Assembly (NCBI GenBank): GCA_028554795.2 | Contig: CM068830.1 | Coordinates: 111,303,214 to 111,367,213, forward strand | Reading direction: 5' to 3' | Length of the DNA: 64,000 bases | Origin: Sinohyriopsis cumingii | Lineage: Eukaryota; Mollusca; Bivalvia; Unionida; Unionidae | Shown: positions 1 through 64,000 of the stretch, piece by piece | How the letters are laid out: the number at the start of each line of letters is the position of its first letter | How positions within the stretch are numbered: the stretch's first letter is position 1 | Position numbers and translations under genes: made by a program | The notes under the pieces: generated by a model | Told to the model about the DNA's origin: nothing | Databases searched by the model: none | The model's input: the letters and a program-made list of their open reading frames with translations, nothing else

Positions 1-2221
1 ATACTTTTGTGAATGTTGAATGTCACTAGTGGAATGATGCTGCATATGGCATATTGCTTGCTATGATTTGGTGAGAAAAATGAAAGTTGTAACACACCAA
101 CATAGTTTCTATCTTCATGACCTCACTCTGAAGGTGACATAAGAGATTCATATCTCACACTTGGGTGATAATAGGAAATGTTTCATGTTATGTATATATC
201 TTTAAATTTCTAGGTTCAGTTAACAAAGGGGGAAAAACTTAAAATTAAGTGACAGTTTCATGCATTTGACAAAACAGATGCATTTTCTCCTATGAAATTA
301 TTATGTTTTCACTGAATGTTAAAAATACATCACTATCCTTATTTCTTTTCTTTTTGCAGGTCTCAGTTTGGTAAAGGATAAGGATTAATCGGATAGTCAT
401 GCTAAAAGAAACAATAGCTTGAATCTCATCCAGATACTCATTCTGATCAACTACACAAGAAAGTGACTTTCATGGACAGATATAGCTACTGCAGTAGTTG
501 TTTTATGGTACGTGCTTATTAAAAGTCAAGCAAGTGAAATGCTTTTTACCTTGAACTGAATTTTCCACTGTAAATATTTGTTCAATAACTTATTATTTGC
601 TGTGAATTTGTAAACTCCAAAAATCATTAAAGTCAGTTGTAAGTGAATTGGTATCCAAGAAGAAATTTCTCTGTTGTATTGAGTAATGTATATGTATGGT
701 CAGTTTCAGTGGTTATGTTTCAATTAATTTATTCATTATGTCACTTTGTATGTTTAACAGGGTCCCACGCATCAGTATATCAATACTCCAGCAAGGTCTA
801 ATGTTATTGATTAAACTTTGATCTCTCCAGATTAGTTATACTTTTGTGTTCTGAATACCCCACACACACACACACACACAACACTGATGCTGATATAAGT
901 ATCTCCAGAATGATAATGAAAAGTTAGGAACTGCTTGTTTTATATCAGTCTAAAAGTACTTCTAAAGCACCTGATTTACTTGAGTGTGTGATTTCTTTAA
1001 GTTTGCTAGAAGAGTTTATAGAAACTTTTCATTTCTGTCACTGACAAATGACATAGCATTTCTGTTATTCCCTCCTAAAATTTATAACTTCCAGATCTCT
1101 TATTGACATATATGAACCATTGTAAAGGAATTTTGATTCTGTACTGATGCTATGGTACTAGACAAAGACCAAAAGCATTGTAGGTTGCAAACAATTTGAA
1201 ATCTTTCAAGAAATGCAGTCAGTCAAAACTCAGTATATATAATGAAATGCCGTTTGGGGCAAAGTACATGTAGTCACTTTTCTAAAAGCATAATACCATC
1301 TTCAGTTTTATGCACAGAAAGTTTTCCTTTATGCCATTGTACTAGATAATGTCTAAATATGTGATATGTACACAACTTTTGACATCAACCATTTTCAGCC
1401 AAATTCTTAAGGTGCCAGGGTACAGTTTCGTAAATTGGCTCCTGGCAAATTTCTTAACTTAAGGCTATGGTGTGACTTTTTCAGCTATTATTGTTTACTA
1501 ATAAAAGATATGGATATATTTGTGAACTAGGTGTTGCGGGCTTGTGTTGTTCTTGAAAGTGATGTCAGGCATGTATACCTTCCATAGCTACTCTGCGGTA
1601 TGATGGTCGTGAAATACCAATAGTAGGCTAGGAAGAAGAACTTGACTCCCATAGCATTAAGCACGTGGGTTTTGGCATATAGAATATCTCAAAAACAGCT
1701 TGGATGACAACTATTTTCAATTACATCAGCATGTTTAATACGTACTGTTTTGCATAATTGTCTTCTAGGAAAAGGGCTCGTGTTTGTACTGTGAGCATCA
1801 CATGGTGTCAAAAATTACCTTCAGACATGAAAATTGGAGATAGAAATTTAGGATTGGGGTGCATAAACTTCTGCTGTGAACTACTATTGACTTCTCTGGT
1901 CAAGTGGATACTATTTTGATGCTTTATTTTAATATAAGTATAAAAAAATATGGATCTTTTTGACCTCACTTGTGTATATGATGTTTTAAGATTTTTATAC
2001 TAGGTCACTGATTGTGGCATTAAATTTGTACATAAAAACTTGTCCCTGCCCCCTTAAATGTTGAACAACCTCTGGAAGTTTGCATGACACACTTTATTTG
2101 GGCTTCAATAAAAAAACAAGATGGAGGGCTAGGACTCTCAATTATTTCTCCTACCTTTGTTTCTATATAATGAGCGTCCACTGTGTCCAAATCCTAATAA
2201 GTAATGTGATTTGATGTGATT
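1..2221. other. Host non-coding DNA
   Basis: No ORF of note is present on either strand. There is a short (CA)n tract near 861-880. A polypyrimidine stretch ending in TTTTTGCAG near 345-360 looks like a 3' splice site. It could mark a terminal exon of a host gene, but no coding sequence follows it. The rest is AT-rich sequence with stops in all frames. Confidence 0.6.
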
Positions 2222-2497
2222 TTGATTTTTAACGTAGCTTTAAAAAAATTTCAGTCATATCGCTACGATGACTGCAGTGTGGCAGTTTATAGTGATGTCT
2301 AGCACTGGGGCATCATACCACAGACATATAGCATGATGTCCCACCCAGTCACATTATCCTGACACCGGGCCGACCAGTCCTAACACTAACCTCTTAATGC
2401 TGAGCGCCAAGCGAGGCAGCTGTTAGTACCATTTTTGTAAGTCTTTGGTATGACTCGACCGGGGATCGAACCCACGACCTCCCACATCCGAGGCGCC
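2222..2497 (-). mobile_element. tRNA-derived SINE (family II), head truncated
   Basis: This matches the copies at 20,875-21,198 and 62,478-62,720 along most of its length. It shares the block beginning TTTTAACGTAGCTTTAAA and the block TCCTAACACTAACCTCTTAA. The right side contains GGGATCGAACC, the reverse complement of a tRNA-type B box. The A-box part seen at 21,171-21,190 is missing, so the promoter head is truncated. Confidence 0.8.
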
Positions 2498-5400
2498 TAA
2501 TAAGTAAGATGAACTCATTGTAAAATTATTGTCAAATTTTATCAGGCGTTTTCATGAGAGTTCACTCTTGGATCAGAATAAATCCATCACTACTCGCTGT
2601 GCACTGTTAGGATGGTCATACACTTTGTAACAGAAAGAATAAAAACCAACAAGTGTTGTAAAACCTAACAAATAATTTAATTATCAAAGTTATTAAATGA
2701 AAATTTAAGAGGAACTTACAGCGTTATGAATTAAATCCAATGTAATCCTATAAAGGTCTACACACTTCCAAAAGAATCGAATGTTCTATATGAATTCAAG
2801 ATCTTTAAATGCACTAAACTGCCAATGTCCTGATGTGTCACAATGAGATTGTCCAGAACTCCTTCGAACAAATTCACAGTAGTCTTAGAATGAAATTTTA
2901 GTCCAATGAGCACTTTGTTATTCCAGTGAATAATCTAACAAATGTTGCCTCTCAAATAGTATCTATAAACATTAAACATATCTGCAGACTTATGTTACAA
3001 CAACAATATATGAAAGAAGAATGAAAGAAAGTTGTCCAGCCCAACCTGTTTATATACATCATAAAATCCTAAAACACATTTTGTCCTACTCACTACATGC
3101 CATTTTGCAAATATTCCACATCGCCATAGAACCCACATGTTCAAGCCATTCAATGGGAAATAATTTAATTCTTCTAAGCACCCACTTGACCTCACTAACC
3201 AATGAGATATTACTCAAACATGTCAATAGGTTCAGTATGTAGGTTGAATTTAATTTGTAGTCAATCATTTATCGCTCCATATCTTTAAAATAGAATCTTC
3301 AACCATGGACAAAATATTAGCTCCGTATTATATTGTTTATAGATGATCATTACAGTCACACAGTTACAAAAAAAGATATACTTAATAGCACTGTCATAAA
3401 AATACACACAACCACTCCATAAATTTCATATCCAAAAGAATAAACAATCACCTTAAAATAAATACCAAGAATGTATAAATCTAGCTCTACCATGTGTAAT
3501 GTATATAATATAATGTATACATCTAAATCTACCACCACCAAACTGAGAGGAAATAATGTTTTAAAAATAGAATGTGACAACATTGGTGTGTACTGAACAG
3601 GAAGGAATATTTTTGACCTAACTCTTATCATCAGTGCACAGTTGCAGATTAATTGAATTCGAGTGTACATTCCAGAATGAACAAAGGATGGTATCCTATG
3701 TATACATACAACATACATACATACATACATACATATTGTTATGTATATTTTATTTGTCTTGTATGTTTGCTTTTGTCATTGATTATGTTTTACAGATTTA
3801 ATTTGTTTTGCGTGATTGACCTTTCTGCATAATTGAGGGTAGGAATTTGAGCCTATATGTCAAATGTAATGTAGGTTAAACCTGTTTGCACAGGCTTGAA
3901 TTCTAGTTACGTCATTGATTCTGGCCTTGGTTCTTTCTTTTACTAGAAAATAATTTTGTTGACAGTTTGATGGAAATGTTCATTAAGATGTTCCTTACAC
4001 TTGTCCTCAAATTGCTTCCAAATAAATCATTTTATAAATAATATCCACCCTAAGCAATAACTCCTTCGTATTTGCCATAATCTTGAATGCAGTAAGCAGG
4101 ACTTTCCACCATATCTCCACCAGAATTTTATATTGTACACTAATTAAATGAAAAAAGCAACAGAACAGCAACATGAAAAATAATTAGGTTTCCTTGAAAA
4201 TGTAGTATAACAAGATATTTAATGAAGGGGTAATATAAGGGGAATGCAAATAGGAATGACAAATTAGTGTAGCAGATAAGTCATGCATGGAAATGTCTGG
4301 TAAACAAGTTAATGACAAGGGCTTAGGTAACACGGTATCAACATTAGTGAAGACAACCTGTAGTGTTTGTAAAGGTTAGATTAGTTAAAGTCATTGTTAA
4401 ATAAAATAATACTAAAAATGACAGCTTTGTCAGTTTCTGCCAATTTCAGTTAATTACGAATACTTTTGAAAGAAGACTCATTTACAAACAAACGGAATTA
4501 GATGCAAGTGTGATTTTATCTTTTACATATGCATGACCAACTTCAACATTAAGCTTGACAACGTAAACACATTTATTTAAGAAAGCAAACAAACCTAGAA
4601 CCTACTTCATTTACAATAAGTCTTCTGAACTATAATTTACAATATTTATTAGTTGAAATAGTCGCTGAACAGATAAAACAGCATGTATGATAACTTGAAA
4701 AAGAAAGACTTGAAACATGATTAACTGCGTGTAATTTCTTTAAATTAATGATGGTGAAAGAAAACCTTCAAGACTCGTGAGTTTCCGAAATCAACGGAAA
4801 AGGTAAATTCACAAGAGATAAAAGATTCATAAAGCTGAACTTGGTAAAAACTTGTCAACTGTTAAAGAAAATTGAAAAAGCCAACACGGAAAAGTTAAAA
4901 AGGAGAGAAGGTTCACGTCTAAGATATTGACATTAGTAAAAGAGACTCAGTGATGGCGGAACACAATGCACTAAATATAAAGTTGAATATAAATGAATTA
5001 AGCAATTATTAGAAATGTTAAAGTGAGATAAAAGACTAGGAATAAAGATTAAAAAAAAAATCATAAAATAAATACCTATCTAAAAGAACAACATAACTGA
5101 CACTATTTACCACGCATCATTAAATACAATAATTATCGCAGAGCACAAGGGGCGCCACGAGGGAAATTATTAAATAAATGTATTTACAGTGAATTTATTC
5201 ATATATATATCGGTAGAGACATTACATATCATTGTTTAGGTTGAAGTAAAAATTAAATAATGAATTGTTAAGGTAAAGAAATAAAACATTACAAATGTGA
5301 TTGAAAATGGAATAAAACGGCATGTACAATTTCTAACTCGTTGAGATAGGCATGACAATCGTTTGATATGAAATGTGTGGTGCAAATACTAGTTTAGAAG

Positions 5401-7825
5401 TTCAAGAAATAGGTACACGATCTGCAATTGTTTTTGTTGTTTTGTTTTTTGCATTTACGAGATGTGTGTGCAACTTTGATAGGGTTTGTTGAGAACGTTT
5501 TAAAATCACGTTAGAAAGAATAAACCTATCAAAAACTCTAAAATGTGTGTTAATGGCTTTAAAGATGATGTGCTAATGTCTAAATATGTCCAGCGGCTGT
5601 CATTAATAGGCTTTTAAAACCATAAAGGAATAATGACTTCGAAGAAATCCATAGGAGAAGAATGACTTACGGAATAAAGTTAAGCTGAGTGTAACTATGA
5701 GACGATACATGATTGCATCCTACATTCATCTATGTCTGATTTAAAAAATAAAAATAAAAAGTTTCATAAGAATCTGATTCAGTAAGACTAAAGAAAGAAA
5801 ATGAAAGGTGAGAAAATCATAAAAGATTGTAAAGTATGTGGACTAAATAAGAAGTCTGTTAGAATTAAGGTTTGACGAATTACATAGAAAACCGAAATAG
5901 TTATATAGAGATTTTGATGATCTATAAACATCGTTAACTAAATTGAAAATATAAATAGTGGCAAAAACTGTTAAAAATGATTGTTACTAAAATGTTTGAG
6001 AATCATAATAGAAAGCTATACACATTTTGTGATAAAACACACAGAAGTATTAGACGTACTAAAGAAGGATATACTTTTGTACAAATAAATGAATATGTAT
6101 CATTGTTGAAATCTTTATTCAATTACGCAGCCTTTAGTAGAACATGTTTTCTTATCATGAACCTGCATTTGATGAAGTCTTTAAAAAGACAAGCAAGCAT
6201 AGAAAAAGCATTAAAAGGGAACTAGCCAAATATGAAGAGTGACCCTAGATGTTTGGGTTTGATTTTTACAGATTGTAAAGCATTTATAAACATTTTAAAA
6301 TATGACTGAAAAGAAACTAATAGGTTGGATTGGATAAAACGAGTAGAGACGACAATTCGCTCGATATCGTTATACTGTCAAGAATGAACTAAAAATCGAT
6401 TCTGGTAATAAAGAGGCCGTAACATAGTTTACTAGCGAAGTGCACCAGAAAAATACATATACTCATTTCATGACTGGTAAGACCTAAGTAAAGTACGTTT
6501 TTGTTCCGATTGGTGACCGAAATCGGACAACCAAATGTGTATTAACCTAATAATATTTTGGTTGAATCTAATACTGATCTCTCTCTAGCTCTTGTCCGTT
6601 TGCAAAATGTGCAATTTTCTTAGCTTCTTCCGTGCTTTTTTGAATACATGCTTTTCCAGTACCTTTTCAGCGTTTTCAAAACCACGTAATCGTATCTTAG
6701 AAAACTTAACGACTGCATGCCTGGAAGAAAGTTCCTGTTTTATGGAATCCTACTAACATACTTGTGGTCTACTAATAGCAATCAAAACATTTCTATTGAA
6801 AAATATCCAGAATATTTTTTAGAAAATATTATTCTAAATATTAGAGATGAACAATAGTTTTAGTCACAGTTGTTTTATATTCATCGCTGATGACAGTCCT
6901 AAGTTTAAAGAAAAGTTCTCACGACAATCGTGCAATCTATTTTAATAAATTGAATGTGAGGCAATTTACAATGTAAGACTACAGTACAACGAACATGTAG
7001 CAAAATACGCTAAATGTTTTTTTTTATATTACAAATTTCAGAAAGTTCATTTAAAAATATGTGATTTAAAATAAATAGAAGAATTAGAAAAATATATCGA
7101 TAGTTACCTTACTTTGTAAAGCAAAACTGCTTATTTGCTTTACGACAGAAAGGCTGATAAAATACTACGACTGTTTGGGATTTCATTCACAATACAATAA
7201 GTTACTTTTAATTTTGCACAGACAGATTACAACCTTGCAGAGTAATCTGATGCCAAAGCTCATTTCATATTCGTAGTGCTCAGTTTATCCTCTTCTCCCC
7301 AGTACTCTTTGATATATTAGACTGATAAATGATAAGTGAGCGAATATGATTATGAAATGAAAATAATTTATGAATATGACATTTTTCGGTGGAAAGTGTT
7401 TTCAGAAATATGGGATTTTATGCTTTTATTTCCTTTTTTGGTTCGTTTGAAGAACATTTCACGCATCTATGGTATGTGTACCCTAATTAAAGTGCGAGCA
7501 GCAGAGAAGAATTGGGCTTATGGATCACCGATCCCACTGCGTGGTCTAGGTGAGTGAGAACCCTCATAGAACTCAACTACTGTGTTATAAATGTTTTGGC
7601 TCAATTTTTATCACATGTGCTCAAAGGGTTGTTCTGGCTTACTTTTGTTCTCACTCCGTGCGATAATATCGGGGGGCGACTATGTAAAAACCGTCTTTGG
7701 TGTATCGTTTGTGGTCGAATGAGCAAAGTCCTTTTTGTTGATAAGTAGGGTGGAAAGTTGATGTCATTGTGATGGGAAAATTCTCATGGAGTAGCACTGT
7801 AGATATCCCTGTAATGACTGTTTAT
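2498..7825. other. Host non-coding DNA
   Basis: AT-rich intergenic or intronic sequence. Short ORFs such as 5,977-6,225 (82 codons) and 3,356-3,730 resemble no protein known to me and have random composition. A (CATA)n run lies at about 3,712-3,735. I see no conserved feature. Confidence 0.55.
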
Positions 7826-7839
7826 AATGATCAATAGTG

Positions 7840-9640
7840 GAAATTTGACAGATGACTGCTTTTTAAACTTCTTTGGCATTTTTCCTGATAGTACCACCAC
7901 CGAGCGTGATGCAATACACTTTGGATCCCAGTCCTATGAATTATGTCATGGGTATGCTCCCAGTTTCATCTTTGAATTTTCCAAGTTTCTTTTTATTGTC
8001 TCTACAGTGAAATGAGCTTGTTTCTGGATAATTGCTATCTCGATATTGATAGAGATCAGTTTAGACATCATCCGTGTGAATTTCAAAGACGAGTGAGTCG
8101 GTATTGGTCATGAGTAGTCTGGATTTATATCCTTATTGTTGTTTGATGAAATCAAAATGAAACTCTTGCATGAGCATTTTGGAAAGATCAAGAATGGCTG
8201 GACCGACTTGGATGGGTTTATCGAGCATGCGATGTGTTTCTCTGGATTCAGTAGCGACAAATTCTTCCTTAAATATTTGCATGCTAACGAAGGCATCGTT
8301 GGCTACGAGCTTATCTCGTTGTCATGTTTTTTTTTGACGATTTCGATTTTCTTTCTGTGTCTGATGTTTTCCATCGACGCAGTTTTTCAAGAGTTTAAAG
8401 AATTTTTTACCCATGTCCACCATGGCTTTAGCTTATTGTTGGGTATTGAAGTCGGAGTGCGATTTCATCCATGGAGGATGTTTAAACGTGATTGATGAAC
8501 TTGTTTAAGAACAAGTCCATGTTGAAGAGCTTGTTTAGTAGTCGAAAATGTGTGTTGTAGTGTGTTTTGTGATGTAGATTTTGTACGAGCTTTTTGACCT
8601 TGGCATCTCTGATTCCAAATTGTATTTTATGTTGGAGGTTATCGGGAGAAAGCACCGAGTGTGTGATAAGGCGTGGCTTAGTGCAGAAGGGATAATCATT
8701 ATGAGAGTTGTGGAGATGGGGTGAATACTCCAGATCAGCATCGGCGAAAAAGCTCATTGAGCCATCCTGATATCCTGCTTGTCTTTCATGGATGAATTAT
8801 TCTCAGGTGATCCATTGAAAATCACATACGGATGGGAATGCGACATGGCGTAGTCGTAGAGATTATTGGTATTAAGGTATGCGGATGGTTGAGTGGGATC
8901 GTAGTTGGACATGTATTTGTTATTGGCGATGGCATGATTTTAGCTGGTGATGCAGATGCCTCCTTGAATCAAATTCTCAGTGAACACGAACATGTCTGGA
9001 TCTTGGACGAGTTCAAGTTGCACTTGACTCGTCTTGAGAAGGGCATCCCAGGAGAAACCTGGTGATTTGAAATACCAGGGTGGATCGAGCTGAAAATGAT
9101 CTAGACACATGTGTTTGGAATTTTTGAAGACACCTATAGTTGAAGTTCGTCTGTTTTCAGGTACAGGTCGTGATAAGTGAGAATGGAAGGTGTCCAGAGC
9201 TGGTAATGAGGTTTTATCGAATCTGGACCATTGATATATTAGTAGGGATAAACCCATTTTCGTTGCAGGAGAGAAGCACGATCAAATTCTATTTTGAGAT
9301 GCATAAACCTAGGACAGGCTTGAGCGACCTCTTCTAGCGACGACTCCATAAATTGGAAGGAATCGACGAATCGAAATAGACCAATCGAAAACGATGTATT
9401 TTTCGAAATTGTTGGGGATGCATTTCATATTTGTTACTACTTCAGCAAGAAGGAACTACACTATCGATGCTGAGATGGATTGCATTGGTGATAGCCTCTT
9501 CGAGGTCTCCCCGATTTTCCACGATGACATAGGTCAGGTATCGTGTGTGATCTGATATGCTCTCAGCCATCTGAACGTCCTCCATGGTTCTGTATTAAGA
9601 TAATTTAAAACTCTTTTCAGCATTTGTTCACACAGACATA
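7840..9640 (-). pseudogene. Decayed protein-primed DNA polymerase B (relic A)
   Basis: Reading the minus strand in broken frames gives the classical order of a Polinton-type family B polymerase. First comes an exonuclease-domain piece (SRFDKTSLPALDTF, about 9,200), then a block with PGFSWDALLK and LIQGGI (about 8,950-9,070). Next is the pol A region AYLNTNNLYDYAMSH (about 8,840-8,880), the NNSxxGK-type region KLLKNCVDGK (about 8,370), the block VGPAILDLSK (about 8,190), and the pol C region NTDSLVFEI (about 8,085). The pol C aspartate before TDS is replaced by N. Several stops and shifts lie between these blocks, so it cannot be expressed. This polymerase replicates the linear element from its terminal repeats. 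It resembles the lineage common in insects and cnidarians and differs clearly from the polymerase of element B. Confidence 0.8.
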
Positions 9641-9654
9641 GCATTCAATGCTGT

Positions 9655-10360
9655 CTAATCAGATGATCGTCGTAGTAGATCAGTACGATACCATCGTTGG
9701 ATAAGTCTGATTCTTGCTCTCGCGTTAGTAAGGTCTGTTAACTTGATGATCCTTTTGTTTTTGTCAGCATCAGTTCGATGTTTACTGACACGTGATTCCG
9801 TACGAACATGGCAATGGCTTCGTAGAGCGATTCCGGATGATGCAAGATCACGTCCTTCACAAAGACCTCTTGTCGCTAGACAGTCTCTATATTTCTGGTC
9901 ATATATCTTTACGAATTTTCTGCATGTCGTACACCGATTGCCCGCCATGTCCACGATGATATATTTCACTGTTCTCATTTCACTGATCAGTAACGCCATA
10001 TTAAAAGGAACTCCTCGCTGATACGATAGGATCTTATTGAATATTTTCTGATAGGTCAGCATAGCCTGTTTGGCACTATTCTGTTTGGTCTCCATTCAGG
10101 GTTCGAGACGTTTGATCAGAGTCTGCACGGCTAGTCCAACTCCGGACAAAATCAACATCATCGGATTAGCCACCGCTTAAGTACAAATAACTCCCGTGGT
10201 TGTCACGATCAACGGAAATGATTATCAGGAGGCGCTTGTAACGTCGGTACGCATGTTTGTAGACGTAGACTCGCTGATGGTAATATTGGTAAAACGATAC
10301 TAGTTCGTGACACTGTTCTATAGGCAAGTGTTCATCGATGTGGTTAAAATCGAGGATCAT
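9655..10360 (-). pseudogene. Unassigned minus-strand remnant of relic A
   Basis: A 146-codon open frame (9,655-10,095) followed upstream by a 64-codon frame (10,166-10,360) lies directly upstream of the polB relic on the same strand. The first contains a CxxC pair (RCTTCRK) and a basic C-terminal half. It may be the N-terminal part of the polymerase or a neighbouring gene, but I do not recognise a family. The opposite strand is also partly open, so strand assignment rests mainly on context. Confidence 0.35.
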
Positions 10361-10379
10361 TATGCGTCGTCTGAATTCG

Positions 10380-11335
10380 GAAGCAACAAAAAACTACCAC
10401 GATCTCTCCTGACAAATACAACATCACTAACATTGCCGTGGAAGTCTCACTACTGATCACCTCTAAAGAAGACGTCTCGGCCAAGATGAAAATCGAACAC
10501 AATTACTCTACTCTTCGTACTCGCATCACTCTCGCTAAAATTATATTGTACGATTTGACATCGCTCATTCAATCGGATCTCACATGGGGTTCGGAGCGTG
10601 AACATCTCTGGCTCAAAACGGCGTGTACGAAGGAGATCTACTCGTTTGTATCACAAATGTGAACAGCCTCCTCATCAACTACTCCATCGCTCAGGAATCC
10701 TTGTCTTCCGTAGGCTCAGCCCCAACGTGGTTATTCCACCTTGACTACCGTTCATCCAGGCTCACTCATGCAACTTCGTCCCGATCCCTTCATTTACTAT
10801 CCCATCACCAACACGAACGCGATCTCAGAAATCACCACGTGGCTTTTTAATCAGTCCGACAATGCTGTCGGTAACAACAACGAACGAATCATCTATTATC
10901 TGCACGTACGTCGCTATAATACCTACAAATGTTCGTAGATTAAATAATGATACGACGTGACCTTCACGTGTACTTCGACGTACAATCGTTGGTGGATTAT
11001 CCATCTTGCCTAGTTCAATGCAAGCAGCTCTTCCAGGCATTGGCGCCGAAGCCACCCCAATTGATCTCAATGCAACCGAAGCGTGAGGCACAGGAGCAGC
11101 CTCTGCGACCGGGATGGCGAAAGGACAAAAACTAGCCAGCAAAGTCAAGCCCATAACAACTCCCCTGGCGGCAGTGCGGTCTCCCGTGGAAGAGATGCCG
11201 GTCTCCATAGAGGCATCATACTCTTCAGCAAACAGCTGGGGTCCTCGGCGAACGATCCGAAAGAATTTACAGGATCTGGTTCGAAAGGTCAGCATATCCT
11301 TACAGAGTACGCTTTAGGTATGAGCCTTCATGTCT
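10380..11335 (+). pseudogene. Unassigned virion-gene remnant(s) of relic A
   Basis: Several overlapping short frames are open on both strands here. The plus strand gives fragments such as IEHNYSTLRTRITLAKI (about 10,490) and LRPDPFIYYPITNTNAI (about 10,770-10,820). These read like pieces of a structural protein, and they lie just before the capsid relic on the same strand. Composition is less AT-rich than the host flanks, consistent with former coding sequence. No family assignment is possible. Confidence 0.3.
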
Positions 11336-11375
11336 GAGTATGGCTTAAGAATAGTAAAAACAAATTAATAGCATT

Positions 11376-12304
11376 ATGCATTCGAAATTCACTACCGAGT
11401 ATATCGATCTTAACGATGATACTCCCGTGGATGACTCCATTGCCTAGTACGAGTGCGTGGAGTATTAGGATACCAACATCACCAATCTGATCACGAGTAC
11501 CCACTGAAAAATAGAGACTCGCGACGAAGATATGTACCTGCTTCACCATAAAGCACGTTTCTTCTTCTTATCAGGATCTCCGGTGTATGTCAAGATATTC
11601 ATGCCATCTTTAGAGGAACCAAAACACGCTGGTGCTAAAAGAGACGCGTCCGCTCTCTACATCGGATTAATAATTCACCATGACGTGGTTGTCGCTGTGG
11701 ATAACCAAAATCATACCCGCAACCACGCACATGCTCGAAATAGAAACGACTTTAGCTAGCCCGACTTACCAAAAAGCTGTACTTCGAATACCACCGCATC
11801 TACATGGAGCAGTTGTCTGCGACACAGCGAACTACGTCGCGGAAATTCACTACTAATCCAGGTAACGAGCTTCCCAGGCATGTCTTCGTCACCTTTTAAG
11901 CAAGCAGATCAGAGTACAAAGCAAATGGGAAACAAGCACATCTTCAGGCATCACAGTCGGTCTCTCAACTTCAGACAGTATCCCGAGCGAGACCTCGAAT
12001 GCAACTTTGCTGTAGGCACCAGTAATTACTATGGTGCCTACAAGATGCCGATGAAGGCAATGCAGAAGTACGAAGATGTCGATACGGGCACACATATCGC
12101 GTTTGAAGACTTTGCTAACTTGTATCCCATCTTCTACTTCGATATCTCCAACATACCGAACGTCTCAAAGACTTTCCCGCAAACATCGAAATCAGGTTAA
12201 CGACTGGAGATCCAGATGACGATTATGTCTGCTACGCCCTGGTCACCTCAGACCGATTCATAACGCTGGATGTCCTCAATGGAAAAATGGACATTCTTGT
12301 ATAG
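11376..12304 (+). pseudogene. Decayed major capsid protein, second lineage (relic A)
   Basis: The frame starting at 11,376 reads TEYIDLNDDTPVDDSIA and then meets several stops. After each stop, meaningful sequence continues, e.g. KIETRDEDMYLL near 11,510-11,540. The second half has GTSNYYGAYKMPMKA (about 12,020-12,060) and LYPIFYFDISN (about 12,120-12,155), followed after a shift by a frame ending at TAG 12,302-12,304. The layout of an acidic N-terminus, an IxTxDxD block and a C-terminal YPxxxFDxS block recalls the capsid proteins of insect/echinoderm-type Polintons. It does not resemble the F54H12.2-like capsid of element B. There are at least four stops or shifts. The assignment as capsid is an inference from these motifs and gene order. 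Confidence 0.5.
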
Positions 12305-12619
12305 ACATGCCTAGGAAAAAGACATCTCATCGACTTAGACAACAAGACAGAAGCCCCATTGCCACCACCATCGTTCCCTTCATCAAAACCATGGCTCCTA
12401 CGTTATTCTCAAACAGCCAAGCCCCCTTCGAACTCGCTGCAGACATGAGCTACCAGCAGAGCTACTAAAAAAGCAGTAATGGGCAGCGACAGACGTCAAA
12501 GATGATCTCTCGTGACCTCCTCCACTGGAAATACCAATCGAGGCCACGAGAAATGAAAACATAATAGCATTTTATATAATACACCATATCGTACATTCCA
12601 GTTAAAGTAACGCTGTCGC

Positions 12620-12940
12620 CACAGCATAAAAAGGTATCGCTGTGACTGCTACTCATAAACGACCTGCCTCCATCCAACTCAAAGCCTCAGCCCTCATCGA
12701 ACCATGTAGCATCATACTGACCCATCGTCAAGCCACTTGTATCGCTAAATATGAGGCAGATTGGAAAGGTATCGTTCTGAATCTATCTGCGGCGCAGCTG
12801 TCCAAGCAAGGAGGATTTATCGGTCATCTTTAAACAGGCATCGCTGGAACAGTACTGCCAGCATTGCTTAGTATCGGTAAAGGATTCCAGTTGCTAAGAA
12901 CCGCCAGAGGCAATGGCATGGGAAAAAGGTCTTAAGCAGC
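12620..12940 (+). pseudogene. Decayed PX-like virion protein (relic A)
   Basis: The frame holds ILTHRQATCIAKYEA, then LNLSAAQLSKQGGFIG, then after a stop AGIAGTVLPALLSIGKG. An L(S/T)xxQxxKI unit, then LSxxQLxKxGGFxG, then a hydrophobic glycine-rich segment is the layout of a small virion protein found next to the capsid gene in many Polintons and adintoviruses. The gene is broken by at least one in-frame stop near 12,831 and by base changes at its start. The position, downstream of the capsid relic on the same strand, supports the call. Confidence 0.5.
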
Positions 12941-13090
12941 TTTGATCTCGAATATATCTTGGCGTCTGCAAATTTGCGATGGGTCTTTTCAAAAGACTCG
13001 ACGGCAGTCATAAAGGACAATCTCCAGTCTAGACGGTGTTATCGCTTCCAAAATAATATCACTCCTCATATCACTATCATGATCTCGTAT

Positions 13091-13128
13091 TATTCTCTTG
13101 CTTTGGACGCCGGCTGGTAACTTTCATG
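13091..13128 (+). repeat. 38-bp exact direct repeat, copy 1
   Basis: The sequence starting ATTCTCTTGCTTTGGACGCC is repeated exactly at about 16,350-16,387, 3.3 kb away. It does not match any SINE or microsatellite in the window. It may be a piece of the relic A element duplicated just beyond its present end. Confidence 0.8.
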
Positions 13129-13819
13129 GTGTATTAAGTATAAAGCCAAAACGGATATTGTCGACCACGTCGAGGTGGTCAACAAATGTCATCGACAGAA
13201 GATCAAATCGATATGTGTTTGCGGTTCTAAAAAAGCACATATCGTCAACCATAAAGCTTATTGTCATGACTTTGTATGCAAAATGCATCATTGCATACAC
13301 TGAGAGCTCGACAGGATCTTCGCATGAAACTAAATCTGCGTGGAAGAGTGTAAAGAATGTGGTCATCGACACATTCTCGGAGAAGCCATGGATGTTCATG
13401 CCGCCATCGGAAAATTTCCAAGACTTGATGATGATGGATGTTGGCAGGACATAGATACACAGGGCCATGGAATCCCTTAGACCAGTAACTGCATAAAAAC
13501 GATCAGCCGCAGACAGGTCAGGAAACCTACAACGGTGTCTGTGCCATCTCTGTGCACCACGCTATATGTTACAGAGATCATCCCAAGGATAAAGCAGGAT
13601 GTGATCAAGTCATGCTGAGGGACTTAAAAGAACGTAAACCTAAATATTTCAGAGAACGTGTATACCGATCTATTGTCAGAGGTATCATTGGCACTAAACA
13701 TAAGCTCAGAAATGGTGTAAAAAAAATCCAGAAGATTATGTTGCAGAGGAACTGCATAACCAACGTAAGAGTCATCGCCGTAGAGGTAGAGGAGATATGG
13801 TCAGCAGAATCAGATCTCG

Positions 13820-14440
13820 TAAATATGAGAAATTATAGCAGGTACAACAATCGTTTTCATGACCTCACGACAGTCATTGCTGTCTTTAGTAAATATGCTT
13901 GGGTCATTACTCTCAACAAAAAAGAAATAAAAAGGAACTTCCTTTGTAGAAGCACTGGATAAACACACAGGTACACGAAAGCCTCATACACTCTGGGCAG
14001 ATCATGGAAATTAATTTTATAACAAAGCTGTCTCAGATTGGCTTCAAGAAAATAATATCACCTTGTACAGCACCCATAATCCTTTCCTGGTCACTGTCGT
14101 AGAACGATTTAACAGTTCTCTCCAAAAATCACGTGAAAATGATTCACAAGCAATAATACTAACCGATAATTAGATTTCCTCACATACCTCATTGACCACT
14201 ACAATCATAACTAGTATCGAATTATTCGAATGACTCTTGCAAAACCCTTCTCCATGACCAAATCAACAGATGGCAGAGGCCTTATTTTTCAGATCCTAAT
14301 TCAAAGTAGGGGATCGCGTCAGAATCAGCAGACAAAAAGTTCTCATTCGAAAACGGATACGCTCCCAACTGGATGGAAGAAGCCTTCGACGTCCATACAT
14401 GTCCAAAAATCATTGCAGCAACATTAAACGTATAGTTGTT
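13820..14440 (+). pseudogene. Decayed DDE integrase (relic A)
   Basis: The best-preserved pieces are AVFSKYAWVITL (13,880-13,915), LWADHGN.FYNKAVSDWLQ (13,990-14,050), VVERFNSSLQK (about 14,094-14,126) and, after a gap, NGYAPNWMEEAF near 14,350-14,390. The order is catalytic-core beta strand, second aspartate (ADHG), catalytic glutamate (VERF) and then the SH3-like domain with the GYxPNWxEE signature. This order is typical of Polinton rve integrases. At least five stops or shifts interrupt it. It is clearly different from the element B integrase, which lacks these exact signatures. The N-terminal zinc-binding part is not recognisable. Confidence 0.75.
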
Positions 14441-14460
14441 GTATCCAGTATTCCATTTGG

Positions 14461-16613
14461 TCTAGAATTTATTTAATAAAATTATTTATTCATTTGAAAT
14501 ATAACGTGCTCATCAAAATAACATTCTTGGAAATAGAGAAAATAGAGACCTGAATTTATAGTGAAATATAAAATAAGGATATATTCATGGATTTCGATCC
14601 AAACAAATATTATTGGTACAGGTATATCACCACTTTACGGGCCACCACAGGCATAGCAACGCTTCCAGCGTTGGATTTAATCATGATTTCCACTAAAGTT
14701 ATTCTACATTTTAATCAGTAGGACTTAACTACTTTAATTCAATGATGATTTTGCATTTATTTCGCTATACAGTAAGTTCCGTGTTTTGTATCAATTTCAC
14801 TTTGTATTCTAGGGAAAATATTATGTGCAGAATTTTACAAAGCTTGTTGGTTCTCACATTTTCCAATGCTTATCTTAAGACCATAGAATCATATTATGTA
14901 TGCAACATTGAATGTTGGTTAACATGACGAAAATTTTTCACGAGTTTGATAAATGCTTGTAAAATTAGCACATGTTAACTTTCATGTGATTGGATGACCA
15001 AGGGATAAATTAAAGCTTCGTTTTGATCAGATTTGATGCATATTCTTAATTCACGAAGGTCTCGGATTAGTACAATTATGACCGAGAACCATGCTGAGCA
15101 GACATTGATAAAATTTGTTAAAGTTTTTTATATCATCAAAATATTAGATAAGTATGAGGACGTTCCTGCTGTACGTATGCCATTGAGGCAAACATTTATA
15201 TGATTGGCTAAGCTTGTTGCCACTCTGTAGACTTCTGATACTTGTTAATTTACTGACAATTGGCATAACGTACATAACATGTTGACTGCCTTCCTGGGAT
15301 GATGTAGGTTTGGCAGGTCCGAGTCTCAAAACAGATGAACATGGGGTTAAGGTTTTACTAACATATTTCTGGCTTCTGTGCTTGAATTATTGTGCATGAA
15401 TGTTTTGGACACGGAAAACAAGAAATTTGTTATATGTCTCTATTTCTCCTGATGGTGACGATTTATTAGTTAGCTAATATTCGTAACATTTCTTCATACC
15501 AACATTTCATGTGGCATTCGAAAAGGTTTTAACAGTGTTTTCATAAATTCATCAAAACAGATATATTAACCATATGATGGAAAGTCTCAAATGAAAGATT
15601 AAATGTGCGAACAGCTCGCATAACCTGTTAAATAATTATTTGTATTTATTCACTAAAAAGCTCCTATCATTTGAAATCTTTCCATGGTTTTACACATGGA
15701 GTGGGTAGGGGGCATTGTCCCCTATATTTTCATACCTAAGACAGTGAACTGCAGAAATATGATGTAGAGGCAGCCAGACATGTTATTTTAGCGTATCAAG
15801 ACCACTATATAAAATATACAGTTGGTCCAGCTACTAGCACCAAACCCCGATATAAAATAACACATTGTACAGAAGCTACATAACTGTACGATTGAGAACC
15901 ATCTTGGTAGAGCTAAGACTCTGAATGCAGTTAGGCAGAGGTATTACTGATATTTCCAAACGGATGAGGTGGCAAGATGGTGCTAGATTTGAGAGTTGTG
16001 CGCACGTTCTAAATACAGACCATGTCAAAAACAAGCTACTTTGCAAAGAATAACAACTGAAATGAATCATAAAGATACAATAATTAGCATGGCCGAGTTT
16101 GAGATTGCTGAAATGGAAAATACTCGACGATCTGAGCAAACACATGGCACCGGGGTGGAGGTGGGGGTGGGGGGTTTAAATGCATTTAAAGTCGAGTAAT
16201 TTCTTTTAAAAAAACAAGGACCTATATAAATACCAAAACCAAGCATTTTTTTCCTCACGTCACAATCTCAACGACGTGTACCTTTTTAGTAGTAACATTA
16301 ATATTATATCGGTTTTTGATATAGGTCACTGCTTTCTAGCCCGCATTAATATTCTCTTGCTTTGGACGCCGGCTGGTAACTTTCATGGATTATAACTCAG
16401 TGGGTGACATGAATATACATTGATATGAGGTCAAAGTCATGGGAGGAGGTAGAAGGCCGGGACCTATATCAGTAACATGCGTATGAAACCACCATTTCAC
16501 AAGTACAAAGTTTGTATAAACCTCGATAAAGATCTTGATACCCAAATTACTGTGAAGTATTGGTGTCCTCGTAATAATGTCCCAAAAGTGAGCAGCACAT
16601 TTTAATACACATA
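14461..16613. other. Host non-coding DNA
   Basis: AT-rich sequence with no supportable gene. It contains the second copy of the 38-bp repeat at about 16,350-16,387. A short G-rich stretch (GGTGGAGGTGGGGGTGGGG) lies near 16,152-16,172. Confidence 0.55.
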
Positions 16614-16738
16614 CATGCATGCATACATACATACACACACACACATACACACACACATACATACACACACATACATACATACATACATACATACATACAT
16701 ACATACATACATACATACATACATACATACATACATAG
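16614..16738 (-). repeat. (CATA)n microsatellite forming the tail of a LINE
   Basis: A long run of CATA, interspersed with CACA at its left end, fills this interval. It begins exactly where the reverse-transcriptase-type frame on the minus strand ends. Many LINEs end in simple repeats, so this is probably the 3' tail of the element annotated next, expanded as a microsatellite. ORFs across it are low-complexity artefacts. Confidence 0.85.
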
Positions 16739-17400
16739 ATGTTGGTTGACCAACGGGCTCGAAGAAGTCAATCCTGCGCTGCTCTTCACAGATGGGTCCT
16801 CGTGTGGCTGATGAGTCCGATACGAGATGCACATGTCCTGGAGCAGTGTGCACAGTGGAAGCATAGGTTGGTTCATGGCGTTGAGGCCTTCCTGCGTTCT
16901 CTGGCGTCGGCGACTTTCGTTATGTGGGAATCCTCGAAGATGTTGCACCCATTACCAACAGCTGCACGCCAGCCATGTCTATCCTTGGCGCAGGACTCGA
17001 GGTTTGTAACAGATATCGAGCAGTACCCCAGGCTGTCCTTGATGGAGTCTTTGAATCTTTGCTTATTTCGACCAATTTTTCTGTGTCCACTAGATAGAGC
17101 TCCATACAAAATCTGACGTGGCATTCGAGACTCCTCCATACGGAAGACATGACCCGTCCACCAGAATTGGGCTCTCGTGACCATCGCTTCAATACTGGTT
17201 AACCCAGCTCTATCCAACACTTCTAGGTTCGTCACTCTGTCTTGCCATCTAACATAGAGGATTATGGATCAAGCACAGGGCTGTCATTTGGAAGTGTTCA
17301 AATTGCTTGATGTGCCTCTTGTATGAAGTGCAGGTCTCACATCCATGTAGGAGGCTTGTTAGCACGCCATCCATCCATCCACCCATCCACCCAGACAGAC
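16739..17400 (-). pseudogene. LINE ORF2 C-terminal fragment
   Basis: The minus-strand frame reads HGCETCTSYKRHIKQFEHFQ (about 17,290-17,350), then after a stop VTNLEVLDRAGLTSIEAM (about 17,180-17,235), WWTGHVFRME, LYGALSSGHRK, and then SCAKDRHGWRAAV. It ends in a C2H2-like motif (HCAHCSR...SHTRTH) at about 16,795-16,840. This is the far C-terminal region of non-LTR retrotransposon ORF2, downstream of the reverse transcriptase domain, and is common in invertebrate and fish genomes. The copy is 5'-truncated and has stops, so it is inactive. Confidence 0.75.
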
Positions 17401-17470
17401 AGACATACACACATGCAAGCATACATACATACATCCAGGCATGCATGCATGCATACATACATACATACAT
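17355..17470. repeat. Compound (CATC/CAGA/CATA/CATG)n microsatellite
   Basis: Successive tetranucleotide blocks run CCAT, CAGA, CATA and CATG. They border the 5' side of the LINE fragment. No coding meaning is inferred. Confidence 0.85.
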
Positions 17471-19540
17471 ATCTCACGATTATTTTTGTATTATAAAGAG
17501 TTTTAAATAAGAAGGGTATGTGAACTGTTGTTTAGTCATACTATCGTGCATACCAAACGTATATAGAGCTTAGACTGATATAAGGACCATAGATTTTCTA
17601 CAAGCAATATTGAATAAGATAATGAAATTAAAATCAATTTGATATTTCTTTACAGTTAGATACTTATTCTTGTCTCCTTTTAAGACTTTGAAGTATTCGC
17701 TATCGAGGCGCATGCAGAAAAAAAGTTGCAAAAAGTGATTGGCAGAAAGAATATTTAGTTTTAGCGGGGTATAATCTGTCGGAATATATAATATTTCTTT
17801 TACAAATATCTGATACGATTAAGAATGTAAGAGACAAAAAAGAATATCTTAGATTGTTATGCTGACAGGAAAATTTATTTTGTATATCAACGAAGCGGGC
17901 ATAATGGAGGTCATTTTCTTCTTTGGCATACCAATCTAAGATATTTGTGTCAAGTACATTGCTGACTCGTATCAGATGCAGCGAAATTCGGCACATTCGG
18001 TAGACTAGACATTGAGGAACCTAAATTTGTTTATGTGGGTCATTTATTGTAATATTTATTATTTAATTTCCGTCTGCCATAAACGTTCTGATGATATCTA
18101 AGCATACTCTCTGCCATCTGTGTGGGTTGGGTGGGGTGGGGTGGGGGTGGCACTAAATATAATGCTATTGTTGACGCTTAAGAAGTTGAACAATAAAAAT
18201 AATTATAATTGTTTCAAACAGGCAAGTAGATTAGTAAAGCCAACATACATAAACGTTTTATGGCAACAGTGTGTCGGAATCAAATTATTTCTTAAAAGAG
18301 ATCAGCACTTTAATATGAATATGTTATTTCAAAAACGGATTGACATTATAATTTGGACATTATTACGAGAACAATGTTTCCTTATAAAATTATTATTAAA
18401 ATGAGATACAAATTCAAATAACGGTACAAACAATTTGAAAGACAGGGTATCGATAAAAATGACTTAAAATTTGTAATATGCAAAGTTCCTTTTAAAACAG
18501 GATTTATCTAATAATGTAATACTCAATATTTGTACAAAATATTCTCATAAATGCTCTCTCAGTTGGGATTAAAGATACAACACCCATCCACATTATTATT
18601 AGTACAAGTTGTCTTCATAAATGAGATGAACACTTTAACATTAACTTATCCCAAAATCTGATTGATGTATTAATTTACTAATTAGTAAGTACACAAGATA
18701 TCCTTAGAAAGTTGTCATTAAAATTGGAGTCAACACAGTAGTTAAGCTAATTATTATACTTGTTGTTACAACGTTTTCTCTTACATGGGATTTACAATTT
18801 AATTCAGTTTCACAGCTTATATTTCAAACATTTCTTACACAAGATCCATTTTAATTAATCAAAGGTTAAATGGATCGTCCCGGTCCTTGGTGTCCAGTTG
18901 AGACACAAAAATGATACGTTTGAGGATGATCAAACAGGCATTTCGTGAGTAATTAAATTCTGAGTTAATATATAATTTCAGACAGAATTTTCTTCATGAG
19001 ACATTCTGACAAGACCAACTTAATTGGCTTACATCATTGTAACTATCTGAGATATGTATAGATGAATTAGATAAAGAGGTGCTACGTTATACATTGAATG
19101 AGATGTCAAACAAGGAATTATTGGAAGAATATTGTATTCTGGGAATATTTTATCTGTAAAATAGGATACATCGTTCGATATACAGGTCATTTGGAGGACA
19201 ACTTGCTTGATAAAAGTGTCTTTAAAGAAGGGACATTATTTTAACATAAACATTTTGCAAGGAGAAGATTAATTGAAAAAGCGATGAAATAGTTATAAAT
19301 GGTTAAATATTGTGAGGACAAAGTGTACTCATAAAATTCGCTTCAACATGATATCAATTACCAATTATTGTGGGTACATGGTGTCCTCGTAAAATTATAC
19401 ATTAAAAATATTAATTTGCAAATTATAAAGAGAGAATCTAAAATCTTGGACATGTGACTCAGAGCAGGAACTAAGAGTCGATATTACGCAAGTGTAAGCC
19501 AATATGTACTTTCAAAAATTAAAATAACCTATGATAAAAA

Positions 19541-19545
<5 letters not shown>
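17471..19545. other. Host non-coding DNA with degenerate repeats
   Basis: AT-rich sequence without genes. From about 18,370 to 19,400 there are seven loose copies of a motif like ACAA.xTgTCCTcaTAAAAtt at irregular spacing (about 18,371, 18,535, 18,604, 18,693, 19,198, 19,319 and 19,375). They may be remnants of a diverged tandem array. Confidence 0.45.
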
Positions 19546-19575
<30 letters not shown>

Positions 19576-19576
19576 A
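19546..19576 (+). repeat. (GA)n microsatellite
   Basis: An uninterrupted GAGAGA run, followed by a short GATG/GGAC repeat. Confidence 0.9.
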
Positions 19577-19875
19577 GATGGATGGATGGACGGATGGACG
19601 GATAGAGAGACTAGTTACAATCAATGACAGGTACCACGGCGAACGCTCTTTCCACTTATGCCACCGCACCTATCGGCCTGGCTTCGATCTGGTTCATGAC
19701 ATAAACCACTTTCAGAATTGTTGTCATTATAGATCAAACCGGATGAGTGACTCTGGCCTGGTTTAAAACAAGGGCGCCGCCTTCGAAGAAAAGTAAGACT
19801 TGCGTGACGGCAGGGCCGGACTGGGGAGAGAATCCGGACCATACTACCCCACCATGAGTACAAACACTCTCGTAC

Positions 19876-20136
19876 GGGGCCCCGAGTGGCCGAGTGGTCT
19901 AAAGCGCTCTCCGTTACGGATCACTGCCAACTCACTTCTGTCTGCGTGGGTTCGAGTCTCGGATTCAGCTAATGTGGGTATGTGAGAAAGCTTACCAATA
20001 GCTTCTCGTGGGTCGGTGGTTCTTTCTGGGGTTTTCTCGGATTCTTTCTCCACCATTAATACTGGCCGCCATATATAGCATATCGTGTGCTGAAAAATGA
20101 CGTTAAACCTTGCAACAGCAACAACAACAACAACAC
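19876..20136 (+). mobile_element. tRNA-derived SINE (family I), full length
   Basis: The head has a tRNA-like A box (TGGCCGAGTGGT) and B box (GGTTCGAGTCT), resembling a tRNA-Leu-type promoter for RNA polymerase III. The body includes ACTGGCCGCCATATAT, and the tail ends GTTAAAC then (AAC)n. The same sequence occurs inverted at 56,976-57,227, and a tail fragment is near 60,750-60,815. Imperfect flanking repeats (AACACTCTCGTAC and AACACATTCGTAC) look like an aged target-site duplication. Confidence 0.85.
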
Positions 20137-20874
20137 ATTCGTACAATCACGTGTGACTTGGAATTTGACCATTGTTTATTGAGTATTATGCACAATCTGA
20201 GTAAAAGACTAACTTTTGCTTTGTTTCCCTTTCGAGGACAGTCAAGGTCCTTTTGAAATGTTGGACCCCCCTCTAGCACTTGGCTCAGCTACTCATGTGT
20301 CCGTCTTGAAATGTTGAAACGTTTTTATTTCTTGTTGGGACCACTTCTGAACACTTGGATGATACTATTACTATGGTATGGAGATATGGTTACGTCATCG
20401 TTGCCAGGGACGCATTAGCCGCATGAACACAAATTATATTATTAAGATATAATCAAACCATATTTCCATTTAGCACAGAGACATGTAAACGTTTTATACA
20501 CCCATGAGACGTTACAGTTGATATATTGACTTTGATTTGCTGAAATAAAATCGTTATGATATACATACCTCAGGTAAGCTCCGTTAAAATTTCTCTCTGA
20601 CAGACATATAGGCAGAAGAATGATCTATTTGCGCATGTCATGTACACCAAGGCTTAAAGGCCCACTAAGTTTACTAGACTATATTTGTAATTTTCCAATT
20701 ATAATCGTGCTAATATGTAGTACAACAGGAAAGTAGAAAAGGGTGATACCTGGTTGTCACGTAGATAAATATTTATTGCTCTTTACATTGCATATAAAAG
20801 AGTTGGCAACTGTCCAGATATATACCAGCTGAATAACAACAATACGCGTACCACACAGTGACATGTCAGAGATT

Positions 20875-21198
20875 TGAGTGTGTGTGTATGTGACTTGGAT
20901 TTTTAACGTAGCTTTAAAAAAATTTCAGTCATATCGCTACAATGTCTGCAGTGTGGCAGTTTATAGTAATGTCTAGCACTGGGACACCATGCCGCAGACA
21001 TGTAGGATGATATCCTACCCATTCACATTATCCTAACACTAGGCCGACCAGTCCTAACACTAACCTCTTAATACTGAGCGCCTAGCGAGGTAGCTGTTAG
21101 TGCCATTTTTATATGTCTTTGGTATGACCCGGCCGGGGATCGAACCCACGACCTCCCGCATCCGAGGCGGACGCTCTAACCAGTAGGCCACCGGAGCG
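20875..21198 (-). mobile_element. tRNA-derived SINE (family II), full length with target duplication
   Basis: A perfect 10-bp direct repeat, GTCAGAGATT, flanks the element at 20,865-20,874 and 21,199-21,208. The minus-strand head holds an A-box-like TGGCCTACTGGTTAGAGC and the B box GGTTCGATCCC. The body is shared with 2,222-2,497 and 62,478-62,720. The tail on the left is a GT-rich simple repeat. This is the best-preserved copy of the family in the window. Confidence 0.9.
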
Positions 21199-21775
21199 GT
21201 CAGAGATTAGAAGATATATACTGTGTAGACAAACGATTAGAGCAATATAGAAAGATTTTCCAAATAACTTACCCGTGTTCGATATGAGTAATAAATTGAA
21301 AAAAGCACCTCTTTATCGAGAGCAAGTATATGACACATTCCAATGCCTCGGTTTACGTTTACCTGTTGGAACAAGTAAATAGCTATTGATTATAAAGACA
21401 TATTTGCTTTTTAGAATGAAATGCAGACTGATTGCTGCCGTAGCATCTATAATATATTATCAGTTTATATAGAAAGAATCTCGCCTTTAAATGCTATAGA
21501 AATCTTGACGTGTCAGACAATTATTTAATTCCTTCATCATTAATATTTCTTTATTAATGGAATTGTTCCAAAAAGGATTGTATAATGCTGTGACAGTATA
21601 CAATTTTTCACACCAAAAAGAAAGTTGATCCCTTCTTAAATGTCATGACATTTTCATGAAGTATTAATACATTAATATTTTTTAATCAGATAGAAATTAA
21701 ATGAAAACAATATTGTTCTTGTTTATTTATTAGTGTGCCTCTGGAAATGTATCATGTAATCAATGCTGTTAGAAT

Positions 21776-22104
21776 ATGTACAATTATATCGATATTCCAT
21801 TTGTACAAGTATATCAATATTCCATTTGTACAAGTATATCAATATTCCATTTGTACAATTATATCAATATTCCATTTGTACAAGTATATCAATATTCCAT
21901 TTGTACAAGTATATCAATATTCCATTTGTACAAGTTTATCAATATTCCATTTGTACAAGTATATCAATATTCCATTTGTACAACTATATCAATATTCCAT
22001 TTGTACAAGTACATCAATATTCCATTTGTACAAGTTTATCAATATTCCATTTGTACAAGTATATCAATATTCCATTTGTACAAGTATATCAATATTCCAT
22101 TTGT
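21776..22104 (+). repeat. Minisatellite, 25-bp unit x 13
   Basis: The unit is close to TATATCAATATTCCATTTGTACAAG-like sequence with 1-2 base variants between copies; 13 copies of the core TTCCATTTGT are counted. Because 25 is not a multiple of three and the unit lacks stops, all three plus-strand frames stay open, producing spurious repetitive ORFs. Confidence 0.95.
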
Positions 22105-22175
22105 CTGCTTTTTTTTTTGTGCACATGATACCAGAACCTGGATCTAAAATAAGCTATAAGCGCTGCTTTCGGGTG

Positions 22176-22178
<3 letters not shown>

Positions 22179-22238
<60 letters not shown>
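22179..22238 (+). repeat. (GA)n(GACA)n microsatellite
   Basis: A GAGA run followed by five to six GACA/CAGA units, just right of the minisatellite. Confidence 0.9.
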
Positions 22239-23249
22239 TGAGACTTACCATAAAGACTATTATTTATTACCCATTTCTATGTTTTTTTTACTGGTCTATT
22301 AGACAGTCTGCTGCCTTACCAACTCGCACAGTGATATAGAAATGTTGACGGAGGGTAGAGCGGCCTTCAGAAATTTTACTATTAAATGATATCTATTTAT
22401 ACCCCTATTAATAGCTTTTATTTAACACGAAGACAGAAACAAAAACAAAGAAAGTATTAAATTGATTGCAGTAGGTGTATTCCTCTTTACAAATAAATGT
22501 ACCGTACAGGTCTTGATCCTATGGGACTTGTACACTTAACGTTTGCGAAGTTCAACTTCTTGGTTTTTGTACGTTACTTCTACAACTGTCTTGAAATGTA
22601 ACTCCTATCAATTTAACAAGGGAATATTAGTTTTAATAATTTCGATAGCTTACATACGTGAACAATATGATAGGTGGCGATGTTTTCTTTTGTCGTTAAA
22701 ATATAAAACATGGGATACCTAAAGCCTGAGAAACACCTTACTCTTAAACCTGTTTATTGCATTTCGAGCTTTTGCACTCATTTATTAATCAAAAAAATCG
22801 GAGGAAAGTTGAGTAACGTGTACAGTTAATATCTTGTCACAGTATACATCGCTTAGTGCCAATATAGGTAATATGTAAGGTATGTATATAAATATGCCGA
22901 GGAAAAGATGGAAACGTGCATGCAATTTCCCGATTCAAAGCGCTGACATAAAATTGTTGGTCATTTTCAAACCCTTTCGTCTATTGAAGCTTGTTTACTT
23001 TTCAATTTGTTAGATAACATAAGCTATTTTTCTTCTTTCTGCTTTCTTTGTGTATTGCTCATTTGTTACCCTGTTTTGCGTGTAGCAAAACGTAGTTCTA
23101 GCAATAGAGTCGAAACATGCTTAGGTTCTACATATCTTTCAGTTAGTCTTTCTAATGTTCAGTTGCAGACACGGTAAATTCAAAATGATGCTCCAAAAAC
23201 GTGACGTAGTAATTGCTGATAAATAAAATCGAGACAATCTGATGGTATG
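22239..23249. other. Host non-coding DNA flanking element B
   Basis: AT-rich with stops in all frames. I see nothing functional. It forms the left flank of the Polinton insertion. Confidence 0.6.
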
Positions 23250-23255
23250 TATATT
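23250..23255 (+). repeat. Target-site duplication, left (TATATT)
   Basis: TATATT lies immediately outside the left terminal repeat and is repeated exactly at 40,076-40,081. A 6-bp duplication is the known signature of Polinton integration. Confidence 0.95.
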
Positions 23256-23568
23256 AGTAGTAAATGGGGTGAGATTAGCGTCAATGGGAATTAGCATTAC
23301 AGAGACCCCTGGGTCAGATTAGCGTCAAGGGAAATTTAACATGGAGAAAAATCGTGGGTCAGATTAGCGTCAAGGGAAATTAACATGGAGAAAAATCGTG
23401 GGACGGTTTAGCGTCAAAGGAATTTAAACAGGGTGGGACTTTACAGCGTCAAGGGAAATTGAACATGGGATTTTTTTTTTTTTTAATTTTTTTAAAAAAG
23501 GGGTAGGCAATGGAAAGGCTATCTCTTTTCGAGAAATATGGCTGACCCTGAAAAGGGCCTTTGGGTTT
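23256..23568 (+). repeat. Left terminal inverted repeat of element B
   Basis: It matches the reverse complement of 39,761-40,075 with only a few differences, mostly in an AT tract. The outer ~200 bp consists of about five subrepeats of 35-46 bp, each with a GGGxxxGATTAGCGTCAAGGG-type core. The inner edge contains a histone-like hairpin (23,544-23,559), so each terminal repeat carries one such 3'-end signal. Confidence 0.95.
23544..23559 (-). terminator. Histone-type 3' stem-loop 1 (left terminal repeat)
   Basis: On the minus strand it reads GGCCCT-TTTC-AGGGTC, a 6-bp stem (one G-U pair) with a TTTC loop. CCCAAA precedes it, and TCTCGAAAAGAGATAG, resembling a histone downstream element, follows about 12 nt later. 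It lies downstream of the minus-strand accessory gene 23,617-23,977. Confidence 0.8.
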
Positions 23569-23616
23569 TCTTCTTCTTCTTCTGCTTCTAGTTTCTTCTT
23601 TTTCTCCACCAAGTTC

Positions 23617-23977
23617 TTATTTTATCTCCAACACTCTTTCTCTTCTTTTCTTTCTTTTTTTCTCCTGCTCTTCTTTCTTCTTCTCTTCCTCCTCTTCTTT
23701 CTTCCTCTTTTCATTTTCTTCTTCTTTTTCAATTTTTTTATTCCATGCTCTCATCCTTATCCTTTCCTCTTCATCCTCCTTCTCCTCCTTTATTTCTTTC
23801 AACAGATCACTGATGATTTACCTTCATTTTTCGTAAATTGTTTATCTCCATCTTCACTCGATGGGGACTATAAGAATAGTGATCCTCGTTTAGGTTAACC
23901 AACATTTGCTCTATCATTCCTAAATTGTCGAGGACGTTTAGCAATTTTTCCATTTTGTCCATTTGGTTAGAAGCCAT
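23617..23977 (-). pseudogene. Terminal accessory gene 1 of B, frameshifted
   Basis: An ATG at 23,977 opens a 56-codon frame (MASNQMDKMEKLLNVLDN...) ending at TGA 23,807-23,809. A second frame, displaced by +1 and extremely rich in lysine and glutamate, continues to 23,617. The two overlap by a few bases around the TGA, so a +1 shift would link them; a one-base change is equally possible. The upstream region has the shared accessory promoter motif (24,041-24,067) and a TATAAGAACCC box. The 3' side ends in histone-type hairpin 1. The Lys/Glu half is probably a coiled coil. Its counterpart by position in B' (54,095-54,676) has little sequence similarity. The function is unknown. Confidence 0.5.
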
Positions 23978-24040
23978 CTTCTTTTTTTATTCTTTGCAGA
24001 GTGGTTTGAACGACGAATACTGTGGGTTCTTATACGAAAA

Positions 24041-24067
24041 GCGCGGACGTGAAGGAAAACATCCCCC
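24041..24067 (-). promoter_or_regulatory. Shared accessory-gene promoter motif, gene 1
   Basis: The minus strand reads GGGGGATGTTTTCCTTCACG then TCCGCGC. The same block occurs upstream of accessory genes 2 and 3 and of their relatives in B'. It is followed after 4-6 bases by a TATAAGAAC-like box and, about 60 bases further on, the ATG at 23,977. Confidence 0.75.
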
Positions 24068-24097
24068 TACTTTTTCATTTCATATAATAAGACCCAA

Positions 24098-24440
24098 ACT
24101 ATACTCTCCACATACGCTAAGAAACAATAAACAAAGTCCATAATCTACTATCCACACAATCTTACGTGAGCGCTTACAAAACCCTAACTATACTCTCCAC
24201 ATACGCTAAGAAACAATTAACAAAATCGATAATCTACTATCCACACAATCGTACGTGAGCGCTTACAAAACCCAAACTACACTCTCCACATACGCTAAGA
24301 AACAATAAACAAAATCCATAATCTACTATCCACACAATCGTACGTGAGCGCTTACAAAACCCTAACTATACTCTTCACCTACGCTAAGAAACAATAAAGA
24401 AACCCATAATCTACTATTCACATACCTTAGCTCTTACAAG
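24098..24440 (+). repeat. 89-bp tandem repeat, about four copies
   Basis: The phrase ACTATACTCTCCACATACGC (third copy ACTACACTC...) recurs at 24,098, 24,187, 24,276 and, diverged, 24,365, a spacing of 89 bases each time. Each unit also holds TACGTGAGCGCTTACAAAAC. It lies between accessory genes 1 and 2. Loosely related GTAAGCGCTCA phrases occur in the same spacers of B' without the regular array. Confidence 0.9.
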
Positions 24441-24558
24441 CACCAACACACAAACACATACCCTCACACTATCTTAAAAAAGAGTTAGTGTTTATATTCA
24501 CACTACTCTACCTACACATTGGCAAATTGATGGTTATTTCTTTTCTAGAGTATTGGGT

Positions 24559-24574
24559 AGCCCTGAAAAGGGCT
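24559..24574 (-). terminator. Histone-type 3' stem-loop 2
   Basis: On the minus strand it reads AGCCCT-TTTC-AGGGCT, a perfect 6-bp stem with a TTTC loop. It is followed by ACCCAAT and then CTCTAGAAAAGAAATA, a purine-rich downstream element. It lies about 35 bases after the stop of the gene at 24,607-24,984. Confidence 0.85.
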
Positions 24575-24606
24575 GTTTTTTTGTTTGGAACTTCATGGAC
24601 ACCTGG

Positions 24607-24984
24607 TTAATGGTGGCACCTTCCAGGCCTGGCGCCGCATACACATCTTATCCCCCAGTTACTTTTTACCTTTTGGGGCGAGAGAGCAGAGGCAGGATAT
24701 GTCGCTTCAGAATCCCAATTTTCGCTCTCTGGGATTCTGAAATTTCTTCTTCTTCTCTCCTTTTCCTCCTCCTCCTCTTCTTTGTATCTTCTCTCCTCCT
24801 CTTTGTATCTTCTTTCCTCTTCTTCTTTATATCTTCTCTCCTCCTCTTCTTTGTTTCTTCTTTCCTCCTCCTCTCTTATCCTTCCCTCCTCCACAATGGC
24901 TTCCGCGGCCAGTTCATTTAATATGCGCCTGGCATATTCCAGATGCACATGAAGTTCCAACAGTTTCTCCAGTCTCGTGTTCAT
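24607..24984 (-). CDS. Terminal accessory gene 2 of B
   Basis: The frame encodes 125 residues from ATG 24,984. The N-terminus MNTRLEKLLELHVHLEYARR is predicted helical and resembles that of accessory gene 3 (MCSKLAKLNEAYVNL), so the two are probably paralogues. Residues ~40-80 are a repeated REEEERR/YKEEE coiled-coil-like stretch. The C-terminus has CVCGARPGRCHH, a possible Cys/His metal site that is conserved in B' (53,303-53,596). Upstream are the shared promoter motif (25,050-25,075) and an ACTATAAATTG TATA box, and downstream is histone-type hairpin 2. The glutamate-rich tract is shorter in B', showing repeat-length variation. The function is unknown. Conservation of both ends between two diverged elements supports a real gene. 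Confidence 0.75.
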   Translation of the reverse strand: MNTRLEKLLELHVHLEYARRILNELAAEAIVEEGRIREEEERRNKEEEERRYKEEEERRYKEEERRYKEEEEEEKERRRRNFRIPESENWDSEATYPASALSPQKVKSNWGIRCVCGARPGRCHH

Positions 24985-25049
24985 TTTTGGTGTTGATCAA
25001 TCAACAAGGGTAGTTGGACTGCCGAACGAGTTTCAATTTATAGTGAAAG

Positions 25050-25075
25050 CGCGTACGTGAAGGAAAACATCCCCC
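25050..25075 (-). promoter_or_regulatory. Shared accessory-gene promoter motif, gene 2
   Basis: The minus strand reads GGGGGATGTTTTCCTTCACG then TACGCGC, followed by CACTATAAATTG, a good TATA box. The ATG is about 65 bases further on. A degraded extra copy lies at about 25,131-25,150. Confidence 0.75.
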
Positions 25076-25448
25076 TAAAAACATAAAATTGATCTTACCT
25101 AGATCATGACCAAAAAAAAAATAACAACAACGCGCGGACCTAAAAGAAACACTCACTCACTTTTTTATTCTACCCATCACTATTTTAAAATTTTTTATAA
25201 ATCACTTCAATTGACTATCCACATACTCAAAGCAATCCAATCTAACCCCTAAATCTACACCTCAAACACCAAATAAAGACATCATTTTAATCTACTATCC
25301 ACACCAACGTACTTGATCACTTACAAACACACAAACTCACAAACACATACCCTCACATTTTTTAAAAAGAATTAGTGTTTATTTTCACACTACTCTACCT
25401 ACACACATTGGCAAATCGATCGTTATTTCTTTTCTAGAGTATTTGGGT

Positions 25449-25464
25449 AGCCCTGAAAAGGGCT
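25449..25464 (-). terminator. Histone-type 3' stem-loop 3
   Basis: On the minus strand it reads AGCCCT-TTTC-AGGGCT, followed by ACCCAAATACTCTAGAAAAGAAATAA. It sits about 28 bases after the stop of accessory gene 3. The surrounding ~100 bases are nearly identical to those around hairpin 2. Confidence 0.85.
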
Positions 25465-25492
25465 GTTTTTTTTGTTTGCTATGGCATTCCTT

Positions 25493-25852
25493 TTAGTTTC
25501 TAAGAATGCGATGTCCTCTGAGGATAGACTTTCTGGCGATAGGTCTGCTTCTTCGAAAAGAGAAGAAGAACTCTTTGGTGTCGATACGACAATCGACAAA
25601 GCCTCTGTCAGCTTCAGGTTGCTGCTGCTGTTGTTGTTGTTGCTGCTGTTGCTGCTGTCTCTGAAGTCTGTACTTCTCTGTCCATTCTTCTTTTTCCCTG
25701 TTCATTTCTTCTCTGAAGAGCTCTTCTATCAGGTCTTCAGTGATTTTTAACATTCTCACATTCTCTATTTCTTCTGGCTTCGGTATCAGACTGTGTCTGA
25801 CCCTATGCAAATTCACGTAGGCTTCGTTGAGCTTAGCTAGTTTGGAGCACAT
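25493..25852 (-). CDS. Terminal accessory gene 3 of B, poly-Q protein
   Basis: ATG 25,852 (MCSKLAKLNEAYVNL) gives 119 residues. Longer versions rely on a TTG and are not favoured. The N-terminal half is helical with KPEEIENVRM and LIEELFREEM segments. A glutamine tract of about 14 residues follows, then a basic C-terminus ending RGHRILRN. The relative in B' (52,427-52,798) keeps the tract and tail but has one stop. The shared promoter motif lies at 25,920-25,945 with TTTAAGAACC next to it, and histone-type hairpin 3 lies downstream. The function is unknown; the N-terminus looks paralogous to accessory gene 2. Confidence 0.75.
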   Translation of the reverse strand: MCSKLAKLNEAYVNLHRVRHSLIPKPEEIENVRMLKITEDLIEELFREEMNREKEEWTEKYRLQRQQQQQQQQQQQQQPEADRGFVDCRIDTKEFFFSFRRSRPIARKSILRGHRILRN

Positions 25853-25919
25853 CTTCGTAGGAGGATGAGTCGACAATGGATGGTTAGACTGGAAACAACC
25901 CCGGTTCTTAAAGTCAAAG

Positions 25920-25945
25920 CGCGGACGTGAAGTAAAACATCCCCC
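25920..25945 (-). promoter_or_regulatory. Shared accessory-gene promoter motif, gene 3
   Basis: The minus strand reads GGGGGATGTTTTACTTCACG then TCCGCGC, followed by TTTGACTTTAAGAACCGGGG. The B' counterpart at 52,336-52,360 is followed by the same TTTAAGAACCGGGG. Confidence 0.75.
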
Positions 25946-26075
25946 ACACGGTTTTTGAGTCGCAACGTTTAGTGAGTGTCATGAGAGGGATAGTAAGAAA
26001 TGAAAGAGCATCAATCCAACATTCTTATAGCTAAACAAAAGACAAAGGCATTTTTTTCAAAACACAACATTTTTT

Positions 26076-26081
26076 TTTATT
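26076..26081 (-). terminator. AATAAA poly(A) signal of the capsid transcript
   Basis: AATAAA on the minus strand lies about 110 bases after the capsid stop. It is conserved in B' at 52,205-52,210. It contrasts with the histone-type ends of the accessory genes. Confidence 0.7.
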
Positions 26082-26097
26082 CAAAAATCACTTAACA

Positions 26098-26184
26098 CTA
26101 AACAACAACAACTCCAACATTTTTTAACAATAATCCAACACAAAAAGTTTCTCCACTAGGTAAAGAGGGATAACAGTCTTCCAT
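26098..26184 (-). pseudogene. Remnant of the gene upstream of the protease (deletion junction)
   Basis: The first 13 codons (MEDCYPSLPSGET) match the start of the B' gene at 51,012-51,512. The sequence then jumps near 26,145 to sequence matching B' around 52,150. About 1.1 kb is therefore missing from B, comprising the rest of this gene and the whole adenovirus-type protease. The remaining 28-codon frame is a deletion by-product. Confidence 0.85.
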
Positions 26185-26189
26185 GGTTT

Positions 26190-27503
26190 CTAGTAATCTA
26201 GGATGACTTCTCTCAAACTGTTGATTTCTATCGTATTATCGAATTCTGCATACAGGATGACGTTCACCGTTTCATCAGGGTCTCGGTCTTTAAACTGAAT
26301 TTCCACACGAATCTGGCCGGATTTTATAGGGTGGAAATGTCCCTCGTCGCTGCCTTGGTCTGGAGTGAAATCGAAAGCCCACAAAGCGTAGCCTCCTGCA
26401 TAATCCTCGTACGTAATACCGTGACTGGTATTGGTTCCTAACTGTCCGGTGGCTTCGTACAAGGACAAGTACGATCTCAAGTAATTCTTCTTTTTAAAGT
26501 CAGGTTCGAAAGGTCGGGTACACAAGGTCTTGCCATCGCGACTGACTTCGATTTTGGACACGCCAAAGTGTTGAAAGTAGAAAGGATTTTTTTCGGCAGC
26601 TCCGTTGAAGGCTGTATTCTCGACGATACCAACGATCAAACGTTTGGGTAACTGTCCTTGGAACAGATGATCTTCGATCATGGATCGCTGTCCCTTGGGA
26701 ATGGTGAAGGTTTTCATTTCCACGCGTCGTATGGGATACTTGGCGGTCGTTCTGCTCAACGTCTGACTGATGTCGTTTCCCACTTTAGGTAACACTTCCA
26801 CACGGCGTACGTAGAGTCTGGCTTCTAGGATTTTAGTTTTGTAACCGTCACTATCAGCCATCAAATGGAAAGCGGCACTGCTACGATTCAGTCTCAGGCG
26901 GACATCCACCCCATTCAGCAAATACTTTTCTTGCAACCACATGTCCAAATGCAAACGATCCATCAGTTCTAAACTTGTGTCGGCTCCCGTGATTCTCTTT
27001 CTTTGTTCTACAAATCCATCATTGTTGTCTTTCTTTTCATCAGTTTCCAATATTTCAAACTTGGTAGGTTCGTCAGCTTCCCATACCACACAGGCATTGA
27101 GATGAGTGTTCTTGGCATCTATTCCGTACGTCAAGAGATTTTCCAGGTAGGCACGATAAGGGTAAGTATCCATGCTGCTACTGACCAGTTTGTTATTCAA
27201 GTACAAGTCCACTCCACTGAACAAGGAATGCATGAAATTGTTGACGGGAGCTACTGCTTCATCGTCTATAGCACCTCCAGTCTTATCTAGAATTTTGACT
27301 TTCAGGTACAAGTAACTGCTATTCAGATCGATGTAATCTTCGGGCTGTCCTTTGATTTCAAACTCGATGGGAGCAGAATCGGTCAGTGAGGAGACGGGGC
27401 GAAATTCCACCCACTGGGATTCTTGCATCGTCATCATGGTGGGGGGCATGGCAAACAGATCCAGTTCCGTCTTGGAACAAGCGCAAGATTCTCGGTGCAT
27501 CAT
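26190..27503 (-). CDS. Major capsid protein, double jelly-roll (hexon-like)
   Basis: ATG 27,503 gives 437 residues; a longer frame relies on TTG. The protein matches the Polinton capsid family, often annotated F54H12.2-like. It has PEDYIDLNSSYLYLK (~60-75), NNFMHSLFSGVDLYLN (~95-110), SSSMDTYPYRAYLENLLTYG, an IPKGQRSMIEDHLFQGQLPK block (~285) and a C-terminal EDYAGGYALWAFD then NVILYAEFDNTIEI. These proteins form the trimeric capsomers of an icosahedral particle. The gene is intact, with 17 bases between it and the preceding core-protein stop, and has a conserved AATAAA downstream. The B' copy is broken. Confidence 0.92.
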   Translation of the reverse strand: MMHRESCACSKTELDLFAMPPTMMTMQESQWVEFRPVSSLTDSAPIEFEIKGQPEDYIDLNSSYLYLKVKILDKTGGAIDDEAVAPVNNFMHSLFSGVDLYLNNKLVSSSMDTYPYRAYLENLLTYGIDAKNTHLNACVVWEADEPTKFEILETDEKKDNNDGFVEQRKRITGADTSLELMDRLHLDMWLQEKYLLNGVDVRLRLNRSSAAFHLMADSDGYKTKILEARLYVRRVEVLPKVGNDISQTLSRTTAKYPIRRVEMKTFTIPKGQRSMIEDHLFQGQLPKRLIVGIVENTAFNGAAEKNPFYFQHFGVSKIEVSRDGKTLCTRPFEPDFKKKNYLRSYLSLYEATGQLGTNTSHGITYEDYAGGYALWAFDFTPDQGSDEGHFHPIKSGQIRVEIQFKDRDPDETVNVILYAEFDNTIEINSLREVILDY

Positions 27504-27520
27504 TTTTTTTGCCTCTTTTC

Positions 27521-27937
27521 TCAATGATCGAAAACGTCTAAGTCTCGAACGGTTCTTCTTTTCTTGGCCTTTCTCGCTTGAAGTCTGGTGAAAGGGTGTT
27601 TTCTTCGTCGTCTCTTTCTGCCTTGTCCTTGCTGAATGCCTGACTCGGTAGCGTGCAGGGCATTTATAGGTGTTTCTCGTTGGCCTAAAATGTCTTTGCC
27701 CGTTTGCAGCAAGACATTTTTGCCTGCCCTCATGAAGGCTTCTTTAGGGTTTTGTTTGTCGATGATGACATTTTGGAGAAATTCTTTGCCTTGCGTCAGT
27801 GCCGCATCTTTCAAGGCGTGCAATCCGCGTGTCACCATCGGTTTCAACACCGGGGCCACCGAACGAAAGGCCGATTTTAACATATCTCCTAAGCCGTGTC
27901 CTCGCTGTCGAGCAACCCCTCGGTACACTGGATACAT
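27521..27937 (-). CDS. Basic core protein with GLG motif (PX/VII-like)
   Basis: The 138-residue product begins MYPVYRGVARQRGHGLGDML and ends with arginine/lysine clusters (GRKRRRRKHPF, KAKKRRT), as expected of a DNA-condensing virion protein. The MYPVYRG..RQ.GHGLG start and the FR...P.LK segment recur next to the capsid gene in other Polintons and adintoviruses. It starts seven bases after the penton stop, so it is part of the tightly packed late cluster. B' has the same gene with a one-base deletion and a stop. A structural or packaging role is inferred. Confidence 0.75.
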   Translation of the reverse strand: MYPVYRGVARQRGHGLGDMLKSAFRSVAPVLKPMVTRGLHALKDAALTQGKEFLQNVIIDKQNPKEAFMRAGKNVLLQTGKDILGQRETPINALHATESGIQQGQGRKRRRRKHPFTRLQARKAKKRRTVRDLDVFDH

Positions 27938-27944
27938 GACTTAC

Positions 27945-28869
27945 TTACGAGTCGTGAGAGATCCGTTTTTGAAAATGGAGTTTCACCGTGACTTTTCCTT
28001 TGGTGAATGAAATATTTTGTCCCAGATCTCCTTTTATAGCAATGTTGACCGTGTCCAAATACGACTTACTGACAGGCAAATAGTGAGGATGTACAAATTC
28101 GCGGTGGACGTGGTAAGTGTTTCCACCTTCCTCGTCAGCGTCCGTGGCAGAATCTACTTTGAAAGGAATGACACGCAGTAACGGTACGGAGGTGTGTCCC
28201 ACCACGTTGTACTCCACCACATCGGAATACAAGAACATCAAATTCAGTCCTTGGTTCAGTTCTACCGGGGCACGAAATAACTTGCTAAAAGACTCGTTGT
28301 CGTAAACGATGGGTAATTCGTTTTTCTTGAGCATGGCCTTTCTCATGTCCATGTCTCCGCCCAACATGTCAAACAATTCAGGACAAAATAAAATGGACAC
28401 GATTTTACTTCGTTCAAATTTCATCAAGAAGCGACGAGCTGCTTTGTGGTACTCCATGGTGACATTTTTGTTGACATGCTCCAAAGCTTTCAGAAACACG
28501 ACATTAAACCTGGAGGTTATGGTGCTGACCAAATGTTGACCACTAAAATAATAGTCTGGGGGAATGAACAAGTGATAGGTGGTGTACTTTTGTGTACGGG
28601 TTTTCTTGTCATATTTGACATTCCTATCCATCCACTGTTGCATTTGCTCGTCATGAACTTCCACATCAAAAAAAATTTTGATTGTGAAGGACATTGAGGA
28701 CTTGGGTCGGGTGAATCATTTCTACTAAAGCCACTTCCCAATGGGCTTCGTGATCTAACTGGATGGCTTGAGGTAATTTGGCCGTGTAACAGCACAACGT
28801 GTTCTTGGGAAACACCTCCATGGAACTGTCACTGGGCAAAGTTAAGTAAAATTGGTTTTGGTGACTCAT
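27945..28869 (-). CDS. Penton (minor capsid) protein, split by a conserved +1 frameshift
   Basis: The N-terminal frame (ATG 28,869) carries YLTLPSDSSMEVFPKNTL and HWEVALVEMIHP, the signature start of Polinton single-jelly-roll pentons. It ends at TGA 28,666-28,668 after a run of eight T. The rest (DVEVHDEQMQQ..., NLMFLYSDVVEYNVVGHTSVPLLR, HREFVHPHYLPVS, GKVTVKLHF) lies in the +1 frame, ending at 27,945. An internal ATG at 28,694 exists in the second frame. B' has exactly the same split at T8-TGA (48,501-48,510). Either the ribosome shifts +1 at TTT-TGA, or transcription slips on T8, or two overlapping proteins are made. Total about 300 residues, the normal family length. Its ATG overlaps the upstream stop as ATGA. 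Confidence 0.85.
28666..28675 (-). promoter_or_regulatory. Candidate +1 frameshift site in the penton gene
   Basis: AAT TTT TTT TGA on the minus strand: eight T followed by a UGA codon in the first frame, with the second frame continuing one base on. The site and the 175-base distance from the start to the second-frame ATG are identical in B'. Confidence 0.6.
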
Positions 28870-29285
28870 AATTCCAGAGTTCTGTGGCTGTCCGAGTGGA
28901 TATTACTGGACGTCAGAGGCGTGTCTCCGTCTAAAATGGGGTTCTGATTGTGGTTGAAGTGGTGACTGGCACTGGCACTGGACACAAGGTTCCCGGGGTT
29001 CCCGTTCGAGGAGAATTTCAGGGAGGGATTAGGAAGCAGGTAACCGATGCAACTGCTCAATAAAATGGTCCACAATTGTTTGTCTCCTTGTTGCAAACTC
29101 AAATTGGCAATGGCTGCCCCGATGACACAATACACCACGAAGATTTGGCAGAAAAAGACGATTTGCGTTTTAGGCACACGTTCTCCACACCACACCCACA
29201 AGGGTTGTTTTTGTAAATCTTGCACAGAAGAACTAGGTGAAGGAGGAGTGGTCGACGTAGCTGCGTCTGCTGTGTGAAAGGGCAT
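28866..29285 (-). CDS. Small membrane protein of the late cluster
   Basis: ATG 29,285 gives 139 residues (a GTG nine bases upstream is ignored). Residues ~40-95 hold a hydrophobic segment (VFFCQIFVVYCVIGAAI) and a second one before SSCIGYLLPNPSLK. The LLSSCIGYLLPNP phrase is a conserved signature of a membrane protein of unknown role encoded beside the penton in Polintons. The C-terminal tail is rich in Ser/Asn. The start follows the integrase stop by five bases and the stop overlaps the penton start (ATGA), in both B and B'. This suggests polycistronic translation by reinitiation. A role in the virion membrane or in release is conjecture. Confidence 0.75.
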   Translation of the reverse strand: MPFHTADAATSTTPPSPSSSVQDLQKQPLWVWCGERVPKTQIVFFCQIFVVYCVIGAAIANLSLQQGDKQLWTILLSSCIGYLLPNPSLKFSSNGNPGNLVSSASASHHFNHNQNPILDGDTPLTSSNIHSDSHRTLEL

Positions 29286-29290
29286 GATGG

Positions 29291-30400
29291 TCACTTCTTT
29301 TTATAGTCGATGACTTGCGAAGCGTCGATCCAAGAATCAAAACTGGGCGGATATCCTTTCCAACGTACTTTGACTTCTTTGACACGTCGTTTGCCCACTT
29401 TACGGGTTCTGCGTTCGAGAATGCTTTCGATGTCGTACACGTCGTCTTCTTTTTTGGTCACACGTTGTAACTCGGGCAAATAAAACGTTCCTTTGAGCAC
29501 TTCTCCGTTCATGTCTTCCAATTTATAGACGGCAGGATGACGGCCATGCACTCGTCCAGTGACGCGAAACAATTCGGTCGTCCAGTTAGGTAAGTAACCT
29601 TTGTCGAAAGTGCGTTTGGTTTTGCCAATGCGCACCCAATCTCCTACGGCAAACATTCCACTTTTCTCGGGGACAGCCCTCGTCGGGAACGTACCAAACA
29701 GACGCTCAAACACCAACACTTCGTTGTCGGGAGTCACGTCTTGCGGGGCACGTCCGATGCTTCGATGGTAAGATTGGTTGTACGCTTGCACCAGGTGCGG
29801 TAAGATGTCGATGTACTTCAGAGTGTGGTGATGCGTAAAATATTTCCACATGTATTCTTTCAAAGTGCGTTGAAAACGTTCCACGATGCTGGCTTTGGTT
29901 TCGGGATTGTCGGTGGTAAAAAAATGAATGTCACGTTTCTTTAATTCTTTCTGGAAAGCTTGGTTCAGAAATTCGGTACCTTTGTCCGTTTGCCATCGAA
30001 GAGGGTGACGACCGCTTTATTTCAACACCCGTTGCAGGGCTCGCACTAACTCGCTGCTCGATTTGGAAGTCAAGGGCACGACCCAGGCAAATTTGGAAAA
30101 GACGTCGATGACACAAAACAAATATTTGTAGCCACGATTGTAGCTGGCCAAATGAGAGACATCGGCTAAATCGGCTTGCCATTGATGATCGATGCCTTCC
30201 ACTCGGGTGCGACTTCTGGCAAACTTGCGTCGAATGGGTTTGTGTAAAGTGTAGGTAGCTTGTTCTTGTATACATCGTTGCACTTGAGGTAAACGGAGAC
30301 TTTTCAGTCGCGTTTTGGCAGCACGATACAATTTTTGAACTCCTGCGTAACCTGCAGGATGGGAGGGATCGTAGTAAATGCTGGCTAAGACTTTTTCCAT
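29291..30400 (-). pseudogene. Chromodomain DDE integrase with one in-frame stop
   Basis: The locus spans 369 codons from ATG 30,400. It shows the rve core with QADLAD (first Asp, ~77), QTDKGTEF (second Asp, ~139) and SIVERFQRT (Glu, ~173), then GDWVRIGKTKRTFDKGYLPNW, the SH3-like part, and a C-terminal chromodomain (DDVYDIESIL...VRWKGYPPSFDSWI, ~320-366). A chromodomain directs integration to particular chromatin. An in-frame TAA at 30,017-30,019 follows VLQRVLK, between the first two catalytic aspartates. B' has a sense codon there and its own TAA elsewhere. As it stands only an N-terminal fragment would be made. Confidence 0.9.
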
Positions 30401-30421
30401 TTTTTTGTGTTGGTTGGTGTG

Positions 30422-31066
30422 TTAATAAGACACCCACTCTTGGAGGATGCTACTCTTTTTCTCTTGGGGTATTTTCTTGGATTGCAATGCTTTGCGTGTG
30501 CGGCCAGCAATAGGTGTCGAAGAGGAGAAGGATGTCTGAGCGGGGTATATCGGTTCTTGTTTCACTTCTGTCTTCACTTCTGTCTTCACTTTCCTTTTCT
30601 CTTGTGAGGAAGAAGGGGTGGCCATCATCTTTTTAATCCATCCAATTCTGGAGGTAGGTGGTGTTGTTAACTTGCGTACTTTTTCTGGTGGAGTTTGAAA
30701 CCCTTCTTCTTCTTCTCCTTTTTCTGTCTTGGTCACGGGTACTGGTGGTACTGGTACTGGTACTGGTACTGGTGATGGTGCTGGACTTTTCATCAAGGTC
30801 TTAAAATCTTTCAGAGTGGGTAGAGCTGTTTCGTCTAAAGCTTTCTGGTGAAAGAGTTGCAGTCGTTGCAAAAGTTGACCGTACTTTTGCGATTTTTCTG
30901 TTTCGGACAAATCTTGGCGATCCATTAAGGACTGCAATTCGTGTTGTAACTGGGACATCTGGCTCAAATGGGGATTGGGAGGTAAATGCGGGGTGTGTTG
31001 TTCTTGCCACCGATGGCATTCCATCCATCGTTTGTAAGGCACTAAAGCTAGTTTTCGTCCTTCCAT
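30422..31066 (-). CDS. Proline-rich virion-associated protein (LVPYKRW type)
   Basis: The 214-residue frame starts MEGRKLALVPYKRWMECHRW. A short N-terminal block of basic residues followed by LVPYxRW/Y is shared by an uncharacterised protein next to the integrase in many Polintons. Residues ~45-95 are helical (LQHELQSLMDRQDLSETEK, YGQLLQRLQLF). A (VP)n proline stretch follows, then a Lys-rich disordered part and the C-terminal SILQEWVSY, which B' retains as SITEEWVTY. The helix may form a coiled coil. No enzymatic motif is seen. The frame is intact here, whereas the B' copy has two stops. The role is unknown, probably structural. Confidence 0.7.
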   Translation of the reverse strand: MEGRKLALVPYKRWMECHRWQEQHTPHLPPNPHLSQMSQLQHELQSLMDRQDLSETEKSQKYGQLLQRLQLFHQKALDETALPTLKDFKTLMKSPAPSPVPVPVPVPPVPVTKTEKGEEEEGFQTPPEKVRKLTTPPTSRIGWIKKMMATPSSSQEKRKVKTEVKTEVKQEPIYPAQTSFSSSTPIAGRTRKALQSKKIPQEKKSSILQEWVSY

Positions 31067-31114
31067 GGGGTTGTCAGGGGTCGATTCTGAGATCTTGGAA
31101 CTTCCGAGGCCTTC

Positions 31115-31501
31115 TTATCTTGCTCCCACCAGTCCTCCCAACATGGTTCCCAAGACTCCTTTCAGTATGGGGCCTAACAAGAGAGGTAAAATACCTCCAC
31201 GTTGCACTAACATCTTCTTTTTTTGACGAATGGGAATTTTCTTTTGAACCATTTGGCGAAGAACGTGACGATATTTGCCTAAGCATTCTTTCTGGTGTTT
31301 GGACAAAGGGATCGTGCCTTTCAAAACGTTCAAACAACATTCGCACACGGTATCGATGACCTCTTTGGAGGCCGATTGAATGAGTTTTTCTCGTAGGGGT
31401 GGAGAAGCTTTGGACAGGACAGATAACATGTCCCCATGTTTGGCTAAACGTGGTGGCAGTCCTTTCCTTTTCTTTCCTTGGGGTTTTCTGGAGTGTGACA
31501 T
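31115..31501 (-). CDS. Small basic core protein (ECCLNVLKG family)
   Basis: ATG 31,501 gives 128 residues (a longer frame to 31,531 would put the start beyond the likely transcription start). CCAGTATAAAAC, a TATA box, lies about 50 bases upstream. The body has LSVLSKASPPLREKLIQ, then CECCLNVLKGTIPLSKHQKECL, KKKMLVQRGG and a C-terminal hydrophobic glycine-rich segment (LPLLLGPILKGVLGTMLGG). This pattern (ECxxNVLxGxxPLxxxQ, KKxLVQxGG, hydrophobic tail) is a recurrent small protein in Polintons and adintoviruses, possibly a membrane-active or DNA-binding core protein. It is intact in both B and B'. Confidence 0.8.
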   Translation of the reverse strand: MSHSRKPQGKKRKGLPPRLAKHGDMLSVLSKASPPLREKLIQSASKEVIDTVCECCLNVLKGTIPLSKHQKECLGKYRHVLRQMVQKKIPIRQKKKMLVQRGGILPLLLGPILKGVLGTMLGGLVGAR

Positions 31502-31548
31502 CTTTGAGTCTTCAGGAGCACCAAAAAACACTGATACCCGACTTGGTC

Positions 31549-31557
31549 ACAGGCCTG
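31549..31557 (-). promoter_or_regulatory. TATA box of the core-protein gene
   Basis: The minus strand reads AGTATAAAA about 50 bases before ATG 31,501. In B' the equivalent is GATAAAAGG near 45,547. Confidence 0.6.
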
Positions 31558-31559
31558 TT

Positions 31560-32475
31560 TTATACTGGAACGCGTCGCCACTGATTGTCTTTACGTCGTA
31601 TTAGTTTGAGGACAGGCATGACACGTCGTGCAGGGGTACGTAACGGACTAAATCGAGCCAGTTCTTGTTTGGACAAATCCAGTAAACTTTGTAACATGCC
31701 CGATCTTTCCTGAACTTTGATTTTGGGAGAAGGTACTTTGTGAGCAGCAGCCACTGCCACTAAATTGGAAGGTCCTGCCACTGGGGAAGTTCTTTTGGGG
31801 GTCATCAACGGAGAAGTTCTTGGTGTGATCAACGTCTCCAAGTACTCTTCAGTTCTGGGTGTCATTAACGGAGAAGTGGACAAACGTGAAGCTGCCGGAG
31901 ACGCAGTCACCGCTGTGGCAGGTCGTGGTTTGCGAGTGTAAGGTTGCGTCCTGGCCGAAGTGCCTCTCTTGCGACTAGTTTTCTGTGGACTTTTCTTTTT
32001 CTGGGTGCTTCTTTTCTTTTTCCGGGGTGGTGTCTGGTCAGAGGAGGGTCCTGCCACTGGAGAAGTTCTCCTTGGTGACCTGGTCTTTTTCTTCTTGGGG
32101 CTTCGTTGGACTTTTGTCTTGGGTATAACTTTGGGGGCATTAGGATCCCATCTTAAGAGTGAGCGAATGATGACCCCTCCTAGAGTACCACTCCCTCCAG
32201 GTTTCAAAATGATTTGCTTTTTGGTTTGAGTGTCGATGCGGGGATCGGCCAGTTGGACCAAAGCGACTTTGTTTCGATCGAAAAAGCGTTTGGTTTGATG
32301 AGGAATCTGAATGATTCCTTGGAGTATTTGACGTGCCGTCACCGTGAACCATCGTAAGACTTCTTTGAGACTAGCTTCTAAGACACGAGCTCGTGTTTGT
32401 GGATCTTTTTCTCGACTGATGCCATACAAGGCACGAATCAATTTGACGGGAAGATGCGACTGAAGGGACGTCATG
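31560..32475 (-). CDS. Large Lys/Arg-rich core protein, DNA-binding
   Basis: ATG 32,475 gives about 304 residues. The upstream part of the open frame to 32,711 overlaps the ATPase gene, and a TATA box (TCTATAAAAACC, about 32,514-32,525) lies just before this start. The N-terminal ~100 residues (HLPVKLIRALYGIS, ADPRIDTQTKKQIILKPGG, GGVIIRSLL) follow the same plan as the smaller core protein: helix, basic loop, GG, hydrophobic stretch. They may be paralogous. The middle is a very basic disordered region (SPKKKKTRSPRR, PPRKKKRSTQKKK) with repeated TSPVAGPS and SPLMTPRT motifs, followed by a helical C-terminus (MLQSLLDLSKQELARFS). A genome-condensing core protein is inferred. The B' copy is truncated at its 5' end. 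Confidence 0.7.
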
Positions 32476-32513
32476 TTCGCACTGAGAGTGAGACAGACGA
32501 AAAAGGGTCTGAG

Positions 32514-32525
32514 GTTTTTATAGAT
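32514..32525 (-). promoter_or_regulatory. TATA box of the large core-protein gene
   Basis: The minus strand reads TCTATAAAAACC about 45 bases before ATG 32,475. It lies within the end of the ATPase gene region. Confidence 0.55.
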
Positions 32526-32530
32526 TTTTT

Positions 32531-33273
32531 TTATGGGGAGTGAAATGAAGTCGAGGACGGATACGTGTACAGGACAGGCCCTCCGTCTTGGCACCAGTGG
32601 TGAAACAAGTGGGTACGAAATCGCAAATCCTCGGGGGTCGTAGGTTTCAAATCGACGAGTAAATAGGCGTGTGGAGTTTGAGTGGCATCGTCGTACGCCT
32701 GAGTCAGCCAAGGCGTTCCTAACTGTTTGGCTAAGACTTGCACTTGCGATTTATCTCGAGGGCTTTTAAACAAGACCACGTAATGCGCATTGAGACTGAG
32801 GGTGCGATGGGCTTTACTTTGTTGAAACAAATTTTGGGTGATGCAAACGACACTGGCATTACGGTGATGCCCTTTGCGGGTGAACCACAGTTTAATTTCT
32901 TCTTCGTCTTCTCCTAACATGTCGTCGAAAATGACCAAATGGATTAGACGGGAGTCAGAGACGATGCCATCGTCTTCTTTAGGAATGCCTTCCACAAACA
33001 CGATGGAATCGCCTTGACTTTCTCGCAAGAGGCTGTACGCCGATTGCCACTCTTTGTAACACCACACGATTCGTTGAGGGGTCGATCGATCAAATGATGT
33101 TTATGTTCGATCAAACGTTTGACGAATTCGGTTTTGCCTGAACCGCTAGGTCCAGCAATGAGCATGTTAAAGGGATGGCGAAGATACAAAGCCTCCCAAC
33201 TGGCACGATCTAAGTGTTCGTCGATGACTTTGACAGTAGAGGAAGAGGGAGCAGAGACAGCAGAGGTAGCCAT
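32531..33273 (-). pseudogene. FtsK/HerA-type genome-packaging ATPase, frameshifted
   Basis: ATG 33,273 opens a frame with FNMLIAGPSGSGKTEFVKR (Walker A, ~residue 40). The downstream frame has VWCYKEWQSAYSLL, RLIHLVIFDDML (Walker B), ASVVCITQNLF and a C-terminal LLVDLKPTTPEDLRFR. These are the motifs of the packaging ATPase that pumps DNA into capsids in Polintons and related viruses. The two parts lie in frames displaced by one base, and the switch must occur near 33,075-33,095, close to a repeated GATC-type stretch. B' lacks this region, so whether the shift is decay or programmed cannot be judged here. A TATA box lies at 33,321-33,328. Confidence 0.88.
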
Positions 33274-33320
33274 GGTGTGAGAAATGTCACTTGTGACACG
33301 AAAAACAAACAAGACAAGAG

Positions 33321-33328
33321 TTTATATA
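33321..33328 (-). promoter_or_regulatory. TATA box of the ATPase gene
   Basis: The minus strand reads TATATAAA, about 50 bases upstream of ATG 33,273. The poly(A) signal of the preceding unit lies about 16 bases upstream of it. Confidence 0.65.
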
Positions 33329-33343
33329 CTTTTTCAGAACACG

Positions 33344-33349
33344 TTTATT
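33344..33349 (-). terminator. AATAAA poly(A) signal after polB and the membrane gene
   Basis: AATAAA on the minus strand, just after the stop of the gene at 33,357-33,764 and immediately before the ATPase TATA box. This gives a compact end-to-start transcript boundary. Confidence 0.65.
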
Positions 33350-33356
33350 GAATGTT

Positions 33357-33764
33357 TCAAACATGAATACGAAAGACAAAAATGCATAAAAGCCAAAGGC
33401 TTAAGTACAAGAATAAAAGGCACATGATAACCATGAACGTGGAATAAACACAAGTGTCTGTACAACATGTTTTGGGTAAAGTTCTAACCAGTTCTATAGT
33501 AGGGGGTAAGGTCACACAAGTGTCCTCCCGAAAGGGTCTTTCAGGCCTGTCCACGACAGTCCTGTCCTGGGTGACGGGTTCTTCTGGCACCGTCACTAAC
33601 ACAGGTTGAAAAGTAACTTTTTTCCTTGAATAACTCTCGTGCATACTGGGCCACCTCTTGTGTCCAAGCCTCAAAACCCTGGTCTCGGTGATGTCCAACA
33701 TTTGACTCCTAACCAATCTGGTTTCTTCTTCGTCAACGACATGGTAAGTTACTTCAATGAACAA
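33357..33764 (-). CDS. Putative single-pass membrane protein
   Basis: The open frame encodes up to 135 residues but has no ATG at its 5' end. It opens with TTG at 33,764, just four bases after the polymerase stop, and the first ATG is internal (QMLDITE, about residue 22). The C-terminal ~35 residues are strongly hydrophobic (FMVIMCLLFLYLSLWLLCIFVF) and end in a short basic tail, typical of a C-anchored membrane protein. The middle is acidic/basic and proline-rich. Expression by frameshifting from polB, by reinitiation or from the internal ATG are all possible. I do not recognise the family. Confidence 0.5.
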   Translation of the reverse strand: MFIEVTYHVVDEEETRLVRSQMLDITETRVLRLGHKRWPSMHESYSRKKVTFQPVLVTVPEEPVTQDRTVVDRPERPFREDTCVTLPPTIELVRTLPKTCCTDTCVYSTFMVIMCLLFLYLSLWLLCIFVFRIHV

Positions 33765-33768
33765 TGAA

Positions 33769-36700
33769 CTATCGATCTTGCCTAGGGTTCCTTTTTATAT
33801 ACAGACCAATACCGACGTGACCGTACGGTAAGGTGAAGTGATTGGGAAGTCGCACTCGCTTCTGGTATACAATTTGATAGACTTTTTCCAAGGGTCGACT
33901 GACGATGTGATGAGTGGGTAAACGTACAATCTTGTTCGGTTGATAGGTGGTCACTTTAAAGTTTCCATCCTCTCCCGATTGCAAGGCTTCTTTCAATACC
34001 CCAAAGTTGACCACTCGACTGGTACGATGATTCAGAGTCAGTCTTTTCACTTTGCACGTCGTGTGCACTTCTCCTTGTCTGTTCCGGTATTCGTAGCCGT
34101 AATTTTTGGGACCACCACTGACGAAACTTAGAATCTTGTCGTCGGGATGCTCGTCTGTCCAGGCTCCTAAACGGTCTCCTTCGATGTCAGGGTGCTGTTG
34201 ACTCGGGTGATGGATGTAAATGCAACTGTCCGTGTCAAAGTACAGGATGCGTTCTTCTAACAGTTCTAAAGCTTCGTACAATTTTAAGCGAGCATGAGCT
34301 GTCACGTAAGCCGCAATGATGACATTTCCAAAAGGGTCGTCTTGTACAAAGTCCAGATCTTCTTCGTAATTGACCAAGATCAAATCCTCTCGAACGACGT
34401 CCACTTGTTTCATGTATTTGGTTTTGTCGGAAATCATCTGGAAGTAGCGGGAAGGTTCTGTCAAATATTCCGTCTTGGGTAAACACGGTCGTTGTGCCAT
34501 TTTACCCCACAAGCAATTTAACATCACTTTGGCAAACGATCGCCTGCCTTCGTTTTTTTCGATGTGGTCTAAAGAGATGCCTTCTTGTGCATAGTATTTC
34601 TCTTTGAATTGTATTTAGTCTTCGGGAGTGTGACACCAGGAAGGATAGCCGCTGGCTTCTTGTTTCAGTTTCAAAAAGGCATCCACGTAGTCGGCGAAAA
34701 TGCCTTTCTGAGTAGGGTCACCCTTGTGGTACTGTTGTGTCTTGGGAAAGTGGCAAATTTCGTACACTTCTAACAGTTGGTATCCCATGTCCAGAGCTTT
34801 GAACAATTCCACGCTGACCCAGGTTCCCGTCAAGGCACGTTCTTCCTGGCTGTGATGGCAAGGTTGGTCCTGGTTGCACGTTTCGGCACAAGTACGGCAC
34901 AAGGGAAACATCAGTTTGCCTTGACAATGGTGAGGTAAGACGGGATGGTATAGGTTCGTGGGAGGCAAAACTTTACACTTGATCAAGCCTTCGTATTGTC
35001 GAATGTTTTTCAGGTCGATGTGTTCCGTGAACAATTGCGGGTGCCCTACAGGAAAGCGACAATATTTGCACACGTAGGGATACAGCGAACACACGTCCAA
35101 GTATTTGATTTCTTCTCCTTTCTCTTCGTCGGCTTGGTACAGCAAACAGGTGGCATTGGTCCTTCCTCCGTACAAACTATCCCTCGGGTTCAGCGGGTCC
35201 ATGAACTGGTAACTTTCCACGAGGCGTTTAAACTCGGGATCGGTTTTCAAACGGTGATCGTACTCGTGTTCCAACATTTCCACCACTTGGTATCCTTGCT
35301 GTTCTAACTTTAGGCGTCGCTGACAAGTGTCCTGGTACAAGTCTTCCATGGTTCGTTGCAAAAACTGATTTTTAGTGTCACTGTCAGGGTAACAGACGGG
35401 ACATCCGTGAAATAAGCAACCGTTAAACTCGTACACGATCTTGGGGTTTTCTAAGTCCCAGCCATCGACCGAATACGTTCCGATGGTCTTTTCGCCTCCT
35501 CCGTTGCGGGCATGCTGAATCCATTTGTCTTCCTTGTCGCACAAGTAATGTAACCAACGTAGGGCTTTGACCGAGTATTGACGCTTGACATAGTGGGTCG
35601 TTTGAGGACTGATGACAGCCACGGTGTTTTCAGGCATGAATCGTTGGCGGTACACTAAGGAACACGCTTTGGCAATGGTGCAAGCTTCTTTCAAAGGATC
35701 GACCCCTCCGTGTTCCATGAACAGTTCTCGAAATTTTCCACAGCAACGTCGTAAAATGTCCACGTCGGAACGACAATACTTTAACATTTCTTCCTGAAAG
35801 TCGAAGGGGTCAGAGGCATGAGCCTGGTACCAAGCGTAGAAAGCTTCTCGTTGTTCGGTACGCATGTTGTCGGGGTCGTAATAGTGAGCCTCAGGTAAAT
35901 GGGGTAGAACGGCGTGTTGATTGGCTTCCGTATTGAAAAAGTGTGGAAAGTACCCTTTAGCCATTGCTGTCATTCCAAACGTTTTAGGCATTCGACTCAA
36001 AGGCATGGCCAAGTAACTCATCGAATCTTTAAACTGTACTTGTCCCACTTGCATGAAAATGATTTTGGCTCCGTTCAAAGTGACTTTAGGACGTTCGGTG
36101 CCTTGTTCCGTATAGTATCTGAGAAGAAACTGTCCATCGTATCCGGAGAAATTGTGAGCCATCACCGTGGCATGACGATGACAATCTCCGTAACGTTCGA
36201 TGTCCTCTAGGCTCCACGTCTTGTCGATGGGGTCTAAGACCCATTGGGTAAAATCGGCTAACGTGTTTGGTCCCCGAAAGATTTTTTCACGCCCTCCGGG
36301 AATCTTGCTGCAGTGAGGGCAATGACTGAAGATAGGTTCTTGAATGCACTTCTCGCACGCTCGATGAGCCACGCAGAAATTAGGAATGTGAATGCCGGTC
36401 TCTTGCATGCATTCGAAATCGAAAAAGATGAAATTGCCTTTCTTCTTGTGACCGTCCTCTTTCTCTGGTGGGGGTTGGTATTTTTGCACGTAGCATTGGT
36501 GTTCCAAGTCCACGATGCGGTGACAAATGTGACATTTTTTTTTTCCTGAACATACGTGTGCCTTGGTACTATTGGTACGTATGCCTTGTCTACACGTAGG
36601 GCACAATTTCAAGAGTTGACAAGCACATTTCTGCTGTGAACCTTGCGTCTTCAGATGTTGTTGGTAACAGGTAGGACTGACAAACGTGCGCAAACAAGTC

Positions 36701-37830
36701 GAACAAGGCACTGGTCCTTCGCTGAGACAGGGTGCAGAGGCCAAACATCCTGGGCATTTCATTCCACAATGCTTGTGTTGCTCTCGATTGTTATAACCAT
36801 AGTCACATTTCTCACAATAATAACTGTATCCCAGGAATCCAGTGATACTGGTAATGGTATCGAAATGGTCATCGTGATGATAGACATGAATATATTTTCC
36901 GTCCTTAAAATCTTGGCCTCGAAACAACAGAGTTCCACGCATTTCTTGAGGGTGCACTTTCAAGGTGTAGCGTGGAGCTAGGGCATCTTGCAATTTTTGC
37001 ATCTCAGGAATGCCACAGGGTGTGTCTTTGGACAGTCCGGCTTGTTGTAACAGGAGTTCTGCTTCATTTCGTTGTTTGGCTCGGTCGGATTGTTGAATAG
37101 TTTTCCAGGTTCTTTTCCATTCTACCGTGTCGTTCTTGTTGGCATAGGTTCGTCCCACCACGATGGCACGGGCTAAACACATCTGGTCTTGAGGGTTGTT
37201 AATTCGGACGAGACTCTTTTTGGTGTTGCGAAGGTCGTCCACCAGTAACATCTTTTTGCGTCCAGTCCCTTGAGGAGGAGAGACGTGGGTCATGTCCAGT
37301 GTGGCTTTTCCATCGGTGATGTCAAACTGATCATTGGATTGTTGTACGTGTTGAATTTTGTCCATGACTTTGGAAGTGGTCAATTCTGCAGGGGTGCTAA
37401 ACTCGATCCAAACAGGGGATTTCAAACAGTCGTGTTGTATGGAAAGTCTCAAGCGATCGTCTTCTTTGGGTTGACATTGTCGCTTGAGTGTGGTGAGCAA
37501 AGAATCCCACACTCCGGTGATGAACCCTTCTGCTTTCTCTAACGGTACTTCAGCCTTGAAATCTTTAAACTTCACCATGTATTTGTAAGCCGTGGTTCTA
37601 AATTTTCTAGAGGAGCGCTTTTCCGTCTCTCGAATGGAATAGTATTTTTCAGGGTTGACTAAGAGTGGCGAACTTGGTTTAGAGGGTTCGGATTCTGGTT
37701 CACTCATGTCCTCTTCAAAATCACTGGCATGAATTTGTGCCAAGACTTCAGCTCTGGTACGAGGCGATAGATCACGTTTCTGCCTCTTACTTTCTTCTTT
37801 TTTCTTCTCGAATGAATAGGATCGTTTCAT
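33769..37830 (-). pseudogene. polB: Protein-primed family B DNA polymerase with one in-frame stop
   Basis: The locus spans 1,353 codons from ATG 37,830. The N-terminal ~450 residues are basic and cysteine-rich (YYCEKCDYGY, CGMKCPGC). Then follow Exo I IFFDFEC (~470), Exo II AHNFSGYDGQ (~562), Exo III YCRSDVDIL (~687), a GCLFHGCPVCYP segment, pol A YLDVCSLYP (~913), KVMLNCLWGK (~1,103) and pol C YFDTDSCIYI (~1,199). All catalytic motifs are intact. A TAA at 34,615-34,617 (codon 1,072) separates pol A from the other two polymerase motifs, so normal translation yields an inactive N-terminal protein. The frame is continuous either side, indicating a single recent substitution. This polymerase copies the linear element from a terminal protein primer. 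Confidence 0.93.
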
Positions 37831-37964
37831 CTTCAGTGCAAAACGTCAAATGACTCAAGTTTAAACACCATAGACTAATTTATAGTCATGACAAACCAGC
37901 GTATATAAAAGGGTGTGTGTCTTGTCCTTTCACTATTTATTTCACTCTCAAACCGAGCACAACG
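37831..37964. promoter_or_regulatory. Divergent promoter between polB and the CCHC gene
   Basis: Only 134 bases separate the two divergent starts. CTATAAATT on the minus strand (about 37,877-37,886) serves polB, and TATATAAAA on the plus strand (37,902-37,910) serves the CCHC gene. The two TATA boxes are about 20 bases apart, so the two initiation complexes probably compete. Confidence 0.7.
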
Positions 37965-38447
37965 ATGGAAGAGACTACCCAGATGGAACGTTTCATCAGA
38001 GCTTTGCGAGGGGTCATTAGAAAATTCTCTTCAGACCAGCCCACGGACTACTCTCCTTCCTTTCGAGATAAAAGTCAAGATACTTGCTATATCTGTCAGA
38101 AGAAAGGGCATTGGTCTTCAGAGTGTCCAGACCGTCAAAAAAGAAAAAAAACAGGGGCTAAAAAAGACAAAAGTCAAGATACCTGTTATTATTGTAAAGA
38201 AAAAGGACATTGGTCTCCAGATTGCCGAAAAAAGAAACAAGAGGAGTCAGAAGAAAAGAAGGATTCTTCAGAAGAAGAGAGGGATTCTTCGGAAGAAGAG
38301 ATGGATTCTTCGAAAGAAGAGAGGGATTCTTCAGAGGAAGAAAGAAGACAATTCTATTTAAAAGAAGCAAAGAAACAGGAGAAGAAAAGAAGAAGGGAAG
38401 AAAATGAGGAAAAAACGGTGAAGAAATTCAAAAAACAGAGAGACTAA
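37965..38447 (+). CDS. Protein with two CCHC zinc knuckles
   Basis: ATG 37,965 gives 160 residues; the frame is also open upstream but that part lies before the TATA box. Two retroviral-type knuckles are evident: CYICQKKGHWSSEC (~42) and CYYCKEKGHWSPDC (~72), each in a DKSQDTC repeat. The C-terminal half is an acidic DSSEEERD/DSSEEEMD repeat followed by a Lys/Arg-rich end with a possible nuclear signal (KKQEKKRRREE). Such knuckles bind single-stranded nucleic acid. In this element it is the only plus-strand gene apart from the small gene at the right end. A strong 5' splice-site sequence (AAGGTAAGT) lies 100 bases after the stop. I know of no standard Polinton gene of this kind. Confidence 0.75.
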   Translation: MEETTQMERFIRALRGVIRKFSSDQPTDYSPSFRDKSQDTCYICQKKGHWSSECPDRQKRKKTGAKKDKSQDTCYYCKEKGHWSPDCRKKKQEESEEKKDSSEEERDSSEEEMDSSKEERDSSEEERRQFYLKEAKKQEKKRRREENEEKTVKKFKKQRD

Positions 38448-38544
38448 ACAAGGAGAAAGAAGAAGTCAATGAACTTTTAATTAAAGTGTTGTGCTGTGAA
38501 TTGGATTGTAAAAAATGGATAAAAGAATACATGAATGATATAAG

Positions 38545-38550
38545 GTAAGT
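38545..38550 (+). promoter_or_regulatory. Possible 5' splice site (AAG|GTAAGT)
   Basis: A perfect match to the donor consensus downstream of the CCHC gene. No convincing acceptor was identified, so use is uncertain. Confidence 0.3.
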
Positions 38551-38690
38551 GTCTTTGAGTTTTGATTTTAAAATAAGAAGCTACACTCACGCACTCATAC
38601 ACAGACACGTACTATAAGGGTAAAATGGGTGGGGTTTATTTTTGAGTTATTGGCAAATTGAAATTGTATTTCTTTTCGAGAAATGTGGGT

Positions 38691-38706
38691 GGCCCTGAAA
38701 AGGGCC
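38691..38706 (-). terminator. Histone-type 3' stem-loop 4
   Basis: On the minus strand it reads GGCCCT-TTTC-AGGGCC, a perfect 6-bp stem with a TTTC loop, preceded by AAAAA and followed by ACCCACATTTCTCGAAAAGAAATA. The ACCCA directly after the stem and the AAA before it match the flanks of animal histone hairpins. Confidence 0.9.
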
Positions 38707-38731
38707 TTTTTATTTTGGTGTAGGGGTGAGT

Positions 38732-39292
38732 TTAACCAATCAACTTTAACTGCCTTAAGCCTTTGCCACGGCCAAGGCCTACTTCTGATGATTGGGTTGA
38801 AATCACTAAGGGTGGTACGACAGGCTTAGTCACAGGGTTGGCGTGTTTAGCTCGGGAAGGTCGTATTCTCTTCGGTCGTGATAAAGAAGTCTGATACATT
38901 TGTTTCAGACTTCTTAACTCCGCTAAAATGTCCAACAGTACCGTAGCCGTTTGATTTTCACCCTCTTGTTTCTTTGCTGCTACTTCTTCTTGCTGTTGTT
39001 GCTGTTGTTTTTTTCTTACCTCTTCTTGTTGCTGTTGCTGTTGCTGTAGGAGAAAAGCTTGTTCCGCTTCCTTTTGTCGTTGCATAAATTTCTCCAATTC
39101 TTCTTTCTGTCTCTGTCTAAAATTCTCCACTTGCGGTAATGAAGAAGGTAACGAAGGTTCCGGAACAAATTCTTGCGAGGTAAGAAAATCCACAAAATCC
39201 CAATTCACCTCTTCTGAAAGTAAGTCCGGGTTCCCTTGGGCAGTCTCCCCTGCTGGTGCACCCCAATGGATCGTTTTCCGAGTTTCCGTCAT
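38732..39292 (-). CDS. Terminal accessory gene 4 of B, poly-Q coiled coil
   Basis: ATG 39,292 gives 186 residues. The N-terminus is acidic (LLSEEVNWDFVDFLTSQEF). Residues ~55-110 form a long Glu/Gln coiled-coil-like region with two glutamine runs (LLQQQQQQQEEV, KKQQQQQQEEV), followed by LLDILAELRSLKQMY and a basic C-terminus ending GLGRGKGLRQLKLIG. The acidic WDFVDFL patch recalls a transactivation-type segment, but that is speculation. Upstream is a CRE/E-box element with a TATA box. Downstream is histone-type hairpin 4, about 25 bases after the stop. The region is absent from B' and cannot be compared. The function is unknown. Confidence 0.7.
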   Translation of the reverse strand: MTETRKTIHWGAPAGETAQGNPDLLSEEVNWDFVDFLTSQEFVPEPSLPSSLPQVENFRQRQKEELEKFMQRQKEAEQAFLLQQQQQQQEEVRKKQQQQQQEEVAAKKQEGENQTATVLLDILAELRSLKQMYQTSLSRPKRIRPSRAKHANPVTKPVVPPLVISTQSSEVGLGRGKGLRQLKLIG

Positions 39293-39337
39293 GTTGAATC
39301 ACTGTCGCATAGATTGACTGCACACAAGCGCTAACGA

Positions 39338-39361
39338 ATCTATATAGACCACGTGACGTCA
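39338..39361 (-). promoter_or_regulatory. CRE/E-box plus TATA promoter of accessory gene 4
   Basis: TGACGTCA (39,354-39,361), a perfect CREB/ATF site, overlaps by two bases CACGTG (39,350-39,355), a perfect E-box. CTATATAG follows immediately on the minus strand (about 39,340-39,347). The ATG is about 50 bases downstream. Confidence 0.7.
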
Positions 39362-39460
39362 CAGACCGCTCTCTTCGGATTGGATGCGAGCTGACTGAAT
39401 TTTGTAACGCGTGTTCGGATTGGTGAATGAATTCAATCCGTTTCAATCCTTCCTGTACCT

Positions 39461-39470
39461 ATAAATAAGC
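39461..39470 (+). promoter_or_regulatory. TATA box of the right-terminal plus-strand gene
   Basis: CTATAAATAAG lies about 50 bases upstream of ATG 39,512 on the plus strand. Confidence 0.6.
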
Positions 39471-39511
39471 GCAGTTCACTGCATTGATTCACCTATTCTC
39501 GTCGCTTCAAG

Positions 39512-39745
39512 ATGTGGACCACAGTTGAGTCATCCACCCTTGTGTCTTCCATGATGTTTAGGACGGACATGCTCATGTATGTCAGGTCCAAGTGGACTGT
39601 TGTTGATAGGACAGATACTAGTCAATGGATGAGGAGAGTTTACATAGAAAGACAAGGATGTCTCAAGAGGGTACTTGTGTATGGACCGGCAGTTAGAAGC
39701 AGTTTAAGAAGAAGAAGAAGATGTGACAGATGCCATCTATGTTAA
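39512..39745 (+). CDS. Terminal accessory gene 5 of B, small basic protein
   Basis: ATG 39,512 gives 77 residues. The C-terminal end is SSLRRRRRCDRCHLC, an arginine cluster with a CxxCxxC-like triplet that could bind metal or nucleic acid. A TATA box lies 50 bases upstream, and histone-type hairpin 5, inside the right terminal repeat, lies 25 bases after the stop. That the promoter, frame and 3' signal are all in register supports a real gene. No family is recognised. Confidence 0.6.
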   Translation: MWTTVESSTLVSSMMFRTDMLMYVRSKWTVVDRTDTSQWMRRVYIERQGCLKRVLVYGPAVRSSLRRRRRCDRCHLC

Positions 39746-39760
39746 TATTAATATTAACAT

Positions 39761-40075
39761 AAACCCAAAGGCCCTTTTCAGGGCCAGCCATATTTCTCGA
39801 AAAGAGATAGCCTTTCCATTGCCTACCCCTTTTTTAAAAAAATTTAAAAAAACAAAAAAATCCCATGTTCAATTTCCCTTGACGCTATAAAGTCCCACCC
39901 TGTTTAAATTCCTTTGACGCTAAACCGTCCCACGATTTTTCTCCATGTTAATTTCCCTTGACGCTAATCTGACCCACGATTTTTCTCCATGTTAAATTTC
40001 CCTTGACGCTAATCTGACCCAGGGGTCTCTGTAATGCTAATTCCCATTGACGCTAATCTCACCCCATTTACTACT
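39761..40075 (-). repeat. Right terminal inverted repeat of element B
   Basis: This is the inverted copy of the left repeat. It ends with ...CCATTTACTACT at the target duplication. Its inner edge has the hairpin GGCCCTTTTCAGGGCC at 39,770-39,785, which serves the adjacent plus-strand gene. Confidence 0.95.
39770..39785 (+). terminator. Histone-type 3' stem-loop 5 (right terminal repeat)
   Basis: GGCCCT-TTTC-AGGGCC on the plus strand, preceded by CCCAAA and followed by AGCCATATTTCTCGAAAAGAGATAG. It is the inverted-repeat twin of hairpin 1, with a perfect stem here. Confidence 0.88.
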
Positions 40076-40081
40076 TATATT
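40076..40081 (+). repeat. Target-site duplication, right (TATATT)
   Basis: An exact copy of 23,250-23,255 directly outside the right terminal repeat. Confidence 0.95.
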
Positions 40082-40371
40082 TAATTTATATTGTGTGCAT
40101 ATGTGTTGTCCAATGTTGTAAGTCGTAAACAACACGTAGACGTAGGAAGAGTCCATTGCTAGTCTTATGTACAGTTAGACTAAGTGTTTCGATTTGAAAT
40201 CTTCACATTCCATTACATTATTAATCAAATAAAAATGTGTATAAATAAGGATTTGATAAACAAATAATTCATTCCCGTTTCAGGCCAGTCTCTGGGAATC
40301 CACTTATGTTTCTGAAGCCAGATATAATTCGAGAGGATTTATCTATTTAAGATAATCATTGCAATTACTAA
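40082..40371. other. Non-coding spacer between B and C
   Basis: AT-rich sequence with no ORF or repeat recognised. It may be host DNA or the outer part of element C. Confidence 0.4.
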
Positions 40372-40372
40372 A

Positions 40373-40612
40373 GCCAGCAGCAGAGAGACGGAGCCCACCA
40401 ACTATTTCGTCCACCAGGACCATCTATCGAAAACTTTTCTGATAGAAGGTCTTATTTCACAAAAATAATCCTTCTATTCAGAAAACTATGATGACTAAAT
40501 CCTCTTTTCTGGCTAGAAGGGTTATTTCGACAAAGATAACTCACTATAAAAATACTTCTTGACCGGGGGGACGGTCGACGAAACACTTGGGGCTCAGTCT
40601 CTCTGCTGCTAG
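40373..40612. repeat. Nested hairpin block, possible terminal structure of element C
   Basis: The outer arms, GCCAGCAGCAGAGAGACGGA (from 40,373) and the reverse complement of ...CTCTCTGCTGCTAGC (to 40,612), match over about 50 bases at roughly 80%. Inside, TTTTCTGATAGAAGG pairs with CCTTCTATTCAGAAAA (about 40,435-40,485), and a second small hairpin, GTTATTTCGACAAAGATAAC, lies at about 40,521-40,540. Confidence 0.7.
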
Positions 40613-40643
40613 CGATGTAAATATTTTTAATCCTTCAGGATTT

Positions 40644-41336
40644 CTAGTTAAAAATTGTATCTAACCCAACTCGATACCGTGTCCGAGGATCATGTAAATT
40701 TATTGTTACAAATCCGTGTGGTTTTGCCTGAGCACGACTAAAGAAATTTCTGAATGTATTGATGTCCATGTCACCGCTGCACCAAGTTCGATGAATATTT
40801 TGTAGCGTATGTGCGTCAACGCCGTTAAATACCGCGAGAATGTTACAGTTATCTCTGATCACTTTTGGTATTTGTGTATAACGTTGAGTTACATAAATCA
40901 CATCGGTGTTTTTATGCCTGCCACGTGAAAATATCCTGGCAGGGTTTGATTGTTTGTCCAGCATGATATCATCGTACACGACTAAATTATTAATACTCCC
41001 ATCAATATCATCGATACTCGATGCTTCATTGATATCGGTTATAAAATCAATAACATCTTCGTGAAAATCACTTTGATTTTCCATTATCGATTTTGCATTT
41101 TCGTTAAAAAATTTTAGCACCTGATAACACCACTGATCGTCCACAGACGGGGCTATCAAATATAATTTATCCCACTTCATCCACTTCATTATTAAATTAA
41201 GTAACAACTGTGTCTTACCCGACACAGATGGACCTATAATAATCATTCGAATAGAATTTGGTAGCACTGAGTTATGTTTGATTGGCTCTCGTCGCTTTGA
41301 CGCAGAAAAGTCAGTGATCTCCATTAGATATATCAT
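40644..41336 (-). CDS. Packaging ATPase of element C
   Basis: The intact 230-residue frame begins MIYLMEITDFSASKR. IIIGPSVSGKTQLLLNL is the Walker A loop (~31-47), NLVVYDDIMLDKQSNPAR the Walker B segment (~118-135), and DVIYVTQRYTQIPKVIRDNC a sensor-like strand, as in the FtsK/HerA packaging ATPases of Polintons and adintoviruses. The Walker A has V in place of the usual G/S before SGKT, a common variant. It is convergent with nothing on its left and divergent from the phospholipase gene, with nine bases between the two starts, so the promoters must overlap the coding ends. Intact despite the decay of its neighbours. Confidence 0.88.
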   Translation of the reverse strand: MIYLMEITDFSASKRREPIKHNSVLPNSIRMIIIGPSVSGKTQLLLNLIMKWMKWDKLYLIAPSVDDQWCYQVLKFFNENAKSIMENQSDFHEDVIDFITDINEASSIDDIDGSINNLVVYDDIMLDKQSNPARIFSRGRHKNTDVIYVTQRYTQIPKVIRDNCNILAVFNGVDAHTLQNIHRTWCSGDMDINTFRNFFSRAQAKPHGFVTINLHDPRTRYRVGLDTIFN

Positions 41337-41345
41337 AAAATAAAT

Positions 41346-41843
41346 ATGAATTTATATTGTGTGAAATGCCGAGCACATACCCCAACTACGGATACAACAA
41401 CAATTACAACAAAAAATAATCGACAAGCGCTTACAGGCAAGTGTGAACGATGCGGTATAAAATTTTTTAGATTTATTAAAAAAAAAAACGGAGGTGATAT
41501 CGCAGCCAAGTTAACAGCGCTGCCAGGGGCTCCGTGGGCTAAATACCCAGGAGAAAAACATCTTCCAGGATATAATTACTGTGGTCCTGGAACCCGACTT
41601 GATATCAGACTTGATGCTCAGGATCAACCAAAACCAGGTGAGTATCCGATAAACGCTATTGATAAGGCGTGTCATGCTCATGATGTAGCTTACCGAAACA
41701 AGGATTTACAACAGCGCCATCTCGCGGATGTGAAATTAATTCACGCGTTAAATGCCATCCCTGATAAATCTTTCAAGGAGAGGCTAGCATCCTGGTTGAT
41801 AAAAACTGCAATGAAATCTAAACTTGTATTAGGCGCTGGGTAA
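41346..41843 (+). CDS. Zinc-ribbon/phospholipase A2 virion protein
   Basis: The 165-residue frame starts MNLYCVKCRAHTP, a CxxC pair that with a later CERCG (~37) makes a four-cysteine zinc ribbon. Residues ~80-125 contain YCGPGTRLDIRL, which fits the calcium-binding loop, and IDKACHAHDVAYRNKD, which fits the catalytic His-Asp helix of parvovirus VP1-type phospholipase A2. In parvoviruses this domain opens the endosome during entry. Finding it in a Polinton suggests a similar minor-capsid role. The C-terminus (LIKTAMKSKLVLGAG) is short and hydrophobic/basic. The frame is complete. Element B has no equivalent. Confidence 0.82.
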   Translation: MNLYCVKCRAHTPTTDTTTITTKNNRQALTGKCERCGIKFFRFIKKKNGGDIAAKLTALPGAPWAKYPGEKHLPGYNYCGPGTRLDIRLDAQDQPKPGEYPINAIDKACHAHDVAYRNKDLQQRHLADVKLIHALNAIPDKSFKERLASWLIKTAMKSKLVLGAG

Positions 41844-41989
41844 TTAATAGAAATGCAAGCATTTCCAATGGAGTCGATTTATTATTCCCCAAGCGGATAC
41901 TGGAGAGGTAACGCAGCAATTAGTAAACTCGCTGAAGCAGTAAAAAGTTACAGCAGTTACTGCCAAAAATTGGTTATCCAGACAGGCAA

Positions 41990-42820
41990 TATGGCAAATT
42001 TATTTACCGCGCCCTAAACAAATTCACTTTGCGCATTTCGATGTTAGTGTACCAAATGAGGTTCATCAGGCTGATATATTATTTCTGCCACATGATACTA
42101 TCTGAAGACGTACATACAAGTACGCGTTAACCATAGTTGATGTTGCCAGTAGATACAAAGATGCGGAACCGTTAACAACTAAAACAGCATCTGAGGATGC
42201 TTCTGCGTTTGAAATAATTTATCGGCGAGGACCCCTACGATGGCCAAATTTATTACAAGTTGATCCTGGCAAAGAATTTCAAGGTGCAGTATCATCGTTG
42301 ATGAAACAACATAACGTCACCATACGACGAGGATACACTGAAATTCACCGTGATCAGGCAATTGTTGAGCGATTCAATAGAACACTTGCTGAGCGGTTAT
42401 TTGGATATCAATAAGCGAAGGAATTCATTCAAGATACGAGATCGAGCGAATGGGTTGCAAGATTACCAGGTGTGATAACTGCGCTAAATAATGAAATAAC
42501 TCGAACAACCAACATGAAACCTGCCATCGCGATCACGAAAAAAAATATTCCACTACAACGAAAGAAAGATAAACAGCAAATACTGGGTAATGTTACTGTA
42601 AGATATTAATATGAACCAGGTGAACTTGAAGGTAGTAAACGAAGAGCGACTGATCCCATTTGGAGTGTTACCACACATAAGATATCCACCGTGACAAGAT
42701 CCACTGGCAGACCAGCAATCTATAGATTAGATTCAACTGCTCCTCAACGTGGATTCACCCGTGAACAACTTCAGGTAATTCCCGAGGACACACAATTGCC
42801 GCCAAAATCACTGAAGTGAT
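41990..42820 (+). pseudogene. Decayed DDE integrase of element C
   Basis: Translation in one frame gives HFAHFDVSVPNEVHQADILF (first Asp region), LTIVDVASRYKDAEPL, LLQVDPGKEFQG (second Asp) and DQAIVERFNRTLAERL (Glu). It then runs to a C-terminal block ending PEDTQLPPKSLK near 42,818. In-frame stops lie near 42,103, 42,412 and 42,607. The catalytic D-D-E set is still visible. No chromodomain is seen. The lineage differs from both the relic A and element B integrases. The start is unclear; the frame may begin near 41,855. Confidence 0.8.
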
Positions 42821-42829
42821 TTCAATGAC

Positions 42830-44260
42830 TTAACTAGCGCTGGCACCCCGACGTCGATTACACTCAAGACAGGTCAACATGACATTATCACGTGTATGAC
42901 CGCGATTGTTATCTTTTCTGTCTACGGTAAATTGTCTTGAATTTTTATTCGAATACTGCCATAGCATTATACAATTACAGCTCGCACAGTGATTATTCTG
43001 CTGTTGTTTCAACGCGTTAATAAATTCAACATCAAGATCAAAATCGCGATTATTTTTTTTGTCACTTTGTTTGTAACCGGCGAGTTTTTTTCTTATTACA
43101 TCACCATCGCTGTTGTTTTCATTATTAATTTTATCAGCGTTTGATTCATTTAAGACAATTCTTCGCAGTTGAGATATTCTTCTGACTCTGGACACAGCCA
43201 AGTAGACTAAGTTCGACCATTCGATTCGAACATCAACGATCCAGACAGTTGTATCAGAGATAGTCAGTCCTTGAGAACAATGAATGGTCATAGCGTATCC
43301 TAGCGTCCACGGGGATTTATTCATTTTTAGTGCATCCTCGACAGCATCGATGTCAACTAACACAATATCATTCAATACTAAATTCTGTTTCTCTGTTTTT
43401 CCTGGAATATCAACATCTGTATTTTGTAACCGAGTATCAGCTGGTCTATAACATAACGGCGTTGGCAGCATTGGAAACTTTTCTTGTTGTAATTGAAATA
43501 GCTGTTGTTGAAGTGTGTCTCTGACTATCTTTCTACTTGCCACTATCAAATCGTCTGGTTTCCACGCGCGTAAAAAGTCACTCATCGAAGTTTCAGGAAT
43601 CATCTTGCGCATGATTTCACATTGAATTTTATTCGGTTGTAGCCTGATTAATGTTTTAAATTCTTGCAGCGTTGCATCAAGTGCTCGGTAATCATCAGAC
43701 ACTTCTTCGTAATAATCAACAAAATTCCTCAGCCAATCATGCGGAGATGCGCCGACAAACGGAGGTGGTTGACCGTGATCGCCGCACATAATCACTGCAG
43801 TATTTTTCGTTAACAGCCAATCAAGAAATGTTTTTAACGTTTCCAGCGGCACCGTACATATCTCATCCCAAATTATTATATCATTGATATATTTTGTTCC
43901 CATTCGATCTGACGTCCACACACCGCCGCTATATTTGAAAAAACTGTGATAAGTACAAGAATTGACTCCTCGCTGTTTCATCTCCCTGGCAAGCCTGTGT
44001 GTAGGTGTTAGCACAATCATATCTGATTTTCCAAATAATTCAATCGCTCGAGTTGTCTTACCAGACCCGCCCGGCCCGTTCAAATAAACAGTTTTGTGTC
44101 TGGTGATTGGATCATATACAGACGGTGCGGAAGATATTTCTGGCATCTCGGATTTATAATAATTATCCTCTATTGCAACATCAGCGGATTCACAATACTC
44201 GTGTAACATCTCCACTTTTATTCTCCACGAACTCCATTCATCTCCGCCACAGAATTTCAT
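42830..44260 (-). CDS. Superfamily 1 helicase fused to an HNH nuclease domain
   Basis: ATG 44,260 gives 476 residues. TVYLNGPGGSGKTTRAIEL (~60) is Walker A, DMIVLTPTHRLAREM motif Ia, NDIIIWDEICTVPLE the Walker B/DEAD-type box, VIMCGDHGQPPP motif III, and GYAMTIHCSQGLTISD with VYLAVSRVRR motifs V-VI. Together they form a Pif1/RecD-like SF1 helicase. The last ~60 residues have HCASCN, FTVDRKDNNRGHTRDNVMLT and CLECNRRRG: two CxxC pairs around an H/N pattern, matching HNH endonucleases. The D-R-x-(10)-NVML-C pattern is the HNH core. The frame is complete. A role in element replication or resolution of ends is inferred. Element B has no helicase. Confidence 0.82.
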   Translation of the reverse strand: MKFCGGDEWSSWRIKVEMLHEYCESADVAIEDNYYKSEMPEISSAPSVYDPITRHKTVYLNGPGGSGKTTRAIELFGKSDMIVLTPTHRLAREMKQRGVNSCTYHSFFKYSGGVWTSDRMGTKYINDIIIWDEICTVPLETLKTFLDWLLTKNTAVIMCGDHGQPPPFVGASPHDWLRNFVDYYEEVSDDYRALDATLQEFKTLIRLQPNKIQCEIMRKMIPETSMSDFLRAWKPDDLIVASRKIVRDTLQQQLFQLQQEKFPMLPTPLCYRPADTRLQNTDVDIPGKTEKQNLVLNDIVLVDIDAVEDALKMNKSPWTLGYAMTIHCSQGLTISDTTVWIVDVRIEWSNLVYLAVSRVRRISQLRRIVLNESNADKINNENNSDGDVIRKKLAGYKQSDKKNNRDFDLDVEFINALKQQQNNHCASCNCIMLWQYSNKNSRQFTVDRKDNNRGHTRDNVMLTCLECNRRRGASAS

Positions 44261-44361
44261 TATATCGGTCAGTGATTCTGAATAATTTTAATCAATATAA
44301 AATGAATCCGTGGCAACTCTGACTGCCGTGTCTGGAAATCGATTTACCATCGATAACAAAT

Positions 44362-44790
44362 TTATAGAAACATAAGCCAGCATGCCAGCATTGAAGATCT
44401 CAAATGTGTGTATTGAGGCGATTCTCCGTCGATATAACTTACAATTGTGCCCAACTTTTTTCCGTCGGACAAGAACACATCCTCCCGATTACAAAATATG
44501 TCTCTGGCAACCGCGTCGGCGATTATAAAATCCAATTCAGCTTCATCGATAATCAACCGCGAGTGATGCATTTTATGATCAAATGCTGCACCCTGAGTAA
44601 ATTTACCGATTATTCTTCGTCCAAGATCTTTCGCTGTACTTTCACTGTTTTTGAGTCTAATCTTGAGAATTTCAGGAGCTCCTTCGCGGATAGCATCAAG
44701 AGGAGTTTCCGGACGTGCTTGTGTCCATTCATCGATAACTTCTTCGAGGGTAACACACTCCGGTGTTGGTAACCAAACTGAGGTCTGCGG
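44362..44790 (-). pseudogene. Truncated unidentified gene of element C
   Basis: A minus-strand frame runs from the junction at about 44,790 to a stop at 44,362 without interruption: PTPECVTLEEVIDEW, LKIRLKNSESTAKDLGRR, HHSRLIIDEAELDF, then YIDGESPQYTHLRSSML. Its 5' part was lost where B' begins. Regular alternating hydrophobic and charged residues suggest real former coding. The family is not recognised. Confidence 0.55.
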
Positions 44791-45421
44791 TCATCATTCG
44801 CTCTCTCTTAAGATGGGATCCTAATGCTCACATAGTTCTCCCCAAGAAAAAAGAAGTCAAATGAAGCTCCAAGAAGAAAAAAAAAGACCAGGTCCCCAAA
44901 GAGACCTGTGTCTCCAAGAACTTCTCCAGTGGCGGGACCTTCCTCTTACCAGACGCCACCCCGGAAAAAGAAAAGCCCCCAGAAAAAGAAACAGAAAAAG
45001 TCCATTAAAAAAAGAAAAGCCCTCAGAAGAAAACTAGTCGCAAGAGAGGCACTTCGGCCAGGACGCAACCTTACACTCGCAAACCACGACCTGCCACGAC
45101 GGTGACCGCGTCTCCGGTAGCCTCATGTTCAGTCACTTCTCCGTTGATGACACCAAGAACTGAGAAGTATTTGGAGACGTTGATCACACCAAGAACTTCT
45201 CCGTTGATGACCCCAAGAACTTCCCCAGTGGCAGGACCCTCCTGTTTAGCGGCAGTGGCCGCGGCTCACAAAGTACCTGCTCCCAAAATCAAAGTGCAAG
45301 AAAGATCGGGCATGTTACAAAGTTTACTGGATTTGTCCAAGCAAGAACTGGCTCGATTTAGTCCGTTACGTACCCCTGAACGACGTGTCATGCCTGTCCT
45401 GAAGTTGATACGAGCATCGAC
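44787..45421 (+). pseudogene. Large core protein, 5'-truncated and frameshifted (B')
   Basis: It corresponds to the C-terminal two thirds of the B protein at 31,560-32,475. TSPVAGPSSYQTPPRKKK and the later RTSPLMTPRTSP repeats and MLQSLLDLSKQELARF are retained. The frame shifts in the A-rich stretch near 45,003-45,020. After LKLIRA the sequence differs from B. A frame one base on reads RRYPKKRYSRSKKKRRQQRG GFLGDFG to a stop near 45,530, a basic tail that B lacks. The 5' third is missing at the C/B' junction. Confidence 0.75.
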
Positions 45422-45593
45422 GTTACCCTAAGAAAAGATACAGTCGTTCCAAGAAAAAGAGGCGTCAACAAAGGGGAGGATTCCTTGGCGATTTTGGAAA
45501 AAACGTTGTCACCTTTATGACAAAGCGATAGCCCACCCCAAAAAAGATAAAAGGGCGTGTGTTAAGTCATCGATGTTAGTGTCTGTTTGGTGA

Positions 45594-46019
45594 ATGTCCC
45601 GGAACCCACAAGCAAAGATGTCCCCCTGCAGAAAACATTCCTCTTCTAAACCCCAAGGAAATAAAAGGAAAGGACTGCCTCCACGTTTAGTCAAACATGG
45701 GGACATGTTATCTGTCCTGTCCAAAGCTTCTTCACTCCTACGGAAAAAACTCATTCAAACGGCCTCCAAAGAGGTCATCGATACCGTGTGTGAATGTTGT
45801 TTGAACGTGTTGAAAGGCACGATCACTTTGTCCAAACACCAGAAACAATGCTTAGGCAAACATCGTCACGTTCTGCACCAAATGGATCAAAAGAAAATCC
45901 CCATCGGACAAAAGAAGAAGATGTTGGTCCAACGTGGAGGAATTTTAGCCCTCTTCCTAGGTCCCTTACTGAAAGGAGTCTTGGGAACCGTGTTGGGAGG
46001 ACTGATGGGAGCAAGATAA
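45594..46019 (+). CDS. Small basic core protein (ECCLNVLKG family), B'
   Basis: ATG 45,594 gives 141 residues, uninterrupted. SVLSKASSLLRKKLIQ, CECCLNVLKGTITLSKHQKQCL, KKKMLVQRGG and the C-terminal LFLGPLLKGVLGTVLGG match the B protein at 31,115-31,501, with a slightly longer N-terminus (MSRNPQAKMSPCRKHSSS). A GATAAAAGG TATA-like box lies near 45,547. It is one of the few B' genes without a break. Confidence 0.78.
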   Translation: MSRNPQAKMSPCRKHSSSKPQGNKRKGLPPRLVKHGDMLSVLSKASSLLRKKLIQTASKEVIDTVCECCLNVLKGTITLSKHQKQCLGKHRHVLHQMDQKKIPIGQKKKMLVQRGGILALFLGPLLKGVLGTVLGGLMGAR

Positions 46020-46067
46020 AAAGGACCTCTGGAGTCCCAAGATCTCAGAATCGACCCTTGATATCCC

Positions 46068-46769
46068 ATGGAAGGACGAAAACTAGCTTTAGTGCCTTAC
46101 AAACGATGGATGGAATACCATCGTTGGCAAGAACAATGCACCCCGCATTTACCTCCCAATCCCAATTTGAGCGAGATGTCCCAGTTACAACACGAATTAC
46201 AGTCCTTGATGGATCGCCGAGATTTGTCCGAAACAGAAAAATTGCAAAAGTACGGTCAACTCTTGCAACGACTGCAACTCTTTCACCAAAAAGCTTTAGA
46301 CGAAACAGCTCTTCTCACTCTGAAAGATTTTAAGACCTTGATGAAAAGTCCATCCCCCACACCATAACCACTGCCACCACCACTACTACCATCCCCAGGG
46401 GTCATCAGAGATGCTACCCCACGAAGGCCTGAGGAAGAAGAGATACAAGAAATGTTTCAAACACCGTCAGCAGCTCCCATGTCTAGTAAGATTGCAGCAC
46501 CCTTGTTGACCCCGTCCCCCACGCCCCAACGAGAAGAAATGAAAGCTTGAGTTAAAAAGATGATGTCCACTCCTCCTTCGACAGAAGTGAAAAAGAAAGA
46601 AGGGAAACCAGTAGTTAAAAAAGAAAAGAAAACCAAATCCATTCCATTGCCACCTCCACCACTACCTTCGACTTCTACTCCCGTAGCCCATCGGACACGT
46701 AAATCCGTTTCCAAACTACCCTTTCGTCCCACCCAAAGTAGCATCACCGAAGAGTGGGTGACTTATTAA
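46068..46769 (+). pseudogene. Proline-rich LVPYKRW protein with two stops (B')
   Basis: It starts MEGRKLALVPYKRWMEYHRW as in B (30,422-31,066) and stays in one frame to TVF-like TEEWVTY at 46,769. In-frame stops at 46,365-46,367 and 46,548-46,550 break it. The middle proline stretch differs from B (LPPPPLPS-type instead of (VP)n). The helix and the C-terminal EEWVTY are conserved. Confidence 0.75.
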
Positions 46770-46787
46770 CACACACACACACACAAA

Positions 46788-47897
46788 ATGGAGAAGGTGT
46801 TAGCCAGCATTTATTACGATCCCTCCCATCCTGCAGGTTACGCAGGAGTTCAAAAATTGTATCGTGCTGCCAAAACTCGACTGAAAAGTCTCCGTTTACC
46901 TCAAGTGCAACGATGGTTATAAGAACAAGCTACTTACACTTTACACAAACCCATTCGACGCAAGTTTTCCAGAAGTCGTACCCGAGTGGAAGGCATCGAT
47001 CATCAATGGCAAGCCGACTTAGCCGATGTCTCTCATTTGGCCAGCTACAATCGCGGCTACAAATATTTGTTTTGTGTCATCGACGTCTTTTCCAAATTTG
47101 CCTGGTTCGTGCCCTTGACTTCCAAATCGAGCAGCGAGTTAGTGCGAGCCCTGCAACGAGTGTTGAAACAAAGCGGTCGTCACCCTCTTCGATGGCAAAC
47201 GGACAAAGGTACCGAATTTCTGAACCAAGCTTTCCAAAAAGAATTAAAGAAACGTGACATTCATGTTTTTACCACCGAGAACCCCGAAACCAAAGCCAGT
47301 ATCGTGGAACGTTTTCAACGCACTTTCAAAGAACGCATGTGGAAATATTTTACGCATCACCACACTCTAAAGTACATCGACATCTTACCGCACCTGGTGC
47401 AAGCGTACAGCCAATCTTACCATCGAAGCATTGGACGTGCCCCGCAAGACGTGACTCCCGAGAACGAAGTGCTAGTGTTTGAGCGCCTGTTTGGTACGTC
47501 CCCGACGAGGGCTGTCCCCAAGAAAAGTGGAGTGTTAACCATAGGAGATTGGGTAAGCATTGGCAAAACCAAACGCACTTTCGACAAAGGTTACTTACCT
47601 AACTGGACGACCGAATTGTTTCGTGTCACTGGACGAGTGCATGGTCGTGATCCTGCCGTCTATAAATTGGAAGACATGAACGGAGAAGTACTAAAAGGAA
47701 CGTTTTATTTGCCCGAGTTACAACGTGTTACCAAAAAAGAAGACGACGTGTACGACATCGAAAGCATTCTCGAACGCAGAACCCGTAAAGTGGGCAAACG
47801 ACGTGTCAAAGAGGTCAAAGAACGTTTGAAAGGATACCCGCCCAGTTTTGATTCTTGGATCGACGCTTCGCAAGTCATCGACTATAAAAAGAAGTGA
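46788..47897 (+). pseudogene. Chromodomain integrase with one in-frame stop (B')
   Basis: Same 369-codon length as in B from ATG 46,788. The catalytic QADLAD, QTDKGTEF and SIVERFQRT motifs and the chromodomain (DDVYDIESIL...GYPPSFDSWI) are all present, with RLKG in place of the WKG of B's chromodomain. The TAA at 46,920-46,922 lies before the catalytic core, at a position where B has a sense codon, and B's own stop is absent here. The two insertions were thus inactivated independently. A simple ACACAC run replaces the spacer before the start codon. Confidence 0.9.
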
Positions 47898-47902
47898 CCA
47901 TC

Positions 47903-48310
47903 ATGCCCTTTCACACAGACGCAGCTACGTCGACCACTCATTCACCAAGTTCTTCTCTGCAAGATTTACAGAAGCAACCCTTGTGGGTGTGGTGTGGAGA
48001 ACGTGCATCTAAAACGCAAATCGTCTTTTTCTGCCAAACCTTCGTGGTGTATTGTGTCATCGGGGCAGCCACTGCCAATTTGAGTTTGCAACAAGGAGGC
48101 AAACAATTGAGGACCATTTTATTGAGCAGTTGCATCGGTTACCTGCTTCCTAATCCCTCCCTGAAATTCACCTCAAACGGGAACAACGGGAACCTTGTGT
48201 CCAGTGCCAGTGCCAGTCACCACTCCAATAACAACAACCCCATTTTGGGCGGTGACACGCCTCTGACGTCCAGTAACCCCTCGGACAGCCACAAAACTCT
48301 GGAATTATGA
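47903..48310 (+). CDS. Small membrane protein of the late cluster, B'
   Basis: ATG 47,903 (five bases after the integrase stop, as in B) gives 135 residues. QIVFFCQTFVVYCVIGAA and LLSSCIGYLLPNPSLK are retained. The stop overlaps the penton start (TTATGAAC), again as in B. The gene is uninterrupted. Confidence 0.75.
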   Translation: MPFHTDAATSTTHSPSSSLQDLQKQPLWVWCGERASKTQIVFFCQTFVVYCVIGAATANLSLQQGGKQLRTILLSSCIGYLLPNPSLKFTSNGNNGNLVSSASASHHSNNNNPILGGDTPLTSSNPSDSHKTLEL

Positions 48311-49249
48311 ACAATAACAACCAATTTCACTTAACCTTACCCAGTGACAGTTCCATGGAGGTGTTTCCCAAGAACACGTTGTGCTGTTACATGGCCAAAT
48401 TACCTCAGGAAATCCAATTAGATCACGAAGCCCATTGGGAAGTGGCTTTGGTAGAAACCATTCACCCGACCCAAGTCCTCAATGTCCTTCCCAGTCGAAA
48501 TTTTTTTTGAGGTTGAAGTTTATGACGAACAAATGCAACAGTACTTGGATACCCATGGGAAAAATATCATTAAAAAAAAAAACATAGGCATCAAAGGTCA
48601 CAAGTGGACCAGCTATGTCTTGACCCTTCCCGCAGGCTATTATTTTAGTGGTCAACATTTGGTCAGCACCATAGCTTCCAGGTTTATTGTCGTGTTTCTT
48701 AAAGCTTTGGAAAGTGTTAGAAAAAGTATCACCATGGAGTACCATAAAGCAGCTCGTCGCTTCCTGATGAAATTTCCTGACAGTAAAATCATGTCTTTCT
48801 TATTTTTTCCTGAATTGTTTGTCATGTTGGGCGGGGACATGGAACTGAGGAAGAACGTAGAACAACAAAAAGTCGAATCAGCAGTCATTTACAACAACGA
48901 AACTTTTGCCAAGTATTTTTGTTTCCCAGTAGAACTGAACCAAGGACTGAATTTGATGTTTGTGTACTCCGATGTGGTGGAGTATAACGTGGTGGGACAC
49001 ACCTCCGTGCCATTACTGCGTGTCATTTCTTTCAAAGTGGATTCTGCCACGGCCACTGACGAGGAAGGTGGAAACACTTATCACGTCCACCGCGAATTTG
49101 TACATCCTCACTATTTGCCTGTCAGCAAGTCGTATTTGGACACGGTCAACATTGGTATAAATTGAGATCAGGGACAAAATATTCCATTCACCAAAGGAAA
49201 AGTCACGGTGAAACTCCATTTTCGAAAACGGTTCTCTCACGACTCGTAA
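48307..49249 (+). pseudogene. Penton protein: conserved +1 split plus a stop (B')
   Basis: N-terminal frame HLTLPSDSSMEVFPKNTL...HWEVALVETIHP from ATG 48,307 ends at TGA 48,508-48,510 after T8. The +1 frame (EVEVYDEQMQQ..., NLMFVYSDVVEYNVVGHTS, HREFVHPHYLPVS) continues, exactly as in B. In addition B' has a private TGA at 49,163-49,165 (a glycine codon in B), after which GKVTVKLHF follows in frame to TAA 49,247-49,249. The shared split and the private stop are therefore different kinds of event. Residues just after the shift differ from B (an inserted KNIIKKKNIG-type stretch). Confidence 0.85.
48501..48510 (+). promoter_or_regulatory. Candidate +1 frameshift site in the B' penton gene
   Basis: Eight T followed by GA: AAT TTT TTT TGA in the first frame. 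Sequence and spacing from the start codon are the same as at 28,666-28,675 of B although the bases before it differ. Confidence 0.6.
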
Positions 49250-49252
49250 GTC

Positions 49253-49677
49253 ATGTATCCAGTGTACCGAGGCGTTGATCGACAGCGAGGACACGGCTTA
49301 GGAGATAAGCTTAAATCGGCTTTCGTTCGGTGGCCCCTGTGTTGAAACCGATGGTGACACGCGGATTGTACGCCTTGAAAGATGCGGCACCGACACACGG
49401 TAAACAATTTCTCCAAAATGTCATCATCGACAAACAAAACCCTAAAGAAGCCTTCTTGAGGACAGGCAAAAATGTCTTGCTACAAACGGGTAAATACCTT
49501 TTGGGCCGATGAGAAACACCTATAAATATCCTGCACGCTACCGAGTCAGGCATTCAGCAAGGACAAGGCAGAAAGAGACGACGAAGAAAACACCCTTTCA
49601 CCAGACTTCACACGTCCAAAACTAGAAAGGCAAAGAAAAGAAGAACCGTTCGAGACTTAGACGTTTTCGATTATTGA
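49253..49677 (+). pseudogene. Basic GLG core protein, frameshifted (B')
   Basis: MYPVYRGV at ATG 49,253 and GHGLGDKLKSA agree with B. One base is missing near 49,322, and a TGA near 49,510 follows LLQTGKYLLGR. The C-terminal GRKRRRRKHPFTRL and RTVRDLDVFDY continue to TGA 49,675-49,677. Confidence 0.8.
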
Positions 49678-49690
49678 GAAAGAACAAAAA

Positions 49691-51006
49691 ATGATGCACC
49701 GAGAGTCTTGCGCTTGTTCCAAGTCGGAACTAGATCTGTTTGCCATGCCACCCATCATGATGACGATGCAAGAATCCCAATGGGTGGCATTTCATCCCGT
49801 CTCCTCTTTGACGGATTCTGCTCCCATCGAGTTTGAAATCAAAGGACAACCCGAAGATTACATCGATCTGAATACCAGTTACCTGTACTTGAAAGTCAAA
49901 GTAACCGAAGCGGACGGTGACGCTCTCATTGACACGTCCAGAGTAGCTCCCGTCAACAATTTCATGCATTCCTTGTTCAGTGGAGTGGACTTGTACTTGA
50001 ATAACAAACTGGTCAGCAGCAGCATGGATACCCTTACCGAGCGTACCTGGAAAATCTCTTGACGTACTGAAAAGAAGCCAAGAACACTCATCTGGATGCT
50101 TGTGTGGTATGGAAGCCTGACGTATTAGGTTCAAAGTTTGACAGCACTACAATTGATGGGGATGCTCAAAATCTATCGGGATTTATAGAACGAAGAAAGA
50201 AAATTGCACTAAGTCGTAGTTTAGAACTGATGGGTCGTTTACATTTGGACATGTGGTTACAAGAAAAGTATTTGCTGAACGGAGTGGATGTCCGCTTGAG
50301 ACTGAATCATAGCAGTGCCGCTTTCCATTTGTTGTCCAATAATAACGATTACAAAACTGTCATCCAAGAAGCCAGACTCTACGTGCGACGCGTGGAAGTG
50401 TTACCTAAAGTGGGAAATGACATCAGTCAGACGTTAAGCAGAACGACCGCCAAGTATCCCATACGACGTGTGGAAGTGAAAACGTTCATTATTCCTGCTG
50501 GACAGCGATCCATGATCGAAGATCATCTGTTCCAATGACAGCTACCCAAACGTTTAATCCTTGGTATCGTCGAGAATACGGCCTTCAACGGAGCTGTCGA
50601 TAAAAATCCTTTCAACTTTCGACACTTTGGCGTCTTCAAGATCGAAGTCAGTCGCGACGGCAAGACCTTGTGTACCCGACCTTTTGAACCTGACTTTAGT
50701 GCCAAGAACAATTACTTGAGGTCGTACTTGTCTCTGTACGAAGCCACCGGACAGTTAGGAACCAACACCAATCACGGTATTACGTACGACGATTATGCAG
50801 GAGGCTATGTTTTGTGGGCTTTCGATTTCACTCCAGACCAAGGCAGCGACGAGGGACATTTCCACCCTATAAAATCCGGCCGGATTCGAGTGGAAATTCA
50901 GTTTGCAAACCGAGTCCCTGATGCAACGGTGAACGTCATCCTGTATGCAAAATTTGATAATACAATAGAAATCAACAGTTTGAGAGAAGTCATTCTAGAC
51001 TATTAG
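49691..51006 (+). pseudogene. Major capsid protein, broken (B')
   Basis: From ATG 49,691 it follows the B capsid (PEDYIDLNTSYLYLK, NNFMHSLFSGVDLYLN). A short deletion with a frame change occurs near 50,030-50,045 (after SSSMDT), and a TGA at 50,536-50,538 replaces the glycine codon of the QGQLPK block. The final part, EDYAGGYVLWAFD-like and ILYAKFDNTIEI, reads on to 51,006. A region of low similarity at 50,120-50,215 differs strongly from B. At least two lesions make it non-functional. Confidence 0.88.
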
Positions 51007-51011
51007 AAGCC

Positions 51012-51512
51012 ATGGAAGACTGTTATCCCTCTTTACTTAGTGGAGAAACTTTGGAGATGAAATGTGAGGAGACCCTGGAAGAATCCCAAGACAAAGACGA
51101 ATTAGTTGTCATGATGAAGTCGAGATGGACAGAACAAGAAGCCCATTTAGTCTCCTGTTTTGCCAAACACTTGGTCGAAAAAATTACGGAATTGATCAAG
51201 AAAAATTGCTATGGATGTCAAAACGATCATCCCAGTCAAATTCAACACGATAAATGTCTGATGCTGAGTCAAGAAGAAAAATTGGACGAGTATCTGGACG
51301 AAGCTTGGAGTCTCATCTCGGACGAAGTCGTGTTGCACCAGTGGTATAAAGACTTGCGTGAACATTCTTGTCCACCATTAACCGCTCAAGAGATCCATCG
51401 TATCGAAGCTCTCCTGAATCAGAGTGGGGAGACGAAGCGAAGAAACGGTTATTTGTCAGACATTTTCAAGCAAAAAGTCAGGATCGAATTCATGACTTAT
51501 TATTACCTGTGA
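51012..51512 (+). CDS. Uncharacterised protein upstream of the protease (B' only)
   Basis: The 166-residue frame starts five bases after the capsid stop. It is acidic and helical, with a Cys/His cluster (NCYGCQNDHPSQIQHDKC, ~76-93) that could bind zinc, and helices TEQEAHLVSCFAKHLVEKI and LDEYLDEAWSLISDEVVLHQW. In B only the first 13 codons survive because of the ~1.1-kb deletion. The C-terminal part overlaps the region where a longer protease frame would start. No family is recognised. Confidence 0.6.
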   Translation: MEDCYPSLLSGETLEMKCEETLEESQDKDELVVMMKSRWTEQEAHLVSCFAKHLVEKITELIKKNCYGCQNDHPSQIQHDKCLMLSQEEKLDEYLDEAWSLISDEVVLHQWYKDLREHSCPPLTAQEIHRIEALLNQSGETKRRNGYLSDIFKQKVRIEFMTYYYL

Positions 51513-51535
51513 AGAAGATAAAAACTGCACAAAAC

Positions 51536-52074
51536 ATGGATACCTGGGAACTTTATTACCTTTTGAAAACCACAGTTCGTACACTGCTTCTTGGAATCCT
51601 GTCGTCTGTGCTAAAGATGAACTCCCTCATCGCAAACCTCAAGACCATCAAGCTTATGTGATCAACACGGACGACAGTCATCTCCCAGGAACCCACTGGG
51701 TAGCCGTCTACTTTCCTCAAGAAGGATGTGTGGAATATTTCAATTCCTATGGATTGCCTCCTTTGGAAGACGATATCATTAACTTTATGAGAAGAAATCC
51801 TCAGACCACCCGATTCAATAATGTGAAATTACAAGGCACAGATTCCTTGGTGTGTGGACAATATTGCGTGTGTTTTCTGCATCATCGCAGTCGGGGCTAT
51901 TCCTTTGAACATTTAGTGAATCAGTTTGATCCTCGTTCTTCTTCTAGAAACGATGTGCAAGTAGATCGATGGTTTTGTGACCATTGTACCGGTCTTTTGT
52001 CTCAAGCTAGGAAATGTAGTGTCCATCAATGGCCTAATGACTTCCAACGGTGGAAATCACAATTTAATTCATAA
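51536..52074 (+). pseudogene. Adenovirus-type cysteine protease, frameshifted (B')
   Basis: ATG 51,536 reads MDTWELYYLL, then the frame changes by one base near 51,570-51,580 (CTTTTGAAAACC). The following frame gives KDELPHRKPQ, YVINTDDSHLPGTHWVAVYF with the catalytic His, VEYFNSYG with the acidic/Asn partner position, and QGTDSLVCGQYCVCF with the oxyanion Gln and the catalytic Cys, as in adenain. The frame ends at TAA 52,072-52,074, about 175 codons in total. This protease matures virion proteins in adenoviruses and Polintons. B has lost the gene. The shift cannot be tested against a second copy. Confidence 0.85.
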
Positions 52075-52204
52075 CGTTGTCAGCCCTGTCCAAAATAATG
52101 TGTGAGTTGAAAAAATGTTTGGCATTTGAAAAAAATGTTTGATGTTATATTGTTGGATTATTGTTAAAAATGTTATAGTTGTTTGTTAGCGTTAAGTAAT
52201 TTTG

Positions 52205-52210
52205 AATAAA
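52205..52210 (+). terminator. AATAAA poly(A) signal (B' late cluster)
   Basis: Conserved with 26,076-26,081 of B, after the protease gene. Confidence 0.7.
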
Positions 52211-52335
52211 AATGTTGTGTTTTAAAAAAATGCCTTTGTCTTTTGTTTGGCTATAAGGATCTTGATTCATGCTCTTTGACTTCTTACTATCTCTCTCATG
52301 ACACTCATTGAACGTTCCGGCTCGAAAACCGTATA

Positions 52336-52360
52336 GGGATGTTTTCCTTCACGTCTGCGC
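52336..52360 (+). promoter_or_regulatory. Shared accessory promoter motif, B' gene 3
   Basis: GGGATGTTTTCCTTCACG then TCTGCGC, followed by TTTGACTTTAAGAACCGGGG, as upstream of accessory gene 3 in B. Confidence 0.75.
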
Positions 52361-52426
52361 TTTGACTTTAAGAACCGGGGTAGTTTCCAGTCTAACCATT
52401 CATTGTCAACTCATCCTCCTATGAAG

Positions 52427-52798
52427 ATGTACTCCAGACTAGCTAAGCTAAACGAGGCCTACGTGAATTTACTTAGGGTCAGACACAGTCTGATACCGAA
52501 GCCTGAAGAGATAGAGAATGTGAGAATGTCAAAAGTCACTGAAGACCTGATAGAAGAGCTCTTCAGAGAAGAAATTAACAGGGAGAAAGAAGAATGGACA
52601 TAGAAGTACAGACTTCAGAGACAGCAGCAACAACAACAACAACAACAACAACAGCAGCAGCAGCAGCAGCAACCTGAACCTGACAGAGGCTTTGTCGATT
52701 GTCGTATCGATACCAAAAAGTTTTTCTTCTCTTTCCGAAGAAGCAGACCTATCGTCAGAAAGTCTATCCTCAGAGGACGTCGCATTCTTAGAAACTAA
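52427..52798 (+). pseudogene. Poly-Q accessory gene 3 with a stop (B')
   Basis: MYSRLAKLNEAYVNL at ATG 52,427 (a second ATG is six bases upstream). It matches B gene 25,493-25,852 up to EEWT, where TAG (52,601-52,603) replaces a glutamate codon. The frame then resumes through a glutamine run of about 17 codons, DRGFVDCRIDTK and RRILRN. Histone-type hairpin 6 follows at 52,837. Confidence 0.75.
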
Positions 52799-52836
52799 AA
52801 ATTGCCCTAGCTTCAACTTCACGCAAGCAAAAAAAC

Positions 52837-52852
52837 AGCCCTTTTCAGGGCT
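52837..52852 (+). terminator. Histone-type 3' stem-loop 6
   Basis: AGCCCT-TTTC-AGGGCT preceded by AAAAAC and followed by ACCCAAATCTCTAGAAAAGAAATAA: the same flanks as hairpins 2 and 3. Confidence 0.88.
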
Positions 52853-53208
52853 ACCCAAATCTCTAGAAAAGAAATAATCGATTTGCCAGTGTGTGTGTAT
52901 GTAGAGTAGTGTGAATATAAACACTGACTCTTTTTTTCTAGTGTGAGTGTATGTGTTTGTGTTTGTAAGCGCTCAAGTAGGTTAGTGAGGATAGTAGATT
53001 ATGATCATGTTTTGTTTTTTTTTGCTGTTTGACGTGCATGGATAGTGGATTTTGGGTTCGATTTGACTGCTTTGCGTATGTGGATAGTATATTATTAGTT
53101 TAATGAAATTTTTTAGAATAGTGATGGGTAGTATAAAAAAGTAAGTGATTGTTTCTTTTAAGTCCGCGTGTTGTTTGGTCATGATCTAGGTAATATAAAT
53201 TTTGTTTT

Positions 53209-53236
53209 AGGGGGATGTTTTCCTTGACGTCTGCAC
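53209..53236 (+). promoter_or_regulatory. Shared accessory promoter motif, B' gene 2
   Basis: GGGGGATGTTTTCCTTGACG then TCTGCAC, followed by AGTATAAATTG, a TATA box in the same place as in B. Confidence 0.75.
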
Positions 53237-53302
53237 TTTTAGTATAAATTGAAAATCGCTCGGCAGTCTAGCTACCCTTGTTGATTGATCAACACCACCA
53301 GA

Positions 53303-53596
53303 ATGAACACCAGACTAGCTAAACTTCTAGAACTCCAGATGCACCTGGAATATGCCAGGCGCATACTAAATGAACTGGCCGCGGAGGCCATCGTCGAAGA
53401 TGGAAGGATGAAAGAGGAGGAAAGAAGAAAAAAAGAAGAAGATGAAAAGGAGAGAGGAAATTTCAGAATCCCAGAGACAGAAGATTGGGATTCTGAAGCC
53501 ACTTATCCCGCCTCTGCACTCCCAACAAAAAAAGTAAAAGGAGACTGGGGAAGAAGATGTGTGTGTGGTGCCAGGCCTGGAAGGTGCCATCATTAA
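53303..53596 (+). CDS. Terminal accessory gene 2 of B'
   Basis: ATG 53,303 gives 97 residues, without interruption. MNTRLAKLLELQMHLEYARR, a shorter EEERRKKEEDEKE tract and the end RRCVCGARPGRCHH match the B protein at 24,607-24,984. The variation is almost confined to the length of the glutamate-rich tract. Histone-type hairpin 7 follows about 28 bases after the stop. Function unknown. Confidence 0.75.
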   Translation: MNTRLAKLLELQMHLEYARRILNELAAEAIVEDGRMKEEERRKKEEDEKERGNFRIPETEDWDSEATYPASALPTKKVKGDWGRRCVCGARPGRCHH

Positions 53597-53623
53597 CCAG
53601 GTGCCCTGGAGTTCAAAACAAAC

Positions 53624-53639
53624 AGCCCTTTTCAGGGCT
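53624..53639 (+). terminator. Histone-type 3' stem-loop 7
   Basis: AGCCCT-TTTC-AGGGCT preceded by CAAAC and followed by ACCCAAACCTTTAGAAAAGAAATAG. Confidence 0.88.
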
Positions 53640-53936
53640 ACCCAAACCTTTAGAAAAGAAATAGTAATCGATTTGCCAATGTGTGTATGTAGAGTGGTGT
53701 GAATATAAACATCGACTCTTTTTTCCTAGTGCGAGTGTATGTGTTTATTTGTAAGTGATAAAGTAGGTTAGTGTGAATGGTAGATTTCGGGGTTTTGTAA
53801 GCGCTCACATACGTTTGTGTGGATAGTAGAGTATGGATTTAATTATAATGCTTTGCGTGTGTGAATAGTAGATTTGGGGTATGTTTATTGCTGTTTCACG
53901 CATGTGGATAGTAGATAATATGAAATGAGAAAAGTA

Positions 53937-53962
53937 GGGGATGTTTTCCTTCACGTCCGCGC
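53937..53962 (+). promoter_or_regulatory. Shared accessory promoter motif, extra copy
   Basis: GGGGATGTTTTCCTTCACG then TCCGCGC, followed at 54,005-54,030 by a second copy (GGGGGATGTTTTCCTTCACG then TACGCGC) that lies next to a TATAAGAACCC box. The upstream copy has no TATA next to it. Confidence 0.7.
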
Positions 53963-54004
53963 GTTTTAAGTGATAATCTAGGTAATATAAAAAAAAATTT
54001 TTTA

Positions 54005-54030
54005 GGGGGATGTTTTCCTTCACGTACGCG
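54005..54030 (+). promoter_or_regulatory. Shared accessory promoter motif, B' gene 1
   Basis: Motif followed by TTTAGCTATAAGAACCCTCAGTGTTCG, matching the TATAAGAACCC of B gene 1. ATG at 54,095. Confidence 0.75.
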
Positions 54031-54094
54031 CTTTAGCTATAAGAACCCTCAGTGTTCGTTATTCGCCCCATTCCACGGAATAAACAAAACGAAG

Positions 54095-54676
54095 ATGGAA
54101 GTGTCCCAACTGTTTAACAATTTAAGGCATGCTTATTTTTGGATGGTGGATGGGGAATGTGGAGTTGAAAGGATTGAAAGAGATTGGAGGTTAAGAACAA
54201 GTCTGCACTACGTGAACGAATTAAAATTAGCCAGGGAGATGATAGAGGGATTAACTGAAGAAGAAGTGAAGAGATTGAGAGGTCTGATAAATCCCCCTTA
54301 TATCAGAGTGGGGACAATAAAAGAGGCCATGGAGAAGGTAAAAGAAGAAAGAAGATTCTTGGAAGAGATAGAACAAAAGTCACAGTGGCCCTTTGTCAAA
54401 AGGAGTGTTGAACAATTGAAAAAAGGGGAAGAAAAGATGAGAAAGGTGATAGATGAAGAAGTGCAGAAAATCAAGGACAGGTGGGCAAAAGATAGGAAAG
54501 AAGAAGAAAATAGAAAGAAAAAGGAAGAACTACAGAAACTAAACGCTAACTGGATGAAAATCCAACAGAAGTTTCGAGCCATGGGTCACCCGGACTGGAT
54601 ACCGGAAACAGAAAAGAATAAGAAGAAAGGAATGATGGAAAAAATAAGGGGATGGATAAAGAAGTTCAGGAGTTAG
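54095..54676 (+). CDS. Terminal accessory gene 1 of B', helical Lys/Glu-rich protein
   Basis: ATG 54,095 gives 193 residues. MEVSQLFNNLRHAYFWM is followed by a long helical region with EEEVKRLRGLI, EKVKEERRFLEEIEQK, a Lys/Glu coiled-coil-like block (AKDRKEEENRKKKEELQ) and a C-terminal GMMEKIRGWIKKFRS, amphipathic and basic. It occupies the same position as B gene 1 but sequence similarity is weak. The promoter motif and histone-type hairpin 8 (19 bases after the stop) bracket it. Function unknown. Confidence 0.7.
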   Translation: MEVSQLFNNLRHAYFWMVDGECGVERIERDWRLRTSLHYVNELKLAREMIEGLTEEEVKRLRGLINPPYIRVGTIKEAMEKVKEERRFLEEIEQKSQWPFVKRSVEQLKKGEEKMRKVIDEEVQKIKDRWAKDRKEEENRKKKEELQKLNANWMKIQQKFRAMGHPDWIPETEKNKKKGMMEKIRGWIKKFRS

Positions 54677-54694
54677 AAGAAGATGAAACCCAAA

Positions 54695-54710
54695 GGCCCT
54701 TTTCAGGGCC
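54695..54710 (+). terminator. Histone-type 3' stem-loop 8
   Basis: GGCCCT-TTTC-AGGGCC preceded by CCCAAA and followed by ACTCCAATCTCTCGAAAAGAGATAG. It is the equivalent of hairpin 1/5 at the inner edge of the terminal repeat. Confidence 0.9.
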
Positions 54711-55148
54711 ACTCCAATCTCTCGAAAAGAGATAGACTTTCAATTGCCTACCCCATATTTTATTTTTTTATTTTTTTAAAAAAAAAATAGAGACCCCCTC
54801 CCTGTTTCACTTTTTGTATGTTCCATTTCCATAGACCCATCAGGTTGGGACCCTATTAAAATAGGGTCCCGACCCTGTTCCATTTTCCCTTGTTGCTCAA
54901 CAGTCCCAAGATTATTTTTTTTCCATGTTAAATTCCCCTTGAGGCTAGAGTGGCCCAAGACTTTTTCCCCATGTCAAATTCCCCTTGAGGCTAGAGTGGC
55001 CCAAGACTTTTTCCCCATGTTAAATTTCCCTTGAGGCTAGAGTGGCCCGTGATTTTTCCCCATGTTAAATTTCCATTGAGGCTAGAGTGGCCCAAGGGGT
55101 TCTGTAATGCTAATTTCCCATGAGGCTAGGGTGGCCCACTTCACTACT
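54711..55148 (-). repeat. Terminal repeat of element B' with GCCACTCTAGCCTCA subrepeats
   Basis: Reading inward from 55,148 (AGTAGTGAAGTGGGCC) there are about six units of 35-49 bases, five with the core GGGCCACYCTAGCCTCA. The B repeats instead have GGGTCAGATTAGCGTCA at the same place. Further in come a poly-A/T tract and the region shared with the B terminal repeat. The opposite copy is missing. Confidence 0.88.
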
Positions 55149-55388
55149 AACATTGTATTATTTTATCGACTAGTATTAATGGCTTGCAAATCACCCTACA
55201 TAATCTTGACACAGATTTAACTCATAATACTGAATAAACTAAACTAGTCATATTCAATAAAGTCATAATCTTATCAATAATTCCCAATTTAAAATACAGA
55301 AAAAATAATTGTATTGAGGTTACTAGAGAATATATGTATCTTGTTATAATCATTAAAGTTGATCACATTTCATTAAACTCTGCTAGAC

Positions 55389-55500
55389 ATCATAAACTGC
55401 CACACTGCAGACATCTTAGCAATATGACTGAAATTTTTTAAAGCTACATTAAAAATCCGAATCACACACACACACACACAAACACACACACAAACACATA
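55389..55500 (+). mobile_element. SINE family II fragment with CA-rich tail
   Basis: ACTGCCACACTGCAGACAT and CAATATGACTGAAATTTTTT match the end of the family-II body in the plus orientation. It ends in TAAAAATCCGAATCACAC then (CA)n. The head is absent. Confidence 0.75.
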
Positions 55501-56963
55501 CACACACAAACAATAAAGTACTGGTTACATCAATTCTACCAAGACTACTTTTCCTCTGGAGGAATTACAGTTAGCATAACCCAAGACATAAGACATCACA
55601 ATGTGTTTAAATACTATTTTAATTCGTAGGTGAGAACTCTCTTCAAATTAGGATAAAATGACTTTGATGGGCTTCAGATTTAATGAAAAGAACTGTGAAG
55701 GCACGTTCACTTTCCCGCCTGGATGTATTACAAACCAAAATAGGAAACTGATATTTATGAAGAAAAAATAAAAAGGGAGACAAATCTAAAGGGCTACTGT
55801 GACTGTTCCAACGGTAACAGCACAACCTTGCTTACAAATATTTACAGAAAATACAGTGGCATTTCTTTATGGTTAAAGGCTCTCAAAAATATATTTAGAT
55901 ATTTGAATTTTGAACAAAGTTTGGAAAACTCAAGCATATTTTGAAGAGATAAACTGATGCACGCCAAAAGCAAAGTTTTATAAATATCTGATGTTCAGTT
56001 GATAAACAGTAAAAATACAAGTCCAAAAGTATCTGTTCTATAGCAAATTCAAGACCAGTTATTTTAATCATTTTTATTTTTGAGAGATCTCTATTATCAG
56101 GTTTAGAAATAAAACAGCTTAAACAGTTTAGATTTTGTGCTCAATCTCGGCAAATTTTAAGTGGCCATTACCTATAACCTGTTATCTAATGGGATGCTAT
56201 AGTTTGTTTCACATAGCATTGTGATCTGTTTCTGATTGAATTTCCACATAAGTGTCTTGAGATGTAGCTAAAATTACTGAATTAGTTTCATGCATGGATG
56301 ATGTAAATATAATTCAAATTGACATACAGCTCACCACCATTCATTCAATATATGCTATGAAAGACTGGTCTGCGTATATGAAATCCACCATGTTTGTCCC
56401 AAGTTCTTGAGGAGTCAATATTTTATACTGCAAAGAAATCAAAGGGAGACAACTTCATTATGGCTGATCACTCCTTAATAAACAAACTGACTCTATCACA
56501 GTTTATGGCAACATCAAAGAATTTAATGTAAACAGATCACCAAATGTCAGTTGTTAGGTAGTTGAAATAGTTAATGTGCAAAATGAATTACGCAATTTTA
56601 CTTACAATTAAAGGCAATGATGTGATAATTCACTCAGATACGGACACTGGTATCATTCATGGTGTTGTGTGGATCAAACTATAGATATTGTCTCTTTTGT
56701 GCAAACATGAAATGAACAAAAACTTTTCAGCCATTATTTTAAGTGTGAAGACAGGATAAAAAATTTACATTATGATTAAGATGTTGGATATGACATCCTT
56801 AATGACATACATATATATTTATTTTGCCATTAATTATGCACGTTTCATTATGAAATTACATCCGCAATTATCAATTTAATATGTAAATGGGCCAAATATA
56901 ATGGGGGAAAATAAATGTCTTGACAATCAGTCAGTAATCTTGCTAGCAATTCTCCTTGAGAAT
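55501..56963. other. Host non-coding DNA
   Basis: AT-rich with no supportable gene. Nothing of note was seen. Confidence 0.55.
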
Positions 56964-56975
56964 CTTGGCACTATA

Positions 56976-57227
56976 TTGTTGTTGTTGTTGTTGTGGGGTT
57001 TAACGCCATTTTTCAGCACGATAGGCTATACATGGCGGCCAGTATTAATGGTGGAGGAAGAACCCGGAAAACCCCGGAAAGAACCACCGACCCACGAGAA
57101 GCTACTGGCAAGCTTTCTCACATGCCCACATTGGCTGAATCTTTGACTCGAACCGCCGCAGACAGAGGTGAGATGGCAGTGATCCGTAACGAAGAGCGCT
57201 TTAGACCACTCGGACACTCGGGGCCCC
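56976..57227 (-). mobile_element. SINE family I, full length with 12-bp target duplication
   Basis: The perfect direct repeat CTTGGCACTATA at 56,964-56,975 and 57,228-57,239 flanks it. It carries the reversed (AAC)n GTTAAAC tail at its left, ACTGGCCGCCATGTAT, and the tRNA-like head at its right. It is the inverse of 19,876-20,136. Confidence 0.92.
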
Positions 57228-57313
57228 CTTGGCACTATAAACACAATAGTTTAGCTGATTTAAATGTCCTAGTGCAAGTTAAAAGTATGCATCTATATGT
57301 GAACAATGTAAAG

Positions 57314-59927
57314 CAGGGGTGTCCAAATTCCGGCCCGCGAGCCAATCACGGCCAATGCTAAGATTTCATACGGCCCGCAGCTTCGGTCATATAATGTATT
57401 ATTTATGGCCCGCTAACACACGAACCCTTCTCCGCTCATTTCTGCCATGGCGACTGAAAAGAAAAAGAGGAAAGTTGAAAGTGAGAGCCGCAGCTTTCAG
57501 GAGAGATAGGAATTACAGTACTTTTTCACTGAAAATCGAGGCAGTTGTGTTTGTCTCATTTGTAACGAGACGGTTGCCTTGTAAGGATTTCAACGTAAAG
57601 AGACACTACCAGACTAAACATGCTAACACATACGAAACAAGCTAACAGGGAGTAACAGTGCTGAAAATGTGAAGCAACTCCAAGCTGCTCTGGCATCACA
57701 CAGCGATTCTTCACGCGGGCATGTGAGTCAAAGGAAAATATCACCAAAGGAGGCTACGAAGTGGCCATGTCAATAGCTAAACATGGCAAATCCTTTACTA
57801 AAGGTACATTTATCAAAGGCTGTGTCATGAAAATGGTGGTGAACATTTTCACTGAGAAGAAGTAAGAATTTATGAACGTTTGCCTGGCAAGTAACACTGT
57901 GGCACGGAGAGTGGTGGACATATCGTCAGATATTAAGAGACAACTGAGGGACAGGGGAGTGACTTTTGATTATTTCTCATTAGCCTGCGATGAAAGCACT
58001 GATGCTTCTGATACTGCACAGATCTTGCTTTTTTAAGAGGAGTTGATGACAACATGAACGTAATAGAGGAACTGCTTGACCTCCAAAGCCTTAAAGACCA
58101 AACCAGCGGAACGAATTTATTCGTTTTTGTTTGTGATGCTGTTGATGATATGAAACTACCGTGGAGTAAAGTTCCTGGGATCATTACCGATAGTGCGCCT
58201 GCCATGGCTGGTGAGCGAAGTGGATTGTCCACACTGATTTGCAATAAAGTCAGCGAAGAAGGAGGTAACACTATTAAACTACGCTGTATAATTCACCAGC
58301 AGGCTCTCTGCGCCAAACATCTCAAATTTGATCATATTATGAAACCAGTGGTAAAGGCAATCAATTCTATTCACTCTAAAGATCTACACCACCGACAGTT
58401 TCAGCAGTTCTTGCTTGACATCCAAGATGAATACGGAAACATAATATATCACAACGATGTGAGGAGGCTAAGTCGGGGGTCCACAATGCAGCGAATTTTC
58501 TCTCTCAGAGAAGAAATAAGACATTTTTTTGTGTGACGCGGGGTAACTGATGAAAGAATTGTCCGATCCTGTATGGCTGGCAGATTTGTCTTTTTTGGTT
58601 GACATAACGAAGCATCTGAATGGGCTGAATGTTAATCTTCAAGGATGAGATGCAGTGGTGAACCAGTTATACGTTCACGTCAAGGCCTTTGGAACAAAGC
58701 TGCAACTTTTCCAAAGACACTTGTCCCAAACAGAGCCCTGCACCGCGCACTTCCCAGCTTTGAAAGAGGTAATTGACAGTTTCCCACAGGACAACATCGG
58801 TGTGCAAATGAAGAGTTATGCAACAGCTATCGCATCTCTTTCTGTGGAACACAACAAACGCTTTCAGGATTTTCCTGTTATTGAAAAGGACATGTTGCTT
58901 TTCTCTTCTCCCTTCTCCGTGGACCCTGATGATGCTCCTCCACAGCTGCAGCTAGAGCTCATTGAGCTGCAGTGTGACGATGAGTGGTGCAAAAAACATC
59001 AGCAGCTTTCTCTTGTTGTCTTTTACGGACAGCAGGATAAAAGCAGATTTCCAGAAATGCGAACATTTGCTAAGAATATTCTGAGCTTATTCGGCTCCAC
59101 ATATTTGTGTGAGCAGACATTCTCTGTCATGAACTTAAACAAGAACCGATTGAGGTCAAGACTAAGTGACTCCCACTTACGTGACATTTTACCCATCTCA
59201 ACCACTGCCCTCAAACCAAACCTGGCCTCTTTAGTGAAATCCAGATCTCAGTATCACTCTTCTCATTAGTGTCAGCAAGATATCGGTTTCTTGATCAATC
59301 TGAAATTGAGTGTTTTGAACGGTAACATCTCTCACTTGTAACAGTGAAAAGCCAAAAGCACACTTATGCACTTGGACTTAAGATAATTATTTTATTAAAC
59401 TCTTAAATAAGATTTGGTTAAACTGTTGATATTATGTACCTGTATATGTGGCACAAACTTTTATTTTCTGAAAGATCTTTTAAAAGACAAAAGCAAAATT
59501 CACTTGTTTTCAACTTTAGTGATAACAGAACACTTTGCATTAGTTATAACTCCTGTTTAAAATGGCCATGAGGCAAAGATATTTATCTAACTCATGGAAA
59601 TTTAAGGTAGAACATACAGTTCAATGTTATCTGACTCTCCAGATATGAATGAAAGGCAGAATTGTGTTTTTAGAGTTGTTCCTTGTCTGCCTGAGTGGCT
59701 TATGTTTAGTTACATTGCCATTTGAAAAATAAAGATAATTGTGACAATAAAAATTATTTTATTTCTTTATTGTTTTTTTTATTTATATTATTTATTCATT
59801 GTTCTATAACAGTGTATATTTGCATATAACTTTTGTGGTTAAAAAAACTTCAGAAGGAACTATTGGCCCTTGATCATCTTCACTTTATCAAATCTGGCCC
59901 TCTTTGCAAAAAGTTTGGACACACCTG
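57314..59927 (+). mobile_element. hAT transposon, Charlie/GTF2IRD2-like, 2.6 kb
   Basis: The ends are CAGGGGTGTCCAAA and the inverse of TTTGGACACACCTG. Direct repeats ATGTAAAG (57,306-57,313) and TTGTAAAG (59,928-59,935) form an 8-bp target duplication with one mismatch, typical of hAT elements. The interior encodes a decayed transposase. Confidence 0.92.
57460..59269 (+). pseudogene. hAT transposase, decayed
   Basis: The N-terminal part reads RRDRNYSTFSLKIE and DFNVKRHYQTKHANTY, a BED-like zinc-finger segment. After several stops comes FSLACDESTDASDTAQI near 57,970-58,020, then a long frame (58,054-58,536) with DAVDDMKLPWSKVPGIITDSAPAM and IIHQQALCAKHLKF. A final frame (58,655-59,269) has the hAT dimerisation motif STYLCEQTFSVMNLNKNRLRSRLSD. 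Similarity is to the GTF2I-repeat-domain-2/ZMYM-type hAT transposases. At least six stops or shifts are present, so the copy is inactive. Confidence 0.85.
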
Positions 59928-59935
59928 TTGTAAAG

Positions 59936-61980
59936 GATATGAGTGTGAGACTGAAAGGTAATAGTGAAACAGAGATCAGGCTAATATTGTAAGCTAACGT
60001 TCATTATAATAGTTAATAATTGTGTTGTCAATGACATATCCTTTGAAAGATAATAAAGCGTATTATCTTATATGCACGCCATTCATGAAAACATCAGACT
60101 AGATCATGTGACAATGATACAAGATGGCACATATGCTACTAAATCTTTTCTCGAATATTTGTAAACAACCTTTTTACCAATAAACACATTTCAGCATCTT
60201 TGCATAGGCTGCGTACAACTTTGCTGGTCAAGAATGTTATGTTTCTATATGGAATCAATCTGCCTATCAATTCCGATTTCTTGCTTTCTTTTGTAAATTT
60301 TAGTTTTAGTTTCCACGGATAATTTGTTGAGATGTGTCACGCTTGAGGCGCTCATGAAACTTCAAATCAGCTGATATTGAAACATTGGCAGATAATCATC
60401 ATAAGATTACAGGCCAAATTTAAAATTTCATCTCAGGTTAATAAATATGGTACTTTCTGAGAAGGTCAGAACATCAGAAATAACAAATTATCAAATAAAG
60501 TATACTCCTTTTCATGGGTTTTGCTCCTAACAAGTGCAAACAACTTAATTTATTGCATGGAATTAAAAGAATTCTCCAAAATGTGAGCATTTTATGTACA
60601 GTGTGTATACTGAAAACAAATCCAGTAATGGAATGTTTTTTTTTTTTTGTTTTTCTTTTTTTGGGGGGTGGGGTTAATTAATGAAACAGTCAATAGAAAA
60701 TATAACCAGGCTGTTCTTAAAGCATAATTTACAAATATATTCTTCTTTCCGGGGTTTTCCCGGGTTCTTTCTCCACCATTAATACTGGCCGCCATGTATA
60801 GCCTATCGTGTGCTGAACACTTGGGATGATGGAGAATTCCTACCAGTCATTAAATATTCATTTATGCAAATATGCAAATGACTTTGTTGAAATGATGGTT
60901 TTCATTGGACATTGTGGTTGTTAGAAAATAACATTGACGTTGAGACTTGTGCTGCTAGAAATTTAGTATTACGTTATCAGATCGGTAGTGTATATACTTT
61001 AACCGTTACTAATAATTCATTGTACGTTTCATTTCAGAGCTGGTAATTGCATTTTATTTTGTTTACTATTACAATTTTTTAAGTACTTTTTGAAATTAGA
61101 CCACTATTGGTGGCGTTATCAATTTTCGTGGATTGGTTGAATTGCATGGTTATTTCGCTAGTAGTTTTAGTTTTATTATTATTATTATTATTTATGATTA
61201 TTATTATTATTAGTATTATTATTATAACCGTATCTATGAATTCTTTGTACGTTTATATTTTTCAATAGACTCGTTTTTAAATTAGACCTGAAATTAAACG
61301 AAACAGTACGCCTCATACCCATTTATGACCGTTATCAGTCTTCGTGGTTTAGTAATAAGATCGCATTATTTTATCTGCACGGCAGAACTCGTAGTAGTAT
61401 GTATACTGACAGCGTTACTAAGAAATAAGTTACATTTTATTTGGGTACTGGCAATTACATTTCTTTCCCATTAAAACACTTCAAAGTTTATTACCGTTAT
61501 TAATTTTCGAGGACTGGTAAAAAAAATCATTGAAAAACCCACAGGGGCTCGTATCGTTGTTTACAATGGACCTGTCATACATGTGCTATATTGTAGTTAT
61601 TATATAGTACATTAGTCCGAGTTTCCTCTGACCCTTGCCTCCCCATTTTTGATATTTGGACAACATAAATATCGTATAAATCACAGGGGCTCGTTACAAA
61701 GAAAATCAAGGGATGGAGGCTTCTAACCTGTAATAACATAACACAAGGGAAGACACCGGTCCGCGCCCCTCAGCAGTTCCAACACTGCTAGTTTATCCTA
61801 ATTGCATCTGCTAATTTCCAACTTAGGCCAGTCGTAATCAAGAATAGTTCAATTTTCAAAACAGCGCGACACACTTTGTTCAATTTGTGATATAATGGAA
61901 AAATTGCAATAATTGTTCGCCGATCTTGATCTCTGGACATCAACCCTACTCACAGTGCAATTTTGCATTCGGACAATCTT
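59936..61980. other. Host non-coding DNA with a SINE I fragment and (ATT)n
   Basis: At about 60,748-60,820 lies a tail fragment of SINE family I (CCACCATTAATACTGGCCGCC). Near 61,167-61,225 is an (ATT)n run. A poly-T stretch with a G8-like run lies at 60,640-60,675. No genes. Confidence 0.6.
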
Positions 61981-62045
61981 GGATTTCATCATTGACCGAA
62001 AGGTAAGTTTGTTCGGATCTTACCTTTCGGTCAATGGTGAAATCC
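61981..62045. repeat. 27-bp-stem hairpin
   Basis: GGATTTCATCATTGACCGAA (61,981 onward, 27 bases) pairs with 62,019-62,045 with a single mismatch and an 11-base loop (TTTGTTCGGAT). No other copy was noticed in the window. Confidence 0.9.
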
Positions 62046-62477
62046 AGAGCAAAATCAAGACCCATTTATTGATGTGATAGAAATGTAAATAATAGTTTGG
62101 GGTTAACAAAATAATTACTGACTATATACCATGATGAAAGGAGGGAGAAAAATTTTTTAATACTGTTTAGACTAACTGCATTTTAAGGAGCCGAGCAGTG
62201 AGAACCATTAACTATGTCATCATGTCCAGTATGAATTGACTTGCAGTCACTCTACAATTAGTACTGGTGTGAGAAAATAATAAATAAAAGGAAAACAAAC
62301 TGTCCAATATATGGAAATATTCTTAATTGGAACAGCTATCAAATTTATTACATCAAAGAAATGAAAAGATTTCTGACTCTCTACTAAGTTTTATATTGAC
62401 TAATACCACAAATGTTGTGTCAGTTAACAATCATGAAAATAAATGAAAAGACATTAAGTGTATGTGTGTATGTGTTT

Positions 62478-62720
62478 TAGATTTTTAACACATCATTAAC
62501 AATTTTTCAGTCACATCACTATATCTTCAGTGTGACAGTTTGCAGTGATGTCAATCACTGGGGCATCATGCTGAAGATATGTAGCATCATGCCCTACCTA
62601 GTCACATTATTCTGTCACCAGGTCAATCAGTCCTAACACTAACCTCTTAATACTAAGTTCCAAGTGAGGCAGCTGCTATTACCATTTTAATAAGTCTCTG
62701 ATATGACTCAGTCAAATGTC
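62478..62720 (-). mobile_element. SINE family II, diverged and head-truncated
   Basis: The body blocks CAGTCCTAACACTAACCTCTTAATAC and CAGTGTGACAGTTTGCAGTG match the other copies at lower identity. It is the oldest-looking copy. It ends near TGATATGACTCAGTCAA without the B box. A GT-rich tail lies at its left. Confidence 0.75.
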
Positions 62721-63067
62721 ATTCATTCTTACCAGCATGTACAATACCAGTGCATTGTCTATTTACTGATCTGTATTGATTAGGGCTGAAAGCAGCCACA
62801 AGTTTTGTAGATACAAACAATTGAAACAGACAGTGCTGTTTTACACAAGAACAAATTTCACTGACTGGAATATAGAGTTTCCACCAAGGAATCTGCTATT
62901 TTGAACCATTCAATTGAGTCCTTGAAACCATTTTATGTGCGACTATGATAGCTTTTCCACAGAATGCATCTGGATGGATTGTTTTCTTATAAAGCATGTG
63001 CAAGATGAAGAAAAGTTGAATAAATTGCTACAATTAAAAGAAGCTTAAAACTAAACCGGAATATAGC

Positions 63068-63469
63068 ATGGAATATGATAAATTAAGAAATGGAACTTCA
63101 ACGATTTTTGGCTGCAGAAGTTTCTGTGGCACGATACCCACAAAGATCGAACAATTGCAGCTTGCAATGCATGTAAGAGATGGCCCTGATACCAACGAAA
63201 ACCAGCAGATTGTTTGCAGAACAGGTTATCACAAGGAAAGATGCACTATTAACAAACCAAAAAGTGCCAAGCACAATACATGTCAATTAAAATGTTTTAG
63301 TGAAAAGGTCAAATCTGATAAAGAAGATGAGGGTGATTTAGATAGAGTGATCAATAAATACAATGTAAGCCAAACTGAGCTTTACAAGAATCTGTTTAAC
63401 ACAGCATATACTATAGCAAGGCTGAGAAAATCTTTTGCAGATGATAAAATTCTGGTGAGGTACAAATAA
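63068..63469 (+). pseudogene. Possible fragment of a second hAT-like transposase
   Basis: The 133-codon frame includes KYNVSQTELYKNLFNTAYTI and ARLRKSFADDKIL. A run like FxxAYxIAxxxKxFxxxE is common at the start of the conserved part of hAT/ZMYM transposases. Beyond the stop, another frame gives VLSDATIDSASVRDWECILV, reminiscent of the D(G/E)STD...E-type block. No zinc finger or dimerisation motif is seen. The call is tentative. Confidence 0.3.
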
Positions 63470-64000
63470 AAAACCTGTAAATCTGATGACCTACTGACAA
63501 AAGTCGAGGATATATAAAGCAAAATTCTTATTTGTCCTTTCAGATGCTACTATCGATTCTGCATCAGTTAGAGACTGGGAATGCATTCTTGTTAAAGTTG
63601 TAGACCCTAATAATAAAAGTAGAAAACTAAGAGAAAATGAAATATCCGGTGTGTTTCAGCTGTCACAGATCTCAAGTGCATGCATTTATATGGTGCAGCT
63701 TAATAAAAGTAAACTTTTTAACAGTCCTGCCTTCCACTATTAAAACAAAGAAAAGATGGTCATTTATACAGACAAGTCAACTTTTTAATTTACTTGCCCA
63801 TAGTCAACGTGTTTTTGACAAAAGTTCTGCACCCCTGTTCTCTCTCTGTGCCATACTATTTTGCTACTGTATTTAGAAATACAATATAATACTATGTACT
63901 ATTGTTGAACTACTAGATTGTGGGATGGATCCCATAACTATGGCTACCTTTGTATGGAAAATAATAATAAAGAAAACAAATATTAATAAAACTATCAAAT
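63470..64000. other. Host or transposon-derived non-coding DNA
   Basis: May continue the decayed transposase above (fragments near 63,540-63,740). Otherwise nothing is seen up to the window end. Confidence 0.35.

Follow-up and report, generated by a model that had tools for sequence, protein, structure and literature searches.

In the bivalve Sinohyriopsis cumingii, a family of Polintons very probably expresses its accessory genes via the host's replication-dependent histone gene system, with histone-type 3′ ends behind these genes and host-type histone promoter boxes in front of most of them. A pattern scan of the window—the whole 64-kb stretch of DNA that was analysed—located all eight histone-type hairpins of an earlier sequence-only reading where that reading had placed them (Table 1). 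The exact stem-loop RGCCCTTTTCAGGGCY is present at seven sites and the eighth, at 23544, differs at a single position, where a G-U pair is retained. A chance origin is ruled out by a shuffle control: with three or fewer mismatches allowed, shuffled windows held 0.86 matches on average and 0/100 reached eight. As had been claimed, all eight hairpins sit on the coding strand directly 3′ of accessory genes. The distance from the stop codon, put at 19–60 nt by that reading, is indeed short, namely 18–32 nt at the six sites preceded by an ATG frame that stays open for at least 60 aa (here 77–193 aa); the window's copy lacks such a frame at 23544 and 52837.

The hairpins had been assigned to one Polinton, and this part of the claim did not hold: they belong to two elements, the full-length A and the partial, inverted B (about 45028–55148). 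The sites at 23544 and 39770 lie in opposite arms of the same terminal inverted repeat (TIR) and are therefore not independent. Element A resembles Polinton/Maverick (adintovirus-like) elements in its 6-bp target duplication, its TIRs, a type-B polymerase that is presumably protein-primed, a putative capsid gene and putative integrase pieces with a chromodomain. The candidate integrase frame is interrupted, one piece matching rve at 28.3 bits (under the cutoff of 32.6) and the other Chromo at 33.6 bits (over its cutoff). The product of 26190–27503 has no Pfam match and is taken by us to be the major capsid protein from its likeness to ‘F54H12.2-like’ proteins.

Table 1. Features of the window (position 1 is its first letter).
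Feature	Position	Strand	Remarks
Element A, full-length 16.8-kb Polinton copy	23256..40075		TIRs, flanking TATATT, DNA_pol_B_2, Chromo, sub-cutoff rve
Target-site duplication TATATT (6 bp), left	23250..23255	+	
Target-site duplication TATATT (6 bp), right	40076..40081	+	
Left TIR	23256..23568	+	inner edge adjoins hairpin; 3′-end signal inside TIR
Right TIR	39761..40075	-	arrangement as in left TIR
Type-B DNA polymerase, viral/organellar family	34615..37830	-	PF03175, E 1.3e-37
Putative major capsid protein gene	26190..27503	-	
Accessory gene, 125 aa	24607..24984	-	
Accessory gene, 119 aa	25493..25852	-	
Accessory gene, 186 aa	38732..39292	-	predicted as a single long helix; protein search gave 20 relatives
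Accessory gene, 77 aa	39512..39745	+	
Accessory gene, element B, 97 aa	53303..53596	+	
Accessory gene, element B, 193 aa	54095..54676	+	
Hairpin 1	23544..23559	-	in left TIR, after leftward accessory gene with broken frame
Hairpin 2	24559..24574	-	32 nt past stop of 24607–24984
Hairpin 3	25449..25464	-	28 nt past stop of 25493–25852
Hairpin 4	38691..38706	-	25 nt past stop of 38732–39292; top Rfam score in window, 41.2 bits
Hairpin 5	39770..39785	+	in right TIR, 24 nt past stop of 39512–39745
Hairpin 6	52837..52852	+	element B, after broken relative of 25493–25852
Hairpin 7	53624..53639	+	27 nt past stop of 53303–53596
Hairpin 8	54695..54710	+	18 nt past stop of 54095–54676
Downstream element GAAAAGAGATA	23520..23530	-	
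Downstream element GAAAAGAAATA	24535..24545	-	
Downstream element GAAAAGAAATA	25424..25434	-	
Downstream element GAAAAGAAATA	38667..38677	-	
Downstream element GAAAAGAGATA	39799..39809	+	
Downstream element GAAAAGAAATA	52866..52876	+	
Downstream element GAAAAGAAATA	53653..53663	+	
Downstream element GAAAAGAGATA	54724..54734	+	
H1/H2B-type box	24041..24064	-	23/24 to host H2B; upstream of broken gene ending at hairpin 1
H1/H2B-type box	25049..25072	-	22/24; upstream of 24607–24984
H1/H2B-type box	25919..25942	-	22/24; upstream of 25493–25852
H1/H2B-type box	52337..52360	+	22/24; upstream of broken gene ending at hairpin 6
H1/H2B-type box	53213..53236	+	20/24; upstream of 53303–53596
Promoter box, distal copy	53939..53962	+	22/24
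H1/H2B-type box	54008..54031	+	22/24; upstream of 54095–54676
H4-type box	25129..25149	-	21 nt identical to box upstream of host histone H4
H4-type box	53152..53172	+	19/21 nt
AATAAA after capsid cluster, element A	26076..26081	-	108 nt past capsid stop
AATAAA after capsid cluster, element B	52205..52210	+	130 nt past stop at 52074

Six accessory ORFs in the window are single open frames, as histone genes likewise are (PMC5706932). A place for the accessory proteins in known families was rejected. Among the five accessory frames of 97–193 aa, which were scanned against Pfam, four had no match and 24607–24984 had a MAP7 match below its cutoff. Neither of the two accessory frames scanned matched PHROGs, PDB sequences gave nothing better than E 0.014 for the one accessory protein compared, and the predicted structure of one such protein is a single long helix (mean pLDDT 69.6).

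The interpretation of the hairpins as having the geometry of histone 3′ ends is supported both by Rfam and by the host's own histone genes. The Histone3 model (RF00032) matches all eight window sites at E ≤ 7.2e-4 (27.4–41.2 bits), three of them above the curated gathering cutoff of 34 bits and five below, and the hairpins of the host histone genes, which have the same kind of stem, score 35–39.4 bits against it. The converse comparison was strongly positive as well, in that a model built solely from the element's sites (R1) finds the six histone 3′ ends in a host histone repeat and has no match at E ≤ 1 in 12 other loci. Six-bp stem and four-nt UUUC-type loop at all eight sites, an ACCCA-type flank and a purine element 13–14 nt past the stem are all features of metazoan replication-dependent histone genes; one class of element genes departs from the RF00032 histone ends in that its first stem pair is A-U.

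The downstream element, which the sequence-only reading had seen 10–20 nt past the stem, proved to be GAAAAGARATA beginning at 13–14 nt in every case. This motif occurs nine times in the 64 kb against 0.16 expected, and eight of these occurrences are the ones 3′ of the eight hairpins. The host uses the same spacing: GAAAAG lies 13–14 nt past the stem in all five histone genes of one unit. When the window is taken together with 30 genome loci, 64 of 65 hairpins have GAAAAG, with at most one mismatch, beginning at +13 or +14. As these sites were chosen at no more than one mismatch to the stem pattern, conservation of the stem is there by construction, which is not so for ACCCA and the downstream element. 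At the 35 sites that are not themselves a search match, ACCCA and the downstream element have mean majority frequencies of 0.94 and 0.90, respectively; the value falls to 0.47 upstream and 0.51 further downstream and is intermediate (0.68 and 0.71) in the stretches immediately flanking the element. Conversely, when sites from the window and the same genome loci were anchored on the downstream element, 90/99 had a stem with at least five of six pairs, compared with 12.3 % of random positions.

As to the presumptive partner of this element, an Rfam search of the host for U7 gave a best match of 29.3 bits (L076), under the cutoff. A pattern from the expected U7 complement hit 55 places versus 72 in a reversed control, and none of the eight of these 55 that were read is U7-like; the two loci with the longest U7-type complement (L097 and L098) adjoin element-like hairpin remains, read antisense.

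Upstream of most hairpin-ended accessory genes lies a promoter box of the host histone H1/H2B type, and some of these genes also have an H4-type box. All seven window copies of the H1/H2B-type box agree with the host H2B box at 20–23 of 24 nt, and a longer version of the motif matches host H2B and H1 at 24/27, where the maximum in 60 simulated sequences plus the 31-kb window flanks was 18. For the H4-type box, the agreement with the host H4 box is 21/21 nt in one window promoter and 19/21 in another. The promoter shared by 38732 and 39512 does not significantly resemble any host histone promoter, and host H3 has no box of the H1/H2B type. With single-frame genes and boxes common to host H1, H2B and H4, the accessory genes resemble replication-dependent histone genes, from which they differ in being carried by a mobile element and in matching no histone in Pfam where scanned.

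The same arrangement recurs elsewhere in the host genome. From 589,472 first-look candidates, 75 places were scored with RF00032, and all 50 of the 75 that were examined are element copies. At 49 of them an accessory-protein match ends near the hairpin, and the remaining one (L032) has promoter boxes only; the top copies reach 45.6 bits. Both hairpin and downstream element are retained in accessory relatives as distant as about 41 % identity. The capsid gene has at least 96 scored copies of 99–100 % identity, and in all three copies chosen by it, three accessory ORFs are each preceded by a box and followed by a hairpin. The expectation that related elements share the hairpin is thus borne out within this genome, but not in eight Polinton-like contigs from bacterial MAGs: none has a Histone3 match at gathering, four have none even at E ≤ 10, and R1 matches none at E ≤ 1. 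Absence is only weakly tested here because the majority of these contigs may stop short of the accessory end. Of the five MAG genomes searched (those of L001, L002, L003, L005 and L007), one gave a weak Histone3 match below the cutoff (24.6 bits, E 2.5e-4) and the other four none. In viral contigs, capsid and accessory queries found nothing, and the hairpin pattern had four matches, none of these four loci matching R1.

Taken with the promoter boxes, the histone-type hairpins suggest that the accessory genes are probably on during DNA copying and that their messages lack a poly(A) tail. In the mechanism we propose, host histone-promoter factors would turn the genes on in S phase, SLBP would bind the hairpin, the U7 snRNP would pair with the downstream element and the histone cleavage complex would cut just past the stem, leaving a tailless message that would be stable only during DNA replication. 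Since each TIR contains the 3′-end signal, transcription heading outward would likewise terminate within the element. On the sequence evidence, we regard it as highly likely that the window hairpins are working histone-type 3′ ends, and S-phase coupling of accessory-gene expression as likely. That the mRNAs are non-polyadenylated and S-phase-restricted had been inferred from the hairpins, and it is an inference that the host-type promoter boxes strengthen.

AATAAA in place of a hairpin had been noted at the late (capsid) cluster and is found there in both A and B, yet it also occurs past two hairpins, 65 nt from the stem at 25449 and 50 nt at 38691 (where a second copy lies 8 nt before the stem), and 64 nt past the first of three hairpins in all three capsid-picked copies. 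Polyadenylation may thus be a back-up at these sites. A dual use, in which SLBP binds the hairpin while most messages are cut and polyadenylated downstream with weak S-phase coupling, would draw on these signals and on ATTAAA downstream of 23544 and 54695, as well as on a report that loss of SLBP in Drosophila leads to use of cryptic downstream poly(A) sites (PMC2781718). We consider it unlikely, given that four of the eight window sites have neither AATAAA nor ATTAAA within 400 nt.

It is very unlikely that the hairpins instead act at the DNA level or as generic terminators, for example as a TIR component or replication signal, with no histone processing. Two of the eight do lie inside TIRs and none is more than about 2.3 kb away from an element end; against this, six are outside the identified TIRs, all follow a gene on its coding strand, most of these genes have host-type histone promoter boxes, and the element also copies non-stem parts needed only by histone processing (ACCCA, and GAAAAG at the host spacing). 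That the cassettes are captured host histone gene fragments carried without function is hardly credible: likeness to the host boxes and 3′ ends suggests a shared origin, but none of 20 window frames searched matches a histone in Pfam, the cassette surrounds several different diverged genes with hairpin and downstream element kept even at about 41 % identity, and these signals are conserved where the flanks have diverged.

The preferred reading, expression through the host histone system, would set this family apart from described Polinton/Maverick elements, for whose accessory genes a literature search judged mostly from listings found no description of histone-type promoters and 3′ ends; a search with the promoter-box letters gave nothing related, by titles. 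Hairpins past stop codons also set mRNA ends in giant viruses such as mimivirus, where their sequence varies and the ends are polyadenylated, whereas this element uses the host histone sequence itself. To our knowledge, histone-type 3′ ends are held to be private to histone mRNAs. A 2009 paper states that there was then no evidence of SLBP functions outside histone biosynthesis (PMC2781718). The closest published report found counts histone 3′ UTR stem-loops of the Rfam type, as in this element, in related virus-like elements (n = 6 in a mixed collection of polinton-like viruses and virophages, none in the cryptophyte ones), the section concerned giving a bare count without position, gene or role (PMC12220804).

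It thus appears probable that a virus-like transposon took over a complete host expression programme, with H1/H2B and H4 boxes before and SLBP/U7-type 3′ ends behind non-histone genes, whose transcription and RNA processing would follow the histone pattern, possibly inside histone locus bodies, and whose mRNAs would be present only during host DNA replication. The element would then hold two gene sets, one histone-like and tied to DNA synthesis in the host, the other with poly(A) ends and including the capsid gene. If true, the histone 3′-end system of metazoans would have a natural use outside histone genes, and a selfish element would contain a cell-cycle switch. Poly(A)-selected RNA-seq could overlook these accessory genes. 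If confirmed by RNA, the arrangement would explain how an integrating DNA element can synchronise a subset of its genes with DNA synthesis in the host, and its many copies would offer a natural reporter of the promoter and 3′-end features needed for histone regulation.

All eight hairpins that a sequence-only reading had called histone-type were found in the window, and each of them matches RF00032, the Rfam model of histone 3′ ends (Histone3), with three exceeding its curated cutoff. Eight of the nine window copies of the downstream element GAAAAGARATA trail one of these hairpins. Rather than belonging to a single Polinton, as had been claimed, the sites are split between element A, a full-length copy that codes for a type-B polymerase, a chromodomain and an integrase match under cutoff, and element B, a second copy that is inverted, diverged and partial. 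The hairpins at 23544 and 39770 are carried by the two arms of one terminal inverted repeat (TIR), the inner edge of which adjoins the hairpin, meaning that element A closes, on either side, with a gene whose histone-type 3′ signal is TIR-borne.

Features of the window by position
Feature	Position	Strand	Remarks
Hairpins	23544, 24559, 25449, 38691, 39770, 52837, 53624, 54695		
Element A	23256–40075		TIRs ~315 bp, near-identical; 6-bp TATATT at both flanks
Element B	about 45028–55148	inverted	diverged partial copy
Repeat in element A	24089–24402		three copies, 89-nt spacing; downstream of hairpin 24559, ahead of next promoter box
Two-CCHC-zinc-knuckle gene	37965–38447	+	adjoins polymerase gene; no terminal hairpin; ATTAAA 32 nt past stop
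Three genes between both Polinton copies	40644–44260		Pox_A32-type ATPase; phospholipase A2 + DUF5679 protein; SF1-type helicase with endonuclease-like end
Dispersed repeat, 291 nt	2205–2495, 20879–21169, 62458–62748		three copies
tRNA-family match	21125–21197		36.1 bits; overlaps one 291-nt repeat copy
25-bp minisatellite array	21699–22179		
8–12-bp array	16570–16773, 17352–17495		

The three genes lying between both copies are unlike those of the Polinton and may belong to a separate virus-like insertion. The overlap with a tRNA-family match suggests that the 291-nt repeat is a tRNA-derived SINE.

The element sites were also compared with the host's own histone genes. These form tandem arrays whose repeat unit measures about 8.3 kb, and each of the three units retrieved contains six RF00032 matches of 35–39.4 bits. 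In one such stretch (L073), where genes were assigned by eye from reading frames, the matches trail H3 (twice, as the stretch enters the next unit), H4, H2B, H2A and H1. Four of these histone genes share the stem GGCCCTTTTNAGGGCC and H1 has GGTCCTTTTCAGGACC; GAAAAG follows 13–14 nt beyond the stem in all five. The element stems are either identical to the host's or read AGCCCT...AGGGCT, i.e. with the first pair changed on both sides, and the stem-to-GAAAAG spacing is the same at 64 of 65 element sites. Conversely, R1, a covariance model trained on the eight element sites alone, retrieves all six histone 3′ ends of one host unit, the H2B end scoring best (58.4 bits).

The likeness extends to promoters, an addition to the earlier reading, which covered 3′ ends. 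The box GGATGTTTTCCTTCACGTCYGCGC occurs seven times in the window, always preceding accessory genes in sense orientation and never in shuffles, and is located 60–66 nt ahead of the first ATG in six copies, the seventh being a distal one. These copies are identical to the host H2B box at 20–23 of 24 nt. With a 27-nt form of the box, host H2B and H1 score 24 and H2A 22 (inverted); H4 scores 18, no better than the maximum of 60 simulated sequences or the window flanks, and H3 gives no fit of 17 or more. A second box, TTTCTTTTAGGTCCGCGCGTT, precedes host H4. One window promoter repeats it without a change across 21 nt, a second agrees with it at 19 of 21 positions, and three other element copies each have it once with up to 3 mismatches. 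The promoter common to accessory genes 38732 and 39512 shows no significant match against host histone upstream regions; GATTGG and TATAAAT motifs were recognized in it by eye.

Across the genome (2.9 Gb, 1138 contigs), an RF00032 scan yielded 75 scored places from 589,472 first-look candidates. Of the 50 examined, 49 have accessory-protein similarity ending near the hairpin and the remaining one has promoter boxes only. At 35 sites other than the search match itself, the window's eight included, the mean majority frequency is 0.94 for ACCCA and 0.90 for the downstream element, compared with 0.47 upstream, 0.51 further downstream, 0.68 in between and 0.71 just after. In three copies selected on the capsid gene alone (a putative label, after 'F54H12.2-like' proteins), this gene is followed by AATAAA and then by three accessory ORFs of 118–129 aa, all of them preceded by a box and trailed by a hairpin; for the last gene in two copies, the examined stretch stops within the downstream element. 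The first accessory gene has an additional AATAAA 64 nt beyond the stem in all three. Among 29,008 candidates for the capsid gene, 96 copies were scored. Spread over many contigs, they are 99–100% identical and free of stops, which suggests a recent expansion of this Polinton family.

The hairpin is kept by the examined copies in the same genome, but none of eight Polinton-like contigs from bacterial MAGs has a Histone3 match at gathering, four lack one even at E ≤ 10 and R1 matches none; nor does R1 match any of the 12 other loci searched at E ≤ 1, which include such contigs. Histone-type signals may therefore not be a general Polinton trait. Among the best 120 of 992 capsid-protein relatives, most are unnamed, the named ones coming from the bivalves Mercenaria, Ostrea, Crassostrea and Saccostrea, apart from a single protein of a Thiodiazotropha symbiont MAG; a bivalve host is therefore probable. 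Accessory 38732 has 20 similar proteins in the database; one, P0132, extends beyond the usual end with residues that would fit an in-frame reading of hairpin and downstream element. Separately, a weak twister-P1 ribozyme-like match (28.9 bits, cutoff 67.2) was seen at 11734–11798 of L002, one of the Polinton-like contigs, which belongs to a Bathymodiolus symbiont MAG.

In the full-text literature searched, drawn largely from outside the subscription journals, we found no description of an arrangement like this one in Polintons, Mavericks, viruses or transposons. The nearest precedent in the portions consulted is one line tallying six histone 3′ UTR stem-loops across PLV and virophage genomes (PMC12220804); a term check of two 2024 preprints on related viruses returned no stem-loops (PMC11071296, PMC11071308).

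Rfam-model and pattern searches of the genome did not find a host U7 gene. Two loci (L097, L098) carry element-like hairpin remnants whose antisense reading mimics the U7 snRNA core, comprising a 12-nt complement of the downstream element and an Sm-like site; such remnants are a trap when searching for U7 in this genome.

Replication-dependent histone genes, according to the parts of the sources consulted, are devoid of introns; SLBP binds the stem-loop, U7 pairs with the downstream element and the pre-mRNA is cut once between the two, without receiving poly(A) (PMC5706932, PMC2781718). The cis signals for such processing are present in the element's sequence, from which we infer all RNA steps for its accessory genes: the hairpin would be bound by SLBP and the downstream element paired to U7, with one cut between them and no poly(A).
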